A stretch of 64,000 bases of DNA from Trichobilharzia szidati. Its lineage: Eukaryota; Platyhelminthes; Trematoda; Strigeidida; Schistosomatidae. Positions 1-64,000 of the stretch are shown in pieces; position 1 is the stretch's first letter; every line of letters begins with the position of its first letter. The DNA lies in contig OX235279.1 of assembly GCA_944472155.2 (NCBI GenBank), forward strand, positions 150,434,199 through 150,498,198, read 5' to 3'. The position numbers were made by a program, and so were the translations under genes. Under the pieces are notes generated by a model. That model searched no databases. It had not been told where the DNA came from and worked only from the letters and a program-made list of their open reading frames with translations.

Positions 1-401
1 CAACTGCGTCTAAAGCAGAAATAAGGCCATACTGTCCACGAAAAATAACGAAACATGCTGGCACAATATGACAAGTTACACTAAGGCCGACACTAATAGC
101 TGGTGTAGCAACACCATCGCGTAAAATGGTACAAGTGGCAATGCTCAGAGTTCAGCTGCCAAACACTTTTGGTCTTCAAAGTATGGCACACAAACAAACT
201 TAGGTGGAATGTATGGCACAAGTCTTCTGGGAATTAAACCACAGTCCAGCAGTGAAGGGCACATAGAATGTCACCAAACATTAGGTAGATTAATAGGTTA
301 TGGGCATCACAAAGTACCAGTAATTTTTTATTCTCCATATTCCGGCAAGCGCTAACCATACAGCTGATGGGGATGTTAACTCTTCTGAACTTGTATCACT
401 A
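1..401. other. Unassigned sequence
   Basis: I see no supported gene or repeat here. It lies just upstream of a degenerate CR1-like endonuclease frame on the plus strand and may be the 5' part of that dead element, but I could not align it to the related element at 8170-12052. Confidence 0.3.
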
Positions 402-1210
402 GTGTCGGCTCCCTCTTGGGAAGAAAACAGCCACAGTCCAGTGCACGCGCAATTATCAATCGCATCCAGTGCTTGGACAAACATAGGCCAAATAAAAACT
501 CCTAACCATGTCTTAAACTTACCTAAGTCCAGAACTACTTTATCCTTTGTTGAATCCAATAAGTCGACCCATCATTCACGAAAAAGAGCAAATAAAAACG
601 CGATAGATATAGATGAACATGGTACTGATGCAAGGACCTCATGCCACGTGGAACCCGTGGATGCCGGACCACATATGAGACTGGCTGACGGGCTTAAATA
701 TTTCAAACATTGCTTCAACTCTCAAATTAAACTAATCGTTGTTAATGCTAGTTCTAACCTAAACAAACTACGGGTGCTCACGGCACACACACTCGTATGT
801 AAAGCCCCAATAATTTTTATTTGATCTTGATATGACTGTTATTATACCAGACGAGGAGATAAGCATCGATAGACACATACACTTTCGATGTGACAGGAGC
901 GGCGTTAAGGGAGGAGGCTGTCTTATGTACTTCCTGAACACACTATATTACAACTAGAAAACAGGGAAGTCAATGATATGCACGACACCCAATGGGTTGA
1001 CGTACACTTTAAAAGTGCTACACTATTAATAGGATGTATCTGGCACCTGGCACCTTTAGTGATTACAAAACACAACTTATAAATGCACTGGAGCAAGTAT
1101 CCACTCTTCCATACGAGCAAAACATAATGTTGATTGTGACCAGCTGTACTATCTTTTACTAAGCACCATTTCAATTCCTCATCATATATTGCGGGAAAAT
1201 AAAAGCTCAA
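402..1210 (+). pseudogene. CR1-like LINE pol, endonuclease N-terminal part (degenerate)
   Basis: An open frame at 402-824 ends in a segment (VVNASSNLNKLRVLT, then HTLVCKAPIIFI) that matches the start of the endonuclease in the better-preserved element at 8170-11240 (LINARSLLNK, SLICNPSLIMITETW). After a break the match resumes at about 850 (DEEISIDRHIHFRCDR, then GGGCLMYF; compare DKDISIDNYYVFRGDR, GGGCAMYI). These are typical opening motifs of apurinic-type LINE endonucleases. Several frame breaks and stops show that it is dead. The match is lost by about 1200 and resumes at about 2990 with the endonuclease C-terminus, so later insertions appear to split the copy. Assignment to the CR1 group is by motif resemblance only. 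Confidence 0.7.
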
Positions 1211-1485
1211 AGTTGTTCGTCTGTCTTTAAAGAATATATTTGAATGAGCAGTACGTCTAATACCTGGCTTGTTTAGAACGAATCCGTTAATGTATCAGCA
1301 TTTTAATTTCCATCGGGTTTAGCTGTTCACTTCATTGTGTTTGAGAAAATCCGCCAGCTGTGATCTAGTAAGGCAATTTAACCTAAAACTTCTCTTATTT
1401 CAGTGATACTTTTCCATTCAGATATGTTCTTATCAAAAGAAGGGATTCACTTTTTGGCATTCGCATATGGGAGTATTGCAAAATT

Positions 1486-1840
1486 AATAGTCCAGGCCGA
1501 CAACTGCTACCCTGTCGTAGTGCTTGGGGTTGAATACAACAGTGATCCGACAAGCTAAAATGACTGGGACTTGTGTTTCTTCACCTCATACCATGTCGGG
1601 AAGGTTGTTTGGATAGTGGTTGGACTAGAAGCATTTGCCACGGGGTACATGGGCCCCGGAATCCAATCTGATCAAACGGTGTATGAACCTGTATTGGCCA
1701 CCGACAACCATGGAAACGAAGCTCCTGATGCTACCCTGCGGATTAGACTTCAAGTTAAAGGGTCTGGGGGTGGTCTCCTGAGATAATCACCTGCTTCGGT
1801 TTGGGCTCCCAGGCAGTATCTCAGCCCTCATACAATCAAT
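1486..1840 (+). repeat. Dispersed repeat R1, copy 1
   Basis: This stretch (ccgacaactgctaccctg at the start, 'acatgggccccggaatccaa' in the middle, and a 'gggctcccaggcagtatctc' end) aligns over most of its length with 30283-30640 and partly with 29730-29880. It sits in the break of the CR1-like copy, so it was probably part of an insertion. I recognise no coding function; the short open frames are not conserved between copies. It may be the untranslated end of a retroelement. Confidence 0.6.
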
Positions 1841-1929
1841 GAAATGAAACAACGAAGTATCAGTGAAATTAATTGTACTCTCTCAACAATGCTCTCGAAC
1901 ATTGATGATGTTTCAAGAGACGCATTTCT

Positions 1930-2900
1930 TTCCAACCTTATAATAATAATAATGTATTTCATATAAATTTACAAATTTATATGAAAATGCATGCCATTTT
2001 TACAGGCACGATCAAGTATGATATAATATCAAATGGTAGATTGTCTACAAGTTAATCGTATTTCAACTGTTAAATATTCGATACATATAATACACTCATT
2101 TTCTGAATTAGGCCGTATAGTTATTGAATTGTACAGTTGTCCTCCAGGTTGAGCGGGAAAATCGACTTCGTTCCGTTTTCATCCCGTGGTTGTAGGCATA
2201 CGATAACCAACCAATATTGAGGTAAGTACACCTTTTACAAGGAATTGGAATCTGTTTTAGAAAAATTAAAGTGCTGAGGTGAATCATTAAATTGTAATGA
2301 AATAGGTAAGTGCAAGTATCATTAATAAATGCATTAATAAAGGAAACACCCTAGGGTAACAACATTCATTTGCAATGTATAATGCTACAGATATATCACA
2401 AACTATCATGATATCCACTTTTGGTTTTAATACAATTATCCTCATGCCAGTTGTTTTTATTTGATACCTTTTTGTGCATTTAGTGCACAGCCGTACCCTT
2501 CAGAGAGTAGGAGTATAATAAGTAATGAAGAGCCATAAGATGTTAAGTTTAATGGAGTAAAATGAGGATCAAGTAAAGACGTTGTCAGAAAATAAATGAG
2601 ATAAGACATTGTGGAGTGGTATGAAAAGATCTGACGATAGACAGCAAGTTAATTTATAAGATGCCCCATAAATCTGAGCAGATCCCACATGGTCGCATCT
2701 CAACAATAGGCTGGGGGAATGGTATAAATTTAAAGGTAGAAGCATGATCTGTCAAGGCGTTCATTGTTATCTTTTTCAAGATAAAGATTTAAGCCCTCAT
2801 AAAAATCAGAAATATCTCGAGCCTTCAAATTTTTAATGCTGTTCCTGCAGAATGGGGCGATTCACCTTAGTGACCCCCACCATATCTACTGATCAGCTAA
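1930..2900 (+). repeat. Dispersed repeat R2, copy 1
   Basis: It begins with an ATA/ATAATA run and 'gcatgccatttttacaggca', and ends near 'ctgatcagctaactccaccc'. The same landmarks recur in the same order and spacing at 5975-7060, so these are two diverged copies of a repeat of about 1 kb. There is no coding content. It also lies inside the interruption of the CR1-like copy. Confidence 0.6.
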
Positions 2901-2984
2901 CTCCACCCTCCCACCTTTATTTTTATATGTAAAGACTTCAGCCTAATTGGAATCAACTAGGATTTATCGACAGGCCCAAATAAA

Positions 2985-4056
2985 TATGACGGGCTTTTAG
3001 GAACGCTTGACATTTTCGACTGGAAACAAACTGTCACTATCCACAAAAGAGGTGCTAGGCTTAATATTCTACCACAACATAAGTACCTCCCAATCCTAGT
3101 GGGTTCTAATTTTTCAGGTAACGACTATAGAATAGTGCTGTATACACTGCCACTTCCACTGATTTGCACTGCAGCTTATACTCCTACCTCTCAACTAATA
3201 ACAATAGTAAGTACAATAAGGCAGACTGGGCTTCCATGGAATCAATCCTAAGATCCTCTGAATGGGGTGGGTACTTCACTAGTGATGACCTGTCGAGAGC
3301 TCTGAGCATCCTTTACCAGAACTCAGACACATGCTTAGATGCAGCTATTCCCCTCCAAACACTTAAAGTTTCCCCACACAAATAAACATTTATAAAACCA
3401 AAGGGCAGTACGAAACTGAAGAGACTCTCGACAAGTCACTTCATACACTACGAATTCGGCACACTAGAGTCAATACTGAACGCTCTTAGCTGTCCCTCAA
3501 AAGCCCGAGATTCGCGTAAGAGGACCGAAGAACGCGCCACACTAGCCAGCTCTGCTAGGGTGTATGGTTTCACAGAAATCCTAAAGAAGCGATTTAACAG
3601 CAAAACTACAGCATTCCTCTCCTCATAGACAAAAGTAGACTATACAATGACTCCGCAAATATGCGTGAATTATTCAGTAAACTATTCGCAGCCAAGTACC
3701 TTAAGCCTACAGTCCCATTACTCAGTATACACCCTACTACTAATACGACACAACTTCCATCTTTACCCAAACAAAAACAAATTAGTAACTTTGAGTTCAC
3801 TTATGCTGACATGAACAAAACTATTAGAACTCTCAAAAGCTCTAAAGGTTTTGTCACTGACGGTATATCATCGTATTTCTATAAATATGGTGGACCTAAC
3901 ACTCCCATATTAATACTTACAATCTTCCCAATGTCCTTAGGGTCCCAAACTTACCCGCACATTATTACACTTAAGCGCAAATGCTGCTCGAAAAAAAATA
4001 ATAACATCAGTTCATCATTACTCAACGGGAACTACAAGCTCCTGGCAAAGGTTTAG
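2985..4056 (+). pseudogene. CR1-like LINE pol, endonuclease C-terminus and RT N-terminus (degenerate)
   Basis: Continuation of the copy starting at 402. Around 3005-3140 the frame reads LDIFDWKQ and FSGNDYRIVLYT, aligning with IIETKDWQQ and FPGSDHRVVLGT of the element at 8170-11240; the catalytic SDH motif is NDY here. At 3164-3385 the linker region aligns (ADWASMESILRSSEWGGYFT against AQWDDLKPYLRTLDWGPYFT). At 3661-4056 the start of the reverse transcriptase is visible (LKSSKGFVTDGISS, then NGNYKLLAKV for NYRPI...). Stops and frameshifts break it, and nothing of the RT catalytic half is found downstream, so the copy is also 3' truncated. Confidence 0.7.
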
Positions 4057-4089
4057 AAATAGGCAAAAAAGGAGATTATGGGTATTAGG

Positions 4090-4260
4090 TTGTTGGAGGC
4101 AATCAGCAGGAAACCTTGGATCTAGGTTTCGTGCTAGTTGGCACTCATCAGCAAGGCGTATCTATAACCTTGAAGGAACTCATGTCCCTCCTGAGATTCG
4201 AACCCACGCCTTCGAAACAAACTGTATGATGAACGTTTTCCATACACTTGGTTGCCTCAA
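4090..4260. repeat. Dispersed SINE-like repeat with a tRNA-like box
   Basis: The segment contains 'gagattcgaaccca', whose reverse complement resembles a Pol III B box (GGTTCGAAnCC). Its phrasing (laggard 'tttcgtgctagttggcactc', 'cagcaaggcgtatct') resembles a schistosome dispersed repeat that I know in general terms. No second copy is present in this window to confirm its limits. Confidence 0.35.
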
Positions 4261-4499
4261 GTTAGAGGGTGACATAATAATCGCTTGTAAATGAGCAGAG
4301 TCAGCCAAATTATGGTATCCTACCATCAGGTCATTGAGATTTGCCGTAGTTACCATCTGTAGGAAAAGTTAACCATAACCTGAATAAAAATTCATGTAAT
4401 CTTATTATTTGACCTTGTTATATTATATCTTGACTTCACACAGTGTTTTTGATACGAGTATGGAATTTTCAGCATGTGATTTCGGCAGCCAAAATTTAG

Positions 4500-4615
4500 C
4501 AGGCCAACCATGGGTATCAGGTGTGCGTTGGCCGGGGGTCGAACACTGGATCACGTACATGGCCGGTGAGCGTCCTAATCTCTGCGCCACCGAAGCACCA
4601 AAAGTAGTCAGCAGG
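4500..4615 (-). repeat. tRNA-derived SINE head
   Basis: Read on the minus strand, 4600 down to 4530 resembles a tRNA gene: an A-box-like TGGCGCAGAGATTAGG (about 4591-4573) is followed about 30 nt later by a B-box-like TGTTCGACCCC (about 4545-4535). The flanks do not pair into an acceptor stem, so I call it a SINE head rather than a tRNA gene. Confidence 0.5.
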
Positions 4616-4989
4616 CCGAGCTGATGTGTAATCTCAGATAGCAAACTTTGCCACTAGGCCTCAGCTGAATTCGCTCTTGAGTCCTGCACAGTCTTCCTTG
4701 TCTTGCCTCTTTTCCATGAAGAAGCAGTATGTGTGCCTTCAGTTGGCGTTTGGAAGACAGGGTAGACTAGCGCAGATACTTAAACTGATAAGAAGCCGGA
4801 AGCCATCAATTCGAAGTTACAAATCTGAATTTTGAGAGTATAATTCCTGTAACTAATCACTTTCGCGTTTATAACTTAGAATCAGGACAACAGCTACCAT
4901 AGTTTTTAGGGAATAGAATATTTTCGGCCTCACCTGCTACGGAGTCAAGGAACTTTTGGATAATTCTGGTAGATAAACCTGAACTAAGG

Positions 4990-5470
4990 TCTAGACAACT
5001 AAGTTCGTCGTTTCACATCTTTACATTCTCTCCCGTCTCACTCTCCTGACAACTATAACTACACTTCTTATTATTACTACAGCTACATATATCAACTTCA
5101 AATTTAATCAGCTGCCTTTTTTAACGTTTTTTAAATTCTTTTTATGTCTGTTAGTCTGAGTAACTTCACTAATTATATCTATCATTATTATTCTTATCTC
5201 TTTTCTTTTGACGACAATACCGGAGGACTAACTAGTGAAAGGATCAACTGCATTCACAGTAGTAACAGTCTTAGCACACCTCATACTACAAATCACATAT
5301 AATTAATCCTAGCACTTCTCCTTTTGGAGCCAACCAAAGCTACAACAGTCGAGTGACGGGACGAGCTACGCAGAAGTTTACCAAAGATCGGGAACCTATA
5401 CCTCACAATCAAGAGGCTAGCACAAAGAAATCAAATTGGTTTATACTAGCTCGTAAAAACGATATTGGAT
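4990..5470 (+). repeat. 3' end of a second CR1-like family (CR1-B), solo tail
   Basis: This matches the 3' untranslated regions of the elements that end at about 51785 and 54888 (plus strand). Shared landmarks are 'caactaagttcgtcgt', a TTATTATTACTA-rich stretch, 'cgagtgacgggacgagctac', and a terminal GATATTG direct repeat at about 5462-5476. Short tandem terminal repeats are a known feature of CR1-group LINEs. No pol sequence is visible upstream, so it is a strongly 5'-truncated copy. Confidence 0.6.
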
Positions 5471-5479
5471 ATTGGATTC

Positions 5480-5965
5480 GGGAATTCGCTTCTCCAATGG
5501 AGTCATAAACGTTCGGATTGTAGTCTTATAGACAGCAGTGTCTGCTCATCTTATTCTGCCTTCCTTGAGAGTATACGAGACACTCAGAGAAATTAAACAG
5601 AAAAGCAGTAGCACAGGTTACGATTCTTACACATTCATTAACTATAAATGAATATGGTTTATTCTACTGTGTCTTACATATGATGGATACTACAAAGTAA
5701 ATGGACACTATCATATGTTATGGCAAATATTGGCAAGAGTAAACGGTTGGTTGAAATTTCGCTCGGCAAATTTTTTTGTCAATAATTTTTAATAAAATTT
5801 TGTTATATGTTTTCTGGATTGATAGGAATTCTCATTTCCTGGCTAGTTATGTTGGTGTCCACGTCATTTAATCTGACTGCGACACACTTAGCATATTGGT
5901 TGTAATGATTAGTGTTTCACGCTGAATGCGTCAAAACATCTCTACAATGAAGAAGATGGGGTAGT
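5480..5965. other. Unassigned sequence
   Basis: AT-rich sequence between the CR1-B tail and the second R2 copy. I see no coding frame or repeat match. Confidence 0.3.
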
Positions 5966-5974
5966 TGGGGGGTA

Positions 5975-7060
5975 ATAATAATAATAATAATATATATTTC
6001 GTATAAACGGGTAAGTTTACATGAAATGCATGCCATTTTTACAGGCACGATCAATTATGTTACGAATAACAATTGTTAATTAGCATACATTGTCACTTTT
6101 TCAAAAAGTTCATATTGTTGAGTTATAGTACAAGCAATCAGAACAGATTCTTATAAATGTTAATTTGTAAATATTTCACGAAGGTCACCATCGAAGTTGA
6201 GCGACAACCCGAAATTCGTTCCATTTCCCGATGATAGTTATGACCAATCGATAAACAACATATATTTGTGTGAGTGCTATGCCTTCAAATTCTTGAACGC
6301 TATTTTAGGAACTGAAGAAAATCTGGCGCAGCTGCAAAATGGTATAGAATGCAATTATGAATAATACATTATTAAAAGTATATTTACAAGATAAATACAA
6401 GAAGCTATGTAGTACTTGAAATGATAATACACATTTGCAATGTATGATGCTAACCATATTGGTCTTACCATGGAAAACTATGACGCTTTCTATGAAAATA
6501 TATTTATTCTCAAACATGAGTGTTGTTGTTTTTATCATCAGAGCAACCGAACTTTACGCGAGAAAAGGGTGTAAATGAGAAGAGGGAAAAAATTTCAGCT
6601 TCATTAAAGTCCTAGGAAGTTGAGATAAAATAGAGTATAATAGTAATTAGGTAGAAGGATTATTGTGAAGTATATAAGTAACATTTCAGAGAGAAGTGGC
6701 TAGAAGGACTAGAACCTGTTGAATACGGTGACCTGTAGGATGTTTGGCGAACTTGTGTATGGCCCATGGGATAGCATCTTGACAAGAAACTGAGCAGGCT
6801 TGTAGATGTTAGGAGCGAAAGCATTGTTATTTTTTTACAAGCTAAAACTGTACAGTCATTATTGTTTTATTTTTTCAATTAATTTTTTTTCAAAGTCTAT
6901 TTTTTTTTATACATTTAGTATCTAAACTCATGTTTAGTTCTCGAGCTGCCAAAATAATGCATGTTGCTGTCCTACAGATCGGAGCGATTCACATTTGTGA
7001 CCACTACCAAATCTGCTGATCAGCATGCGCCACCCTCCCTCCTTTTTTGACATTAAGCTC
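5975..7060 (+). repeat. Dispersed repeat R2, copy 2
   Basis: Second copy of the repeat at 1930-2900. It starts with an ATA run, has the shared 'gcatgccatttttacaggca' near 6027, a central 'gttgagcgacaacccg' segment (compare 'gttgagcgggaaaatcg'), and ends with 'ctgctgatcagcatgcgcca'. The two copies are clearly diverged, so the insertions are old. No conserved protein frame links them. Confidence 0.6.
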
Positions 7061-7329
7061 TGAGACCTTTTACAATGACTGCAGTTGTAATATTAAATTG
7101 CTTTGACTCCGTCCCAATCATACAGTATGCTGCACATTAACAGCTTTCATGACAAGTGCTTCCCATTAGGTCACATGGCACAATAATACCAGAGGACATC
7201 GTGAGCAATATTATCATCATACTAGTGAACAAGTGGGTTACTACAAAAGACTAAGAAATTAGGTTTCCCTTAAGAGTTATGAAGTATAAAAATAGCTAAT
7301 ATTAGAACAACTAAGTTATATTCTATTTA

Positions 7330-7990
7330 TCAGAGTGATATGAGTAGTGGAACAATTAGTGATAAAGTTATGTAAAGTGGTCCTGAGTAAGGCAACTGGT
7401 TAGCAGAACTTGTTATGCTAAATTTTCACGACCGATTTCATATGGTGTGCGTTACACATTGCAAAGTGACTCATCAATTATATAATGGAGAAATACTACA
7501 TAATTTCAACATTATGAATTTTTTAGAAAATTATATGAATATGGGTAGGTGTTGACTGAAGATAGTCATTTCAACTCAAAAATAGTGCTAATAATATAAG
7601 CATATATGTAAAATATTAAAAGATATGGTTGCTAATGTAAATGTTTATGGAAATAATTACACTGACGAACTTATTGAAGATTACAGTGAGGAGAAAGTCA
7701 GTGAGTTAGTTAAACGGTTACTGCGCAGTAAGTAGTTAGAACATCTTTAAAAGTAAAAGGTAGAAGAGTTTTCAGTACTGGGTCAAATTAAGACATAATC
7801 TACGGATTAGAGTGTAGTGGATAGTGGTACGATTAAAGATAAGGTTAGGTTGAGTGAGCTTGGGGAAAATGGTTGGTTGGCTGAGTTTGTTATTGCTAAG
7901 TTTTCCTGGCCACTTTTCATATGGCGTGCTTTAGACATTACAAAGTAACAGTTTGCTTATATTATGGAAGAACTATCACAACTAATTTAG
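7330..7990 (+). repeat. Two diverged direct repeats about 480 bp apart
   Basis: 7340-7510 and 7820-7990 share an ordered series of words: 'gtagtggaacaattagtgat' against 'gtagtggatagtggtacgat', then 'ggttagcagaacttgttat' against 'ggttggctgagtttgttatt', then 'tttcatatggtgtgcgtta' against 'tttcatatggcgtgcttta', and a following 'acattgcaaagtga' against 'acattacaaagtaa'. This suggests an old tandem duplication with a unit near 480 bp. No coding content is seen. The sequence at 7061-7329 and 7991-8169 has nothing I can assign. Confidence 0.5.
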
Positions 7991-8169
7991 GATTATACGT
8001 CCAGGATAATTATAGATAGTCTTGTGAGTTTATAAGCCCGATTGATGAAATATTGATAAGATCTCCAATAAGCTGAATAACCAAACCTCAGATCAAGGCA
8101 TATGGGAGAAATTGGATTGGTTTTATCACGTTTTAGGTGCGGTACTGTTGCTGGGGCAAATGAGTTTCC

Positions 8170-11100
8170 TCAAATTGGGGGTATTGCACTGGGGTCTGTA
8201 GTACCAAAGTTAGATGAACAGCCCATATGGGTAAAGTATGGATAAGTAGACCGAAGCTCTTTTGTTGACAAGAACTCGTTAAGAAGACGCTGGAATTCAG
8301 TGGGAGATCGGCAACTACGTACATTAAGTGGAAGTTCGTTCCATAATGCACTGTACTGTATTTTGAAGAAACGTGATCGCAGTTTTGTCCGGTACCGGCT
8401 TATGGATAGATTATTTTCATGATTTCTAAGAGTATATATGGTTAAATTATTGAAAGCTATTGGATTACTGCTTTTGAGGTAGCCATGTAAAAGGCGAAAA
8501 AGGAATGTAAGGTTGAGTTTCAGGCGCCTTAACCAAAGTGGCTGAAGTCTATACATTTTGCACCTATCCGCGTAAGTCAGTCCTTCATGTTTGTGTAATA
8601 GGCGTCGTGTAAAACTTCGCTGAATATTTTCAATACGAACCCTGTCATACCCATTCATGAAACCGAAGACAATTGTGCAGTATTCAATTACTGGGCGAAT
8701 CATGACTTTGTATAAAAGGACTTTAGCCTCAGTTGTGTACATTTTTCGATGTAACAAGCCTGTGAGTCTTCGGCATTTAGAAACAAGTGCTTTTGCATAC
8801 TGACTAAATGTTAAGTTCTGTGAGTAGGTAACTCCCAGGTCTTTTATGGAATTGAGGGTTTGGAGAGAGGAGTCACCTAGGTGTAACCTGAAATACGGGT
8901 GGGAGTTGTTGAAATATAAGGCACCACATTTATCAGAATTGAATGGCAGTTGCCAATCAGTGCTCCAGTTATGTAATCTATCCAGATCATCTTGAAAATG
9001 TGTGAATCCCTCGTTCATTGTAGAATGGGGGAAGCTGTATACAATCTTTAAGTCATCAGCAAAGAGGTATGGGGTACCATGCTTGATTACGCTGCAGATA
9101 TCGTTAATGTAGATTACGAAAAGCAATGGACCTAGTACACTACCCTGAATTACTCCACTTCGTATGGGTCTGGGTGATGAGTAATTATTTGCAAATTTCA
9201 CAACTTGGGAACGATCTTCCAAGAAAGAAACGAGCCAGGATAACAAGGGGTCCTGGAACCCGTACGACTTTAGCTTAAGGATTAGTCTCTTGTGTGGGAC
9301 TTTATCAAAGGCTTTTTTGAAGTCAAAGAAGAGGGTTGTGACAAGCAAACCATGATCTCACTTAGCGGTAACATCATCAAAGTAGTCAAGTAGGCAGGTG
9401 GAGCATGATCGACTTTTCAAGAAGCCGTGTTGTGCTGGAGTAAACAATTTGTGAAGGTGGAGGTATGAAGCAATATCTTGCCCTATAACTTTTTCCATAA
9501 CCCTAGAAACTACTGACGTGATATTGATCGGTCGGTAGTTTTCGATATTAGAAGTTGGTCCTAGTTTGTGCCTAGGGGTTATAAACGACAGCTTCCAGCA
9601 CTCTGGGTAACTGCCATTATTTAAGGACAGATTGAAAAACTTTAGGAGGATAATGGGTATGTCCTCACCACCTCTTTTCAACAAGATAGATGGAATTCCA
9701 TCAGGTCCAGCTTTATATGATGTCCGGAGGGATGCTATAGCGGAGGAAATCTTTTGTTGGGTAAATGTTATATTACCCAAAAAGTGATATGGTATTATCG
9801 GAACATCAAGACTACCTACTGTTTCTTCGTTAGTAAAGTAGCTAGAAAAGTGGGAGCTGAATAACTCGCATATCTCCTGTGGGTCTTCGTATAGTTTTTC
9901 TCCATCTAGTAATAAGTTAGGGATACTTATTCTGTTGTTGTTAATTCGTGACTTGATTAGTTTTACCAATGCCTCTGTATTATCGGGCCGTGAAAGGAGG
10001 ATGCGTTCTAGTTTGATGGACTCAGATAACTGATTAGATTTGTATGAATCATAAGTTTGCTTGAGTGTAATGAGTGATGAAAAGTCACTACATCTGTAGA
10101 ATTGCCTAGCATGCTTACGCAGTCGGTTTCGAATCTTTACGGGGATGAAGTCAGGCTGTTTAGGCCTCGTTTTCACAAGTCTTGCTGGAGCGATGAAGTC
10201 ATGTGCAAATCCTAGGTTCTCGTAGAGTAAGTTGTTTGCCTCTATAGCCGAGCTGCATGTAAAGTATGGTCCCCAGTCTAGGGTGCGTAGGTATGGTTTC
10301 AGGTCATCCCACTGAGCGTGTCTGTAACCCCTGAGTAATACTTTGTTGACACTTATTGTCGCACTCATGCTAGTGCAAATATTGAATGTACCTAACACTA
10401 CTCTGTGGTCGCTACCAGGAAACTCTTTACCTACTCGAAGGGTAGTGGGGATGATACCATTAGTGAAAACTAAATCTAAAATCTTAGATAGCCTGGTAGG
10501 ATGCTGTACGTGTTGTTGCCAGTCTTTTGTTTCTATTATGTTAAAAAATTCATTATACCGTTTTGGTGAGGAAAGTGGTTGCCAGACTACTTCAGGCATA
10601 TTAAAGTCCCCACATATAATTTTAGCCGTGTGAGGTAGTGAAGTGGCGTAAGCGAAAGTGCTAGCAAGTTTCATATCACCTTCAACAGCTGAACATGGGG
10701 GATGATAGATGCAACCTATAAGATAGGAAATGGAGTGAGACAGCCTTAGGATAGCCCAGACTGAGTCATTATCTGTGATGAGCTCTGGGTAGAAGCACTG
10801 TGTGGCCTTAATATCAGACCTGATATACATAGCGCATCCTCCTCCTCTGCCATGGTTTCTGTCACCTCTGAATACGTAATAGTTATCAATAGAAATATCT
10901 TTATCGCATATCTGAGGAGTGCACCATGTTTCAGTAATCATTATAAGAGACGGGTTGCATATTAAGGATAATGTCGTGAAGTCAAACATTTTGTTAAGTA
11001 AGGAGCGAGCATTGATGAGACAGAATGAGAGAGAGTTAGGGGTGACGATGAAATCGCATATATCTTTAAAAAAGTTTTCCTCAAGGTTTGTAGCATCTAG

Positions 11101-11240
11101 AGCAGATTGTTTGATGGGTGCTAACTCAGATGGTGGCAACGTACTGGCAGTGCTAGAAAAGTGCACTACACCAGTATCGGCACAGAGAGATGTGCTATCA
11201 TTGGTTACCCCGGCGGGTGAGAGGTGTTCATAATACCGTG
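8170..11240 (-). pseudogene. CR1-like LINE ORF2: endonuclease-reverse transcriptase, one in-frame stop
   Basis: Pol polyprotein of a non-LTR retrotransposon, roughly 1000 codons, which would nick DNA and reverse transcribe the element RNA at the target. From the N-terminus: endonuclease motifs INARSLLNK, ITETW, GDFNMPEVVW and GSDHRVV; linker; RT motifs AGPDGIPSILLKRGG, NYRPINITSVVSRVMEKVIG, QHGFLKSRSC, FFDFKKAFDKVPH, SGVIQGSVLGPLLFVIYIND and the catalytic FADDLKIV box; then a long C-terminal region ending at 8170. A single TGA at 9358-9360 interrupts the frame between QHGFLKSRSC and FFDFKKAF; both sides are in the same frame with no other break. The frame is open upstream of 11166 and overlaps the end of ORF1, being in the -1 frame relative to it. 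It is far better preserved than the other LINE copies here, so the insertion is comparatively young. Confidence 0.85.
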
Positions 11241-12052
11241 ACTGAAATGCATTGCCCTCCCCTCCGGTGATAAGTGGCTTGACAGTATGTGTGCTATTTG
11301 CGTCAATATTGAGGCTGAAATTTCGTGTTGGCTGAGAAAATTTAGATTGGATGAAGGGGAGGTAGGTATTTCTTGCGGATAGTATGCTGGAGTAAAGTTA
11401 CGCGCATCGCAGTTATGATTAATATTTTCTGTGTTCAAGTTATTTTCGTAAATATTAGTCCATCGATTATCTTGGGTGGACTGTATCCGGTGGTTGTCAG
11501 GGATGTGGTGAGTCAGAAGGCCACTTTTAGGAAAGAAGCCTAACCCACCTGTTCCTTGTTGTAGGGGTCTCTGGATCATACTTTTGTCTACATTAGCTAA
11601 AGGTAGGAGAGTTGTGTCGGGGTAGGTGCATGCCTGCCCGTAGGATTTCAACTTATTTTTAGGGTGCCCAGACATAAAGCGTCTGTTTTGTCTAACGGAT
11701 GAAGATTTGCTCGATGTTGGATGAATTGGCGGGTTACCTCTCCTTTCATTGACGTTATATTTATGGTGGTATGAAGACTTATTCAGCTTCCCTGGGTTAA
11801 TGGTGGGATTGGAGTCACTTAAGTTAGTGTTATTTGGTTTGCTGCTGAGTAACCTATCAGTGACGGGTTTGAGTGAAGGTATTCTGGATGGCAGGGTTAT
11901 ATTACTCCGTTTTGTGTGCACACTACTGTGAGTACTACTCGGGGAGGTTATACTGAATGCTACATTCTCAAGCTTAGCCTTTTGCGTAGTGGTATTAGCA
12001 GCTGATGGTGATGTGTCTAGCGAGCATAACTCTAAAGATGCATCTAAGTCTA
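11205..12052 (-). pseudogene. CR1-like LINE ORF1 (partial, runs into assembly gap)
   Basis: An open frame of about 280 codons on the minus strand, from the gap edge at 12052 to a TAA at 11205-11207, directly upstream of and overlapping ORF2. The product is rich in Ser, Asn, Thr and Pro with basic patches (for example HPTSSKSSSVRQNRRF and GHPKNKLKSYG), as expected for a LINE ORF1 nucleic-acid-binding protein; I see no zinc knuckle in the visible part. The N-terminus lies in the gap. Any reading frame that continues across the gap to 12584 is spurious, because the far side belongs to another element. Confidence 0.6.
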
Positions 12053-12550
12053 NNNNNNNNNNNNNNNNNNNNNNNNNNNNNNNNNNNNNNNNNNNNNNNN
12101 NNNNNNNNNNNNNNNNNNNNNNNNNNNNNNNNNNNNNNNNNNNNNNNNNNNNNNNNNNNNNNNNNNNNNNNNNNNNNNNNNNNNNNNNNNNNNNNNNNNN
12201 NNNNNNNNNNNNNNNNNNNNNNNNNNNNNNNNNNNNNNNNNNNNNNNNNNNNNNNNNNNNNNNNNNNNNNNNNNNNNNNNNNNNNNNNNNNNNNNNNNNN
12301 NNNNNNNNNNNNNNNNNNNNNNNNNNNNNNNNNNNNNNNNNNNNNNNNNNNNNNNNNNNNNNNNNNNNNNNNNNNNNNNNNNNNNNNNNNNNNNNNNNNN
12401 NNNNNNNNNNNNNNNNNNNNNNNNNNNNNNNNNNNNNNNNNNNNNNNNNNNNNNNNNNNNNNNNNNNNNNNNNNNNNNNNNNNNNNNNNNNNNNNNNNNN
12501 NNNNNNNNNNNNNNNNNNNNNNNNNNNNNNNNNNNNNNNNNNNNNNNNNN
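12053..12550. other. Assembly gap (498 N)
   Basis: A run of undetermined bases joins a CR1-like element (left) to an RTE-like element (right), both on the minus strand. The true length and content are unknown. Confidence 1.
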
Positions 12551-13332
12551 GTATTTTCTCGGCATTCCCTTCACAGCCAAACATCGCCGGAGTACCTCTC
12601 GGTCGACAGAATCGAATGCCACCTTTAGGTCAAGAAATATAATGATTGTCGGACGCTGGTAGGAATGCCTATGTTCTAGAATCTGTTGGAGGGTGAAGAT
12701 ATGATCAATACACCATCTTCCTGGCCTAAAACCTGCCTGGTTTTCTCGTGTTTGTGCCTCGCGAGCACCGCTTAGTCTACGCAGTATTATTGAGCCTAGG
12801 ATTTTAGATACTATATTAGTCAAGCTAATCCCTCTGTGATTATTACAAGAAGACTTGTCTCCCTTCTTGTATGTCGGGATGATCAGTGACTTACACCAAC
12901 CCGATGGGACTTTCTCTGATTTCCAGACGCTACCTAGAACCTCAGTTAATGCAGACAGTAAACTGTCTCCACCGTACCTAAATACCTCTAGAGTCAATCC
13001 ATCAGGTCCCGCTGCTTTGCCTTGCTTCAGATTAGTAACCGCTTTAGTAACCTCAGTTAAGGACGGAGGACCTGTGTCTATGTCCCATTCAGGGAGGTGT
13101 TGGATGTTCGGCAGGTTAAGTGTGGCTGTAGGCCAATTAAACTGCTCCTCATAGTGTTCTTTCCAGCGATCCAGACGTCTATCCTGTGAGCTAATTATGG
13201 TGCCATTTTTCTTCGAGATTGTTTCGCTTATCATTTGCTTTTGCTACCTGTTTCCCTGATAAGCCTGAATAGTTGTCTGATGTTGCCAATCGCCGATGCC
13301 TTTTCCATCTCTTTCGCTTTTGTCGCCCACTG
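12551..13332 (-). pseudogene. RTE-like LINE reverse transcriptase fragment
   Basis: The minus-strand frame from 13234 reads SETISKKNGTIISSQDRRLD, then an RT start with AAGPDGLTLEVFRYGG, CKSLIIPTYKKGDKSSCNNH, GISLTNIVSKILGSIILRRL, ENQAGFRPGRWCIDHIFTL and FLDLKVAFDSVDREVL, where it enters the gap before the catalytic YADD box. Upstream the thumb-like KEMEKASAIGNIRQLFRLI is in another frame (13231-13332), so a frameshift near 13235 breaks the protein. The same N-terminal stretch recurs at 20811-21032. The motif set fits the RTE/SR2-type elements of schistosomes. The 5' side is cut by Penelope-derived sequence at about 13333. Confidence 0.75.
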
Positions 13333-13407
13333 AACAAGCCACATCTGTGAGTTCAAACGAAATTTGTACAGCCACTTTCTTTGCCGTGGCAAACTACATA
13401 ATATGTA
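13333..13407 (-). repeat. Penelope-like 3' tip
   Basis: The sequence 'aagccacatctgtgagttca' followed by 'aaatttgtacagccactttc' is the inverted counterpart of 25750-25800, the 3' end of the Penelope-like element there. The junction with R3 is also shared between the two places, so this is an inverted copy of the R3/Penelope boundary, not an independent insertion. Confidence 0.55.
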
Positions 13408-13673
13408 GAAAATCAAAACAAATGATTCAGCGAAGAGACTCTTTTCAACGAATTTATCATCAAGCTGTACAATCGTATATATATGGTTTTTTTAAGAAGT
13501 TATATCCGGTTAGGGAATTGAAACATAGGTGTGAATGCATAAAATAATAATAATATGAAATGCAATTAAAACTAAAATGTTTGTGATTATAATCGTAGTT
13601 AAATGTCAAGTGGCAAAGCAAATTAATTTCATATATAGAATAATTCAAAGGATAGATAGAACTTGAAAATATG
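13408..13673. mobile_element. 266-bp insertion flanked by a 9-bp direct repeat
   Basis: TAATATGTA occurs at 13399-13407 and again at 13674-13682. The homologous R3/Penelope junction at about 25727-25745 has a single 'gatatgta' at this point and lacks the intervening 266 bp. That is the pattern of an insertion with target duplication. The insert is AT-rich, codes for nothing recognisable and has no clear terminal inverted repeats, so its class is unknown. Confidence 0.5.
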
Positions 13674-14280
13674 TAATATGTATTGAGTTTTTGAAAACGA
13701 GTTTTTAACTGCCCTTGTAACTATATCTTCACTTTGTTAATTTTTACGATTCCAGATAAATCTACCAACTTATTTGTATTTTAAGTGACTCTTCTGAATA
13801 ATCCTATTCTTCTTCCTAGCCATCATTGCTATTCTCCAAAACTGATGATTGTGTAAGGTTGAAGCTACTACTTAACAGTTTAAAGTGATAGTTATCTGTA
13901 AGACACATAATATTTATCTGGTCTGTCTTATCAACATTTGGTTTTGAGACAAAAACTCTCGAAAGATTGCTGAGCTGCATTAAATTTGAAAGTAAGAGAT
14001 AAGTGGCTACTAAAACGTACTATAGAAGTTGTTTTCTATGTGATATGAATAACAATAACATTCTGCTCCCAGTAGGATACTAGTAATTTTTCTGCGCCAT
14101 TATTACCAATTATTTCGCGAAGTTTATTACTTCTGTTATCTTTGTTATAACGGAGTGTTACTGATTTGTTGGTTGCTACCCATTCTGACTACATTACGTC
14201 TCCAGACAACTGATCACTAGGAAAATGTCCGCCACACTGAGTAGACACACAGAAGTCAGATTCAATTGAGACAACTGCGG
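13674..14280 (-). repeat. Dispersed repeat R3 (inverted copy)
   Basis: Inverted copy of 25120-25735, and of the shorter versions at 33486-33920 (minus) and 61000-61445 (plus). Landmarks: 'aagtgatagttatctgtaag', 'cttatcaacatttggttttg' and 'tgtccgccacactgagtag'. It contains no lasting coding frame. Its position beside a SINE in all copies shows that the R3-SINE pair was duplicated as a unit. Confidence 0.7.
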
Positions 14281-14470
14281 CAAAAACAACAACCACAACA
14301 GGTTTGTTAATCACAATACTTGGTCTATGAGCTTGCCTTGTAACCAGAAGCTCCTGGGTTCGAACCCTGGCGGCGGGGATGTACTGTGAAGAGTCCCAAA
14401 CTAGGACGAAACAGCTGTCTAGTACTCCCAGGTGTTCCAATGCTTCTCTAACATCTGAAAAGCGGGACAA
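14280..14470 (+). repeat. tRNA-derived SINE (schistosome alpha-like)
   Basis: Contains a tRNA-like head with an A-box-like 'ttggtctatgagcttgcc' and a B box GGTTCGAACCC (14358-14368), followed by the body 'gtgaagagtcccaaactagg' and 'acgaaacagctgtctagtac', which resembles the tRNA-derived SINE known from Schistosoma. The copies beside R3 at about 25030-25110, 33925-33990 and 60940-61010 lack roughly 105 bp including the head, so this is the fullest copy in the window. Confidence 0.7.
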
Positions 14471-14799
14471 ATTTTCCTGTGAAAGATTGGTTTGACTAAC
14501 ATGTTGTCTAAAATTTTAAAATAAACACTCATGTGTAGATTGAGCAGTGCTCTGTAAAATTAAACACTGGAAATCTAGGTAGGCTTTAGGCCAAGACGAG
14601 CATGTATTCGAGATATCTTCGCATGTCGACAGATTCTAGAACATAGACACACTTACCAGCGTAAAACAACGGCTATATTTCATGAACTGACAGCGGAATA
14701 CAACTCCATCCATCGAGAGGGGACTAGGTAATGTCCGGTTGTGAAAGAAGTCTTGAGAAACCATATCACATTAATACAGGCACCCATTGTAAAAGAGCT
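14471..14799. other. Unassigned sequence
   Basis: Sequence between the SINE and an RTE-like RT fragment. It is probably the decayed upstream part of that fragment, but I could not support a reading frame. Confidence 0.3.
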
Positions 14800-15690
14800 T
14801 AGGCATATGTGTACCTGAAATTATGACAAACAGTACTGTCCCCCAGGGATCATCGGTGTAAACCTCATTGACTTGAGTGACTTAGGGATTGACCTGTTAT
14901 CAAGGTAACGACTTGTCAACTTAGAGTATGTAGATGATACAGTAATTCGAAGTGAAGACCCTGAAAAAGTGCGCAGACTTCTCCACACCTTCGAAACAAA
15001 TCTTAATACTTTTAGCATTCTAATCACCACTATCAAACGTAAGATGACGCTGCAAGACTGACGTGTACTGTTTTCAAGGTAACAAGAAATAGGTAGTAAA
15101 CAATGTTGATTGGGCAACCATCCGACCTATTTGGGAATATACATCAGCCTTGATCAGCTGACTAACTCTTAACGAAATCTCAGCACGGATATAAAAGGCT
15201 CCTGTATCATTCGTCGACCCAACATGATATCCAGCTATCCATCAAAGTTTCGTCTGTCCTCCTTTATGTCTGTGAGATGCAGTTTTTGAAAGTAGAGGAC
15301 TTCAAGACTCTGGCTTTCTCTGACCATAGATTTATGAGTTTTGTCTCCCTTGTAGAGCGATTTAATATGGCGAGTAATATTGATGTTAGGCATAAGGCGT
15401 TAATCGGGGAGGGAAAGGTGATCGACGAGCTTATGAGTCTACACCTGCTAAAATATGTAGGACACGTGTTGAAAGTTATCGCCTTGTTCGCTCAGCAATG
15501 TTAGCCGACATAGAACGAGGTAGGTAAAGAGTTAGAGACGGTCATATCGAGTCATTTCACCAGTCCATCAAGTCGCTAACAGTTGGTTTGAGGCAGCCAT
15601 ATAATAAGGAGATGTTAACTGCCTGAATGTCTGGTTGTGATGCTCAAAGCATTAGAAACCAATAGCTGGAAACTTTTGTTCAAAATGTCT
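14800..15690 (+). pseudogene. RTE-like LINE reverse transcriptase, C-terminal part (degenerate)
   Basis: Fragments in shifting frames on the plus strand give LVNLEYVDDTVIRSEDPEKV (catalytic YVDD near 14925), KRKMTLQD, then HPTYLGIYIS, and at 15277-15504 a C-terminal region with FLKVEDFKTLAFSDHRFM, ASNIDVRHKALIGEGK and HLLKYVGHVLKV, the conserved block before the end of RTE-type pol proteins (compare VRHRVL and HRLRWLGHVLRM of the family). Downstream 'agagttagagacggtcat' continues the usual C-terminus. Multiple stops and frameshifts; dead. Confidence 0.7.
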
Positions 15691-15759
15691 GCAAATCGTT
15701 CTCGATTGTGCGGTTGCACTCACTTTTTGTAACTTCCCAATTCCATTAGGTGGTCAATC

Positions 15760-15915
15760 GTTTTCATGCTACCATTCTCCCTTCAATTTATTAAAATTCT
15801 CTTGAAGTTTCTCTTGACATTTGTATGGTATATAGAGTGTGGAAACTTGAAGTTTTACACTTTTGTTCTACTTGTAAAACTCAGTCAGTCAGTTAACACA
15901 GAGGTTGACCGAAAG
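15760..15915 (+). repeat. Dispersed repeat R4, copy 1
   Basis: 'agagtgtggaaacttgaagt', a run ending 'aaaactcagtcagtcagtta' and the sequence between resemble 31480-31565 (plus), 63670-63790 (minus), and the CNOT9 intron 2 segments at 21415-21490 and 55785-55860. The shared core is 'gagtgtggcaacttgaactg' followed by a 'cagtcagt' end. It has no coding content. Confidence 0.5.
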
Positions 15916-16079
15916 CATCTACAGTTGATAATTTGCGGAACACAGGTTGCTTGATGCGTTGAAATAGTTTATACACTTCCTTTTGCTGTCAGAACATCAG
16001 CTGCCTTCAATCTTTCCCTTCTGCCTGAAGCGTAGAATTTAGGTATTATGGTGCAGTATAACCCCATCATCGAATAAAT

Positions 16080-16270
16080 TTATTTGACCATAACCAACAG
16101 TGGTACTTAGAAGACAAAAGGATTCAGCGAAGAAATATTTACTTTTCAATTAGATCCTCATCTCTGGCTCTACTCTAATACATATCGAATTTTTATTACA
16201 ATACACAACATTTTACTTATCAAGTGGCCATATGTTCATTAACAAAAATTCATATCAGCATGTCAGGGAG
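16080..16270. repeat. Penelope-associated terminal repeat, copy 1
   Basis: Landmarks 'atttacttttcaattagatc', 'tctggctctactctaat' and 'tatcaagtggccatatg' recur in order at 28145-28245, just beyond the upstream end of the Penelope-like element. It is likely a terminal piece of that family. 15916-16079 and 16271-16479 show nothing further. Confidence 0.4.
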
Positions 16271-16479
16271 AATGATAATTAACCAAGAAAATTAATGCAA
16301 ACAATTAAAGGGTAGAAATTATTGTGAAAATTAAACAAGTGGAGTACATAAGGCATAATTCTCGAAAAAAAAGTGTAATTAAGGGAAAAACGAGTGCTCA
16401 AGTTGGTTACATAATAAGCAATTAAACAAGAAGTCAGACATATAAAATAATTTGGACAATGATAATTTGCAAAAGGTTT

Positions 16480-16789
16480 AGGGGAAGGCTGATACTATCA
16501 GGTTTTCACGTTCATGTAAATATGGCCAAACCTCGCCTAGTTAACTAGCTTTCTAGTTTCCTAGCCGGTTCCAAGCCCGGGTAAATAGGGAGGGTTGTGC
16601 GTTGGGCTAACAAAGCTACACCACTAAACCTATCATACTGCTAGAGAAACTTCAAAGTACACAAAATACATTAAAATACGAAAACTCAAATAACAATCTT
16701 ATTCTTCGATGGAATCGGAGAGACGAAATGACATAACAGGCTCGTGGAAGCCAGCCGGCGCATCTTCTCTCGATGAAATCAAGAATGAC
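16480..16789 (+). repeat. Probable 5' untranslated region of the RTE-like element
   Basis: The block 'agccggttccaagcccgggt', 'agggagggttgtgcgttggg' and 'ctacaccactaaacctatca' directly precedes the endonuclease start at about 16790 and resembles upstream regions of schistosome RTE-type elements. The GGTTCCAAGCC word is B-box-like. Confidence 0.45.
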
Positions 16790-19700
16790 AATGCGGATGT
16801 GGAATGTCCGTACAATGTACGAGACTGGCTGGGAAGGCTGCCCAGGTAGCCATAGAAATGCGAAGATATGGCATAGAAGTGTTGGGTATCTGCGAGAGCA
16901 GATGGAATGGATGTAGACTGTCAAAATCGTCAACTGGAGAGTCAGTGATCCACTCCAGTCTGGTCATCCAGACTACAACCACGACCACACTGAGTCAGTG
17001 AGTGGCTATCATGATGTCGCCAGCGGCAACTAAAGCCTAATGCAGTGGGAACCAATTTCATCATCCAGGATTATGACAGCAAGATTCAACTCAAAATGAA
17101 GGAAAGAAGGTCACAATTATCCAATGCTACAAACAACTCACGACAAGAGAAGAAGGAAGACTTTTACCGACAACTACAAACAGTGGTGAACAACATTCCA
17201 AATGGTGACATCAAAATCCTCATGGGAGATATGAATGCAAACCCAACTAGGAGCAGGTAATACGGGAAGAGAACTCATTATGGGTTCAGAGGCTCTGGCC
17301 TGGAGAAATGAACGAGAACGGAGAATGATTCTCAAACTTCCGTGCTTTCAGTGATTTGGTGATCAGAGGAAGAGTGTACAAACACAAGGATATACACAAA
17401 GCAACATGGATTTCGTCTGACGGACACACCACAAACCAGATAGATTTCATCTCAATGTTGCTAAAGGAATTGGACGTGCAGCCTGCTGGATACAAAGTCG
17501 AGAATGAGGGCAGATTTGAGCTCATATTATCATCGGGTTCAAGCATCCTTCAAGGTGAAGCTGAAATCCGTGGAAACAACTGGATACAGACCATTGTAGT
17601 TGAATTTCAACATTCAGAAACTGAAGGACAAAACTACAACAGATGCCCTCACTACAGATTACATCAGAGTAAGGTGGGATACAGTAGGTGGTGTCCTTGA
17701 GGAAACCTGCGTGGAAGAACATTGGAACTCTCTGAAGGCGATATCCAAGGAAACGTGTGCAACTGTCACGGGAAGAAAGAAGAGACAAGATAAGGGATGG
17801 CTCTCAACGGACACCTACCTGGCAGCTAATAGAAGAGAGGAGAGGAGGATGGTGAAAGAGATGACTCACTGCAAAGATGGGCAACAGAAGGGGAAGCTGA
17901 GTTCAATGTACACTTCACTGAATAAGGAAGTGAATAAGAGTGCCAGGTCAGATAAATGACAATTCTGTGGCACATTAGCTGGCAACTGAAGCAGAACAGG
18001 CAGGGAGCAGGTAAAAGAGATCTGAGAACTTTATTTCAGGAGGAGAAACAAATAAAACAATGGGTTGATCACTTTAAAGAACTCTTGAATTGACCATCAC
18101 ATGTAACTCGCTCAGAAATGCCAAAACCACCAACATCACACACAAAACTGCCTGCCAGTGGACACCAATCCTCCACCAAAAGCAGAAATCCGGAATGTTA
18201 TCAAGCTCCAGAATTCCGGGAAGACAGCAGGACCAGACGGAATCTCTCCCCACACTGAAGCACTGAAAACGAGCACAGAAACTGCGCCAGATGTTCTCAC
18301 GCCAGTATTGCAAAAGGTTTGGAAGGAAGGAAAGGTGCCTACCGAGCGGAAGAAATGCTGGCTACCTTGTCAAGCTACCAAAGAGGGGTGACTTAGGCCT
18401 GTGCAAGAACTGACTGGCGTGGAATAATGCTCTTGTCCACGCCAAGTAAAATACTATGTCGCATCATCCTTGAGAGAATAAATGATGCACTGGATGCAGA
18501 ACTCCGCCAACCGAAACAAGCTGGATGCAGGAGAGGCACATCATGTGCTGATCAAATTGCAGCTCTATGCATCATCAATGAGCAAAGCATAGAATGGCAG
18601 TCAAACCTCTCTCTACCTCAACTTCATCGACTTCGGAAAGGCTTTTGACAGCGCTGACTGAGAAGTTATTCGGAAACTATTTCAACAATACGGCGTGCAG
18701 TGTTCAAGTCTTTATCAACCCCATTCAAAAGCTGACTGTATGACAATCCCACGTGTCAGGTGATCCACAACGGAAAACTCAACGAGACGTTCGAAGTACA
18801 TACAGAAGTGAGATGTGGCAGTCTGCCTATTAACACCTACGATGTTATCCTTAATTGTGACGGACTGGATTATACGTCAGACTGTGATTGAGAAGCGAGG
18901 AGACAGGAATATGCTGGATCAATTATAATAAGACTCTAGAAGATCTGGAGTTCGCATGTGGACGATTTATGTTTAATGTCACACAAACTCCAAAACTTAC
19001 AGGCAAAAAACAACAAACTGGCTGAGGAAGCAGGCAGCTAAGACAGGACTGCATGTGAACATAGACGGAGGTGGTGAAGATAACCAACGAACCGCAACAG
19101 CAACGACAGCAACCAGCACCAGTCACAATCAAAGGGAGAGATTTAACGGAGGTTACCTCCTCTATTTATCTAGGAACTATCGTCTCAAATACAGGCGGAA
19201 CGGATGAAGATGTCAAAGTCAGAGTCGGAAAGGCAAGATGTGCCTTCATCAACCTGAAACCAGTTTGGAAATCTTCTCCTGTCACTCAAAATAAGGAACA
19301 AGATTCGGATTTTCAACACCAATGTCAAGTTGGTCCTTCTATACGGGTCAGAAACTTGCACTGCGTGTCAGTCATGAAAAGGATTTCCAAGAGGTTGTAG
19401 ACTTTCATCAACAGCTGCCTTCGCCAGCTCCATACCGAAGGCCAAATGGCCAGTCAGCCAGAAAGAGTTAGCAACAAGAAACTCTGGCTGAGAACAAACC
19501 AACCAAGAGCCGATCGCTCAAAAAATTTATAGGAGAAAGTGTAGATGTATCGGGCAAACATTGAAGCCATCGCATGACATCGCGCTCAATGCAGACCATC
19601 GCTCGAGTTGAATCCGAATGGGAAGCAATGAGTGGGTCGTCGGTGCGAGGGTGACATGGAGGAGATCGTGCGAGGAGATGAGATATAATGGTCAATCGTG

Positions 19701-19800
19701 GTCCAAGCTGAAGAGGACGGCAGAGGATAGGACAAAGTGAAGATGTGTTGTTGAAGCCCTATGTTCCACTTAGAACCCAAGGGAATTGTAATAATAACGA
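16790..19800 (+). pseudogene. RTE-like LINE, near full-length but degenerate pol
   Basis: Reading across frames gives an ordered RTE-type protein. Endonuclease: AAQVAIEMRRYGIEVLGICE (16804-17001), KKEDFYRQLQTVVNNIPNGD and IKILMGDMNAN (17045-17260), then ATWISSDGHTTNQIDFI (17356 on). RT: EIRNVIKLQNSGKTAGPDGI (18158 on), LLSTPSKILCRIILERINDA and QAGCRRGTSCADQI (18427-18648), decayed catalytic region near 18850, then SSIYLGTIVSNTGGTDED and VRVGKARCAFINLKPVW (19071-19400), and a C-terminal part to about 19800. At least six frame changes and several stops show long decay. It differs in sequence from the RTE pieces at 12551, 14800 and 20520, so more than one RTE lineage is present. Confidence 0.75.
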
Positions 19801-19804
19801 TAGA

Positions 19805-20500
19805 CAAGGTAAGGAGAGTGGCTTTACGAATTTCTTTTGAATACACAGGTTTGGCTTGTTAAGGTGGATTCCGATGACCTCAACTATATGTATAGAACGA
19901 ACTTGTCAAGCGAAATTAATATTAGTCAGAATGAGATAAATAACTTTTAAATGCTTTATTAATATCAGCTTTATACCCACTAACTACAAGGTGTGCTAAA
20001 ATACAGCCACGTGTAGATCTTGTTTGTCCCTTGCTTAACCATGCCGCATTTTGTTTGGAAATACCATGGTAAACCTGTCTAACTGTACTCCCAATGTAGC
20101 TGGCTTTGTAGTTTCAGTCAAACTGGTAGATACACATAGGGGAGGCTAAATTAGGTCGTTTTTGCTTATTTCTCGAACATAGAATAGGGGTGGCAGTGAA
20201 GAGACAATGCACCTCTGCAGCATTAGAAACTCTTTTAACTTCATTCTTCAGGCACTGTATTACTATTTTGCTGATGTTACCAAGGAGAAAGTGAAGTTTA
20301 ATGAACAATGGGTTTCTATGAAGCTGCTGCCATACTGGCTCTTCTTGGTGCTAAATTCATCTTTTTATCGATGAAGTTATCGACACAATCATTTTCACTT
20401 AGTAATTCTCTGATAATCTTAAGCTCGTCATTGAGGGAATCGTTTGAGAATTACTCAGTAAAAACGCAACAGCCAGCAAACGATAAAATTAAATTCTGAG
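19805..20500 (-). pseudogene. Penelope-like element 3' remnant
   Basis: 'gcggctttacgaatttcttt'-like sequence at 19818-19850 and 'tggcttgttaaggtggattccg' match the 3' end of the element at 25740-28130 (there 'tggcttgttcaaatgaattc'). The minus-strand reading at 20114-20308 (KLHFLLGNISKIVIQCLKNE) and the sequence to 20500 fit the segment between RT and endonuclease domains. All frames are short; dead and 5' truncated. Confidence 0.5.
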
Positions 20501-20519
20501 TGATGACAGCCTCCTTTAG

Positions 20520-21190
20520 CCTAACGCCGCAAAAGGTTAAAGGAAATAATTTTCCTACAAATCATCAGGATGTAGGCTGACCAGGGGGAAGACACAATTC
20601 AACATATTTAACAATCCGCCTATGCCGAAGACGGCGTAAACTAGCATATGCGAAACTAGCCTTCTGTATCCGTACTGAGATTTCGTCAGCGATCAACCCG
20701 TTGGCGTTAGCTGATGCAACTCCCCAAATAAGTGAAGTGGTCAACGTGCTCTACTGCTTCACTCCCTATTTCTAAGCTAGGAGTCAGTGTTATCCTGTGT
20801 TTCTATCCCATTAAGGGAGGTGTTGGATGTTCGGTAAGTTAAGCTTGGCTGTAAGCCAGTTAAACTGCTCGTCAAAGTGTCCTTTCCAGCGTTCCAGTCG
20901 TCTATCCTGGGAGCTAATTATGGTGCCATTTTCCTCAGAGATTGTTTCACTTATCGTCTGCCTTTTACCACCTGTTTCCCTGATAAGTCTAAATAGTCGT
21001 CTGGTGTTACCGGTCGCCAATGCCTTTTCCATCTCTTTCGATTTAGTCGCTCACCACTGATCACGGTCGTTTCGAAGGCTTCTTGGTAGTTTGCGTTTGA
21101 GAAGCTTTCGCTCCTCATGATAATCGGAGCGCACCGTAGTCAGTCTCCTTGCGTCAATCAGTTCGGATAAGACGGTAGAAATCCAATGTC
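20520..21190 (-). pseudogene. RTE-like LINE fragments (internally deleted)
   Basis: At 20811-21032 the minus strand reads KALATGNTRRLFRLIRETGG, SETISEENGTIISSQDRRLE and FNWLTAKLNLPNIQHLP, nearly the same as 12551-13332. At 20570-20790 the minus strand gives an RT C-terminal piece (SLTKSQYGYRRLV, compare the 'IRVKIQKAR.AF..L' region of the family). The RT catalytic core between the two is absent. The right end abuts the partial CNOT9 copy A at about 21209. Confidence 0.65.
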
Positions 21191-21208
21191 TCTAACTAAT
21201 TTTTAGTT

Positions 21209-24200
21209 TGCCGAGAAAGTGTGTTATACTAACCGATGGAAACCTTTCTTGTCTGTCATTCTTCGATTTAACAATTGGTAGACTGGTGGGTGTAAGTTTG
21301 GTGGATTGCAGTGTCGTGGGAAATGTTTTGGTACCAGGGTCTGATTTAATTGAAGACTGACATGATACCTCCTGAGCAGAACTCTGGGTATGTTTGTCAA
21401 CTTTTACGTGTGCTTCTGAGAAGTGTGAGGACTCGAACTGCTGCACTTTTGCGTAAAGTTCTACGTTGGAAATTCAGTCAACTTCAGATTCTCCCATTAG
21501 GTTACAGGTTCAAATGTCATTGCTTCTATTCTTTGAGTGAAGTCACTATAGATTTCACGAGGTTGTGTATTCATTTGGCTTTCATGCATGGAGTTGATTT
21601 TGTTTTAATTTTTCGCATAGATAGTTTGCGTGATAAAAAACTCTTTCAATTGATATACTTGCATTTATTCATATTTTTGTGACATTTGTGTATTTAGCTG
21701 TATCTGTGATTGTACCATATGTAAAATAACCCATCAATGTATCCATGTTTGCCTTTATAGGCCCATCAATCTAATCGTGTTTGTAATGCACTCGCTCTTA
21801 TGCAGTGCTTGGCATCGCATCCAGAAACCAGGAAGGAGTTTCTGAAGGCCAACATACCTCTGTACCTGTATACGTTTTTGAATACAAATAATCAAACGCG
21901 TCCATTCGAGTACTTAAGGTTGACTAGCCTTGGAGTGATTGGTGCACTTGTTAAAGTGAGCGTTGTTTCTTATGCACTTCAAAACATCATATTTGCGAAC
22001 GTTTTTGTGAATTGATGAAATATTCTTTAAAAAGTTAACTTGTATCATCTGGTTAGTGCTTGATTGATTTACAAAAGCTCGTTGAAATTTGACTATCTTT
22101 TGTACTTCTAGCTTCAAAGCTTTACTTTTGGAAAGTAAGTCCACAACTTTCGGATCACGTAACGAAATAAGTGAAAATGGCTCCTATTCGTCAGTTATAG
22201 GTGTGAGTTTTGATCTTTATCTTCTTGGGCTTTCCTACAATAAGACCGATTTATTAGTTTACTTGGCGAAACACAATAATAGCGTTATTTATTTACTGAT
22301 AATATTTCAAACTATACTCCAGCACGGTGCTCGAATTCTCCTGCACTATATTCTTTTCAAAAGAAGTGAGCCCTACCCGGATTTGGTTTGCTGAGAAGCT
22401 TTTCCACCGGGTTCCGAATGTAATTGAAAAGGAGAAAACTGTGACAGTCGAATTACTGACTGGTTCACATATCAGTTGCATATGTTATTTCCCCAACTTT
22501 GCTACCACGTCTTCATTTTATGTTATTATCCTGGAAACTAAACTTATCATCACGTTTATAATCTACTGCGAAATTGATACAGAGGTGAGCTTCACTTAGC
22601 TTTTCAAATATTTTGGATACACGGTTTGTATTTCCGCACATAACATACATGCAGTAACGTACAGTCTTCTATTTATGGTTTCAGTAATGTTTCTACACTG
22701 TGAGGAAGGGTAACAGAAGTAGGTCAGTGTCAAAGCCATAGCCATTCCATTAGCTTACCAGTACATGTTGGTTGTTGAAAAGCAGTAGTTGTCTCAACTT
22801 ATTTTCAGTAAGAGCAAGTAATCCCTGTTGGCGTATAGTTTGAACGTCGCATTCACGAGTGCGCTTATGAATATTAGATAGAAATCGTATGATACTAAGA
22901 GTATTCATGCTATGCAGTTGTAAAAATGTTCCGAGAGATTGTGAACTGCCAAATGTCTTCACATGAGTCCCGTCTTTTGTGACAACTATCAAAGTAGCTT
23001 GTTAAATGATAAAGCATCAGTAAAATAATGGATATCTAGAGCCCATCTGATTTGTAAAGTTAGGTTGGACTATCCATAGGTAGTTCCATATTAATTTGTT
23101 CATTAGATATGTCACATACTTGAGCATTTACTGGGTGACGTTTCGAACACAATTTATTGTCCATGGTATCAATTATTATATGATATATCTAGCAGGCGAA
23201 TTAATATGGAATTGCTTGTATCCACATGTGCAGTTTCGAGATCGAATCGACTGTATTCTTGTGTTCATTTAAATAACAGTCGCGTTTTAAACATGACAGT
23301 TAATTATCAGGAATAAACTTTCTGTCTGAACGTTAACTCTATGTTTGGTAGAAAATTTTGTCTGTGATGTTGAAATACTTTCTTTACTGTTGTGGATTTT
23401 CTGAGATAACTACCATAATATTTAGCAGTCTACAGGTGTAAATCATGAAATGAAGTTAATGCAGTTTATTTGATAGATTATAAATTGGACTATCAGAGCT
23501 GGTCAGCTGATATCCTGAAGTTCGGATGTCTATGCAATGACTCGACACACGATTTGGCTATGCAACATCAGAGGTATTCTGGTGTAAAGAATGAGTTTTG
23601 AAAACAACCTGTTAACAGGTAGTGACCACAGAGTTTATTTTAGTCTGCTCTCTCGCTGTTTTACAGCATAGGTTTACTGCTTCATGTGATTGGAAATGGT
23701 GTCTTTTCGTGTTAAATCCATTTCGGTAAGGACGGGTGCAAAAGTGATATGATATTTAGACCAAATCGTTGATACAGTGATTGGATAAGTTAGTAAGAAT
23801 TTGTAGAATATGATTGGTAATCACTCATTTAAATTAGAATCGCTTTAGTGTGAACCAAAAATGTTGATATGAAAGACGAAAGCGTCATGTAAAAAAATAG
23901 GTGAAACCCGAAACACTGGTCACTCAAAACGTGTTATTAGTGGTTCTTTAGAAGCACCCAGTGTTTGGAATGAATCAGACTGTTTTAGCTATACAGCATT
24001 CCCGTGATGAGTAGTGGTTAGAAACATTAGTAATTCAGAAGCACTATTTCCTTAATCTACAATTTCCTTTCCCTTTCAGACGGATGAACCAGAGGTCATA
24101 GCATTTCTCCTGGGGTCGGAAATTATACCTCTTTGTCTGGTAATCATGGAGTCAGGAAGTGAACTGAGTAGAACTGTGAGTTTTGCGTCTTCCAGTCAAT

Positions 24201-25015
24201 CATGTGTTGAAGTGCATTTAGGAAAATCATTAATATATCAGTGTAGCAATTCAGACTAGACTTTACAATTCGAATGGAAGAAATTGGACATCTTCTGTTA
24301 GTGTTTCACTGTTGTTTATGCAAAATACTGTTGTATCCTGGAAATTTCCCACAGTTCTGTGAATATCATTTAAACAGCAGATGAAATGACATTTGTCGTT
24401 TGCAGTTCTGATTTATTATACAGGAGTGATGTGATTCAAAATCCAATTAGGATAGAGTTAACTGTTGATCACATGATTTGGTTGCCTAGGTATTTGTTTT
24501 ACAAAGTACTTATTTTGTTAGAAATGTAAAAACGTGAAGTTCACATTAGACGACATCATTATGTATGTGACTATTTCACATTGGTTATACCACCTGCAAA
24601 CTCCACGTCACTAATTCATTCCTCTATATCCTTGTAAACAATCTAGGTGGCGACCTTCATTATGCAGAAGCTTCTTTTGGATGAAGTCGGCCTGGCGTAC
24701 ATCTGTCAAACTTATGAGCGTTTCGCTCACGTAGCTACTGTTTTGGAAAAAATTGTGATCGACTTGGCTAGAGAGCAGTCATTACGCCTTTTGAAACACG
24801 TGATTCGGTGCTACCTACGTCTTTCAGATGATTCGCGGTAAGTGTTTTCAGCCTAACAAGCAGGGTTATGCTTACATTGAAAAATGTCGTGTAATCATTT
24901 AAAGTACAGAACTATAGTACAGTACTATACGTTTCTTGTACCCGTTTTCTGCATAATATTGTTAGGACGGACAACATAATGTCAGCGATAAAGTCATGGT
25001 TGAAGCAATCTATGG
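21209..25015 (+). pseudogene. CNOT9: CNOT9 copy A: partial gene, exons 3-5 only
   Basis: Colinear with 55580-59251 of copy C without indels and with only scattered substitutions (constant offset 34371). Exon 3 lies at 21761-21955, exon 4 at 24080-24175 and exon 5 at 24647-24837, with intact splice sites (tttatag/GCCC, AAA/gtgagc; tttcag/ACGG, ACT/gtgagt; ctag/GTGG, GCG/gtaagt) and the same amino acids as copies B and C, including [13 protein letters not shown] and [12 protein letters not shown]. Exons 1 and 2 are missing: upstream of 21209 lies RTE debris. Downstream, 43 bp past exon 5 (24880), the sequence leaves the copy C alignment, and exon 6 is not found before the Penelope-like element. 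It cannot encode a full CNOT9; the preserved splice sites reflect recent origin rather than shown function. Confidence 0.85.
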
Positions 25016-25735
25016 GATATTTGATTGGTTGCAGGATTTCGTCATGCACTGACATTGGTTAGAGAAGCATTGGAACACCTGGGAGTACTAGACAGCTGTT
25101 TCGTCCTGTTGTGGTTGTTGTTTTTGCCGCAGTTGTCTCAATTGAATCTGACTTCTGTGTGTCTACTCAGTGTGGCGGACATTTTCCTAGTGATCAGTTG
25201 TCTGGAGACGCAATGTAGTCAGAATGGGTAGCAACCAACAAATCAGTAACACTCCGTTATAACAAAAATAACAGAAGTAATAAACTTCGCGAAATAATTG
25301 GTAATAATGGCGCAGAAAAATTACTAGTATCCTACTGGGAGCAGAATGTTATTGTTATTCATATCACATAGAAAGCAACTTCTATAGTACGTTTTAGTAG
25401 CCACTTATCTCTTACTTTCAAATTTAATGCAGCTCAGCAATCTTTCGAGAGTTTTTGTCTCAAAACCAAATGTTGATAAGACAGACCAGATAAATATTAT
25501 GTGTCTTACAGATAACTATCACTTTAAACTGTTAAGTAGTAGCTTCAACCTTACATAATCATCAGTTTTGGAGAATAGCAATGATGGCTAGGAAGAAGAA
25601 TAGGATTATTCAGAAGAGTCACTTAAAATACAAATAAGTTGGTAGATTTATCTGGAATCGTAAAAATTAACAAAGTGAAGATATAGTTACAAGGGCAGTT
25701 AAAAACTCCTTTTTAAAATCTCAATACATATCATG
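25016..25735 (+). repeat. SINE remnant plus repeat R3, copy beside CNOT9 copy A
   Basis: 25016-25112 holds the head-less SINE ('cagctgtttcgtcctgttgt' junction) and 25113-25735 holds R3. It matches 60913-61437 of copy C and then extends about 230 bp further (to 25735), as does the inverted copy at 13674. In copies B and C the repeat is cut short by the CNOT9 intron 5 acceptor region. Confidence 0.7.
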
Positions 25736-25739
25736 TTGT

Positions 25740-28130
25740 TTGCTACGGCAAAGAAAGCGGCTGTACAAATTTCTTTTGAACTCACAGATATGGCTTGTTC
25801 AAATGAATTCCGATGGCCTCTTCCGCATGTAAAAGCCGTACGCGTAGACCATGCGAGAGGTTGGGTGATATACGATAAATAACCTTGAAAGCTTTGTTAG
25901 AGTCAATTTGATGTCCAGTATCGACGAGATGACAAGGAATAATAATCGACGAGATGAACTTGTAGTTAGTTGCACATAGCTTTATTCGGAACTTTGCCAA
26001 ACCAAGTTGGGAAGTGTTCAGAATTTCGATGATGGACTTGCCTGATCGTACGCCCCGTTTAACTAGCTCCGCACGCGCAGTTAAACTAGTAAATACACAT
26101 GGAAGGGGCCAACCAGGGTAGTCTGTCTTTGTTACATGAACGAATATACAGCATAGCTTGGCTGCTTTGAAAGTCTTTCTGAAGACCCTTCTCAGACGTT
26201 GTGATAAGATCTCACTATTGACATCACCCGTGAATTATAACCTTAGGAAGACTGACTTTGTCGAGACAGTCGGCAACATCGACTTTTTACTTCCTGAGTT
26301 CATGTGTTTCTTCACGAATTTAGTTGGATATTCGTTTCTGCTTAGCAGATCGCAAATGTTACCGAGTTCTTCGTTCAGCGTCTCATTTGAACAGATAGTT
26401 CTAGCCCGCTGATGCAGACGTCTAACCAGATCATCTTTGTACTGTAGAGGTACGAAGCTCAGGAAGTGAGTATATTGTTCAGTGGGAGTAGGTTTCCTAA
26501 ACCAACGTCTACATATTGTTTCGTCTGTTCGTTTAGTCATCGGGACATCCGAAAAGGGGATAGAGTCATTTTCTTCTTCTACCTTAGTGAAGCTTATGCT
26601 GGGATGTGCTCTACTGAATTTATCCAATATGTCCTTAGCCTCACTTTCTTTCTTAACAACTATAAACGTATCATCAACATATCGACAATAGAAATCAAGA
26701 TTATATATTACATCTTTAAGTGGACTATTCTCTAGTTTCGCCAGGGAAAATTCTCCTAGGATTGGGCCTAGTGGTGATCCCATGTCAACATCATCTAACT
26801 GTCTATAGCTTTCTTTATTGAACAGGGAACTTACGTTCATTGTACACCTCAATAGAAGTTCCTTTAGGGAAGACACAGGAATTCCGATCTCTATGCCTTG
26901 CTTCATCAATTCACTACCTATGTGATCAATTGTTTCCATCAAAGGCGCATTGGTGAATAAGGAAGATGCGTCCAGTGGATATCAGATATTTGTCCTTCAC
27001 ATTCAATTCCTTGATTCCTTCTACAAACTCAGAACTATCTTTTACGCTATTTTTCACAAGTTTCTTATGCAACGGCTGTAAAATTTCCACTAGCCATTTC
27101 TCAGTTGAATGGTATGGTGAGCTAGACATATCGAGGACTGGTCTAAGTGGCAAGCCACTTTTGTGAATCTTCGGTAAGTCGTACAACCTGCGTATCACCA
27201 TGCCTACAGGTTTTAGTATTTCATACAAGGCAGGTGAAACATGGCCTTGTTGTCCCAACTATTTTTAAGACTATGTTTCTGAAATTTGCATGCATCACTT
27301 AATAAAGTGTCCATTTTGCTAAGGTAATCAGACTTATCCATGATTACGACTCCTGAGACATTGTCGGGTCTGGAGGACACTATATTCTCAATAGCTTTCA
27401 ATTTCCTTAAAGCCTCTTGATGCCTTTCGGTTAAAATACCCTTTGTATTACCTCTACTATTCATGTATTTGTAACAACAATCAACCAAAGTTGCCTTGGA
27501 TCTGTTAACCTCCTCATCTGATGAAGGCGTTAAGTCTTCAGTCTGAGCATAAAGGTTTTCAAATTGAACTTGTATGTCCATTTTATTGACTTTTATATTA
27601 CTATCACAAAATTTAAGACCGAGAGATAAGACTTCTAAATCCGTCATATCAAGGACCACACTAGAAAAGTTGTGGACATGCCTTTCTGGATTGGGAGGAA
27701 AACGTGCTTCTGGTGTCTCATTGTTGAGGCCTAGAATAAGCTGGGATCAATTCTTTTCTCTTCTTCTGTTAACAACATCGTCCACATACTGCAAGAACGG
27801 CTGTTTCAAGTCGTCCGGAAGTTCTTCTACGGCGTAGAACCTCTCTGCAATATTCTTTGTCAACTCAGTAACACATCAATTCAAAAAGTCAACCTGATTA
27901 AGAGCATGAGGCTTAAGTGTTCCTGCGTTTGGACGTACTCGAGAACGGCGTAACGATTTCCAGTAAGCTTTCGGGTAGCGGACTGTTGCGATACATTCAT
28001 GAATAAAATCTATAGACTTCTTCGTTTCACTGAGCCTTGTGCTATACTTCAGATACTCATTGAGGATCTTCAACGCAAGACGGTTCTCAGTAGACTTCAG
28101 TAATTTCCAAATTCCCATTTACGCATCTAG
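25740..28130 (-). pseudogene. Penelope-like retroelement (RT plus GIY-YIG-like endonuclease), broken frame
   Basis: Minus strand. 27659-27213: N-terminal region with LSLGLKFCDSNIKVNKMDIQ. 27258-26926: RT start with VIRRLYDLPKIHKSGLPLRP (the Penelope PKIHK...LRP signature). 26942-26235: RT core with DMGSPLGPILGEFSLAKLE and catalytic YVDDTF, then GRAHP-type thumb (FSRAHPSISFTK). 26150-25782: endonuclease-like end with HLVDTGHQID and FKVIYR, as in the GIY-YIG domain of Penelope-like elements; the N-terminal GIY-YIG motif itself is not clearly readable. Frames change at about 26940 and 27240, and further at 27660-27900 toward the N-terminal piece at 28118-27876 (IHECIATVRYPKAYWKSLRR). The order of domains is complete but the protein cannot be made in one piece. 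Confidence 0.8.
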
Positions 28131-29720
28131 AGAAAACAACAGATTGAGCGGAGAAATATATTCCTTTTCAATTAGTTCCTCATCATCGGCTCTACACTAA
28201 TATATAGTGTTTTACATCAAAAGTTTTTACCAATCAAGTGGTTATTTTAGTTAACCAGGTTTAAGTATATGCAGGGGTGAAATCAAGAAGCTAAAGATCA
28301 TCAAAAGAAATACCTAACAGGTGTTAGTAACAAGATATCTAAGTTTTGAAAGATGGGTGAAAATTAATTAGGGATGTTGATGTACCACGTATATTCGGCA
28401 TTTTCTTGCTGGGGAAATTCAGCGTAACGTTTTGTCACATGACGTCGTAGCACCTGTAGGCATTCGACGGAAAACATAAGACACAGTTCTGGAAGATAGG
28501 CCAGTCGGACTGTCGACCTTAGAGTAGTAGTTTGTAGGGAGAGGCTGATATAGGGCCTCCAAAACACAGCATGCTACTAGCACTTGATTGGAGCCGGAAT
28601 CCAGGTGGTGTCTATATCATCTTCATGATTTGTATGTCTTTCCGCATCTATTGAATAATCAATTCGCTTCCGTATTTTTGACTAAGTTTCTCCCTCTCCA
28701 TTTGTGCTCCAGCCTGCTCTCGAAAATTGTTTCGAAAGCGCCACTAGCCTCCTACAATGTTACAGTCTGTCGGTGTGCAGTCTGAATAGTGATTTCGATA
28801 GGAAATTCGGCCTCTAAAGCACCTAGATGTTGACGGACTGGAAGAGTTGCAAGGACATGAATTCGGTGAAGTCAATGGAATAGCAGACGAATGCCATTCA
28901 GATGGAAAATAAAAGTCACGCCTTCACCATACCACGAAGCGGTGCTCCATCAGCGTAAGCCAGCTAAAATATATCGGTGAAAGGCTGAGTATTAGGAAGC
29001 CGTCGAGTTCAGGAATACGTCCATTAATATCACCTAGTGCTCATCCTGTCCCGAAGGGTATTGTTCACCATGATTATGAAATCGAAGAGCACAGGTGTAG
29101 CTCATCTTTTGGAGGCAATGCGAAGAAGATATTAGATTGTGAAGAAAGTTGCAGGGGTTAAACGCAAAGCGAACAGATACATCGGTTGCAGGACCAGGTA
29201 TTCGACAACAGCCTAACAGTTTATAGCTGGTCCATAGATAACAAGGGTGACACCGAATCCTTCACACATTTTAGGGTGAAGCAAAGGTGCTCCACATATA
29301 GAAGAAAAAATAACTTCATTATATTTCGTCGGTTCTTTACAACTGCATACAACCATAAAAAATTTAATATCAGTATACAAAATATTCAAATACTCTAATT
29401 ATTTGTCACAAATAAAAAGGATAATTGTGTAGAGTTGTTAAATGCCATAACGGAAAGGAACGAAAGTTGTTGCGCTTGTCAGTGTGCATAAAAATAATCA
29501 TAGAATATTCTAGAATTAAGGACGAATGTTTCAAATAGAATAAAGGCATAAATCGACAAAACATCTAAGTACGGGTTAAGTAGTTTAATTAAACAGAGGG
29601 CAAGAAGTAGTCCGGTCAAGAGTGTAGATGAACAAAAAAATAAAGAATGTGGAAATACATTGTCAAGGCAAATTTAATTGGAACAACAAAGCTGAAGAAA
29701 CGAAAATTATATTCACCCTG
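28131..29720. other. Unassigned sequence with a Penelope terminal repeat at its left end
   Basis: 28145-28245 is the second copy of the terminal repeat seen at 16080-16270. The rest shows only short open frames on both strands and no repeat match that I can find in the window. Confidence 0.35.
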
Positions 29721-29721
29721 G

Positions 29722-30640
29722 CGATGTCCCGACCGATAGCTGCTACCTTGACGTGGTGGTCAGTCTTGCATTTCACAATGATCCAACAAGCTACACTGTC
29801 TGGAACTATTGTTCCTGCAGGTCTTACGATGCCACGGAGGTTGTTAGGATGGCGATTGGACTAAAAGCAGTTACCGACATAGTGTAATAATTTTTTTACA
29901 CTATGCTGGGTGTCTGTGAGCGAAGTTGTACTGCTGGGGAACAGGGATTTAACAGTAGTAAGGTGTTTCCCTCAGATGACCAACATGCTAGCTATGCCAT
30001 CTCTCCATTCTGGTGAGAGCCGCTTAGAAAATGTCGACCACAACAATTGTACATCCCGACTAACCCTACGGTGGTCCGTAACCGGCGGTAAGTTTACTAA
30101 TACGGAACCAATACAAGAAACCAGTTCATACAGGCCGTGTGTGACCGGTCTCAAGCAGTTGTCCCCTGGGCTCTGCGGTCACGCAACACTAACCCTCGTC
30201 CTGTTTCAGGTACCCGAAGAATCAGTCATCTTCCACGGTGTGGGCAGCCGGGAAGTAACAACCGCCCACACAGTGAGTCACCCGACCGATAACTGCTACC
30301 TTGCCGTGGTGGTCGGGCTTGAATTCCGCAGTGACCCAACAAGCGAAACTGGCTGGGACTCATGTCCCTGCAGGTCCCCCCATGTCAGGAAGCTTGTTTG
30401 GATAGCGGTTAGACTAAAGGCAGTTACCATGGGGTACATGGGCTCCAGAATTAAATCAGATCACATGGCGTATGAACCCATATGGGTCACCGACAACCAT
30501 GAGAACGCAGCTCCTGACGCTGCTCCGCTGCCTTCCGGATTAGACTCCATGTCAAAGCCTCGATGGGGTCGTCCCTTAGGAAAACCACCTGCTTTGGTCT
30601 GGGAGCCCGGGCAGTATCTCAGCCCTAACACAATATTGTG
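29722..30640 (+). repeat. Dispersed repeat R1, copies 2 and 3 (tandem-like)
   Basis: Both 29730-29880 and 30283-30640 begin with 'cccgaccgata(g/a)ctgctac' and continue with 'cttg(a/c)cgtggtgg'. The second is the fuller match to copy 1 at 1486-1840, ending in 'gagcccgggcagtatctcag'. The DNA between them (29890-30270) looks like the same element's upstream region. A 261-codon open frame crosses this stretch (29910-30695) but is not conserved in copy 1 and has no recognisable domain, so I do not call a gene. Confidence 0.6.
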
Positions 30641-30822
30641 TGTGGCGCAATTTTCCTGGTGCCATAATGTACCAAGTTTTTCTGCGTTTGAATAAAAATA
30701 AAATAAATAAATACAGTGAGTCATCTTCGCTTCTCTCTGTGACCAGAAAAAATCGATGAGAGACATAGAAACACCCCTGACAGCCTCCAAAAGCCACCTC
30801 GCCAACTTCATATACGAGCACT

Positions 30823-31416
30823 CAACGTCAGGATCCGCCTCCTACTAAACACCTTGTTCAATTTACACATTCAAAATTGCCAAATGCATATGTTATATGA
30901 AACGAATAAGAAGGTTTTGCAGTCGTCTTCAGTTAACATCATATACCCAATGCCCAACTTTTTTCCAAACTGTTAAAAGTAAACTTGGTCTGGACATATA
31001 TGTGTCTAGTAGCATAAAACACATGGACATTAGTAAATTTATCAGAATAAGGATCCATACAGAGATAATGCAAAATTACAATCACGTTAGGAATAAAGTG
31101 GAAAACTTATCATCAAAAATACTAGATAATAGGCATGTCAAGCACTAGCGAGTAAAAGTAAATCAATTACAATAGAAATAGAAATCATATATACACATTA
31201 CGTATAACATCATTCCCAGGGTTATACGTAAGTTCATCAACTGCTCGTAGATGTCACAGAGTCCACACCCTGTGTACATGACGAAGATACAGGTGCTCCT
31301 GACCCATTCACAGAAGCACTTGTGACTCCACTTGAAACAGACGTTCCACAAATCTCAACACTAGATGCAGCAGTAGTCACAGCAGAACCAACCGTTGTAG
31401 TTGATGGAAGGCAGGT
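30823..31416 (-). pseudogene. CNOT9: Fourth CNOT9 fragment: end of last exon plus downstream sequence
   Basis: 30838-31413 is a near-perfect direct repeat of 32633-33208 in copy B (offset 1795). On the minus strand it starts inside exon 6 (about 31416), includes the Ser/Thr-rich C-terminus and stop codon (31237-31239), and about 400 bp of downstream sequence. No other exon accompanies it. It abuts a Penelope-like piece at 31424, which in arm C is not followed by any CNOT9 sequence, so this fragment is outside the palindrome. Confidence 0.8.
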
Positions 31417-31423
31417 GAGAGCA

Positions 31424-31565
31424 CCTCATATCATCTCGATTTACTGTCTCTATTTTGCATTTCTTCTACTTTCTTCTCTTCCTTTGTGTGCTACATGGAG
31501 TGTGGCAACTTGAACTGCTGCACATCGGTGCAAAGTTCTATGTTGAAACCAGTCAGTTAGTCAGC
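31424..31565 (+). repeat. Dispersed repeat R4, arm B
   Basis: Inverted counterpart of 63670-63827; contains 'gagtgtggcaacttgaactg' and ends in 'accagtcagttagtcagcca'. Similar to the copy at 15760-15915. Confidence 0.55.
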
Positions 31566-31593
31566 CATCGCAATGTAAGACTAATAACAGCTT

Positions 31594-31860
31594 TTATCTT
31601 AATCCATACGAATTCAATCTCCCCTGAACTTTAATTATCTCAAGTGATTTCAACACATCAATTTCATGATTGCTATCAATTAACCGGTGGACAATCGCAC
31701 CTAAGCTTCGGAAAATATCTACTTTCCAGTAAGCACTTTTCAATAATGGCGAATTCGTATCTCTCCTTCTTTCAAAGATTTTCACCGAGGTAGAACAATT
31801 TCCACACCAAACCTCTTTTATAGCTTATTAGACCAAAACAACTGCGATTCGGATACAGTC
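31594..31860 (-). pseudogene. Penelope-like endonuclease fragment, arm B (internally deleted)
   Basis: Minus-strand reading ends GAIVHRLIDSNHEIDVLKSL, the same as in arm C at 63550-63650, but about 320 bp that in arm C hold the TYIGRRRG motif are missing at about 31709. It is a shortened copy of the 63040-63660 feature. Confidence 0.6.
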
Positions 31861-33031
31861 AATTGCAGAATTCTTTACGACGAATATACCTTTGTATATT
31901 TCGACTTTTCATCTGTAGGCCACTCATACAACTCCTTTTTATTATTGTATAAACAATTCTCGTAGTCACGTAACCTATTTCACTAACTAATATAACCTTT
32001 CTAGTTAGACTTTGTTTCTATCCAAAGTATTGAACCCTGGTCCTTTCTCCAAGAACATTTGTCTAATTATACCATAAATAGTTATCACTCTTAACGCCTA
32101 ACAATTAACTACTAACATCATTCCGGACTCATGTTACTTAGACTTTTTATCAATAACTCATGGCCGACACGAAAAAGCAGTGTTTAACCATTTTTAAAAC
32201 TTAAATTTTCGTTTTGTTAAGCTTATAGGCAGTTGAAAAGAACCCATGGAATAATAAAAATAAGCTCATTATCCTGTTACACTTCTTGCTCCTGCTTGTT
32301 AAAGGAAGCTTCTCTGATGAAGTCTTCTTATGATACTGACACTTCTCATTCGAAGCACAGAAACACACAACTGAGCTGTAATTATTCCGACTGAAGAGTT
32401 AATATTGAAAAACGAATATTTCGACTTATTTTGTTTAAATATTAAGCTTACATATATACTCCAGTGCTCCACTGTGGGGAAACTGAATGAAAACGAAATA
32501 AGTCTCATGGAGTCCTTCCAACACCAATCAAACTTAGAACTGATAGAACTAACGAAATCAAACAAAGATGCACAGACTTCACGAAAAGTTCGCCGAACAA
32601 CGTGGAGACTCAACTCAATAGCTAATCCGCCTGCTACTACTAAACACCTTGTTCAATTTACACATTCAAAATTGCCAAATGCATATGTTATATGAAACGA
32701 ATAAGAAGGTTTTGCAGTCGTCTTCAGTTAACATCATATACCCAATGCCCAACTTTTTTCCAAACTGTTAAAAGTAAACTTGGTCTGGACATATATGTGT
32801 CTAGTAGCATAAAACACATGGACATTAGTAAATTTATCAGAATAAGGATCCATACAGAGATAATGCAAAATTACAATCACGTTAGGAATAAAGTGGAAAA
32901 CTTATCATCAAAAATACTAGATAATAGGCATGTCAAGCACTAGCGAGTAAAAGTAAATCAATTACAATAGAAATAGAAATCATATATACACATTACGTAT
33001 AACATCATTCCCAGGGTTATACGTAAGTTCA

Positions 33032-36000
33032 TCAACTGCTCGTAGATGTCACAGAGTCCACACCCTGTGTACATGACGAAGATACAGGTGCTCCTGACCC
33101 ATTCACAGAAGCACTTGTGACTCCACTTGAAACAGACGTTCCACAAATCTCAACACTAGATGCAGCAGTAGTCACAGCAGAACCAACCGTTGTAGTTGAT
33201 GGAAGGCAGGCGAGATTACCGGTAACGGCCTGTAGTGTAGTAGCTTCCATGGAACCAACACCAGAAACCGTTGTACTGGCAGTACCTTCAGATGCAACTG
33301 TTGGAGCAGACAGCCGACGAATCAACTGTGTTAGCCATCGTCTAGTAGCCACATCATTCTCCAGCAAACCACTGAACGTGCCATCTATGAGCTGTTGTGG
33401 CAAACATGTTCGAAGAGCATCACGCGCTCTGAAATAAAAATCGGAGGTAAAAATTATCATATTTAGACATCGATAACGTCTGAGTTATTACTTAACAGTT
33501 TAAAGTGATAGTTATCTGTAAGACACATAATATTTATCTGGTCTGTCTTATCAACATTTGGTTTTGAGACAAAAACTCTCGAAAGATTGCTGAGCTGCAT
33601 TAAATTTGAAAGTAAGAGATAAGTGGCTACTAAAACGTACTATAGAAGTTGCTTTCTATGTGATATGAATAACAATAACATTCTGCTCCCAGTAGGATAC
33701 TAGTAATTTTTCTGCGCCATTATTACCAATTATTTCGCGAAGTTTATTACTTCTGTTATTTTTGTTATAACGGAGTGTTACTGATTTGTTGGTTGCTACC
33801 CATTCTGACTACATTACGTCTCCAGACAACTGATCACTAGGAAAATGTCCGCCACACTGAGTAGACACACAGAAGTCAGATTCAATTGAGACAACTGCGG
33901 CAAAAACAACAACCACAACAGGACGAAACAGCTGTCTAGTACTCCCAGGTGTTCCAATGCTTCTCTAACCAATGTCAGTGCATGACGAAATCCTGCAACC
34001 AATCAAATATCCCAAATATGTTGTTACTTCCTTCCTGATATACTACTTATATCGGATTATAAGTAGCACTCACCACACTCGCCCCCTCATTATAAAGTCT
34101 CTCCTGTAACCGCCTTGATCGCCGCACAGACGTTTCATCCTGCTGCTCTTCTGGTACCTTGTCTTGACATTCTTCTCTCCATCTTTGTAGCAGACTGGCG
34201 TTTACTCTTTTCTCTTTATCTCCTCTCTTTATTGTGTACACTGGACCGCGTCTCGATGTGACCACATATGGTCCCTCCCACTTCGGCAGAAGCTTTCCTG
34301 ATCCTGGTCCACTGCCGGTAGTATACTTTCGTTCTCTACATTTCACCTGGTCACCTACTTCAAACGGCTTCCAAGCTTTGATTTGTTTCTTGCCATAATT
34401 TTCGATGTCTATCTTGCGCTTCTCTTGTATATTCTGAATAGCTTGTTTGGCCAGTACGCACTTTGGCTCACTAGGTCGTATGTTCGTGCAACTCCTGTAT
34501 GAGCTAGTTGGTGGCATTCTTGAATGACACCACGACGAAGGCTTTTTGGTATCACTGCAACCCAGCTACCATCACTGTCTTTCCAAGTTAAGACGCCGGC
34601 AGCGTTTAGTTTGAGTCTATGTTTTTGCTGCAGTAGCATCTTTAACTCTCTATTCTCTGCTGCCATTTCAATTTCTTTCCCTTCACGTATCATCTGAATG
34701 ACTGTCTTAAGAGTAGGATCCGACTTCTGGTGGTGAACAAGTTGTAAGGGATCTTGCTCCAAAGCGTTTACTGCATACGCTACCTCTGGTAGTTCAGTCT
34801 CATTATCTGACCTCGACAAATAGTCAGCTATTACATTTTCTTTTCCTGGAATATGTCCAATCGTGAAGTCATACTCTTGTAGGCGTAACATCCATCGTGA
34901 TAACTTCCCTCGTGGATCCCGTGCTGTTTTCAACCACTGAAGAGGTTTGTGGTCGGTCTCAATGTGGAATCGGCGGCCGATCAGATATGGTCTCCATTTT
35001 TCTAGTGCCCAAACAATGGCTTAACACTCCTTTTCCACCGTAGAATACTTCTGTTCTGCAAGTGTCAACACACGGCTAGCGTATTCAACAACCCCATCCG
35101 TTTGTCTTAAAACAGCACCTATACCATAATCACTGGCGTCTGTCGAAACTGTGAACTGCTTCCCCGGCGCTGGCAGTTTCAACGTCATCTGTTGACCATC
35201 TAACAGCCCTTTAATTCGCTCAAACGTTTGCTGTGCCTCTTCCGTCCACATGAATTTTGCGTTACTCAGCAACGTATATAGTGGTTTTGCTATCTCATTG
35301 AAATTCTTGACAAATCGGCTGTAGAATGCCGCTCTTCCCAAAAACTGTCTCAGCTTTCGCTTTGAATTTGGCACTTCGCTGGTTTTGACCGTCAGGATTT
35401 TCTCCGGCAATGGCCGTATTTCACCATTTCCCACTTTGTAACCCAGGAGGACAACCGTGTTTTTAGCTATTTGGGACTTGTTCTTATTAATCCGCAGTCC
35501 AAAGTCATCAATTCTCTTAAGGATAGCTTCGATGTGGTCTATATGGTCGCTTTCCGTCTCACTATACACCACCAAGTCATCTCCATATACTTCTACGTTC
35601 TTCAGACCCTTCAGTAATAAGGTCATTAATCTTCTGAATGTAAATGGGGCACCTACCAATCCAAATGGCATTCGTTCTTCAATGTAAGCATAACCCTGCT
35701 TGTTAGGCTGAAAACACTTACCGCGAATCATCCGAAAGACGTAGGTAGCACCGAATCACGTGTTTCAAAAGGCGTAATGACTGCTCTCTAGCCAAGTCGA
35801 TCACAATTTTTTCCAAAACAGTAGCTACGTGAGCGAAACGCTCATAAGTTTGACAGATGTACGCCAGGCCGACTTCATCCAAAAGAAGCTTCTGCATAAT
35901 GAAGGTCGCCACCTAGATTGTTTACAAGGATATAGAGGAATGAATTAGTGACGTGGAGTTTGCAGGTGGTATAACCAATGTGAAATAGTCACATACATAA

Positions 36001-39000
36001 TGATGTCGTCTAATGTGAACTTCACGTTTTTACATTTCTAACAAAATAAGTACTTTGTAAAACAAATACCTAGGCAACCAAATCATGTGATCAACAGTTA
36101 ACTCTATCCTAATTGGATTTTGAATCACATCACTCCTGTATAATAAATCAGAACTGCAAACGACAAATGTCATTTCATCTGCTGTTTAAATGATATTCAC
36201 AGAACTGTGGGAAATTTCCAGGATACAACAGTATTTTGCATAAACAACAGTGAAACACTAACAGAAGATGTCCAATTTCTTCCATTCGAATTGTAAAGTC
36301 TAGTCTGAATTGCTACACTGATATATTAATGATTTTCCTAAATGCACTTCAACACATGATTGACTGGAAGACGCAAAACTCACAGTTCTACTCAGTTCAC
36401 TTCCTGACTCCATGATTACCAGACAAAGAGGTATAATTTCCGACCCCAGGAGAAATGCTATGACCTCTGGTTCATCCGTCTGAAAGGGAAAAGAAATTGT
36501 AGATTAAGGAAATAGTGCTTCTGAATTACTAATGTTTCTAACCACTACTCATCACGGGAATGCTGTATAGCTAAAACAGTCTGATTCATTCCAAACACTG
36601 GGTGCTTCTAAAGAACCACTAATAACACGTTTTGAGTGACCAGTGTTTCGGGTTTCACCTATTTTTTTACATGACGCTTTCGTCTTTCATATCAACATTT
36701 TTGGTTCACACTAAAGCGATTCTAATTTAAATGAGTGATTACCAATCATATTCTACAAATTCTTACTAACTTATCCAATCACTGTATCAACGATTTGGTC
36801 TAAATATCATATCACTTTTGCACCCGTCCTTACCGAAATGGATTTAACACGAAAAGACACCATTTCCAATCACATGAAGCAGTAAACCTATGCTGTAAAA
36901 CAGCGAGAGAGCAGACTAAAATAAACTCTGTGGTCACTACCTGTTAACAGGTTGTTTTCAAAACTCATTCTTTACACCAGAATACCTCTGATGTTGCATA
37001 GCCAAATCGTGTGTCGAGTCATTGCATAGACATCCGAACTTCAGGATATCAGCTGACCAGCTTTGATAGTCCAATTTATAATCTATCAAATAAACTGCAT
37101 TAACTTCATTTCATGATTTACACCTGTAGACTGCTAAATATTATGGTAGTTATCTCAGAAAATCCACAACAGTAAAGAAAGTATTTCAACATCACAGACA
37201 AAATTTTCTACCAAACATAGAGTTAACGTTCAGACAGAAAGTTTGTTCCTGATAATTAACTGTCATGTTTAAAACGCGACTGTTATTTAAATGAACACAA
37301 GAATACAGTCGATTCGATCTCGAAACTGCACATGTGGATACAAGCAATTCCATATTAATTCGCCTGCTAGATATATCATATAATAATTGATACCATGGAC
37401 AATAAATTGTGTTCGAAACGTCACCCAGTAAATGCTCAAGTATGTGACATATCTAATGAACAAATTAATATGGAACTACCTATGGATAGTCCAACCTAAC
37501 TTTACAAATCAGATGGGCTCTAGATATCCATTATTTTACTGATGCTTTATCATTTAACAAGCTACTTTGATAGTTGTCACAAAAGACGGGACTCATGTGA
37601 AGACATTTGGCAGTTCACAATCTCTCAGAACATTTTTACAACTGCATAGCATGAATACTCTTAGTATCATACGATTTCTATCTAATATTCATAAGCGCAC
37701 TCGTGAATGCGACGTTCAAACTATACGCCAACAGGGATTACTTGCTCTTACTGAAAATAAGTTGAGACAACTACTGCTTTTCAACAACCAACATGTACTG
37801 GTAAGCTAATGGAATGGCTATGGCTTTGACACTGACCTACTTCTGTTACCCTTCCTCACAGTGTAGAAACATTACTGAAACCATAAATAGAAGACTGTAC
37901 GTTACTGCATGTATGTTATGTGCGGAAATACAAACCGTGTATCCAAAATATTTGAAAAGCTAAGTGAAGCTCACCTCTGTATCAATTTCGCAGTAGATTA
38001 TAAACGTGATGATAAGTTTAGTTTCCAGGATAATAACATAAAATGAAGACGTGGTAGCAAAGTTGGGGAAATAACATATGCAACTGACATGTGAACCAGT
38101 CAGTAATTCGACTGTCACAGTTTTCTCCTTTTCAATTACATTCGGAACCCGGTGGAAAAGCTTCTCAGCAAACCAAATCCGGGTAGGGCTCACTTCTTTT
38201 GAAAAGAATATAGTGCAGGAGAATTCGAGCACCGTGCTGGAGTATAGTTTGAAATATTATCAGTAAATAAATAACGCTATTATTGTGTTTCGCCAAGTAA
38301 ACTAATAAATCGGTCTTATTGTAGGAAAGCCCAAGAAGATAAAGATCAAAACTCACACCTATAACTGACGAATAGGAGCCATTTTCACTTATTTCGTTAC
38401 GTGATCCGAAAGTTGTGGACTTACTTTCCAAAAGTAAAGCTTTGAAGCTAGAAGTACAAAAGATAGTCAAATTTCAACGAGCTTTTGTAAATCAATCAAG
38501 CACTAACCAGATGATACAAGTTAACTTTTTAAAGAATATTTCATCAATTCACAAAAACGTTCGCAAATATGATGTTTTGAAGTGCATAAGAAACAACGCT
38601 CACTTTAACAAGTGCACCAATCACTCCAAGGCTAGTCAACCTTAAGTACTCGAATGGACGCGTTTGATTATTTGTATTCAAAAACGTATACAGGTACAGA
38701 GGTATGTTGGCCTTCAGAAACTCCTTCCTGGTTTCTGGATGCGATGCCAAGCACTGCATAAGAGCGAGTGCATTACAAACACGATTAGATTGATGGGCCT
38801 ATAAAGGCAAACATGGATACATTGATGGGTTATTTTACATATGGTACAATCACAGATACAGCTAAATACACAAATGTCACAAAAATATGAATAAATGTAA
38901 GTGTATCAATTGAAAGAGTTTTTTATCACGCAAACTATCTATGCGAAAAATTAAAACAAAATCAACTCCATGCATGAAAGCCAAATGAATACACAACCTC

Positions 39001-39922
39001 GTGAAATCTATAGTGACTTCACTCAAAGAATAGAAGCAATGACATTTGAACCTGTAACCTAATGGGAGAATCTGAAGTTGACTGAATTTCCAACGTAGAA
39101 CTTTACGCAAAAGTGCAGCAGTTCGAGTCCTCACACTTCTCAGAAGCACACGTAAAAGTTGACAAACATACCCAGAGTTCTGCTCAGGAGGTATCATGTC
39201 AGTCTTCAATTAAATCAGACCCTGGTACCAAAACATTTCCCACGACACTGCAATCCACCAAACTTACACCCACCAGTCTACCAATTGTTAAATCGAAGAA
39301 TGACAGACAAGAAAGGTTTCCATCGGTTAGTATAACACACTTTCTCGGCAATTCCGTTACACCTTAAGATTGCCAAAGAACCTATGATTAGATCAGTGTT
39401 TCTTTCTTTGTTATGCTCCTTTTGATGTCTAATAAACAATGCCATCGTTATCCGTAACTTAAAACCTGACCTGACCGATCGAAATCGCCCGTTTAGACCA
39501 CATTTCCTATGTCCATTCTCCAACTGGGAGAGTTTTACATATTCGATCACAACGGTATTTGGCCAATGGTTTAAACAGGATTTGCTGCTTATCTTACCAC
39601 ATATGCATATATGTATATATACGGCAAAAATGACAACTTACGCTCAAGTTGGGAGGATTTATGTAGGGATATATTGAGCATATTTCTTGAAGCAATGCAG
39701 CAATCGAACCAAATGTATGCCAGAGGATTGGAGCGAGTTCTGGCACAGATTCCCTCATTTTGCTTTATAAATGGACTCAACAGTTAATAATACAACATAC
39801 CAGAGCTCTAAAAGTGCACTTTCTCGGGATTCCATATTTGTTAGCGAAGACACCAGCTTGCGAACACTCTCCATATCAGAAGCCGACGTCCCAGTTTGAG
39901 GAGCATTAGACGGCGTAGACAT
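33032..39922 (-). CDS. CNOT9: CNOT9 (CCR4-NOT complex subunit 9), copy B, six exons
   Basis: Exons on the minus strand: 39922-39801, 39762-39642, 38798-38604, 36479-36384, 35912-35722 and 33428-33032; together 1122 nt, 373 residues plus stop. CNOT9 (RQCD1, yeast Caf40) is the armadillo-repeat subunit of the CCR4-NOT complex that shortens mRNA poly(A) tails and binds GW182/TNRC6-type and NOT1 partners. Family motifs in order: [131 protein letters not shown] and TKRW-like [12 protein letters not shown]. The family is about 300 residues; here a Ser/Thr-rich tail of about 75 residues is added. All introns begin GT and end AG; the first is 38 bp. Intron 5 contains a gypsy fragment and R3. A 2450-bp transposon ends 63 bp upstream of the ATG, so expression of this copy may be altered. 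Confidence 0.9.
33486..34017 (-). repeat. R3 and head-less SINE in CNOT9 intron 5, arm B
   Basis: Inverted counterpart of 60913-61444. R3 ends at 'ttacttaacagtttaaagtg' about 50 bp before exon 6; the SINE remnant is at 33922-34000 and joins R3 at the 'caacaggacgaaacagctgt' point. Lies between the gypsy fragment and exon 6. Confidence 0.75.
34047..35720 (-). pseudogene. Ty3/gypsy pol fragment in CNOT9 intron 5, arm B
   Basis: Inverted copy of 59210-60883. Reverse transcriptase, RNase H and parts of integrase are recognisable (see the arm C copy). Here an additional TAA at about 35022-35020 splits the frame after STVEKEC, where arm C reads [11 protein letters not shown]. The integrase catalytic core is deleted in both arms. 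The fragment has no LTR on either side. Confidence 0.8.
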
Positions 39923-39985
39923 TGTAATACAACAACCGACTGTCACACCAGCAAGATGATCACGACAGCTCGACGAGAGGTTTGT

Positions 39986-42435
39986 GACAGAGGATAGCGG
40001 CACAAATGGCTTATGGAGAGGCTGAGCACTTGAAGGTCACTTACGCACACTGTGATTGGTAGACTTTCCTTTGCGCAAACGTTGCGGCTAATACGTGTCG
40101 TACGTTACTGAGGCGGGCTTTGAAATAACAATAATAAAAGCGAATAGACATTATATTTTTTAGCTTAAGGGAACAAGTTAACATGTGCATAAATTTCACA
40201 GATGTAATAAGCATTTGATCCACTTACAAGGAGAATATTACTGGCGAACTTAATCAAAGGAGTATAAAGTTTGAAGATTTTATCTCCTTCAGTTGGTTGT
40301 AACGGATAGATAAGTCACTTGTATAATATTTGCTTTTTACAGAAAAGAAAATTTGACAGGTGATTTTAAAGTTACACAATTCCTGAAATCTATCGTGGAA
40401 TATATAGAAGACTAATCTGTAGAATTTCTCCAACTCTGTGATTGTTCCCTCCCTTGTTCACATATTCAGTGTAGCTAAGATAAGGAATCGTTCACCAGAG
40501 GTAAGATGAATTTGTCTGATATGTATCCATCCTCAGATATTTCTCAATACGGTCGAAGGAACACAATGTCAGTCTTTGCTTGAAAAGTTCTCATCCAGTT
40601 TCTCCGAACGGATCTGGTGGTGACGAAAACTGCAAAGACTGGTGGAATATCACTACCAACGGGGACAAACTGATACAGATGTTGCGGACAGAGTGTTTGG
40701 TGAACTTATGATGACTAGTCATCATAGCTATGATGCAGCTATAAAAACTCTACAACTGTGATTTTTTTCACTGGATTGTTATTCACTCTTTTTAGTGTAG
40801 ATATGTACTCTTTGATTCTGAGTTATTTTTAACTTCATTGATTGTTGGTTCCTTGCAAATATATGCATTTATGTCGACTAACTTTGTCTCTTGTACTTAT
40901 CATGTTGAGGACATTGCAGAGTTAACGAGAACGAAAGGCGACGTAGTAATACTTATGTGAAATGCGTCAGTCTTAAACTGTTATTATTTCCTCAATGCGT
41001 CATTAAGCCTTGCGTAAAGTGTTTCAGTTACGTTTAGTCCGGTTGCGTATAATATTATTATTCACGATTGTGAAGAAAGTGGCCGTAAAAAATATGTTGG
41101 TACTGTGATAACGAAACATAACCTAGCAAACGTAGGTTCTATCCGTACACGACTTGTATTGGTAGTCTAGGCACTTCAAGTACACTCTGCAACGCACATC
41201 ATATTTATCACAAATAGTCTGTTATTCTTATGTTGCGTTTAACACCACAATCTCAAATGAAATCGTTAGGTAATAAAGAGATAACTACATTACTCTTCTT
41301 GTGTTATCATTTCCTATCAATAAGCTCTTACATGATCACATCAACGCTTAGACTCGTGCATTAGTTGACTACGTCACTAAACTTCATTGATTATTTCGTT
41401 ATCATAAAATACTGTAACACATTAGATAGGCTTTTGTTGTGCATATCGCCTGTTTAAGGTTTCCTAGCGAGCGCAATTACTCAAAAGCAATAGCAGTACC
41501 CCATCGTGACCAAATTCAACCACGTGTAAATATGACATTTTACGAATATTACGTCTTCTACACTGGCATCACTTCGTTACTCGACAAACAGTAAGTATTA
41601 ATAGTGTATGAATGGAGTGAAAAATTTTCAAAACAATATTTATTTCGATAAATACATTCGTAATATCACAAATATTTCATCATTTACACAAATATTATCC
41701 TTTTTAATCCTATTAGAATGTCTAAATGTATTTTGTGATTGAGGAAGTAAATACCATGATCTGGAAATTTAAAAAATTAGTGAGAAAATGATGGGTTAAA
41801 TAAATAACTTAACACGTAGTACCTACCAGTTAAACGACTGTCTCTTCAACGTTATCTGACGAAATAACCAACTCAGTTTCCTTTCTTCCCAGCCAGCAAT
41901 TTTTTTGGGCGCATTGCAGACTTTTTGGGGCAGACTTCGGGGGCATTGCAGACTTTTTGGGGCAGACTTAGGGTGCATTGCAGACTTTTTGGGGCAGTCT
42001 TCGGGGCGAATACTCAAGAACGGCAATGCGCCCAAAGGTTTTTGCCCCGAAGAAATGCTAGCTGGGTTACTGTGAGATTTGGTAAAGATCATGACATCAT
42101 ACCTACCTCGATATTTAAACATCTCATCATTTAAGTAAAAGACACTAAAAAATTGGAATTATTTGGCATTTTATATCATAATTGACATTTTCCGACGAAT
42201 TCTGACATTTCTTATGCGCCTCAGCATGTCATTTCGATGAAAGGACAACATCTTTAAACACACTGAAAACGACCGTTATTCTCAATTTTTACACGATTTT
42301 TCGTTAAAATACGGTATGTAAACCGTATATCTGTCGAAAAAACACTAAAAACAACGTAGAATAGCCCAAACACAACACCACGATAACACCTTACAAACTG
42401 CAGCAATCAGCTGATTTGTGCCGCTATCCTCTGCC
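39986..42435. mobile_element. 2450-bp DNA transposon with 22-bp TIRs and 9-bp target duplication
   Basis: The ends 39986-40007 and 42414-42435 are inverted repeats of 22 bp with one mismatch (outermost bases GACAGAGGATAGCGG at the left, GGCAGAGGATAGCGG read inward from the right). GAGGTTTGT flanks both sides (39977-39985 and 42436-42444). Arm C has the uninterrupted site, one GAGGTTTGT (complement at 54945-54953), with identical flanks, and the arm length difference is 2459, exactly element plus duplication. A 9-bp duplication is typical of Mutator-like (and some Merlin) transposons, but I see no transposase: frames inside are short, the longest (41823-42122 minus) being a by-product of a tandem repeat. 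I infer a non-autonomous element of uncertain superfamily. Confidence 0.9.
41881..42070. repeat. Three-unit 32-bp minisatellite inside a hairpin-forming segment
   Basis: Units start at 41911, 41943 and 41975 ('gcattgcagactttttgggg' plus 12 bp). They lie between perfect 13-bp inverted repeats, TTGGGCGCATTGC at 41905-41917 and GCAATGCGCCCAA at 42023-42035, and the pairing continues imperfectly outward ('cccagccagcaa' with 'gctagctggg'). The whole sits near the right end of the DNA transposon. Confidence 0.8.
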
Positions 42436-42500
42436 GAGGTTTGTACAGTGACAAAATTCACACAGCGCGGGTCAAGTACACACAAACGAAATAGTCCAGT

Positions 42501-44965
42501 TCCAATATCCAATATCCTGATTACGAGCTTGTATAAACCAGTGATTTCTTCGAGCTCTCTTCTTGATTGTAAGGTAGAGGTTCCAGATCTTCGGTGAACT
42601 TATGCGTAGTAAATCCCGCCACTCGACAGCTTTAGCTCTGGTAGACTCCAAGAGGAGTGGTGCGAGGATTGGCCAAGATTGTGGTTTGTAGTGTGCAGTA
42701 TGTTAGGACTCAGCTGCTGCCGTGAATGGAGTTTGACCTAACACCCGTTGGTCATTCGGTGTAGTCATAAAAGTAGAATAGTAATAATAATAATAGGTTG
42801 TAGTGTAGATAATATAGGTTGAGATAAGTGAAATAATAAAGGTGAAATAATAAAGGAAGAAAGAAAAGATAGAGTAGTCGGTACAGTGGGAGAAGACAGG
42901 ACGGCTCGTGGGGATTTAGCTTGTATGCTTATCCACTGACAATGTGGTTTCAAATTTTAAGAGGATAAGCCATTGAGACACAACCATGCATTTCTGCATG
43001 ATTGTCCAGCTTCCGCTTAAAAGTCTCCACAGATGGCGCTGTAGTTACGGCCGCCGGTAAGGCGTTCCAGAGACGGCAAACTCAAAGCGAGAAGGAATGT
43101 GGACGCACTCGAGTCTTTGGTCTCTGGTGTGCTATTCTTAGCGGGTTACCTCGTGGAAGCCTATAATCACTTAATGGCAGGATGCTTTTATTAGGGTGGG
43201 CCTGGTCATTTAAGATCTTATAGACGGTGATGAGGTCTCCCCTGTGACTACGGTAAATAAGTGTGAAAAGACTTAATTTCTTCAGTCTTTCCTCATATGA
43301 TTTGTTGCGGAGGCCGATCACCCATTTTGTCGCTCGTCTCTGGACACTTTCTAGAATGTTAGCATCCCTTTTGAGTAGCGGAGGATCAATTATGTTGTGC
43401 ACCTCAAGGAGTGGCCTCATGTATGTCGTATACAACGTTAAGAATAGTTCAGGAGTAAGAGCTCCCAGCTGCCTATGCATAAAGTGTAAAGTAGCGTAAG
43501 CTTTGGCGACGTCCCTCGTGTAATTTACACTGGTGTCTAGCTTTTCTGTTAAAATAAGACCTAGGTCGCGTTTTGATGGCACACAACTCAAGTTCTGGCC
43601 ACCAAGGGTGTAATTTGCACTCTGTGACCTGCCGGAATGAAGTTGCACTACTTTGCACTTCTTTAAGTTGAAAGACATTCCGTTAGCCAGAGCCCAGTCT
43701 CCCAGAGTTTGCAGGTCAGCCTGCAATCTGTCGGAGTCTTCCGATGAGTTTATTGCTCTCCAAATCTTTACGTCATCAGCGTAGAGAAGCTCAGAGCAGT
43801 TCAGTTGACAGGGCAGGTCGTTGATAAAAGTCAAAAACTGAATGTCTCTGCCATTTCAAGACTAGTAAGAGATTTCCCATCAGAGCCCACTAGATTGCAA
43901 GCCCCCTGATTGGTCGGTTTTCTTTCAGACATAAATAAACCTGTATAGGCTTTTGGGGTTCACGAGAAGCTTATTGGCGAGGTTTCTCTGAAATGTCTTT
44001 CTATCACTCCGGACTCGTATGTTACATCGATTCCTGAGTTCGAGGTACACTTCATGTTCGGGTTGACTCTTCGATACTCGCCACGCAAACCAGGCTTTTC
44101 GCTTCGCCTGTAGAAGGCGTTGTGTCCCCCATTTTAGCCATGAACGTTGCTTTCTAGTTTTTGGTGTGACTAAAGGAACAGTGTCTGAGACCGCCTGGTG
44201 AATGATCTCCTTTACCACTCCCCAGTGTTCTTCTACTGTGAGCTCTGTCCAATTTTTTGGCCAATTTGCTTCAGACAAAAGTCTTCGCATTTCGGTGTGA
44301 TTGGCTTTGTTATAACACAGATAGGGCTGTGTATTGTCCCACTGTAAACGCTCGCGGAGGACTATGTCGAATGTTATGACCGCGTGGTCACTACTACCTA
44401 TGGGAGTCGTGATCTGAACGTTTTCCACTAGTAGCTGGTCACTCGTGAGCACATAATCCAGGCTAGAAGACTTCCCATCTGGGCCCCATCTAGTATCCAT
44501 TCTGACATTTTCAGTGAATCCGGCCTCCCTGATGGTATGCAGCAGATTTCGATCAAATCTATCATGGGCATATCCCGTCATCAAGTTAAGAGATGGGGCA
44601 CTGAAGTCTCCAGCTATGACAATTTGATCATATCCCATGTCTTGTGTCGCCGAAATTGCATTCAGCAGTACCTGGTTGTGGTCTGCTCCACATGAAGGTG
44701 ATCTATAAATGCTGCCCACTAGATATTTACAGTACCCAACGGTGAAATGGCACCATATGGAGTCAGGGAGCTCAATGAGGGGAGGGTTCATTGCATGGAC
44801 ACATCTGAGCTGTTTGTCGACGTATATGGCGACTCCAACTCCTTCTTTCAGATCCCTATCTCGCCTGACTGGGACCATATCATTTACACTGACTTCGCTG
44901 TCTACCACTGTACGGGTTAGCCAGGTTTCCGTCAGTATTATGATATGTCATCAATGATATTGAGT
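42501..44965 (-). pseudogene. CR1-like LINE (CR1-B element 2), arm B
   Basis: Minus strand. 44908-43925 is an open endonuclease frame (VSVNDMVPVRRDRD, IVIAGDFSAPSLN, GSSDHAVITFDI) with a linker to SLYRFIYV. 43834-43082 holds the RT C-terminal part with catalytic LLYADDVKIWRAI. A 638-bp deletion at 43836/43837 removes nearly all RT motifs before that box, compared with arm C. The 3' tail ends in the GATATTG repeat at 42501-42516, about 65 bp from the DNA transposon. 5' truncated against element 1. Confidence 0.8.
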
Positions 44966-47900
44966 CCTGATATCCAATATCCTTTCTGCGACCTAGTATA
45001 AGCCAATCTGATCTCTTTTTGCTCGCTTCTTCACTGTGAGGCAAGGATTCCTGGCCTTCGCTAAACTTCTGAGTAGTTACTCCCGCAACTCGACCGTCGG
45101 AGCTTTGGTTGACTCCAAAATGAGTAGTGCTGGGATTAATCATATGTTGTTTGCAGTATTTGCTGTGTTAAGACTTCGTTACTGCTGTGAATGGAGTTGA
45201 CCCTTTCACCAGTCAGTCCGGTCCTCCGGTATCGTTGTGAAAAGAAAAGAGGTAATCATAATAACGTATAATCAGAGTAGGCTAGTCAGACTAAAAGACA
45301 GAAAAAGAAATAGAGAAAACGTAAAAACAAACAGCCGGTTAGTTTTGGAGTTCATTTACATATACATGCATAAATATATATGCATATAATACCAATAATA
45401 ATAGTAATAGTAAGTGTAGTAGTTGGAGCAGTCAGGAGAGTAAGACGCGGGAGAATGTCAAGAAGTAAGACGACGAATTTAGTTGTCCACCCATGAGTGG
45501 TGTATGGGATTTTAAGAGAATAGACCATACTCACTCAATGGAAGAACACCATTGTTTAGGTGATTCTGGTCATTTGTCATCTTGTATGCAGTAATCTAAC
45601 CCCCCACCACCCTAATCCGACGGTAGCTAAGTGTGAATCGGACTAATTTCTTTAGCTTTTCATCATACGGTTAATTTCGGTGACCCATCACTCCTTTCCT
45701 CACCCGTCTTTGGACTCTTTCAAAGAGGTTTGCGTCTCTTCTGAGCAGTGAGGATGCAATGATATTAAGCACTTCAAGTTGTGGTCCGACTCATGTTATG
45801 TACAACCTTGGAAAGAGCTCAGTAGTGAGTCCACCTAACTTTCCATGTGTCAAGTGTATGACCGCGTATGCCCTCGCTACATACCCGTTCAATTCACACT
45901 TGTGTCCATTTTTCCATTAGAACTAGACCTAAGCCACGCTGTGACGTTGTGAAGGACAAGCTTTCGTTGCACAGGGTGTAACTTGCATTCTACGGCCTAC
46001 AGGTGCGTGATTCCACAACTTTGCACTTTTTAGGTCGAAGGTCATACCATTGGCCACCGCCTAGTCTCCCAGAAGCTTTAGGTCTACCTGCAGCCTATCT
46101 GAACCTTCCAAACACTTGATTTCCCTCCATATCTTTACGCTGTCAGCGTACAGAAGAGTTGGGCAGCTTAGACAGCATGGCGGGTCATTGATAAAAATCA
46201 AGAACATCAGTGGTCCTAGGATAGAACACTGCGACACTCCTGATGATGAGCCGGGCCAAGATGATCGGACTCGATTGACCTCAGTGCAAAATATCATTTC
46301 AGCTAAGTAATCCTTCAACCATGAAAGAAGCGGCTCACCTATACCTGCCCGACCTATTCTGTGTAGGAGAAGGTCATGGTGAACTGTGTCAAATGCCTTC
46401 ACAAACACTAGGAAGACCACCTGAACTGGGACATTCATATCCCAGCATGATGTCCAATCGCCCCAAGCTGATAGTGGGTTTGTTACACAGGGTCTGCCTC
46501 TCCTGAAACCATGCTGTGCTCCATGGTGTCTATTAGTCCTATCGAGGTGCTCCACGATGCGATCATCCATAGTACTTTCCAGTAGTTTTGATGCCACTGG
46601 GAGTAGGGCTACTGGTCTATAACTAGTGGCATTTAGCCTATCTCCACCCTTGAATATCGCAGAAAGGATGGCTCTTCAAAACTTCCTTGGCAGTTTCCCA
46701 AAATCCATCGAGTGCTGGAACAAGTAGTATAAAGGCCTGCAGGGAGCTTCGGCACTGTCTCAGAACAGATGGCCTGATGGCATCACAGCCTGGGGACTTT
46801 CCAGATGTGAGTCTCTGGAGATTCCCCAGTACTACTACCGGGTTTACTTGGAGAGTAGCCACTAGGTTTTCCTCCGACGAAATAGGAGTGCCGCCATTTT
46901 GGTCCATACCGGTAATACCCACATTGATGTTTAACTGTTTGATGAAGGCTGAACTGAATGTTTCAGCCATTTCCAGAATAGTGAGGTACCGACCGTTCGG
47001 ATCTACTAGGGCGCATGCTCAATGGCTGGTTGGTCTCCCCTCTGATATGAATCGGTACGGGCTTTCGGGGATCGCCAGAAGATTTTGGCGGAGTTGGCCC
47101 AAAATGACCTCTTGTCTATGGTGTTGCACCGATTCCTGAGTTCCAGGTTTCCGTCGTGGTCGGTCTGACTCTTGGATATTCGCCACGTAGACCAAGCAAC
47201 CGGCTAGGCTTGCGCAACACGTTGCGTACTTCTTTTCAACCATGGGGACTTTTGCTTTGACTGTGTCGTGACTAAATGGACGGTATCTGAGATTGCCGTG
47301 TGTATAATCTCTTTTAACACTTCTCAGTGTCCGTCCACAGACAATTAAGTCTATTCCGTGGACCATTCTGCGCCAGACAAAAGCCTTCGCATTTCTGCAT
47401 AGTCAGCCTTGTTATAGCACGGACTTCCCAGTGGAGTCATGGTCCTTACCTTTTCGACGAGTAGTTGGTCACTACTTAGAATATAATCTAGTTTCGCTGA
47501 CATTCCACTGGTACCCCACCTAGTTTCGTCCCCAACATTCTTAGTCAGTCCTGTATTTCCAATGCTTTGTTGTAGATTTTGACCGGATTTTCCTTGAGCA
47601 TACCTCGAGACAAGGCTCAGGAACAGGACATTGAAGCCTGCAGCCATAGCGATTCGGTCACAGCCCAATTCTCATATCCCTGTGATGGTACTGAGCGGTA
47701 GTTGGTTGTGCTCTACCCCATAGGTGGGTGATCGGTAGATGCCACACATTAAATGCCTGGTATGGTCTACGGTGAAATGATACCACACAGAGCCCTGGAG
47801 TTCCGCAAGTGGTGGGTTCGTTGCACGCGCACATTTAAGCTGCCTGTTAAAGTATGTGGCAAGTGACCCCTTCCTTGTCAGCCCTGTCTCGCCTGACCAG

Positions 47901-48250
47901 AATCACATCACCTATACTGATTTCGTTGTCGGCGATAGTGGGGGTTAGCCAGGTTTCAGTGAGGATGATTATTTTAAGGTGTAGATGTGACTGGAGATTT
48001 CTGAGTTCACCTACTTTCCCTAACGGCCCTCTCGAATTGCTATAGAGGCAGATGTCAGTGAATCTCACCACTTCAGCATGTTGTAGCTTAGTTGACGCTA
48101 CGTTGACTGGTGGCAGAGAATTCAATATTCGGACTAGTTGGTCGATGCACCAGAACCACGGGTGCGGGTTATTTCGCATTAAACCACTGCATGGTTTCGA
48201 CACTCCATTGTCACAACAATGGTGAGTCCATCGTTTGAAAAATTGTATTT
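44966..48250 (-). pseudogene. CR1-like LINE (CR1-B element 1), arm B and spacer
   Basis: Minus strand, longest copy of this family here. 48203-47847: start of endonuclease (ICLYSNSRGPLGKVGELRNL, IIILTETWLT, EISIGDVILVRRDR). 47668-47351 and 47366-47019: endonuclease C-terminus and linker in shifted frames. 46970-46638: SGKSPGCDAIRPSVLRQC. 46597-46061: RT core with AQHGFRRGRPCVTN, VFVKAFDTVHHDLLLHRIG, SVSQCSILGPL-type and LLYADSVKIWREI, where the second catalytic Asp of YADD is Ser. A 3' tail ends with the GATATTG motif at about 44965. Only the part below 47127 is repeated in arm C; the 5' part lies in the spacer. Confidence 0.8.
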
Positions 48251-49623
48251 AGATGCCCAGACACTTTCGGAAACAACAACACTACGGCCTGACATTCGTT
48301 TTCCTTTCTACAGGATGCCCTTCAGTTCTTATGGAGTCTTGAGCATTCCCTTTTCATCCTGATGTGTGTGACACACTAGCTTTCTACGGATAGAGGCGCG
48401 GTACTGTGTCCACTTGGTTTCTTGTGTGCAGTTTCAGTACTGGACTGTGGTAATGTAGGCACACTATCAGAGAAGGGGATATATACACTGGTATGCGAGG
48501 TGGGATTAATTTCCCTGGGCTGTTTCTTCCTCTGGCTGAGGCTCTAGCCACTACAGAAAACGGTGTCTTCGTGTTCATCTCAAGGCTAGTTTCAACTGCC
48601 ATATTACTAGTTATCGTAAATTATGCGTTTATAAGAATGAAAGATAGCAACAGCATCTACCAATAGAACAAGAACAAACTGATTGATAAAGTATAAGATA
48701 AGAAAAATAGGTTTTCGAACTTATCTAGTAATTTTAGGTTACTCGCCTCCACAGCAATCCCGAGGCATACCAACAGTTCCTGTTCATCTGAAAGAGTGAG
48801 AAAGATGCCGCTACAGAGGTATATTATGAAGCTTTGGCAGTAGTTCGAGACAGCTGAACTTACCACACAGAGATTTGATATGGGAGCAACGGTTGACTTT
48901 AATCCACCGGCTGGGAAGATCAGATTTCCCAAGCGGATAATTCACGAAATGATTAGTTCGCACTCTCACATAACCGATTTACTGACTGCTGACCACGCTG
49001 ACGTGTTCTATTCCTGTCAATTCAGACCATTCGTAACACATCGGATACCAGTTACGACTTGGTTTCTGACGAAATTATTCACATATGGATAGGAACCCAC
49101 CGAAATCGGGATGATCATTTTGATCGACTGGTTGCAGTGTTATAAGATATTGTGTTTCAGATTGGGTTTTATATTATTGTGTGGATATGGTCACCTTATT
49201 CGGCAATCTCCGACCTTCTGAGAAACCAATCAGTCCGGCCGTGTGAACGACTCCGAGCTCGCTTCCAGTCGGCTTCGACTAGGAATATCGCATAGGTTTG
49301 TTATGTGACCATCTGTCGTGCAAGACGTGGGCTTTAGCCACACTACCTGCTGACTCTTTAGCCTGGCCCACCCTACCCATTATCATAATATATCTATTGC
49401 TCTCTATGTAACGCACGGCAGTCTATTGTGTTGCACCGATTCCTGAGTTCCAGGTTTCTGTCGTGGTCAGTCTTACTCTTGGATGTTCGCCACGTAGACC
49501 AAGCAACCGGCTAGGTGTTTTAATTAAATAAATTTGATTATGGTGAAATTACATGGTTGCTGTCCTTTCTGACATCAGTTTGTGAGTAGTCTGCTGACTA
49601 GTCATTGAATGGAGCACATCGAA
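47128..49623. other. Spacer between the palindrome arms
   Basis: 47128-48250 is the 5' part of CR1-B element 1. 48251-49430 shows no recognisable gene; short frames exist on both strands. 49433-49517 is a direct (not inverted) near-copy of about 47127-47211 ('accgattcctgagttccagg' onward), differing at a few bases. 49518-49623 is an AT-rich filler without a match. Confidence 0.7.
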
Positions 49624-51786
49624 GCAACACCATAGACAAGAGGTCATTTTGGGCCAACTCCGCCAAAATCTTCTGGCGATCCCCGAAAGCCCGTACCGAT
49701 TCATATCAGAGGGGAGACCAACCAGCCATTGAGCATGCGCCCTAGTAGATCCGAACGGTCGGTACCTCACTATTCTGGAAATGGCTGAAACATTCAGTTC
49801 AGCCTTCATCAAACAGTTAAACATCAATGTGGGTATTACCGGTATGGACCAAAATGGCGGCACTCCTATTTCGTCGGAGGAAAACCTAGTGGCTACTCTC
49901 CAAGTAAACCCGGTAGTAGTACTGGGGAATCTCCAGAGACTCACATCTGGAAAGTCCCCAGGCTGTGATGCCATCAGGCCATCTGTTCTGAGACAGTGCC
50001 GAAGCTCCCTGCAGGCCTTTATACTACTTGTTCCAGCACTCGATGGATTTTGGGAAACTGCCAAGGAAGTTTTGAAGAGCCATCCTTTCTGCGATATTCA
50101 AGGGTGGAGATAGGCTAAATGCCACTAGTTATAGACCAGTAGCCCTACTCCCAGTGGCATCAAAACTACTGGAAAGTACTATGGATGATCGCATCGTGGA
50201 GCACCTCGATAGGACTAATAGACACCATGGAGCACAGCATGGTTTCAGGAGAGGCAGACCCTGTGTAACAAACCCACTATCAGCTTGGGGCGATTGGACA
50301 TCATGCTGGGATATGAATGTCCCAGTTCAGGTGGTCTTCCTAGTGTTTGTGAAGGCATTTGACACAGTTCACCATGACCTTCTCCTACACAGAATAGGTC
50401 GGGCAGGTATAGGTGAGCCGCTTCTTTCATGGTTGAAGGATTACTTAGCTGAAATGATATTTTGCACTGAGGTCAATCGAGTCCGATCATCTTGGCACGG
50501 CTCATCATCAGGAGTGTCGCAGTGTTCTATCCTAGGACCACTGATGTTCTTGATTTTTATCAATGACCTGCCATGCTGTCTAAGCTGCCCAACTCTTCTG
50601 TACGCTGACAGCGTAAAGATATGGAGGGAAATAAAGTGTTTGGAAGGTTCAGATAGGCTGCAGGTAGACCTAAAGCTTCTGGAAGACTAGGCGGTGGCCA
50701 ATGGTATGACCTTCGACCTAAAAAGTGCAAAGTTGTGGAATCACGCACCTGTAGGCCGTAGAATGCAAGTACCACCCTGTGCAACGAAAGCTTGTCCTTC
50801 ACAACGTCACAGCGTGGCTTAGGTCTAGTTCTAATGGAAAAATGGACACAAGTGTGAATTGAACGGGTATGTAGCGAGGGCATACGCGGTCATACACTTG
50901 ACACATGGAAAGTTAGGTGGACTCACTACTGAGCTCTTTCCAAGGTTGTACATAACATGAGTCGGACCACAACTTGAAGTGCTTAATATCATTGCATCCT
51001 CACTGCTCAGAAGAGACGCAAACCTCTTTGAAAGAGTCCAAAGACGGGTGAGGAAAGGAGTGATGGGTCACCGAAATTAACCGTATGATGAAAAGCTAAA
51101 GAAATTAGTCCGATTCACACTTAGCTACCGTCGGATTAGGGTGGTGGGGGGTTAGATTACTGCATCCAAGATGACAAATGACCAGAATCACCTAAACAAT
51201 GGTGTTCTTCCATTGAGTGAGTATGGTCTATTCTCTTAAAATCCCATACACCACTCATGGGTGGACAACTAAATTCGTCGTCTTACTTCTTGACATTCTC
51301 CCGCGTCTTACTCTCCTGACTGCTCCAACTACTACACTTACTATTACTATTATTATTGGTATTATATGCATATATATTTATGCATGTATATGTAAATGAA
51401 CTCCAAAACTAACCGGCTGTTTGTTTTTACGTTTTCTCTATTTCATTTTCTGTCTTTTAGTCTGACTAGCCTACTCTGATTATACGTTATTATGATTACC
51501 TCTTTTCTTTTCACAACGATACCGGAGGACCGGACTGACTGGTGAAAGGGTCAACTCCATTCACAGCAGTAACGAAGTCTTAACACAGCAAATACTGCAA
51601 ACAACATATGATTAATCCCAGCACTACTCATTTTGGAGTCAACCAAAGCTCCGACGGTCGAGTTGCGGGAGTAACTACTCAGAAGTTTAGCGAAGGCCAG
51701 GAATCCTTGCCTCACAGTGAAGAAGCGAGCAAAAAGAGATCAGATTGGCTTATACTAGGTCGCAGAAAGGATATTGGATATCAGGA
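49624..51786 (+). pseudogene. CR1-like LINE (CR1-B element 1), arm C, 5' truncated by the palindrome edge
   Basis: Same element as 44966-48250 but beginning only at the end of the endonuclease-RT linker. 49781-50113: SGKSPGCDAIRPSVLRQC; 50154-50690: RT with AQHGFRRGRPCVTN, VFVKAFDTVHHDLLLHRIG and LLYADSVKIW (Ser in place of the second catalytic Asp, as in arm B). The 3' untranslated region runs through 51217-51770 and ends with GATATTG near 51774-51780. The truncation point is the duplication breakpoint, not a retrotransposition start. Confidence 0.8.
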
Positions 51787-54700
51787 CTCAATATCATTGA
51801 TGACATATCATAATACTGACGGAAACCTGGCTAACCCGTACAGTGGTAGACAGCGAAGTCAGTGTAAATGATATGGTCCCAGTCAGGCGAGATAGGGATC
51901 TGAAAGAAGGAGTTGGAGTCGCCATATACGTCGACAAACAGCTCAGATGTGTCCATGCAATGAACCCTCCCCTCATTGAGCTCCCTGACTCCATATGGTG
52001 CCATTTCACCGTTGGGTACTGTAAATATCTAGTGGGCAGCATTTATAGATCACCTTCATGTGGAGCAGACCACAACCAGGTACTGCTGAATGCAATTTCG
52101 GCGACACAAGACATGGGATATGATCAAATTGTCATAGCTGGAGACTTCAGTGCCCCATCTCTTAACTTGATGACGGGATATGCCCATGATAGATTTGATC
52201 GAAATCTGCTGCATACCATCAGGGAGGCCGGATTCACTGAAAATGTCAGAATGGATACTAGATGGGGCCCAGATGGGAAGTCTTCTAGCCTGGATTATGT
52301 GCTCACGAGTGACCAGCTACTAGTGGAAAACGTTCAGATCACGACTCCCATAGGTAGTAGTGACCACGCGGTCATAACATTCGACATAGTCCTCCGCGAG
52401 CGTTTACAGTGGGACAATACACAGCCCTATCTGTGTTATAACAAAGCCAATCACACCGAAATGCGAAGACTTTTGTCTGAAGCAAATTGGCCAAAAAATT
52501 GGACAGAGCTCACAGTAGAAGAACACTGGGGAGTGGTAAAGGAGATCATTCACCAGGCGGTCTCAGACACTGTTCCTTTAGTCACACCAAAAACTAGAAA
52601 GCAACGTTCATGGCTAAAATGGGGGACACAACGCCTTCTACAGGCGAAGCGAAAAGCCTGGTTTGCGTGGCGAGTATCGAAGAGTCAACCCGAACATGAA
52701 GTGTACCTCGAACTCAGGAATCGATGTAACATACGAGTCCGGAGTGATAGAAAGACATTTCAGAGAAACCTCGCCAATAAGCTTCTCGTGAACCCCAAAA
52801 GCCTATACAGGTTTATTTATGTCTGAAAGAAAACCGACCAATCAGGGGGCTTGCAATCTAGTGGGCTCTGATGGGAAATCTCTTACTAGTCTTGAAATGG
52901 CAGAGACATTCAGTCTAGCCTTTCACAGGCAACTGAACAGTAACGAGGATTTTACCCCCACAAAACATCAAGATTACAATGCAAGACCAACGTGCGAAAA
53001 CCTGCTGGGTACATTTCAAATTACCCCGGCTATGGTACTCGTAAAATTGGGAAAGTTGGCTTCGGGAAAGTCTGCAGGTTGCGATGCCATAAGACCATCC
53101 GTCCTGAAGCAGTGTTCAGAAAGTCTCTGCCAACCTCTAAGTGATCTGTTTCAACACTCCTTTGATGTAGGGAAACTTCCATGTGAATGGAAACGAGCCA
53201 TCCTATCCCCTATCTTCAAGGGTGGTGACCGGCAGAACGCCACCAGTTACAGACCAGTTGCGCTACTCCCAGTGATATCGAAGATATTGGAAAGTCCCAT
53301 TGACGACCACATGAGAAAATACTTCGACGGGACTAACCTACTCCATGAAGCACAGCACGATTTCAGGAGGGGAAGATCCTGTGTGACGAATCTACGAAAT
53401 AAGCAAGGCGGGTGCTTCTGGAGCACTTCTCGCATGGCTGAAACATTATTTAGGCGAGAGAGAATTCTGCACCAAAGTCAACCGCATCCGATCATCCTGG
53501 CACACCTCGGCATCAGGGGTTCCTCAGGGTTCTATCTTAGGGCCGTTGATGTTTTTGACTTTTATCAACGACCTGCCCTGTCAACTGAACTGCTCTGAGC
53601 TTCTCTACGCTGATGACGTAAAGATTTGGAGAGCAATAAACTCATCGGAAGACTCCGACAGATTGCAGGCTGACCTGCAAACTCTGGGAGACTGGGCTCT
53701 GGCTAACGGAATGTCTTTCAACTTAAAGAAGTGCAAAGTAGTGCAACTTCATTCCGGCAGGTCACAGAGTGCAAATTACACCCTTGGTGGCCAGAACTTG
53801 AGTTGTGTGCCATCAAAACGCGACCTAGGTCTTATTTTAACAGAAAAGCTAGACACCAGTGTAAATTACACGAGGGACGTCGCCAAAGCTTACGCTACTT
53901 TACACTTTATGCATAGGCAGCTGGGAGCTCTTACTCCTGAACTATTCTTAACGTTGTATACGACATACGTGAGGCCACTCCTTGAGGTGCACAACATAAT
54001 TGATCCTCCGCTACTCAAAAGGGATGCTAACATTCTAGAAAGTGTCCAGAGACGAGCGACAAAATGGGTGATCGGCCTCCGCAACAAATCATATGAGGAA
54101 AGACTGAAGAAATTAAGTCTTTTCACACTTATTTACCGTAGTCACAGGGGAGACCTCATCACCGTCTATAAGATCTTAAATGACCAGGCCCACCCTAATA
54201 AAAGCATCCTGCCATTAAGTGATTATAGGCTTCCACGAGGTAACCCGCTAAGAATAGCACACCAGAGACCAAAGACTCGAGTGCGTCCACATTTCTTCTC
54301 GCTTTGAGTTTGCCGTCTCTGGAACGCCTTACCGGCGGCCGTAACTACAGCGCCATCTGTGGAGACTTTTAAGCGGAAGCTGGACAATCATGCAGAAATG
54401 CATGGTTGTGTCTCAATGGCTTATCCTCTTAAAACTTGAAACCACATTGTCAGTGGATAAGCATACAAGCTAAATCCCCACGAGCCGTCCTGTCTTCTCC
54501 CACTGTACCGACTACTCTATCTTTTCTTTCTTCCTTTATTATTTCACCTTTATTATTTCACTTATCTCAACCTATATTATCTACACTACAACCTATTATT
54601 ATTATTACTATTCTACTTTTATGACTACACCGAATGACCAACGGGTGTTAGGTCAAACTCCATTCACGGCAGCAGCTGAGTCCTAACATACTGCACACTA

Positions 54701-54888
54701 CAAACCACAATCTTGGCCAATCCTCGCACCACTCCTCTTGGAGTCTACCAGAGCTAAAGCTGTCGAGTGGCGGGATTTACTACGCATAAGTTCACCGAAG
54801 ATCTGGAACCTCTACCTTACAATCAAGAAGAGAGCTCGAAGAAATCACTGGTTTATACAAGCTCGTAATCAGGATATTGGATATTGGA
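51787..54888 (+). pseudogene. CR1-like LINE (CR1-B element 2), arm C
   Basis: Starts directly after the tail of element 1 and is 5' truncated within the endonuclease. 51843-52826: endonuclease with VSVNDMVPVRRDRD, GSIYRSPSCGADHN, IVIAGDFSAPSLN, MDTRWGPDGKSSSLDYVLT and SSDHAVITFDI. 52819-53400: RT start with ASGKSAGCDAIRPSVLKQC, WKRAILSPIFKGGDRQN, SYRPVALLPVISKILES and AQHDFRRGRSCVTNLR. At about 53400 roughly 60 codons (the KAFD motif block) are missing and the frame shifts; the sequence continues in the frame at 53546-54307 with FLTFINDLPCQLNCSELLYA and DDVKIWRAI, then the C-terminal RRATKWVIGLRNKSYEERL. The 3' tail ends in GATATTG repeats at 54873-54888, 120 bp before the CNOT9 start codon. 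Confidence 0.85.
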
Positions 54889-55007
54889 ACTGGACTATTT
54901 CGTTTGTGTGTACTTGACCCGCGCTGTGTGAATTTTGTCACTGTACAAACCTCTCGTCGAGCTGTCGTGATCATCTTGCTGGTGTGACAGTCGGTTGTTG
55001 TATTACA

Positions 55008-58000
55008 ATGTCTACGCCGTCTAATGCTCCTCAAACTGGGACGTCGGCTTCTGATATGGAGAGTGTTCGCAAGCTGGTGTCTTCGCTAACAAATATGGAA
55101 TCCCGAGAAAGTGCACTTTTAGAGCTCTGGTATGTTGTATTATTAACTGTTGAGTCCATTTATAAAGCAAAATGAGGGAATCTGTGCCAGAACTCGCTCC
55201 AATCCTCTGGCATACATTTGGTTCGATTGCTGCATTGCTTCAAGAAATATGCTCAATATATCCCTACATAAATCCTCCCAACTTGAGCGTAAGTTGTCAT
55301 TTTTGCCGTATATATACATATATGCATATGTGGTAAGATAAGCAGCAAATCCTGTTTAAACCATTGGCCAAATACCGTTGTGATCGAATATGTAAAACTT
55401 TCCCAGTTGGAGAATGCACATGGGAAATGTGGTCTAAACGGGCGATTTCGATCGGTCAGGTCAGGTTTTAAGTTACGGATAACGATGGCATTGTTTATTA
55501 GACATCAAAAGGAGCATAACAAAGAAAGAAACACTGATCTAATCATAGGTTCTTTGGCAATCTTAAGGTGTAACGGAATTGCCGAGAAAGTGTGTTATAC
55601 TAACCGATGGAAACCTTTCTTGTCTGTCATTCTTCGATTTAACAATTGGTAGACTGGTGGGTGTAAGTTTGGTGGATTGCAGTGTCGTGGGAAATGTTTT
55701 GGTACCAGGGTCTGATTTAATTGAAGACTGACATGATACCTCCTGAGCAGAACTCTGGGTATGTTTGTCAACTTTTACGTGTGCTTCTGAGAAGTGTGAG
55801 GACTCGAACTGCTGCACTTTTGCGTAAAGTTCTACGTTGGAAATTCAGTCAACTTCAGATTCTCCCATTAGGTTACAGGTTCAAATGTCATTGCTTCTAT
55901 TCTTTGAGTGAAGTCACTATAGATTTCACGAGGTTGTGTATTCATTTGGCTTTCATGCATGGAGTTGATTTTGTTTTAATTTTTCGCATAGATAGTTTGC
56001 GTGATAAAAAACTCTTTCAATTGATATACTTGCATTTATTCATATTTTTGTGACATTTGTGTATTTAGCTGTATCTGTGATTGTACCATATGTAAAATAA
56101 CCCATCAATGTATCCATGTTTGCCTTTATAGGCCCATCAATCTAATCGTGTTTGTAATGCACTCGCTCTTATGCAGTGCTTGGCATCGCATCCAGAAACC
56201 AGGAAGGAGTTTCTGAAGGCCAACATACCTCTGTACCTGTATACGTTTTTGAATACAAATAATCAAACGCGTCCATTCGAGTACTTAAGGTTGAGTAGCC
56301 TTGGAGTGATTGGTGCACTTGTTAAAGTGAGCGTTGTTTCTTATGCACTTCAAAACATCATATTTGCGAACGTTTTTGTGAATTGATGAAATATTCTTTA
56401 AAAAGTTAACTTGTATCATCTGGTTAGTGCTTGATTGATTTACAAAAGCTCGTTGAAATTTGACTATCTTTTGTACTTCTAGCTTCAAAGCTTTACTTTT
56501 GGAAAGTAAGTCCACAACTTTCGGATCACGTAACGAAATAAGTGAAAATGGCTCCTATTCGTCAGTTATAGGTGTGAGTTTTGATCTTTATCTTCTTGGG
56601 CTTTCCTACAATAAGACCGATTTATTAGTTTACTTGGCGAAACACAATAATAGCGTTATTTATTTACTGATAATATTTCAAACTATACTCCAGCACGGTG
56701 CTCGAATTCTCCTGCACTATATTCTTTTCAAAAGAAGTGAGCCCTACCCGGATTTGGTTTGCTGAGAAGCTTTTCCACCGGGTTCCGAATGTAATTGAAA
56801 AGGAGAAAACTGTGACAGTCGAATTACTGACTGGTTCACATATCAGTTGCATATGTTATTTCCCCAACTTTGCTACCACGTCTTCATTTTATGTTATTAT
56901 CCTGGAAACTAAACTTATCATCACGTTTATAATCTACTGCGAAATTGATACAGAGGTGAGCTTCACTTAGCTTTTCAAATATTTTGGATACACGGTTTGT
57001 ATTTCCGCACATAACATACATGCAGTAACGTACAGTCTTCTATTTATGGTTTCAGTAATGTTTCTACACTGTGAGGAAGGGTAACAGAAGTAGGTCAGTG
57101 TCAAAGCCATAGCCATTCCATTAGCTTACCAGTACATGTTGGTTGTTGAAAAGCAGTAGTTGTCTCAACTTATTTTCAGTAAGAGCAAGTAATCCCTGTT
57201 GGCGTATAGTTTGAACGTCGCATTCACGAGTGCGCTTATGAATATTAGATAGAAATCGTATGATACTAAGAGTATTCATGCTATGCAGTTGTAAAAATGT
57301 TCCGAGAGATTGTGAACTGCCAAATGTCTTCACATGAGTCCCGTCTTTTGTGACAACTATCAAAGTAGCTTGTTAAATGATAAAGCATCAGTAAAATAAT
57401 GGATATCTAGAGCCCATCTGATTTGTAAAGTTAGGTTGGACTATCCATAGGTAGTTCCATATTAATTTGTTCATTAGATATGTCACATACTTGAGCATTT
57501 ACTGGGTGACGTTTCGAACACAATTTATTGTCCATGGTATCAATTATTATATGATATATCTAGCAGGCGAATTAATATGGAATTGCTTGTATCCACATGT
57601 GCAGTTTCGAGATCGAATCGACTGTATTCTTGTGTTCATTTAAATAACAGTCGCGTTTTAAACATGACAGTTAATTATCAGGAATAAACTTTCTGTCTGA
57701 ACGTTAACTCTATGTTTGGTAGAAAATTTTGTCTGTGATGTTGAAATACTTTCTTTACTGTTGTGGATTTTCTGAGATAACTACCATAATATTTAGCAGT
57801 CTACAGGTGTAAATCATGAAATGAAGTTAATGCAGTTTATTTGATAGATTATAAATTGGACTATCAAAGCTGGTCAGCTGATATCCTGAAGTTCGGATGT
57901 CTATGCAATGACTCGACACACGATTTGGCTATGCAACATCAGAGGTATTCTGGTGTAAAGAATGAGTTTTGAAAACAACCTGTTAACAGGTAGTGACCAC

Positions 58001-61000
58001 AGAGTTTATTTTAGTCTGCTCTCTCGCTGTTTTACAGCATAGGTTTACTGCTTCATGTGATTGGAAATGGTGTCTTTTCGTGTTAAATCCATTTCGGTAA
58101 GGACGGGTGCAAAAGTGATATGATATTTAGACCAAATCGTTGATACAGTGATTGGATAAGTTAATAAGAATTTGTAGAATATGATTGGTAATCACTCATT
58201 TAAATTAGAATCGCTTTAGTGTGAACCAAAAATGTTGATATGAAAGACGAAAGCGTCATGTAAAAAAATAGGTGAAACCCGAAACACTGGTCACTCAAAA
58301 CGTGTTATTAGTGGTTCTTTAGAAGCACCCAGTGTTTGGAATGAATCAGACTGTTTTAGCTATACAGCATTCCCGTGATGAGTAGTGGTTAGAAACATTA
58401 GTAATTCAGAAGCACTATTTCCTTAATCTACAATTTCTTTTCCCTTTCAGACGGATGAACCAGAGGTCATAGCATTTCTCCTGGGGTCGGAAATTATACC
58501 TCTTTGTCTGGTAATCATGGAGTCAGGAAGTGAACTGAGTAGAACTGTGAGTTTTGCGTCTTCCAGTCAATCATGTGTTGAAGTGCATTTAGGAAAATCA
58601 TTAATATATCAGTGTAGCAATTCAGACTAGACTTTACAATTCGAATGGAAGAAATTGGACATCTTCTGTTAGTGTTTCACTGTTGTTTATGCAAAATACT
58701 GTTGTATCCTGGAAATTTCCCACAGTTCTGTGAATATCATTTAAACAGCAGATGAAATGACATTTGTCGTTTGCAGTTCTGATTTATTATACAGGAGTGA
58801 TGTGATTCAAAATCCAATTAGGATAGAGTTAACTGTTGATCACATGATTTGGTTGCCTAGGTATTTGTTTTACAAAGTACTTATTTTGTTAGAAATGTAA
58901 AAACGTGAAGTTCACATTAGACGACATCATTATGTATGTGACTATTTCACATTGGTTATACCACCTGCAAACTCCACGTCACTAATTCATTCCTCTATAT
59001 CCTTGTAAACAATCTAGGTGGCGACCTTCATTATGCAGAAGCTTCTTTTGGATGAAGTCGGCCTGGCGTACATCTGTCAAACTTATGAGCGTTTCGCTCA
59101 CGTAGCTACTGTTTTGGAAAAAATTGTGATCGACTTGGCTAGAGAGCAGTCATTACGCCTTTTGAAACACGTGATTCGGTGCTACCTACGTCTTTCGGAT
59201 GATTCGCGGTAAGTGTTTTCAGCCTAACAAGCAGGGTTATGCTTACATTGAAGAACGAATGCCATTTGGATTGGTAGGTGCCCCATTTACATTCAGAAGA
59301 TTAATGACCTTATTACTGAAGGGTCTGAAGAACGTAGAAGTATATGGAGATGACTTGGTGGTGTATAGTGAGACGGAAAGCGACCATATAGACCACATCG
59401 AAGCTATCCTTAAGAGAATTGATGACTTTGGACTGCGGATTAATAAGAACAAGTCCCAAATAGCTAAAAACACGGTTGTCCTCCTGGGTTACAAAGTGGG
59501 AAATGGTGAAATACGGCCATTGCCGGAGAAAATCCTGACGGTCAAAACCAGCGAAGTGCCAAATTCAAAGCGAAAGCTGAGACAGTTTTTGGGAAGAGCG
59601 GCATTCTACAGCCGATTTGTCAAGAATTTCAATGAGATAGCAAAACCACTATATACGTTGCTGAGTAACGCAAAATTCATGTGGACGGAAGAGGCACAGC
59701 AAACGTTTGAGCGAATTAAAGGGCTGTTAGATGGTCAACAGATGACGTTGAAACTGCCAGCGCCGGGGAAGCAGTTCACAGTTTCGACAGACGCCAGTGA
59801 TTATGGTATAGGTGCTGTTTTAAGACAAACGGATGGGGTTGTTGAATACGCTAGCCGTGTGTTGACACTTGCAGAACAGAAGTATTCTACGGTGGAAAAG
59901 GAGTGTTTAGCCATTGTTTGGGCACTAGAAAAATGGAGACCATATCTGATCGGCCGCCGATTCCACATTGAGACCGACCACAAACCTCTTCAGTGGTTGA
60001 AAACAGCACGGGATCCACGAGGGAAGTTATCACGATGGATGTTACGCCTACAAGAGTATGACTTCACGATTGGACATATTCCAGGAAAAGAAAATGTAAT
60101 AGCTGACTATTTGTCGAGGTCAGATAATGAGACTGAACTACCAGAGGTAGCGTATGCAGTAAACGCTTTGGAGCAAGATCCCTTACAACTTGTTCACCAC
60201 CAGAAGTCGGATCCTACTCTTAAGACAGTCATTCAGATGATACGTGAAGGGAAAGAAATTGAAATGGCAGCAGAGAATAGAGAGTTAAAGATGCTACTGC
60301 AGCAAAAACATAGACTCAAACTAAACGCTGCCGGCGTCTTAACTTGGAAAGACAGTGATGGTAGCTGGGTTGCAGTGATACCAAAAAGCCTTCGTCGTGG
60401 GGTCATTCAAGAATGCCACCAACTAGCTCATACAGGAGTTGCACGAACATACGACCTAGTGAGCCAAAGTGCGTACTGGCCAAACAAGCTATTCAGAATA
60501 TACAAGAGAAGCGCAAGATAGACATCGAAAATTATGGCAAGAAACAAATCAAAGCTTGGAAGCCGTTTGAAGTAGGTGACCAGGTGAAATGTAGAGAACG
60601 AAAGTATACTACCGGCAGTGGACCAGGATCAGGAAAGCTTCTGCCGAAGTGGGAGGGACCATATGTGGTCACATCGAGACGCGGTCCAGTGTACACAATA
60701 AAGAGAGGAGATAAAGAGAAAAGAGTAAACGCCAGTCTGCTACAAAGATGGAGAGAAGAATGTCAAGACAAGGTACCAGAAGAGCAGCAGGATGAAACGT
60801 CTGTGCGGCGATCAAGGCGGTTACAGGAGAGACTTTATAATGAGGGGGCGAGTGTGGTGAGTGCTACTTATAATCCGATATAAGTAGTATATCAGGAAGG
60901 AAGTAACAACATATTTGGGATATTTGATTGGTTGCAGGATTTCGTCATGCACTGACATTGGTTAGAGAAGCACTGGAACACCTGGGAGTACTAGACAGCT

Positions 61001-61898
61001 GTTTCGTCCTGTTGTGGTTGTTGTTTTTGCCGCAGTCGTCTCAATTGAATCTGACTTCTGTGTGTCTACTCAGTGTGGCGGACATTTTCCTAGTGATCAG
61101 TTGTCTGGAGACGTAATGCAGTCAGAATGGGTAGCAACCAACAAATCAGTAACACTCCGTTATAACAAAGATAACAGAAGTAATAAACTTCGCGAAATAA
61201 TTGGTAATAATGGCGCAGAAAAATTACTAGTATCCTACTGGGAGCAGAATGTTATTGTTATTCATATCACATAGAAAACAACTTCTATAGTACGTTTTAG
61301 TAGCCACTTATCTCTTACTTTCAAATTTAATGCAGCTCAGCAATCTTTCGAGAGTTTTTGTCTCAAAACCAAATGTTGATAAGACAGACCAGATAAATAT
61401 TATGTGTCTTACAGATAACTATCACTTTAAACTGTTGAGTAATAACTCAGACGTTATCGATGTCTAAATATGATAATTTTTACCTCCGATTTTTATTTCA
61501 GAGCGCGTGATGCTCTTCGAACATGTTTGCCACAACAGCTCATAGATGGCACGTTCAGTGGTTTGCTGGAGAATGATGTGGCTACTAGACGATGGCTAAC
61601 ACAGTTGATTCGTCGGCTGTCTGCTCCAACAGTTGCATCTGAAGGTACTGCCAGTACAACGGTTTCTGGTGTTGGTTCCATGGAAGCTACTACACTACAG
61701 GCCGTTACCGGTAATCTCGCCTGCCTTCCATCAACTACAACGGTTGGTTCTGCTGTGACTACTGCTGCATCTAGTGTTGAGATTTGTGGAACGTCTGTTT
61801 CAAGTGGAGTCACAAGTGCTTCTGTGAATGGGTCAGGAGCACCTGTATCTTCGTCATGTACACAGGGTGTGGACTCTGTGACATCTACGAGCAGTTGA
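55008..61898 (+). CDS. CNOT9: CNOT9 (CCR4-NOT complex subunit 9), copy C, six exons
   Basis: Exons: 55008-55129, 55168-55288, 56132-56326, 58451-58546, 59018-59208 and 61502-61898 (1122 nt, 373 residues plus TGA). Start chosen at the ATG of [11 protein letters not shown] because the family N-terminus is short and no other ATG is in frame just upstream. Introns are 38, 843, 2124, 471 and 2293 bp, all GT-AG; codons split correctly at each junction (for example TG/C after RESALLEL and CG/A before [10 protein letters not shown]). Armadillo-repeat motifs match the family throughout, with one difference from copies A and [10 protein letters not shown] instead of RLTSLGVIG, the latter being the usual family sequence. 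The C-terminal tail after [12 protein letters not shown] is Ser/Thr/Val-rich ([22 protein letters not shown]). Intron 2 carries R4, intron 5 a gypsy fragment, SINE and R3. No promoter is evident; a LINE tail lies 120 bp upstream of the ATG. Confidence 0.92.
55785..55865 (+). repeat. R4-like segment in CNOT9 intron 2
   Basis: 'gaggactcgaactgctgcac' followed by 'gtaaagttctacgttggaaa' resembles R4 at 31490-31550 ('gtggcaacttgaactgctgc', 'caaagttctatgttgaaacc'). It is also present in copies A (21415-21490) and B (complement). It is therefore older than the duplications. Confidence 0.45.
59210..60895 (+). pseudogene. Ty3/gypsy pol fragment in CNOT9 intron 5, arm C
   Basis: Open frame from 59199 (starting inside exon 5, out of frame with CNOT9) to 60521. 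Domains: RT second half with [20 protein letters not shown] and FTFRRLM, catalytic [43 protein letters not shown]; RNase H with [40 protein letters not shown] and DHKPLQW; tether [15 protein letters not shown]; integrase zinc-binding region with [18 protein letters not shown]. After SAYWP the integrase DDE core is absent and the frame changes; 60490-60883 encodes the integrase C-terminal part ([32 protein letters not shown], a GPY-type module) and a basic tail. No protease, gag or LTRs. It is a 5'-truncated, internally deleted remnant that lies exactly at the exon 5 donor site. Confidence 0.85.
60913..61444 (+). repeat. Head-less SINE and R3 in CNOT9 intron 5, arm C
   Basis: 60913-61012 is the SINE remnant joined to R3 at 'gtttcgtcctgttgtggttg'; R3 runs to 'cactttaaactgttgagtaa' at about 61444. 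The remaining 57 bp to exon 6, with 'cctccgatttttatttcag', look like original intron sequence with the acceptor. Confidence 0.75.
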
Positions 61899-63039
61899 TG
61901 AACTTACGTATAACCCTGGGAATGATGTTATACGTAATGTGTATATATGATTTCTATTTCTATTGTAATTGATTTACTTTTACTCGCTAGTGCTTGACAT
62001 GCCTATTATCTAGTATTTTTGATGATAAGTTTTCCATTTTATTCCTAACGTGATTGTAATTTTGCATTATCTCTGTATGGATCCTTATTCTGATAAATTT
62101 ACTAATGTCCATGTGTTTTATGCTACTAGACACATATATGTCCAGACCAAGTTTACTTTTAACAGTTTGGAAAAAAGTTGGGCATTGGGTATATGATGTT
62201 AACTGAAGACGACTGCAAAACCTTCTTATTCGTTTCATATAACATATGCATTTGGCAATTTTGAATGTGTAAATTGAACAAGGTGTTTAGTAGTAGCAGG
62301 CGGATTAGCTATTGAGTTGAGTCTCCACGTTGTTCGGCGAACTTTTCGTGAAGTCTGTGCATCTTTGTTTGATTTCGTTAGTTCTATCAGTTCTAAGTTT
62401 GATTGGTGTTGGAAGGACTCCATGAGACTTATTTCGTTTTCATTCAGTTTCCCCACAGTGGAGCACTGGAGTATATATGTAAGCTTAATATTTAAACAAA
62501 ATAAGTCAAAATATTCGTTTTTCAATATTAACTCTTCAGTCGGAATAATTACAGCTCAGTTGTGTGTTTCTGTGCTTCGAATGAGAAGTGTCAGTATCAT
62601 AAGAAGACTTCATCAGAGAAGCTTCCTTTAACAAGCAGGAGCAAGAAGTGTAACAGGATAATGAGCTTATTTTTATTATTCCATGGGTTCTTTTCAACTG
62701 CCCATAAGCTTAACAAAACGAAAATTTAAGTTTTAAAAATGGTTAAACACTGCTTTTTTCGTGTCGGCCATAAGTTATTGATAAAAAGTCTAAGTAACAT
62801 GAGTCCGGAATGATGTTAGTAGTTAATTGTTAGGCGTTAAGAGTGATAACTATTTATGGTATAATTAGACAAATGTTCTTGGAGAAAGGACCAGGGTTCA
62901 ATACTTTGGATAGAAACAAAGTTTAACTAGAAAGGTTATATTAGTTAGTGAAATAGGTTACGTGACTACGAGAATTGTTTATACAATAATAAAAAGGAGT
63001 TGTATGAGTGGCCTACAGATGAAAAGTCGAAATATACAA

Positions 63040-63660
63040 AGGTATATTCGTCGTAAAGAATTCTGCAATTGACTGTATTCGAATCGCAGTTGTTTTGGTC
63101 TAATAAGCTATAAAAGAGGTTTGGTGTGGAAATTGTTCTACCTCGGTGAAAATCTTTGGAAGAAAGAGAGATACGAATTCGCCACTATTGAAAGGTGCTT
63201 ACTGGACAGTAGATATCTTCCGAAGCTAATTGATGAAAGCAAGAGAATTCCACATATTAAGGAGAATTTGATACAGTTGAGAAGAAACCGGTATTCCTAA
63301 AGCTTCGATTCCAAGGTAGTGGAGTAATTAAATATCGAATAAATGCTGCTCTCATATGGACTTATTCAGTTTCCAGGTTAGTCACAACTCACCGAATAAA
63401 TTGCTCACCGAGAATCTATAGTTGACAAGTCATCTTACGTCTAACTACACAAACCAATGTACATGGACGTGCAAAACACATACATAGGACGAAGAAGAGG
63501 AATTTGTGAACATATGTCTGAGCACATTCCAAGACACTTCCAAACGAAAGGTGCGATCGTCCACCGGTTAACTGATAGCAATCATGAAATTGATGTGTTG
63601 AAATCACTTGAGATAATTAAAGTTCAGGGGAGTTTCAATTCGTATGGATTAAGATAAAAG
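63040..63660 (+). pseudogene. Penelope-like endonuclease remnant, arm C
   Basis: 63457-63657 reads TYIGRRRGICEHMSEHIPRH, then AIVHRLTDSNHEIDVLKSLE and IIKVQGSFNSYGLR. The YIGR...EHIP...H..D.NHEID pattern fits the GIY-YIG endonuclease of Penelope-like elements. Upstream, 63110-63260 has YLGENLWKKERYEFATIERC in another frame. There is no RT. It differs from the family at 25740-28130. Confidence 0.6.
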
Positions 63661-63669
63661 CTGTTATTA

Positions 63670-63827
63670 GTCTTACCTTGCGATGGCTGACTGACTGACT
63701 GGTTTCGACATAGAACTTTGCACCGATGTGCAGCAGTTCAAGTTGCCACACTCCATGTAGCACACAAAGCAAGGGAAGAAAGTAGAAGAAATGCAAAATA
63801 GAGACAGTAAACAGAGATGATATGAGG
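63670..63827 (-). repeat. Dispersed repeat R4, arm C
   Basis: Inverted form of 31424-31565; contains the complement of 'gagtgtggcaacttgaactg'. It ends where homology between the arms ends. Confidence 0.55.
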
Positions 63828-64000
63828 CAAAAATGATAGTAATATCGAAGATCAATATAGTCTTATTGGGTATTATGTGTCACAGGGAGTGGATGCATCA
63901 TCGCCACTGGGAACGATTTCGAGCAATATCACCGATTGTCTCCAGCTATTGGTGTTCAGCGTCCCGGGGACCCCAACCAGGAAGTCTACACCTTCCCACG
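63828..64000. other. Unassigned sequence at the window end
   Basis: Lies outside the palindrome. 'tgtcacagggagtggatgca' and 'gatttcgagcaatatcaccg' look repeat-like, but there is no second copy in this window to compare. Confidence 0.3.

Follow-up and report, generated by a model that had tools for sequence, protein, structure and literature searches.

A Probable Young Inverted Duplication Carrying Two Intact CNOT9 Genes in Trichobilharzia szidati

CNOT9 encodes a usually very stable core component of the machinery for mRNA decay. It is normally a single-copy gene, and sensitivity to its dosage is expected. In Trichobilharzia szidati, a bird blood fluke of the schistosome family, a 64-kb stretch of genomic DNA, hereafter the window, contains two complete CNOT9 genes in mirror image. 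The question raised by this locus is whether the two copies represent a real duplication or two haplotypes of one locus that were joined during assembly. It concerns a protein (Caf40) that has been described as an extremely conserved component of the CCR4-NOT complex (PMC8774992).

The inverted repeat was confirmed by a self-comparison of the 64-kb window, which returned four matched blocks with coordinate sums of 95251, 94931, 97389, and 96751, respectively. The first block paired 31424-31702 with 63549-63827 at 96.1% identity, the second paired 31704-39990 with 54941-63227 at 99.6%, the third paired 42436-43838 with 53551-54953 at 99.8%, and the fourth paired 43837-47133 with 49618-52914 at 99.7%. 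The E-values of these blocks were 0, except for the first block (9e-128), so chance is no possible explanation. The left arm (31424-47133) carries CNOT9 on the minus strand and the right arm (49618-63827) carries it on the plus strand. Between the arms lies a gap-free spacer of 2.5 kb (47134-49617), which includes the 5' part of a LINE termed LINE B. Near the end of the spacer, a LINE piece of 95 bp (49421-49515) was 95% identical to 47114-47208. An earlier note on this DNA had proposed an inverted, gene-bearing duplication around a 2.5-kb spacer, with constant coordinate sums of 94930, 97389, and 96751. The inverted blocks bear out this arrangement, and the sums were recovered with a shift of one base in the first (94931) and with 95251 as an additional value.

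The sole run of N in the window (12053-12550) lies outside the palindrome, and none was present at the arm junctions. At the inner junction (49617/49618), a 4-bp ATCG microhomology was detected, and the sequences there had nothing more in common. The right outer flank, visible for 173 bp from the arm end to the window end, matched nothing else in the window. The locus thus displayed the long inverted arms, high identity, and dissimilar outer flanks of a palindrome, the right flank being judged on 173 bp.

The CNOT9 exons were located using tblastn and splice sites. In the left arm, the coding span (33032-39922, minus strand) consists of exons at 39922-39801, 39762-39642, 38798-38604, 36479-36384, 35912-35722, and 33428-33032. 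In the right arm, the coding span (55008-61898, plus strand) consists of exons at 55008-55129, 55168-55288, 56132-56326, 58451-58546, 59018-59208, and 61502-61898. Each copy has six exons, all five introns are of the GT-AG type, and the frame of 373 codons is uninterrupted in both, in agreement with the earlier statement that the two copies keep every splice site and the full reading frame. The two coding sequences differed at one of 1,122 bases, and the resulting T136S was the sole difference between the proteins. The Rcd1/CNOT9 domain (PF04078) was full-length in the CNOT9 protein (Pfam 1.3e-115, profile 1-259 of 260), and solved CNOT9 chains matched the window protein, e.g., 4ct6_B at 5.1e-125. 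The left protein (373 aa) was identical to P0001 of T. szidati. Judged from the sequence, both arm genes can encode full-length CNOT9, and an extra dose of CNOT9 or divergent forms of it would therefore be expected. Among the open reading frames of the window, CNOT9 was the only host gene recognised by eye, in a scan that covered frames of at least 100 residues in 1-34000, at least 30 residues in 36000-41500, and at least 200 residues elsewhere. The Pfam comparison covered CNOT9 and seven element frames.

Two broken CNOT9 pieces were found beside the palindrome. The third copy is partial and lies on the plus strand at 21208-25544 (21208-24884 and 25013-25544). It retains only exons 3, 4, and 5 (21761-21955, 24080-24175, and 24647-24837) with their splice sites, and exons 1, 2, and 6 are absent. 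Its identity to each arm was 99.8% over 21208-24884 and 98.3-99.4% over 25013-25544, and in its exons it differed from the left copy by one change, which is silent and located in exon 5. The fourth piece (30833-31420, minus strand) comprises the 3' half of exon 6 and the 3' flank, and it is a direct repeat of 32625-33215. This fragment directly abuts the outer end of the left arm. The 591-bp direct repeat formed by these two segments was also considered as an LTR pair and was rejected, since the sequence is the 3' end of CNOT9. Neither the third copy nor the fourth fragment appeared in the earlier note, and each has its own flanks in the same window. In total, two intact mirror-image genes and two broken pieces occur within 43 kb, and this looks like a young gene cluster that is still rearranging and not like one single gene. 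Thus, the pair of inverted genes in the original two-copy proposal stands, but the locus is a local cluster that also includes two fragments, and no simple pair.

The window is rich in transposable elements, including LINE endonuclease/reverse transcriptase frames and a Gypsy-type pol fragment. A DNA transposon of 2,450 bp (39986-42435) is present only in the left arm, 63 bp upstream of the left CNOT9 start codon. The earlier note had overlooked this element. It is bounded by perfect 20-bp terminal inverted repeats (39988-40007 and 42414-42433) and a 9-bp target duplication, GAGGTTTGT, and the empty site is intact in the right arm. Inverted repeats, a target-site duplication, and an empty site together mark the insertion as a cut-and-paste DNA transposon. 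The longest open frame listed inside it has 111 residues, which fits a putative non-autonomous element, and the 9-bp target duplication is presumably compatible with both the Merlin and MULE superfamilies. As regards this insertion, the right arm is the older state. The idea that the left-only 2.4 kb represents a promoter lost by the right gene was rejected, because this segment is a transposon insertion whose empty site persists in the right arm.

A second element, LINE A, encodes an endonuclease and a reverse transcriptase. It is present in the left arm (42505-44947, minus strand) with an internal deletion of approximately 638 bp and in longer form in the right arm (51804-54884, plus strand), the copy that provided the Pfam support. 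The roughly 638 bp retained in the right arm (around 52914-53552) and missing from the left corresponds to the difference between the coordinate sums 97389 and 96751. In the right arm, about 120 bp separate the 3' end of LINE A from the CNOT9 start codon downstream of it. Near the outer end, a single base of the left arm stands against 321 bases of the right arm (63228-63548). A Gypsy-type pol fragment is located in CNOT9 intron 5 of both arms. The left fragment (34409-35755, minus strand) has two frames, the upstream one continuing from exon 5, and the right fragment (59175-60521, plus strand) includes reverse transcriptase, RNase H, and part of an integrase. For LINE A and the Gypsy fragment of the left arm, the Pfam domains were read on the right-arm counterparts. 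Elsewhere, 26238-26981 gave a weak reverse transcriptase match below the cut-off.

The two arms differed by 54 substitutions in 13,259 aligned bases, in addition to the large indels. These substitutions were unevenly placed. The outer end of the left arm (31424-31772) carried 17 in 348 bases (4.9%), and the inner arms carried 37 in 12,911 bases (0.29%). The change point at left position 31772 gave a log-likelihood gain of 29.6, compared to at most 7.0 in 200 shuffles, and a similar split (17/352 versus 37/12,907) gave a Fisher p of 2e-14. Inside the arms, no significant clustering of differences per kb was detected, the maximum of 6 per kb being reached in 59% of 5,000 samples. The step at 31772 fits arms that are homogenised inside and drift at the edge. 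Alternatively, the outer 4.9% segment could reflect replacement by another repeat copy instead of an escape from conversion.

With the third copy included, a three-way comparison was possible over 3,677 bp that all of them share. Private differences numbered five in the left copy, two in the right copy, and four in the third copy, and none was unresolved. The pairwise differences were seven between left and right, six between right and third, and nine between left and third, so the arms form no clearly closer pair than either does with the third copy. The left-third distance was the largest of the three pairs, exceeding the left-right distance by two sites only. At residues 32 and 136, the left copy has S32/T136, the right copy S32/S136, the further T. 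szidati protein P0002 T32/S136, and the outgroups T32/T136, so that all four combinations occur. This pattern fits the expectation from conversion between copies, and it could also stem from one recurrent mutation.

Taken on this sequence evidence, a recent local amplification is favoured over joined haplotypes. We consider that the locus is probably a real, young inverted duplication in a CNOT9 cluster, with gene conversion probably acting on it. The strongest competing explanation, already raised as the alternative in the earlier note, is an assembly artefact in which two haplotypes of a single CNOT9 locus were joined head to head via a repeated LINE. It would account for the identity of 99.6-99.8% in the inner arms, where 0.29% is a plausible allelic distance, and for the private transposon insertion and the deletions, which are normal between alleles. 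The inner boundary also lies within a LINE, where misjoins are likely. However, no N occurs at the arm junctions, and the boundary sequences have only 4 bp in common at 49618, which would probably be too little for an overlap assembler without crossing reads. Homology ends at both outer ends, whereas haplotypes should share their flanks (173 bp on the right), and the divergence drops along the arm in one step, from 4.9% at the outer end to 0.29% inside. The three-way comparison bears on both sides. The seven differences between the arms compared to the nine between the left and third copies are in line with alleles, but the third copy is a truncated paralogue with other flanks, and it is six and nine differences away from the arms, compared to seven between them. 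On balance, the case for joined haplotypes is weakened, and we regard them as a possible but unlikely origin.

For the favoured real duplication, the following order of events is proposed. The unit composed of LINE B, LINE A, CNOT9, and its 3' flank is seen in the sequence twice in mirror image, with pieces of it twice more. A template switch or a break-repair event, one endpoint of which fell inside LINE B, would have produced the inverted copy of this unit, and the ATCG microhomology (4 bp, at 49618) may be the trace of that copying endpoint. After the duplication, the left arm appears to have gained the DNA transposon just upstream of the gene and to have lost part of the LINE. The partial CNOT9 copies would have resulted from additional rearrangement. 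The arms may since have been kept similar by gene conversion, which would end near 31772. On this reconstruction, the locus would be a compact record of gene-cluster building by transposons and inverted duplication in flukes.

Further CNOT9 proteins were found in Trichobilharzia. P0001 (a cluster of 6 sequences) and P0002 are each encoded on a 179,022,751-bp contig of T. szidati. P0002, the second T. szidati CNOT9 protein, matched at 97% (337 aa, annotated as partial, a cluster of 2). All four of the P0002-specific peptides tested were missing from the six frames of the window, and the matching window peptides were found, which points to one or more additional CNOT9 genes beyond the window. 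In T. regenti, two CNOT9 proteins are annotated (P0003 and P0007), and P0007 resembles a fused model. Therefore, both Trichobilharzia species with proteins on record have more than one annotated CNOT9 protein each. When the C-terminal tail (residues 284-373) was used as the query, three proteins were matched, namely P0001, P0003, and P0002. No further rows named Trichobilharzia were present among the best 120 of 3,780 protein matches, and no slowly changing Trichobilharzia CNOT9 copy occurred among the protein matches listed. Many of these rows are nameless and each represents a 90% cluster, so a slow CNOT9 copy that is unlisted, unnamed, or unannotated is possible.

The conserved core residues of the Trichobilharzia proteins were compared with those of other rows. 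At 153 positions conserved in at least 95% of 115 other rows, departures numbered 4 in the left copy, 5 in the right copy, 6 in P0002, 4 in P0003, and 6 in P0007. Among the comparison proteins, which are themselves within those 115 rows, P0004, P0006, and P0010 showed 0 departures, P0008 showed 1, and P0011 showed 4. A further comparison protein, P0017, has a different modelled start and showed 2. When Calicophoron (P0006) served as the outgroup over residues 12-281, the left copy had 17 changes of its own compared to 0 in Schistosoma mattheei (p 3.7e-5). Four Trichobilharzia proteins were compared to S. mattheei with six outgroups, giving 24 relative-rate tests that measure CNOT9 alone and are non-independent, with uncorrected p values. 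All 24 tests placed more changes on the Trichobilharzia side, with p < 0.05 in 21 of them and p < 0.001 in each of the 12 that used a trematode outgroup (P0006, P0008, or P0010). Three tests missed the 0.05 level, and in these P0014 was the outgroup for P0001, and P0049 was the outgroup for P0003 and P0007. Ten changes were common to all four Trichobilharzia proteins with outgroup P0006 (S12T, V30M, L53I, C58F, A70S, L95M, R126Q, K177R, D212E, and H217D). Since CNOT9 alone was compared, faster change may be general in Trichobilharzia and need not be specific to this gene.

In an 11-row tree, the Trichobilharzia stem had a length of 0.23, compared to 0.027 for the S. mattheei tip and 0.14 for the tip of a shortened S. 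japonicum model. The three T. szidati rows grouped together at 100/99 and the T. regenti pair at 93/87, slightly under the threshold of firm support. Of the eight inner branches, four were open. If the T. regenti grouping holds, the duplicates are species-specific, through either separate duplication or concerted evolution. The Fasciolopsis protein P0011 departed at 4 of the 153 positions, which equals the left copy, and no tip of the tree was longer than its own (0.67), so a fast or poorly modelled CNOT9 is not confined to Trichobilharzia.

A broader reading would make the normally single, near-invariant CNOT9 gene a multi-copy, inverted, gene-converting, and fast family on one large chromosome in Trichobilharzia, with no slow standard copy remaining, and would give it a function in the germline or linked to sex, like that of Zeus or the Y/W amplicons. 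We regard this combination as doubtful. If CNOT9 is indeed duplicated, partly broken, and faster in every copy seen, it would be a natural test of how much change this subunit tolerates, and it would place another duplicated, diverging CNOT9 subunit beside Drosophila Zeus.

Less probable still is a sex-linked ampliconic palindrome, in which CNOT9 would have been amplified on the W, or on a part of the Z that does not recombine, and would stay intact through arm-to-arm conversion in the manner of Y or W palindromes. The structure and the conversion-like divergence step agree with it, as does the location of two CNOT9 proteins on a very large 179-Mb contig. However, palindromes arise on autosomes as well. 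Sex in Schistosoma is determined by a ZW system, and the ZW coordinates of S. haematobium extend to 87,954,222 in the available text of PMC8846543. This agrees with sex linkage as such, but the CNOT9 of S. mattheei is on a 48,524,730-bp contig, which falls short of a ZW chromosome as long as that of S. haematobium, so CNOT9 in Schistosoma is probably autosomal. The W-linked genes found in both compared species were three (u2af2, uev, and ankhd1), and the terms 'CCR4' and 'rcd1' are absent from the main text of that Schistosoma W-gene paper (PMC8662593). A literature search found no schistosome CNOT9 study, its match concerning bivalves, and the literature matches listed contained no genome or karyotype paper on T. 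szidati. The guess of a W-linked or sex-specific amplification, made before this analysis, thus gained no support, and we consider it improbable for this locus. A palindrome from a long read with a missed adapter was also considered and was rejected by the 2.5-kb spacer, the 54/13,259 substitutions, and the large indels between the arms.

Palindromic segmental duplication is a known type, and what is distinctive here is the CNOT9 cargo together with the faster change in four Trichobilharzia proteins. In S. mansoni, inter-chromosomal duplications of at least 20 kb showed distances of 3.29-46.25, in a set that, according to the available text, excluded intra-chromosomal, sex-specific, and under-20-kb pairs (PMC10900676). 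The T. szidati locus resembles that set in the expansion of gene families by duplication in a schistosome. It differs in being local and inverted, with approximately 14-16 kb per arm and 0.29% divergence inside, and the exclusion of intra-chromosomal pairs means that the two allow no direct comparison.

Human Y palindromes have intact genes in both arms, as does the T. szidati locus. Gene-bearing palindromes have been described on sex chromosomes of human (Y, PMC3723533) and willow (PMC7023750), and the T. szidati locus is similar to them, as far as the available texts describe these, in its inverted arms of more than 99% identity and its possible sign of conversion-like homogenisation. Unlike those palindromes, it has large private indels in the arms and partial copies beside the palindrome.

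The closest parallel in gene content is Zeus, also known as Rcd-1r, in Drosophila. Zeus is a retroposed duplicate of the CNOT9 orthologue Caf40 with fast divergence and male reproductive roles, and it shares with the T. szidati genes both the duplication of the same highly conserved CCR4-NOT subunit and the fast change (PMC8774992). In the account available there, Zeus was retroposed and its parent stayed conserved, whereas the T. szidati copies keep all five introns, are of DNA-level origin, and are clustered.

The third, partial CNOT9 copy still matched the palindrome arms for 47 bases past exon 5, directly followed by 128 bp without an arm match (24838-25013). Judging from its sequence, this copy may stem from a CNOT9 copy in which the Gypsy fragment, the Gypsy-type pol piece found in intron 5 of both arms, was already present. 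The start of this fragment apparently lies within the 47 arm-like bases.

A 627-bp repeat at 13676-14302 was found again in the third CNOT9 copy at 25105-25731 when the window was compared to itself, and a shorter version was present in CNOT9 intron 5 of the left and right arms. A type I hammerhead ribozyme (Rfam RF00163) was matched on the + strand at 14381-14425, with 38.9 bits compared to a gathering score of 34. The ribozyme and the 13676-14302 repeat were separated by 78 bp.

The - strand frame at 26238-26981 showed a weak reverse-transcriptase match in Pfam (25.2 bits, under the 29.6-bit cut-off) and resembles a Penelope-type element.

The annotated T. regenti CNOT9 model P0007 was fused at approximately residue 262 to unrelated, transmembrane-looking sequence. 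This fusion is probably a gene-model error; alternatively, P0007 could be a genuine fusion through rearrangement.

The sole N run of the window (12053-12550, 498 bases) was distant from the palindrome, and its adjoining frame resembled reverse transcriptase when judged by eye.
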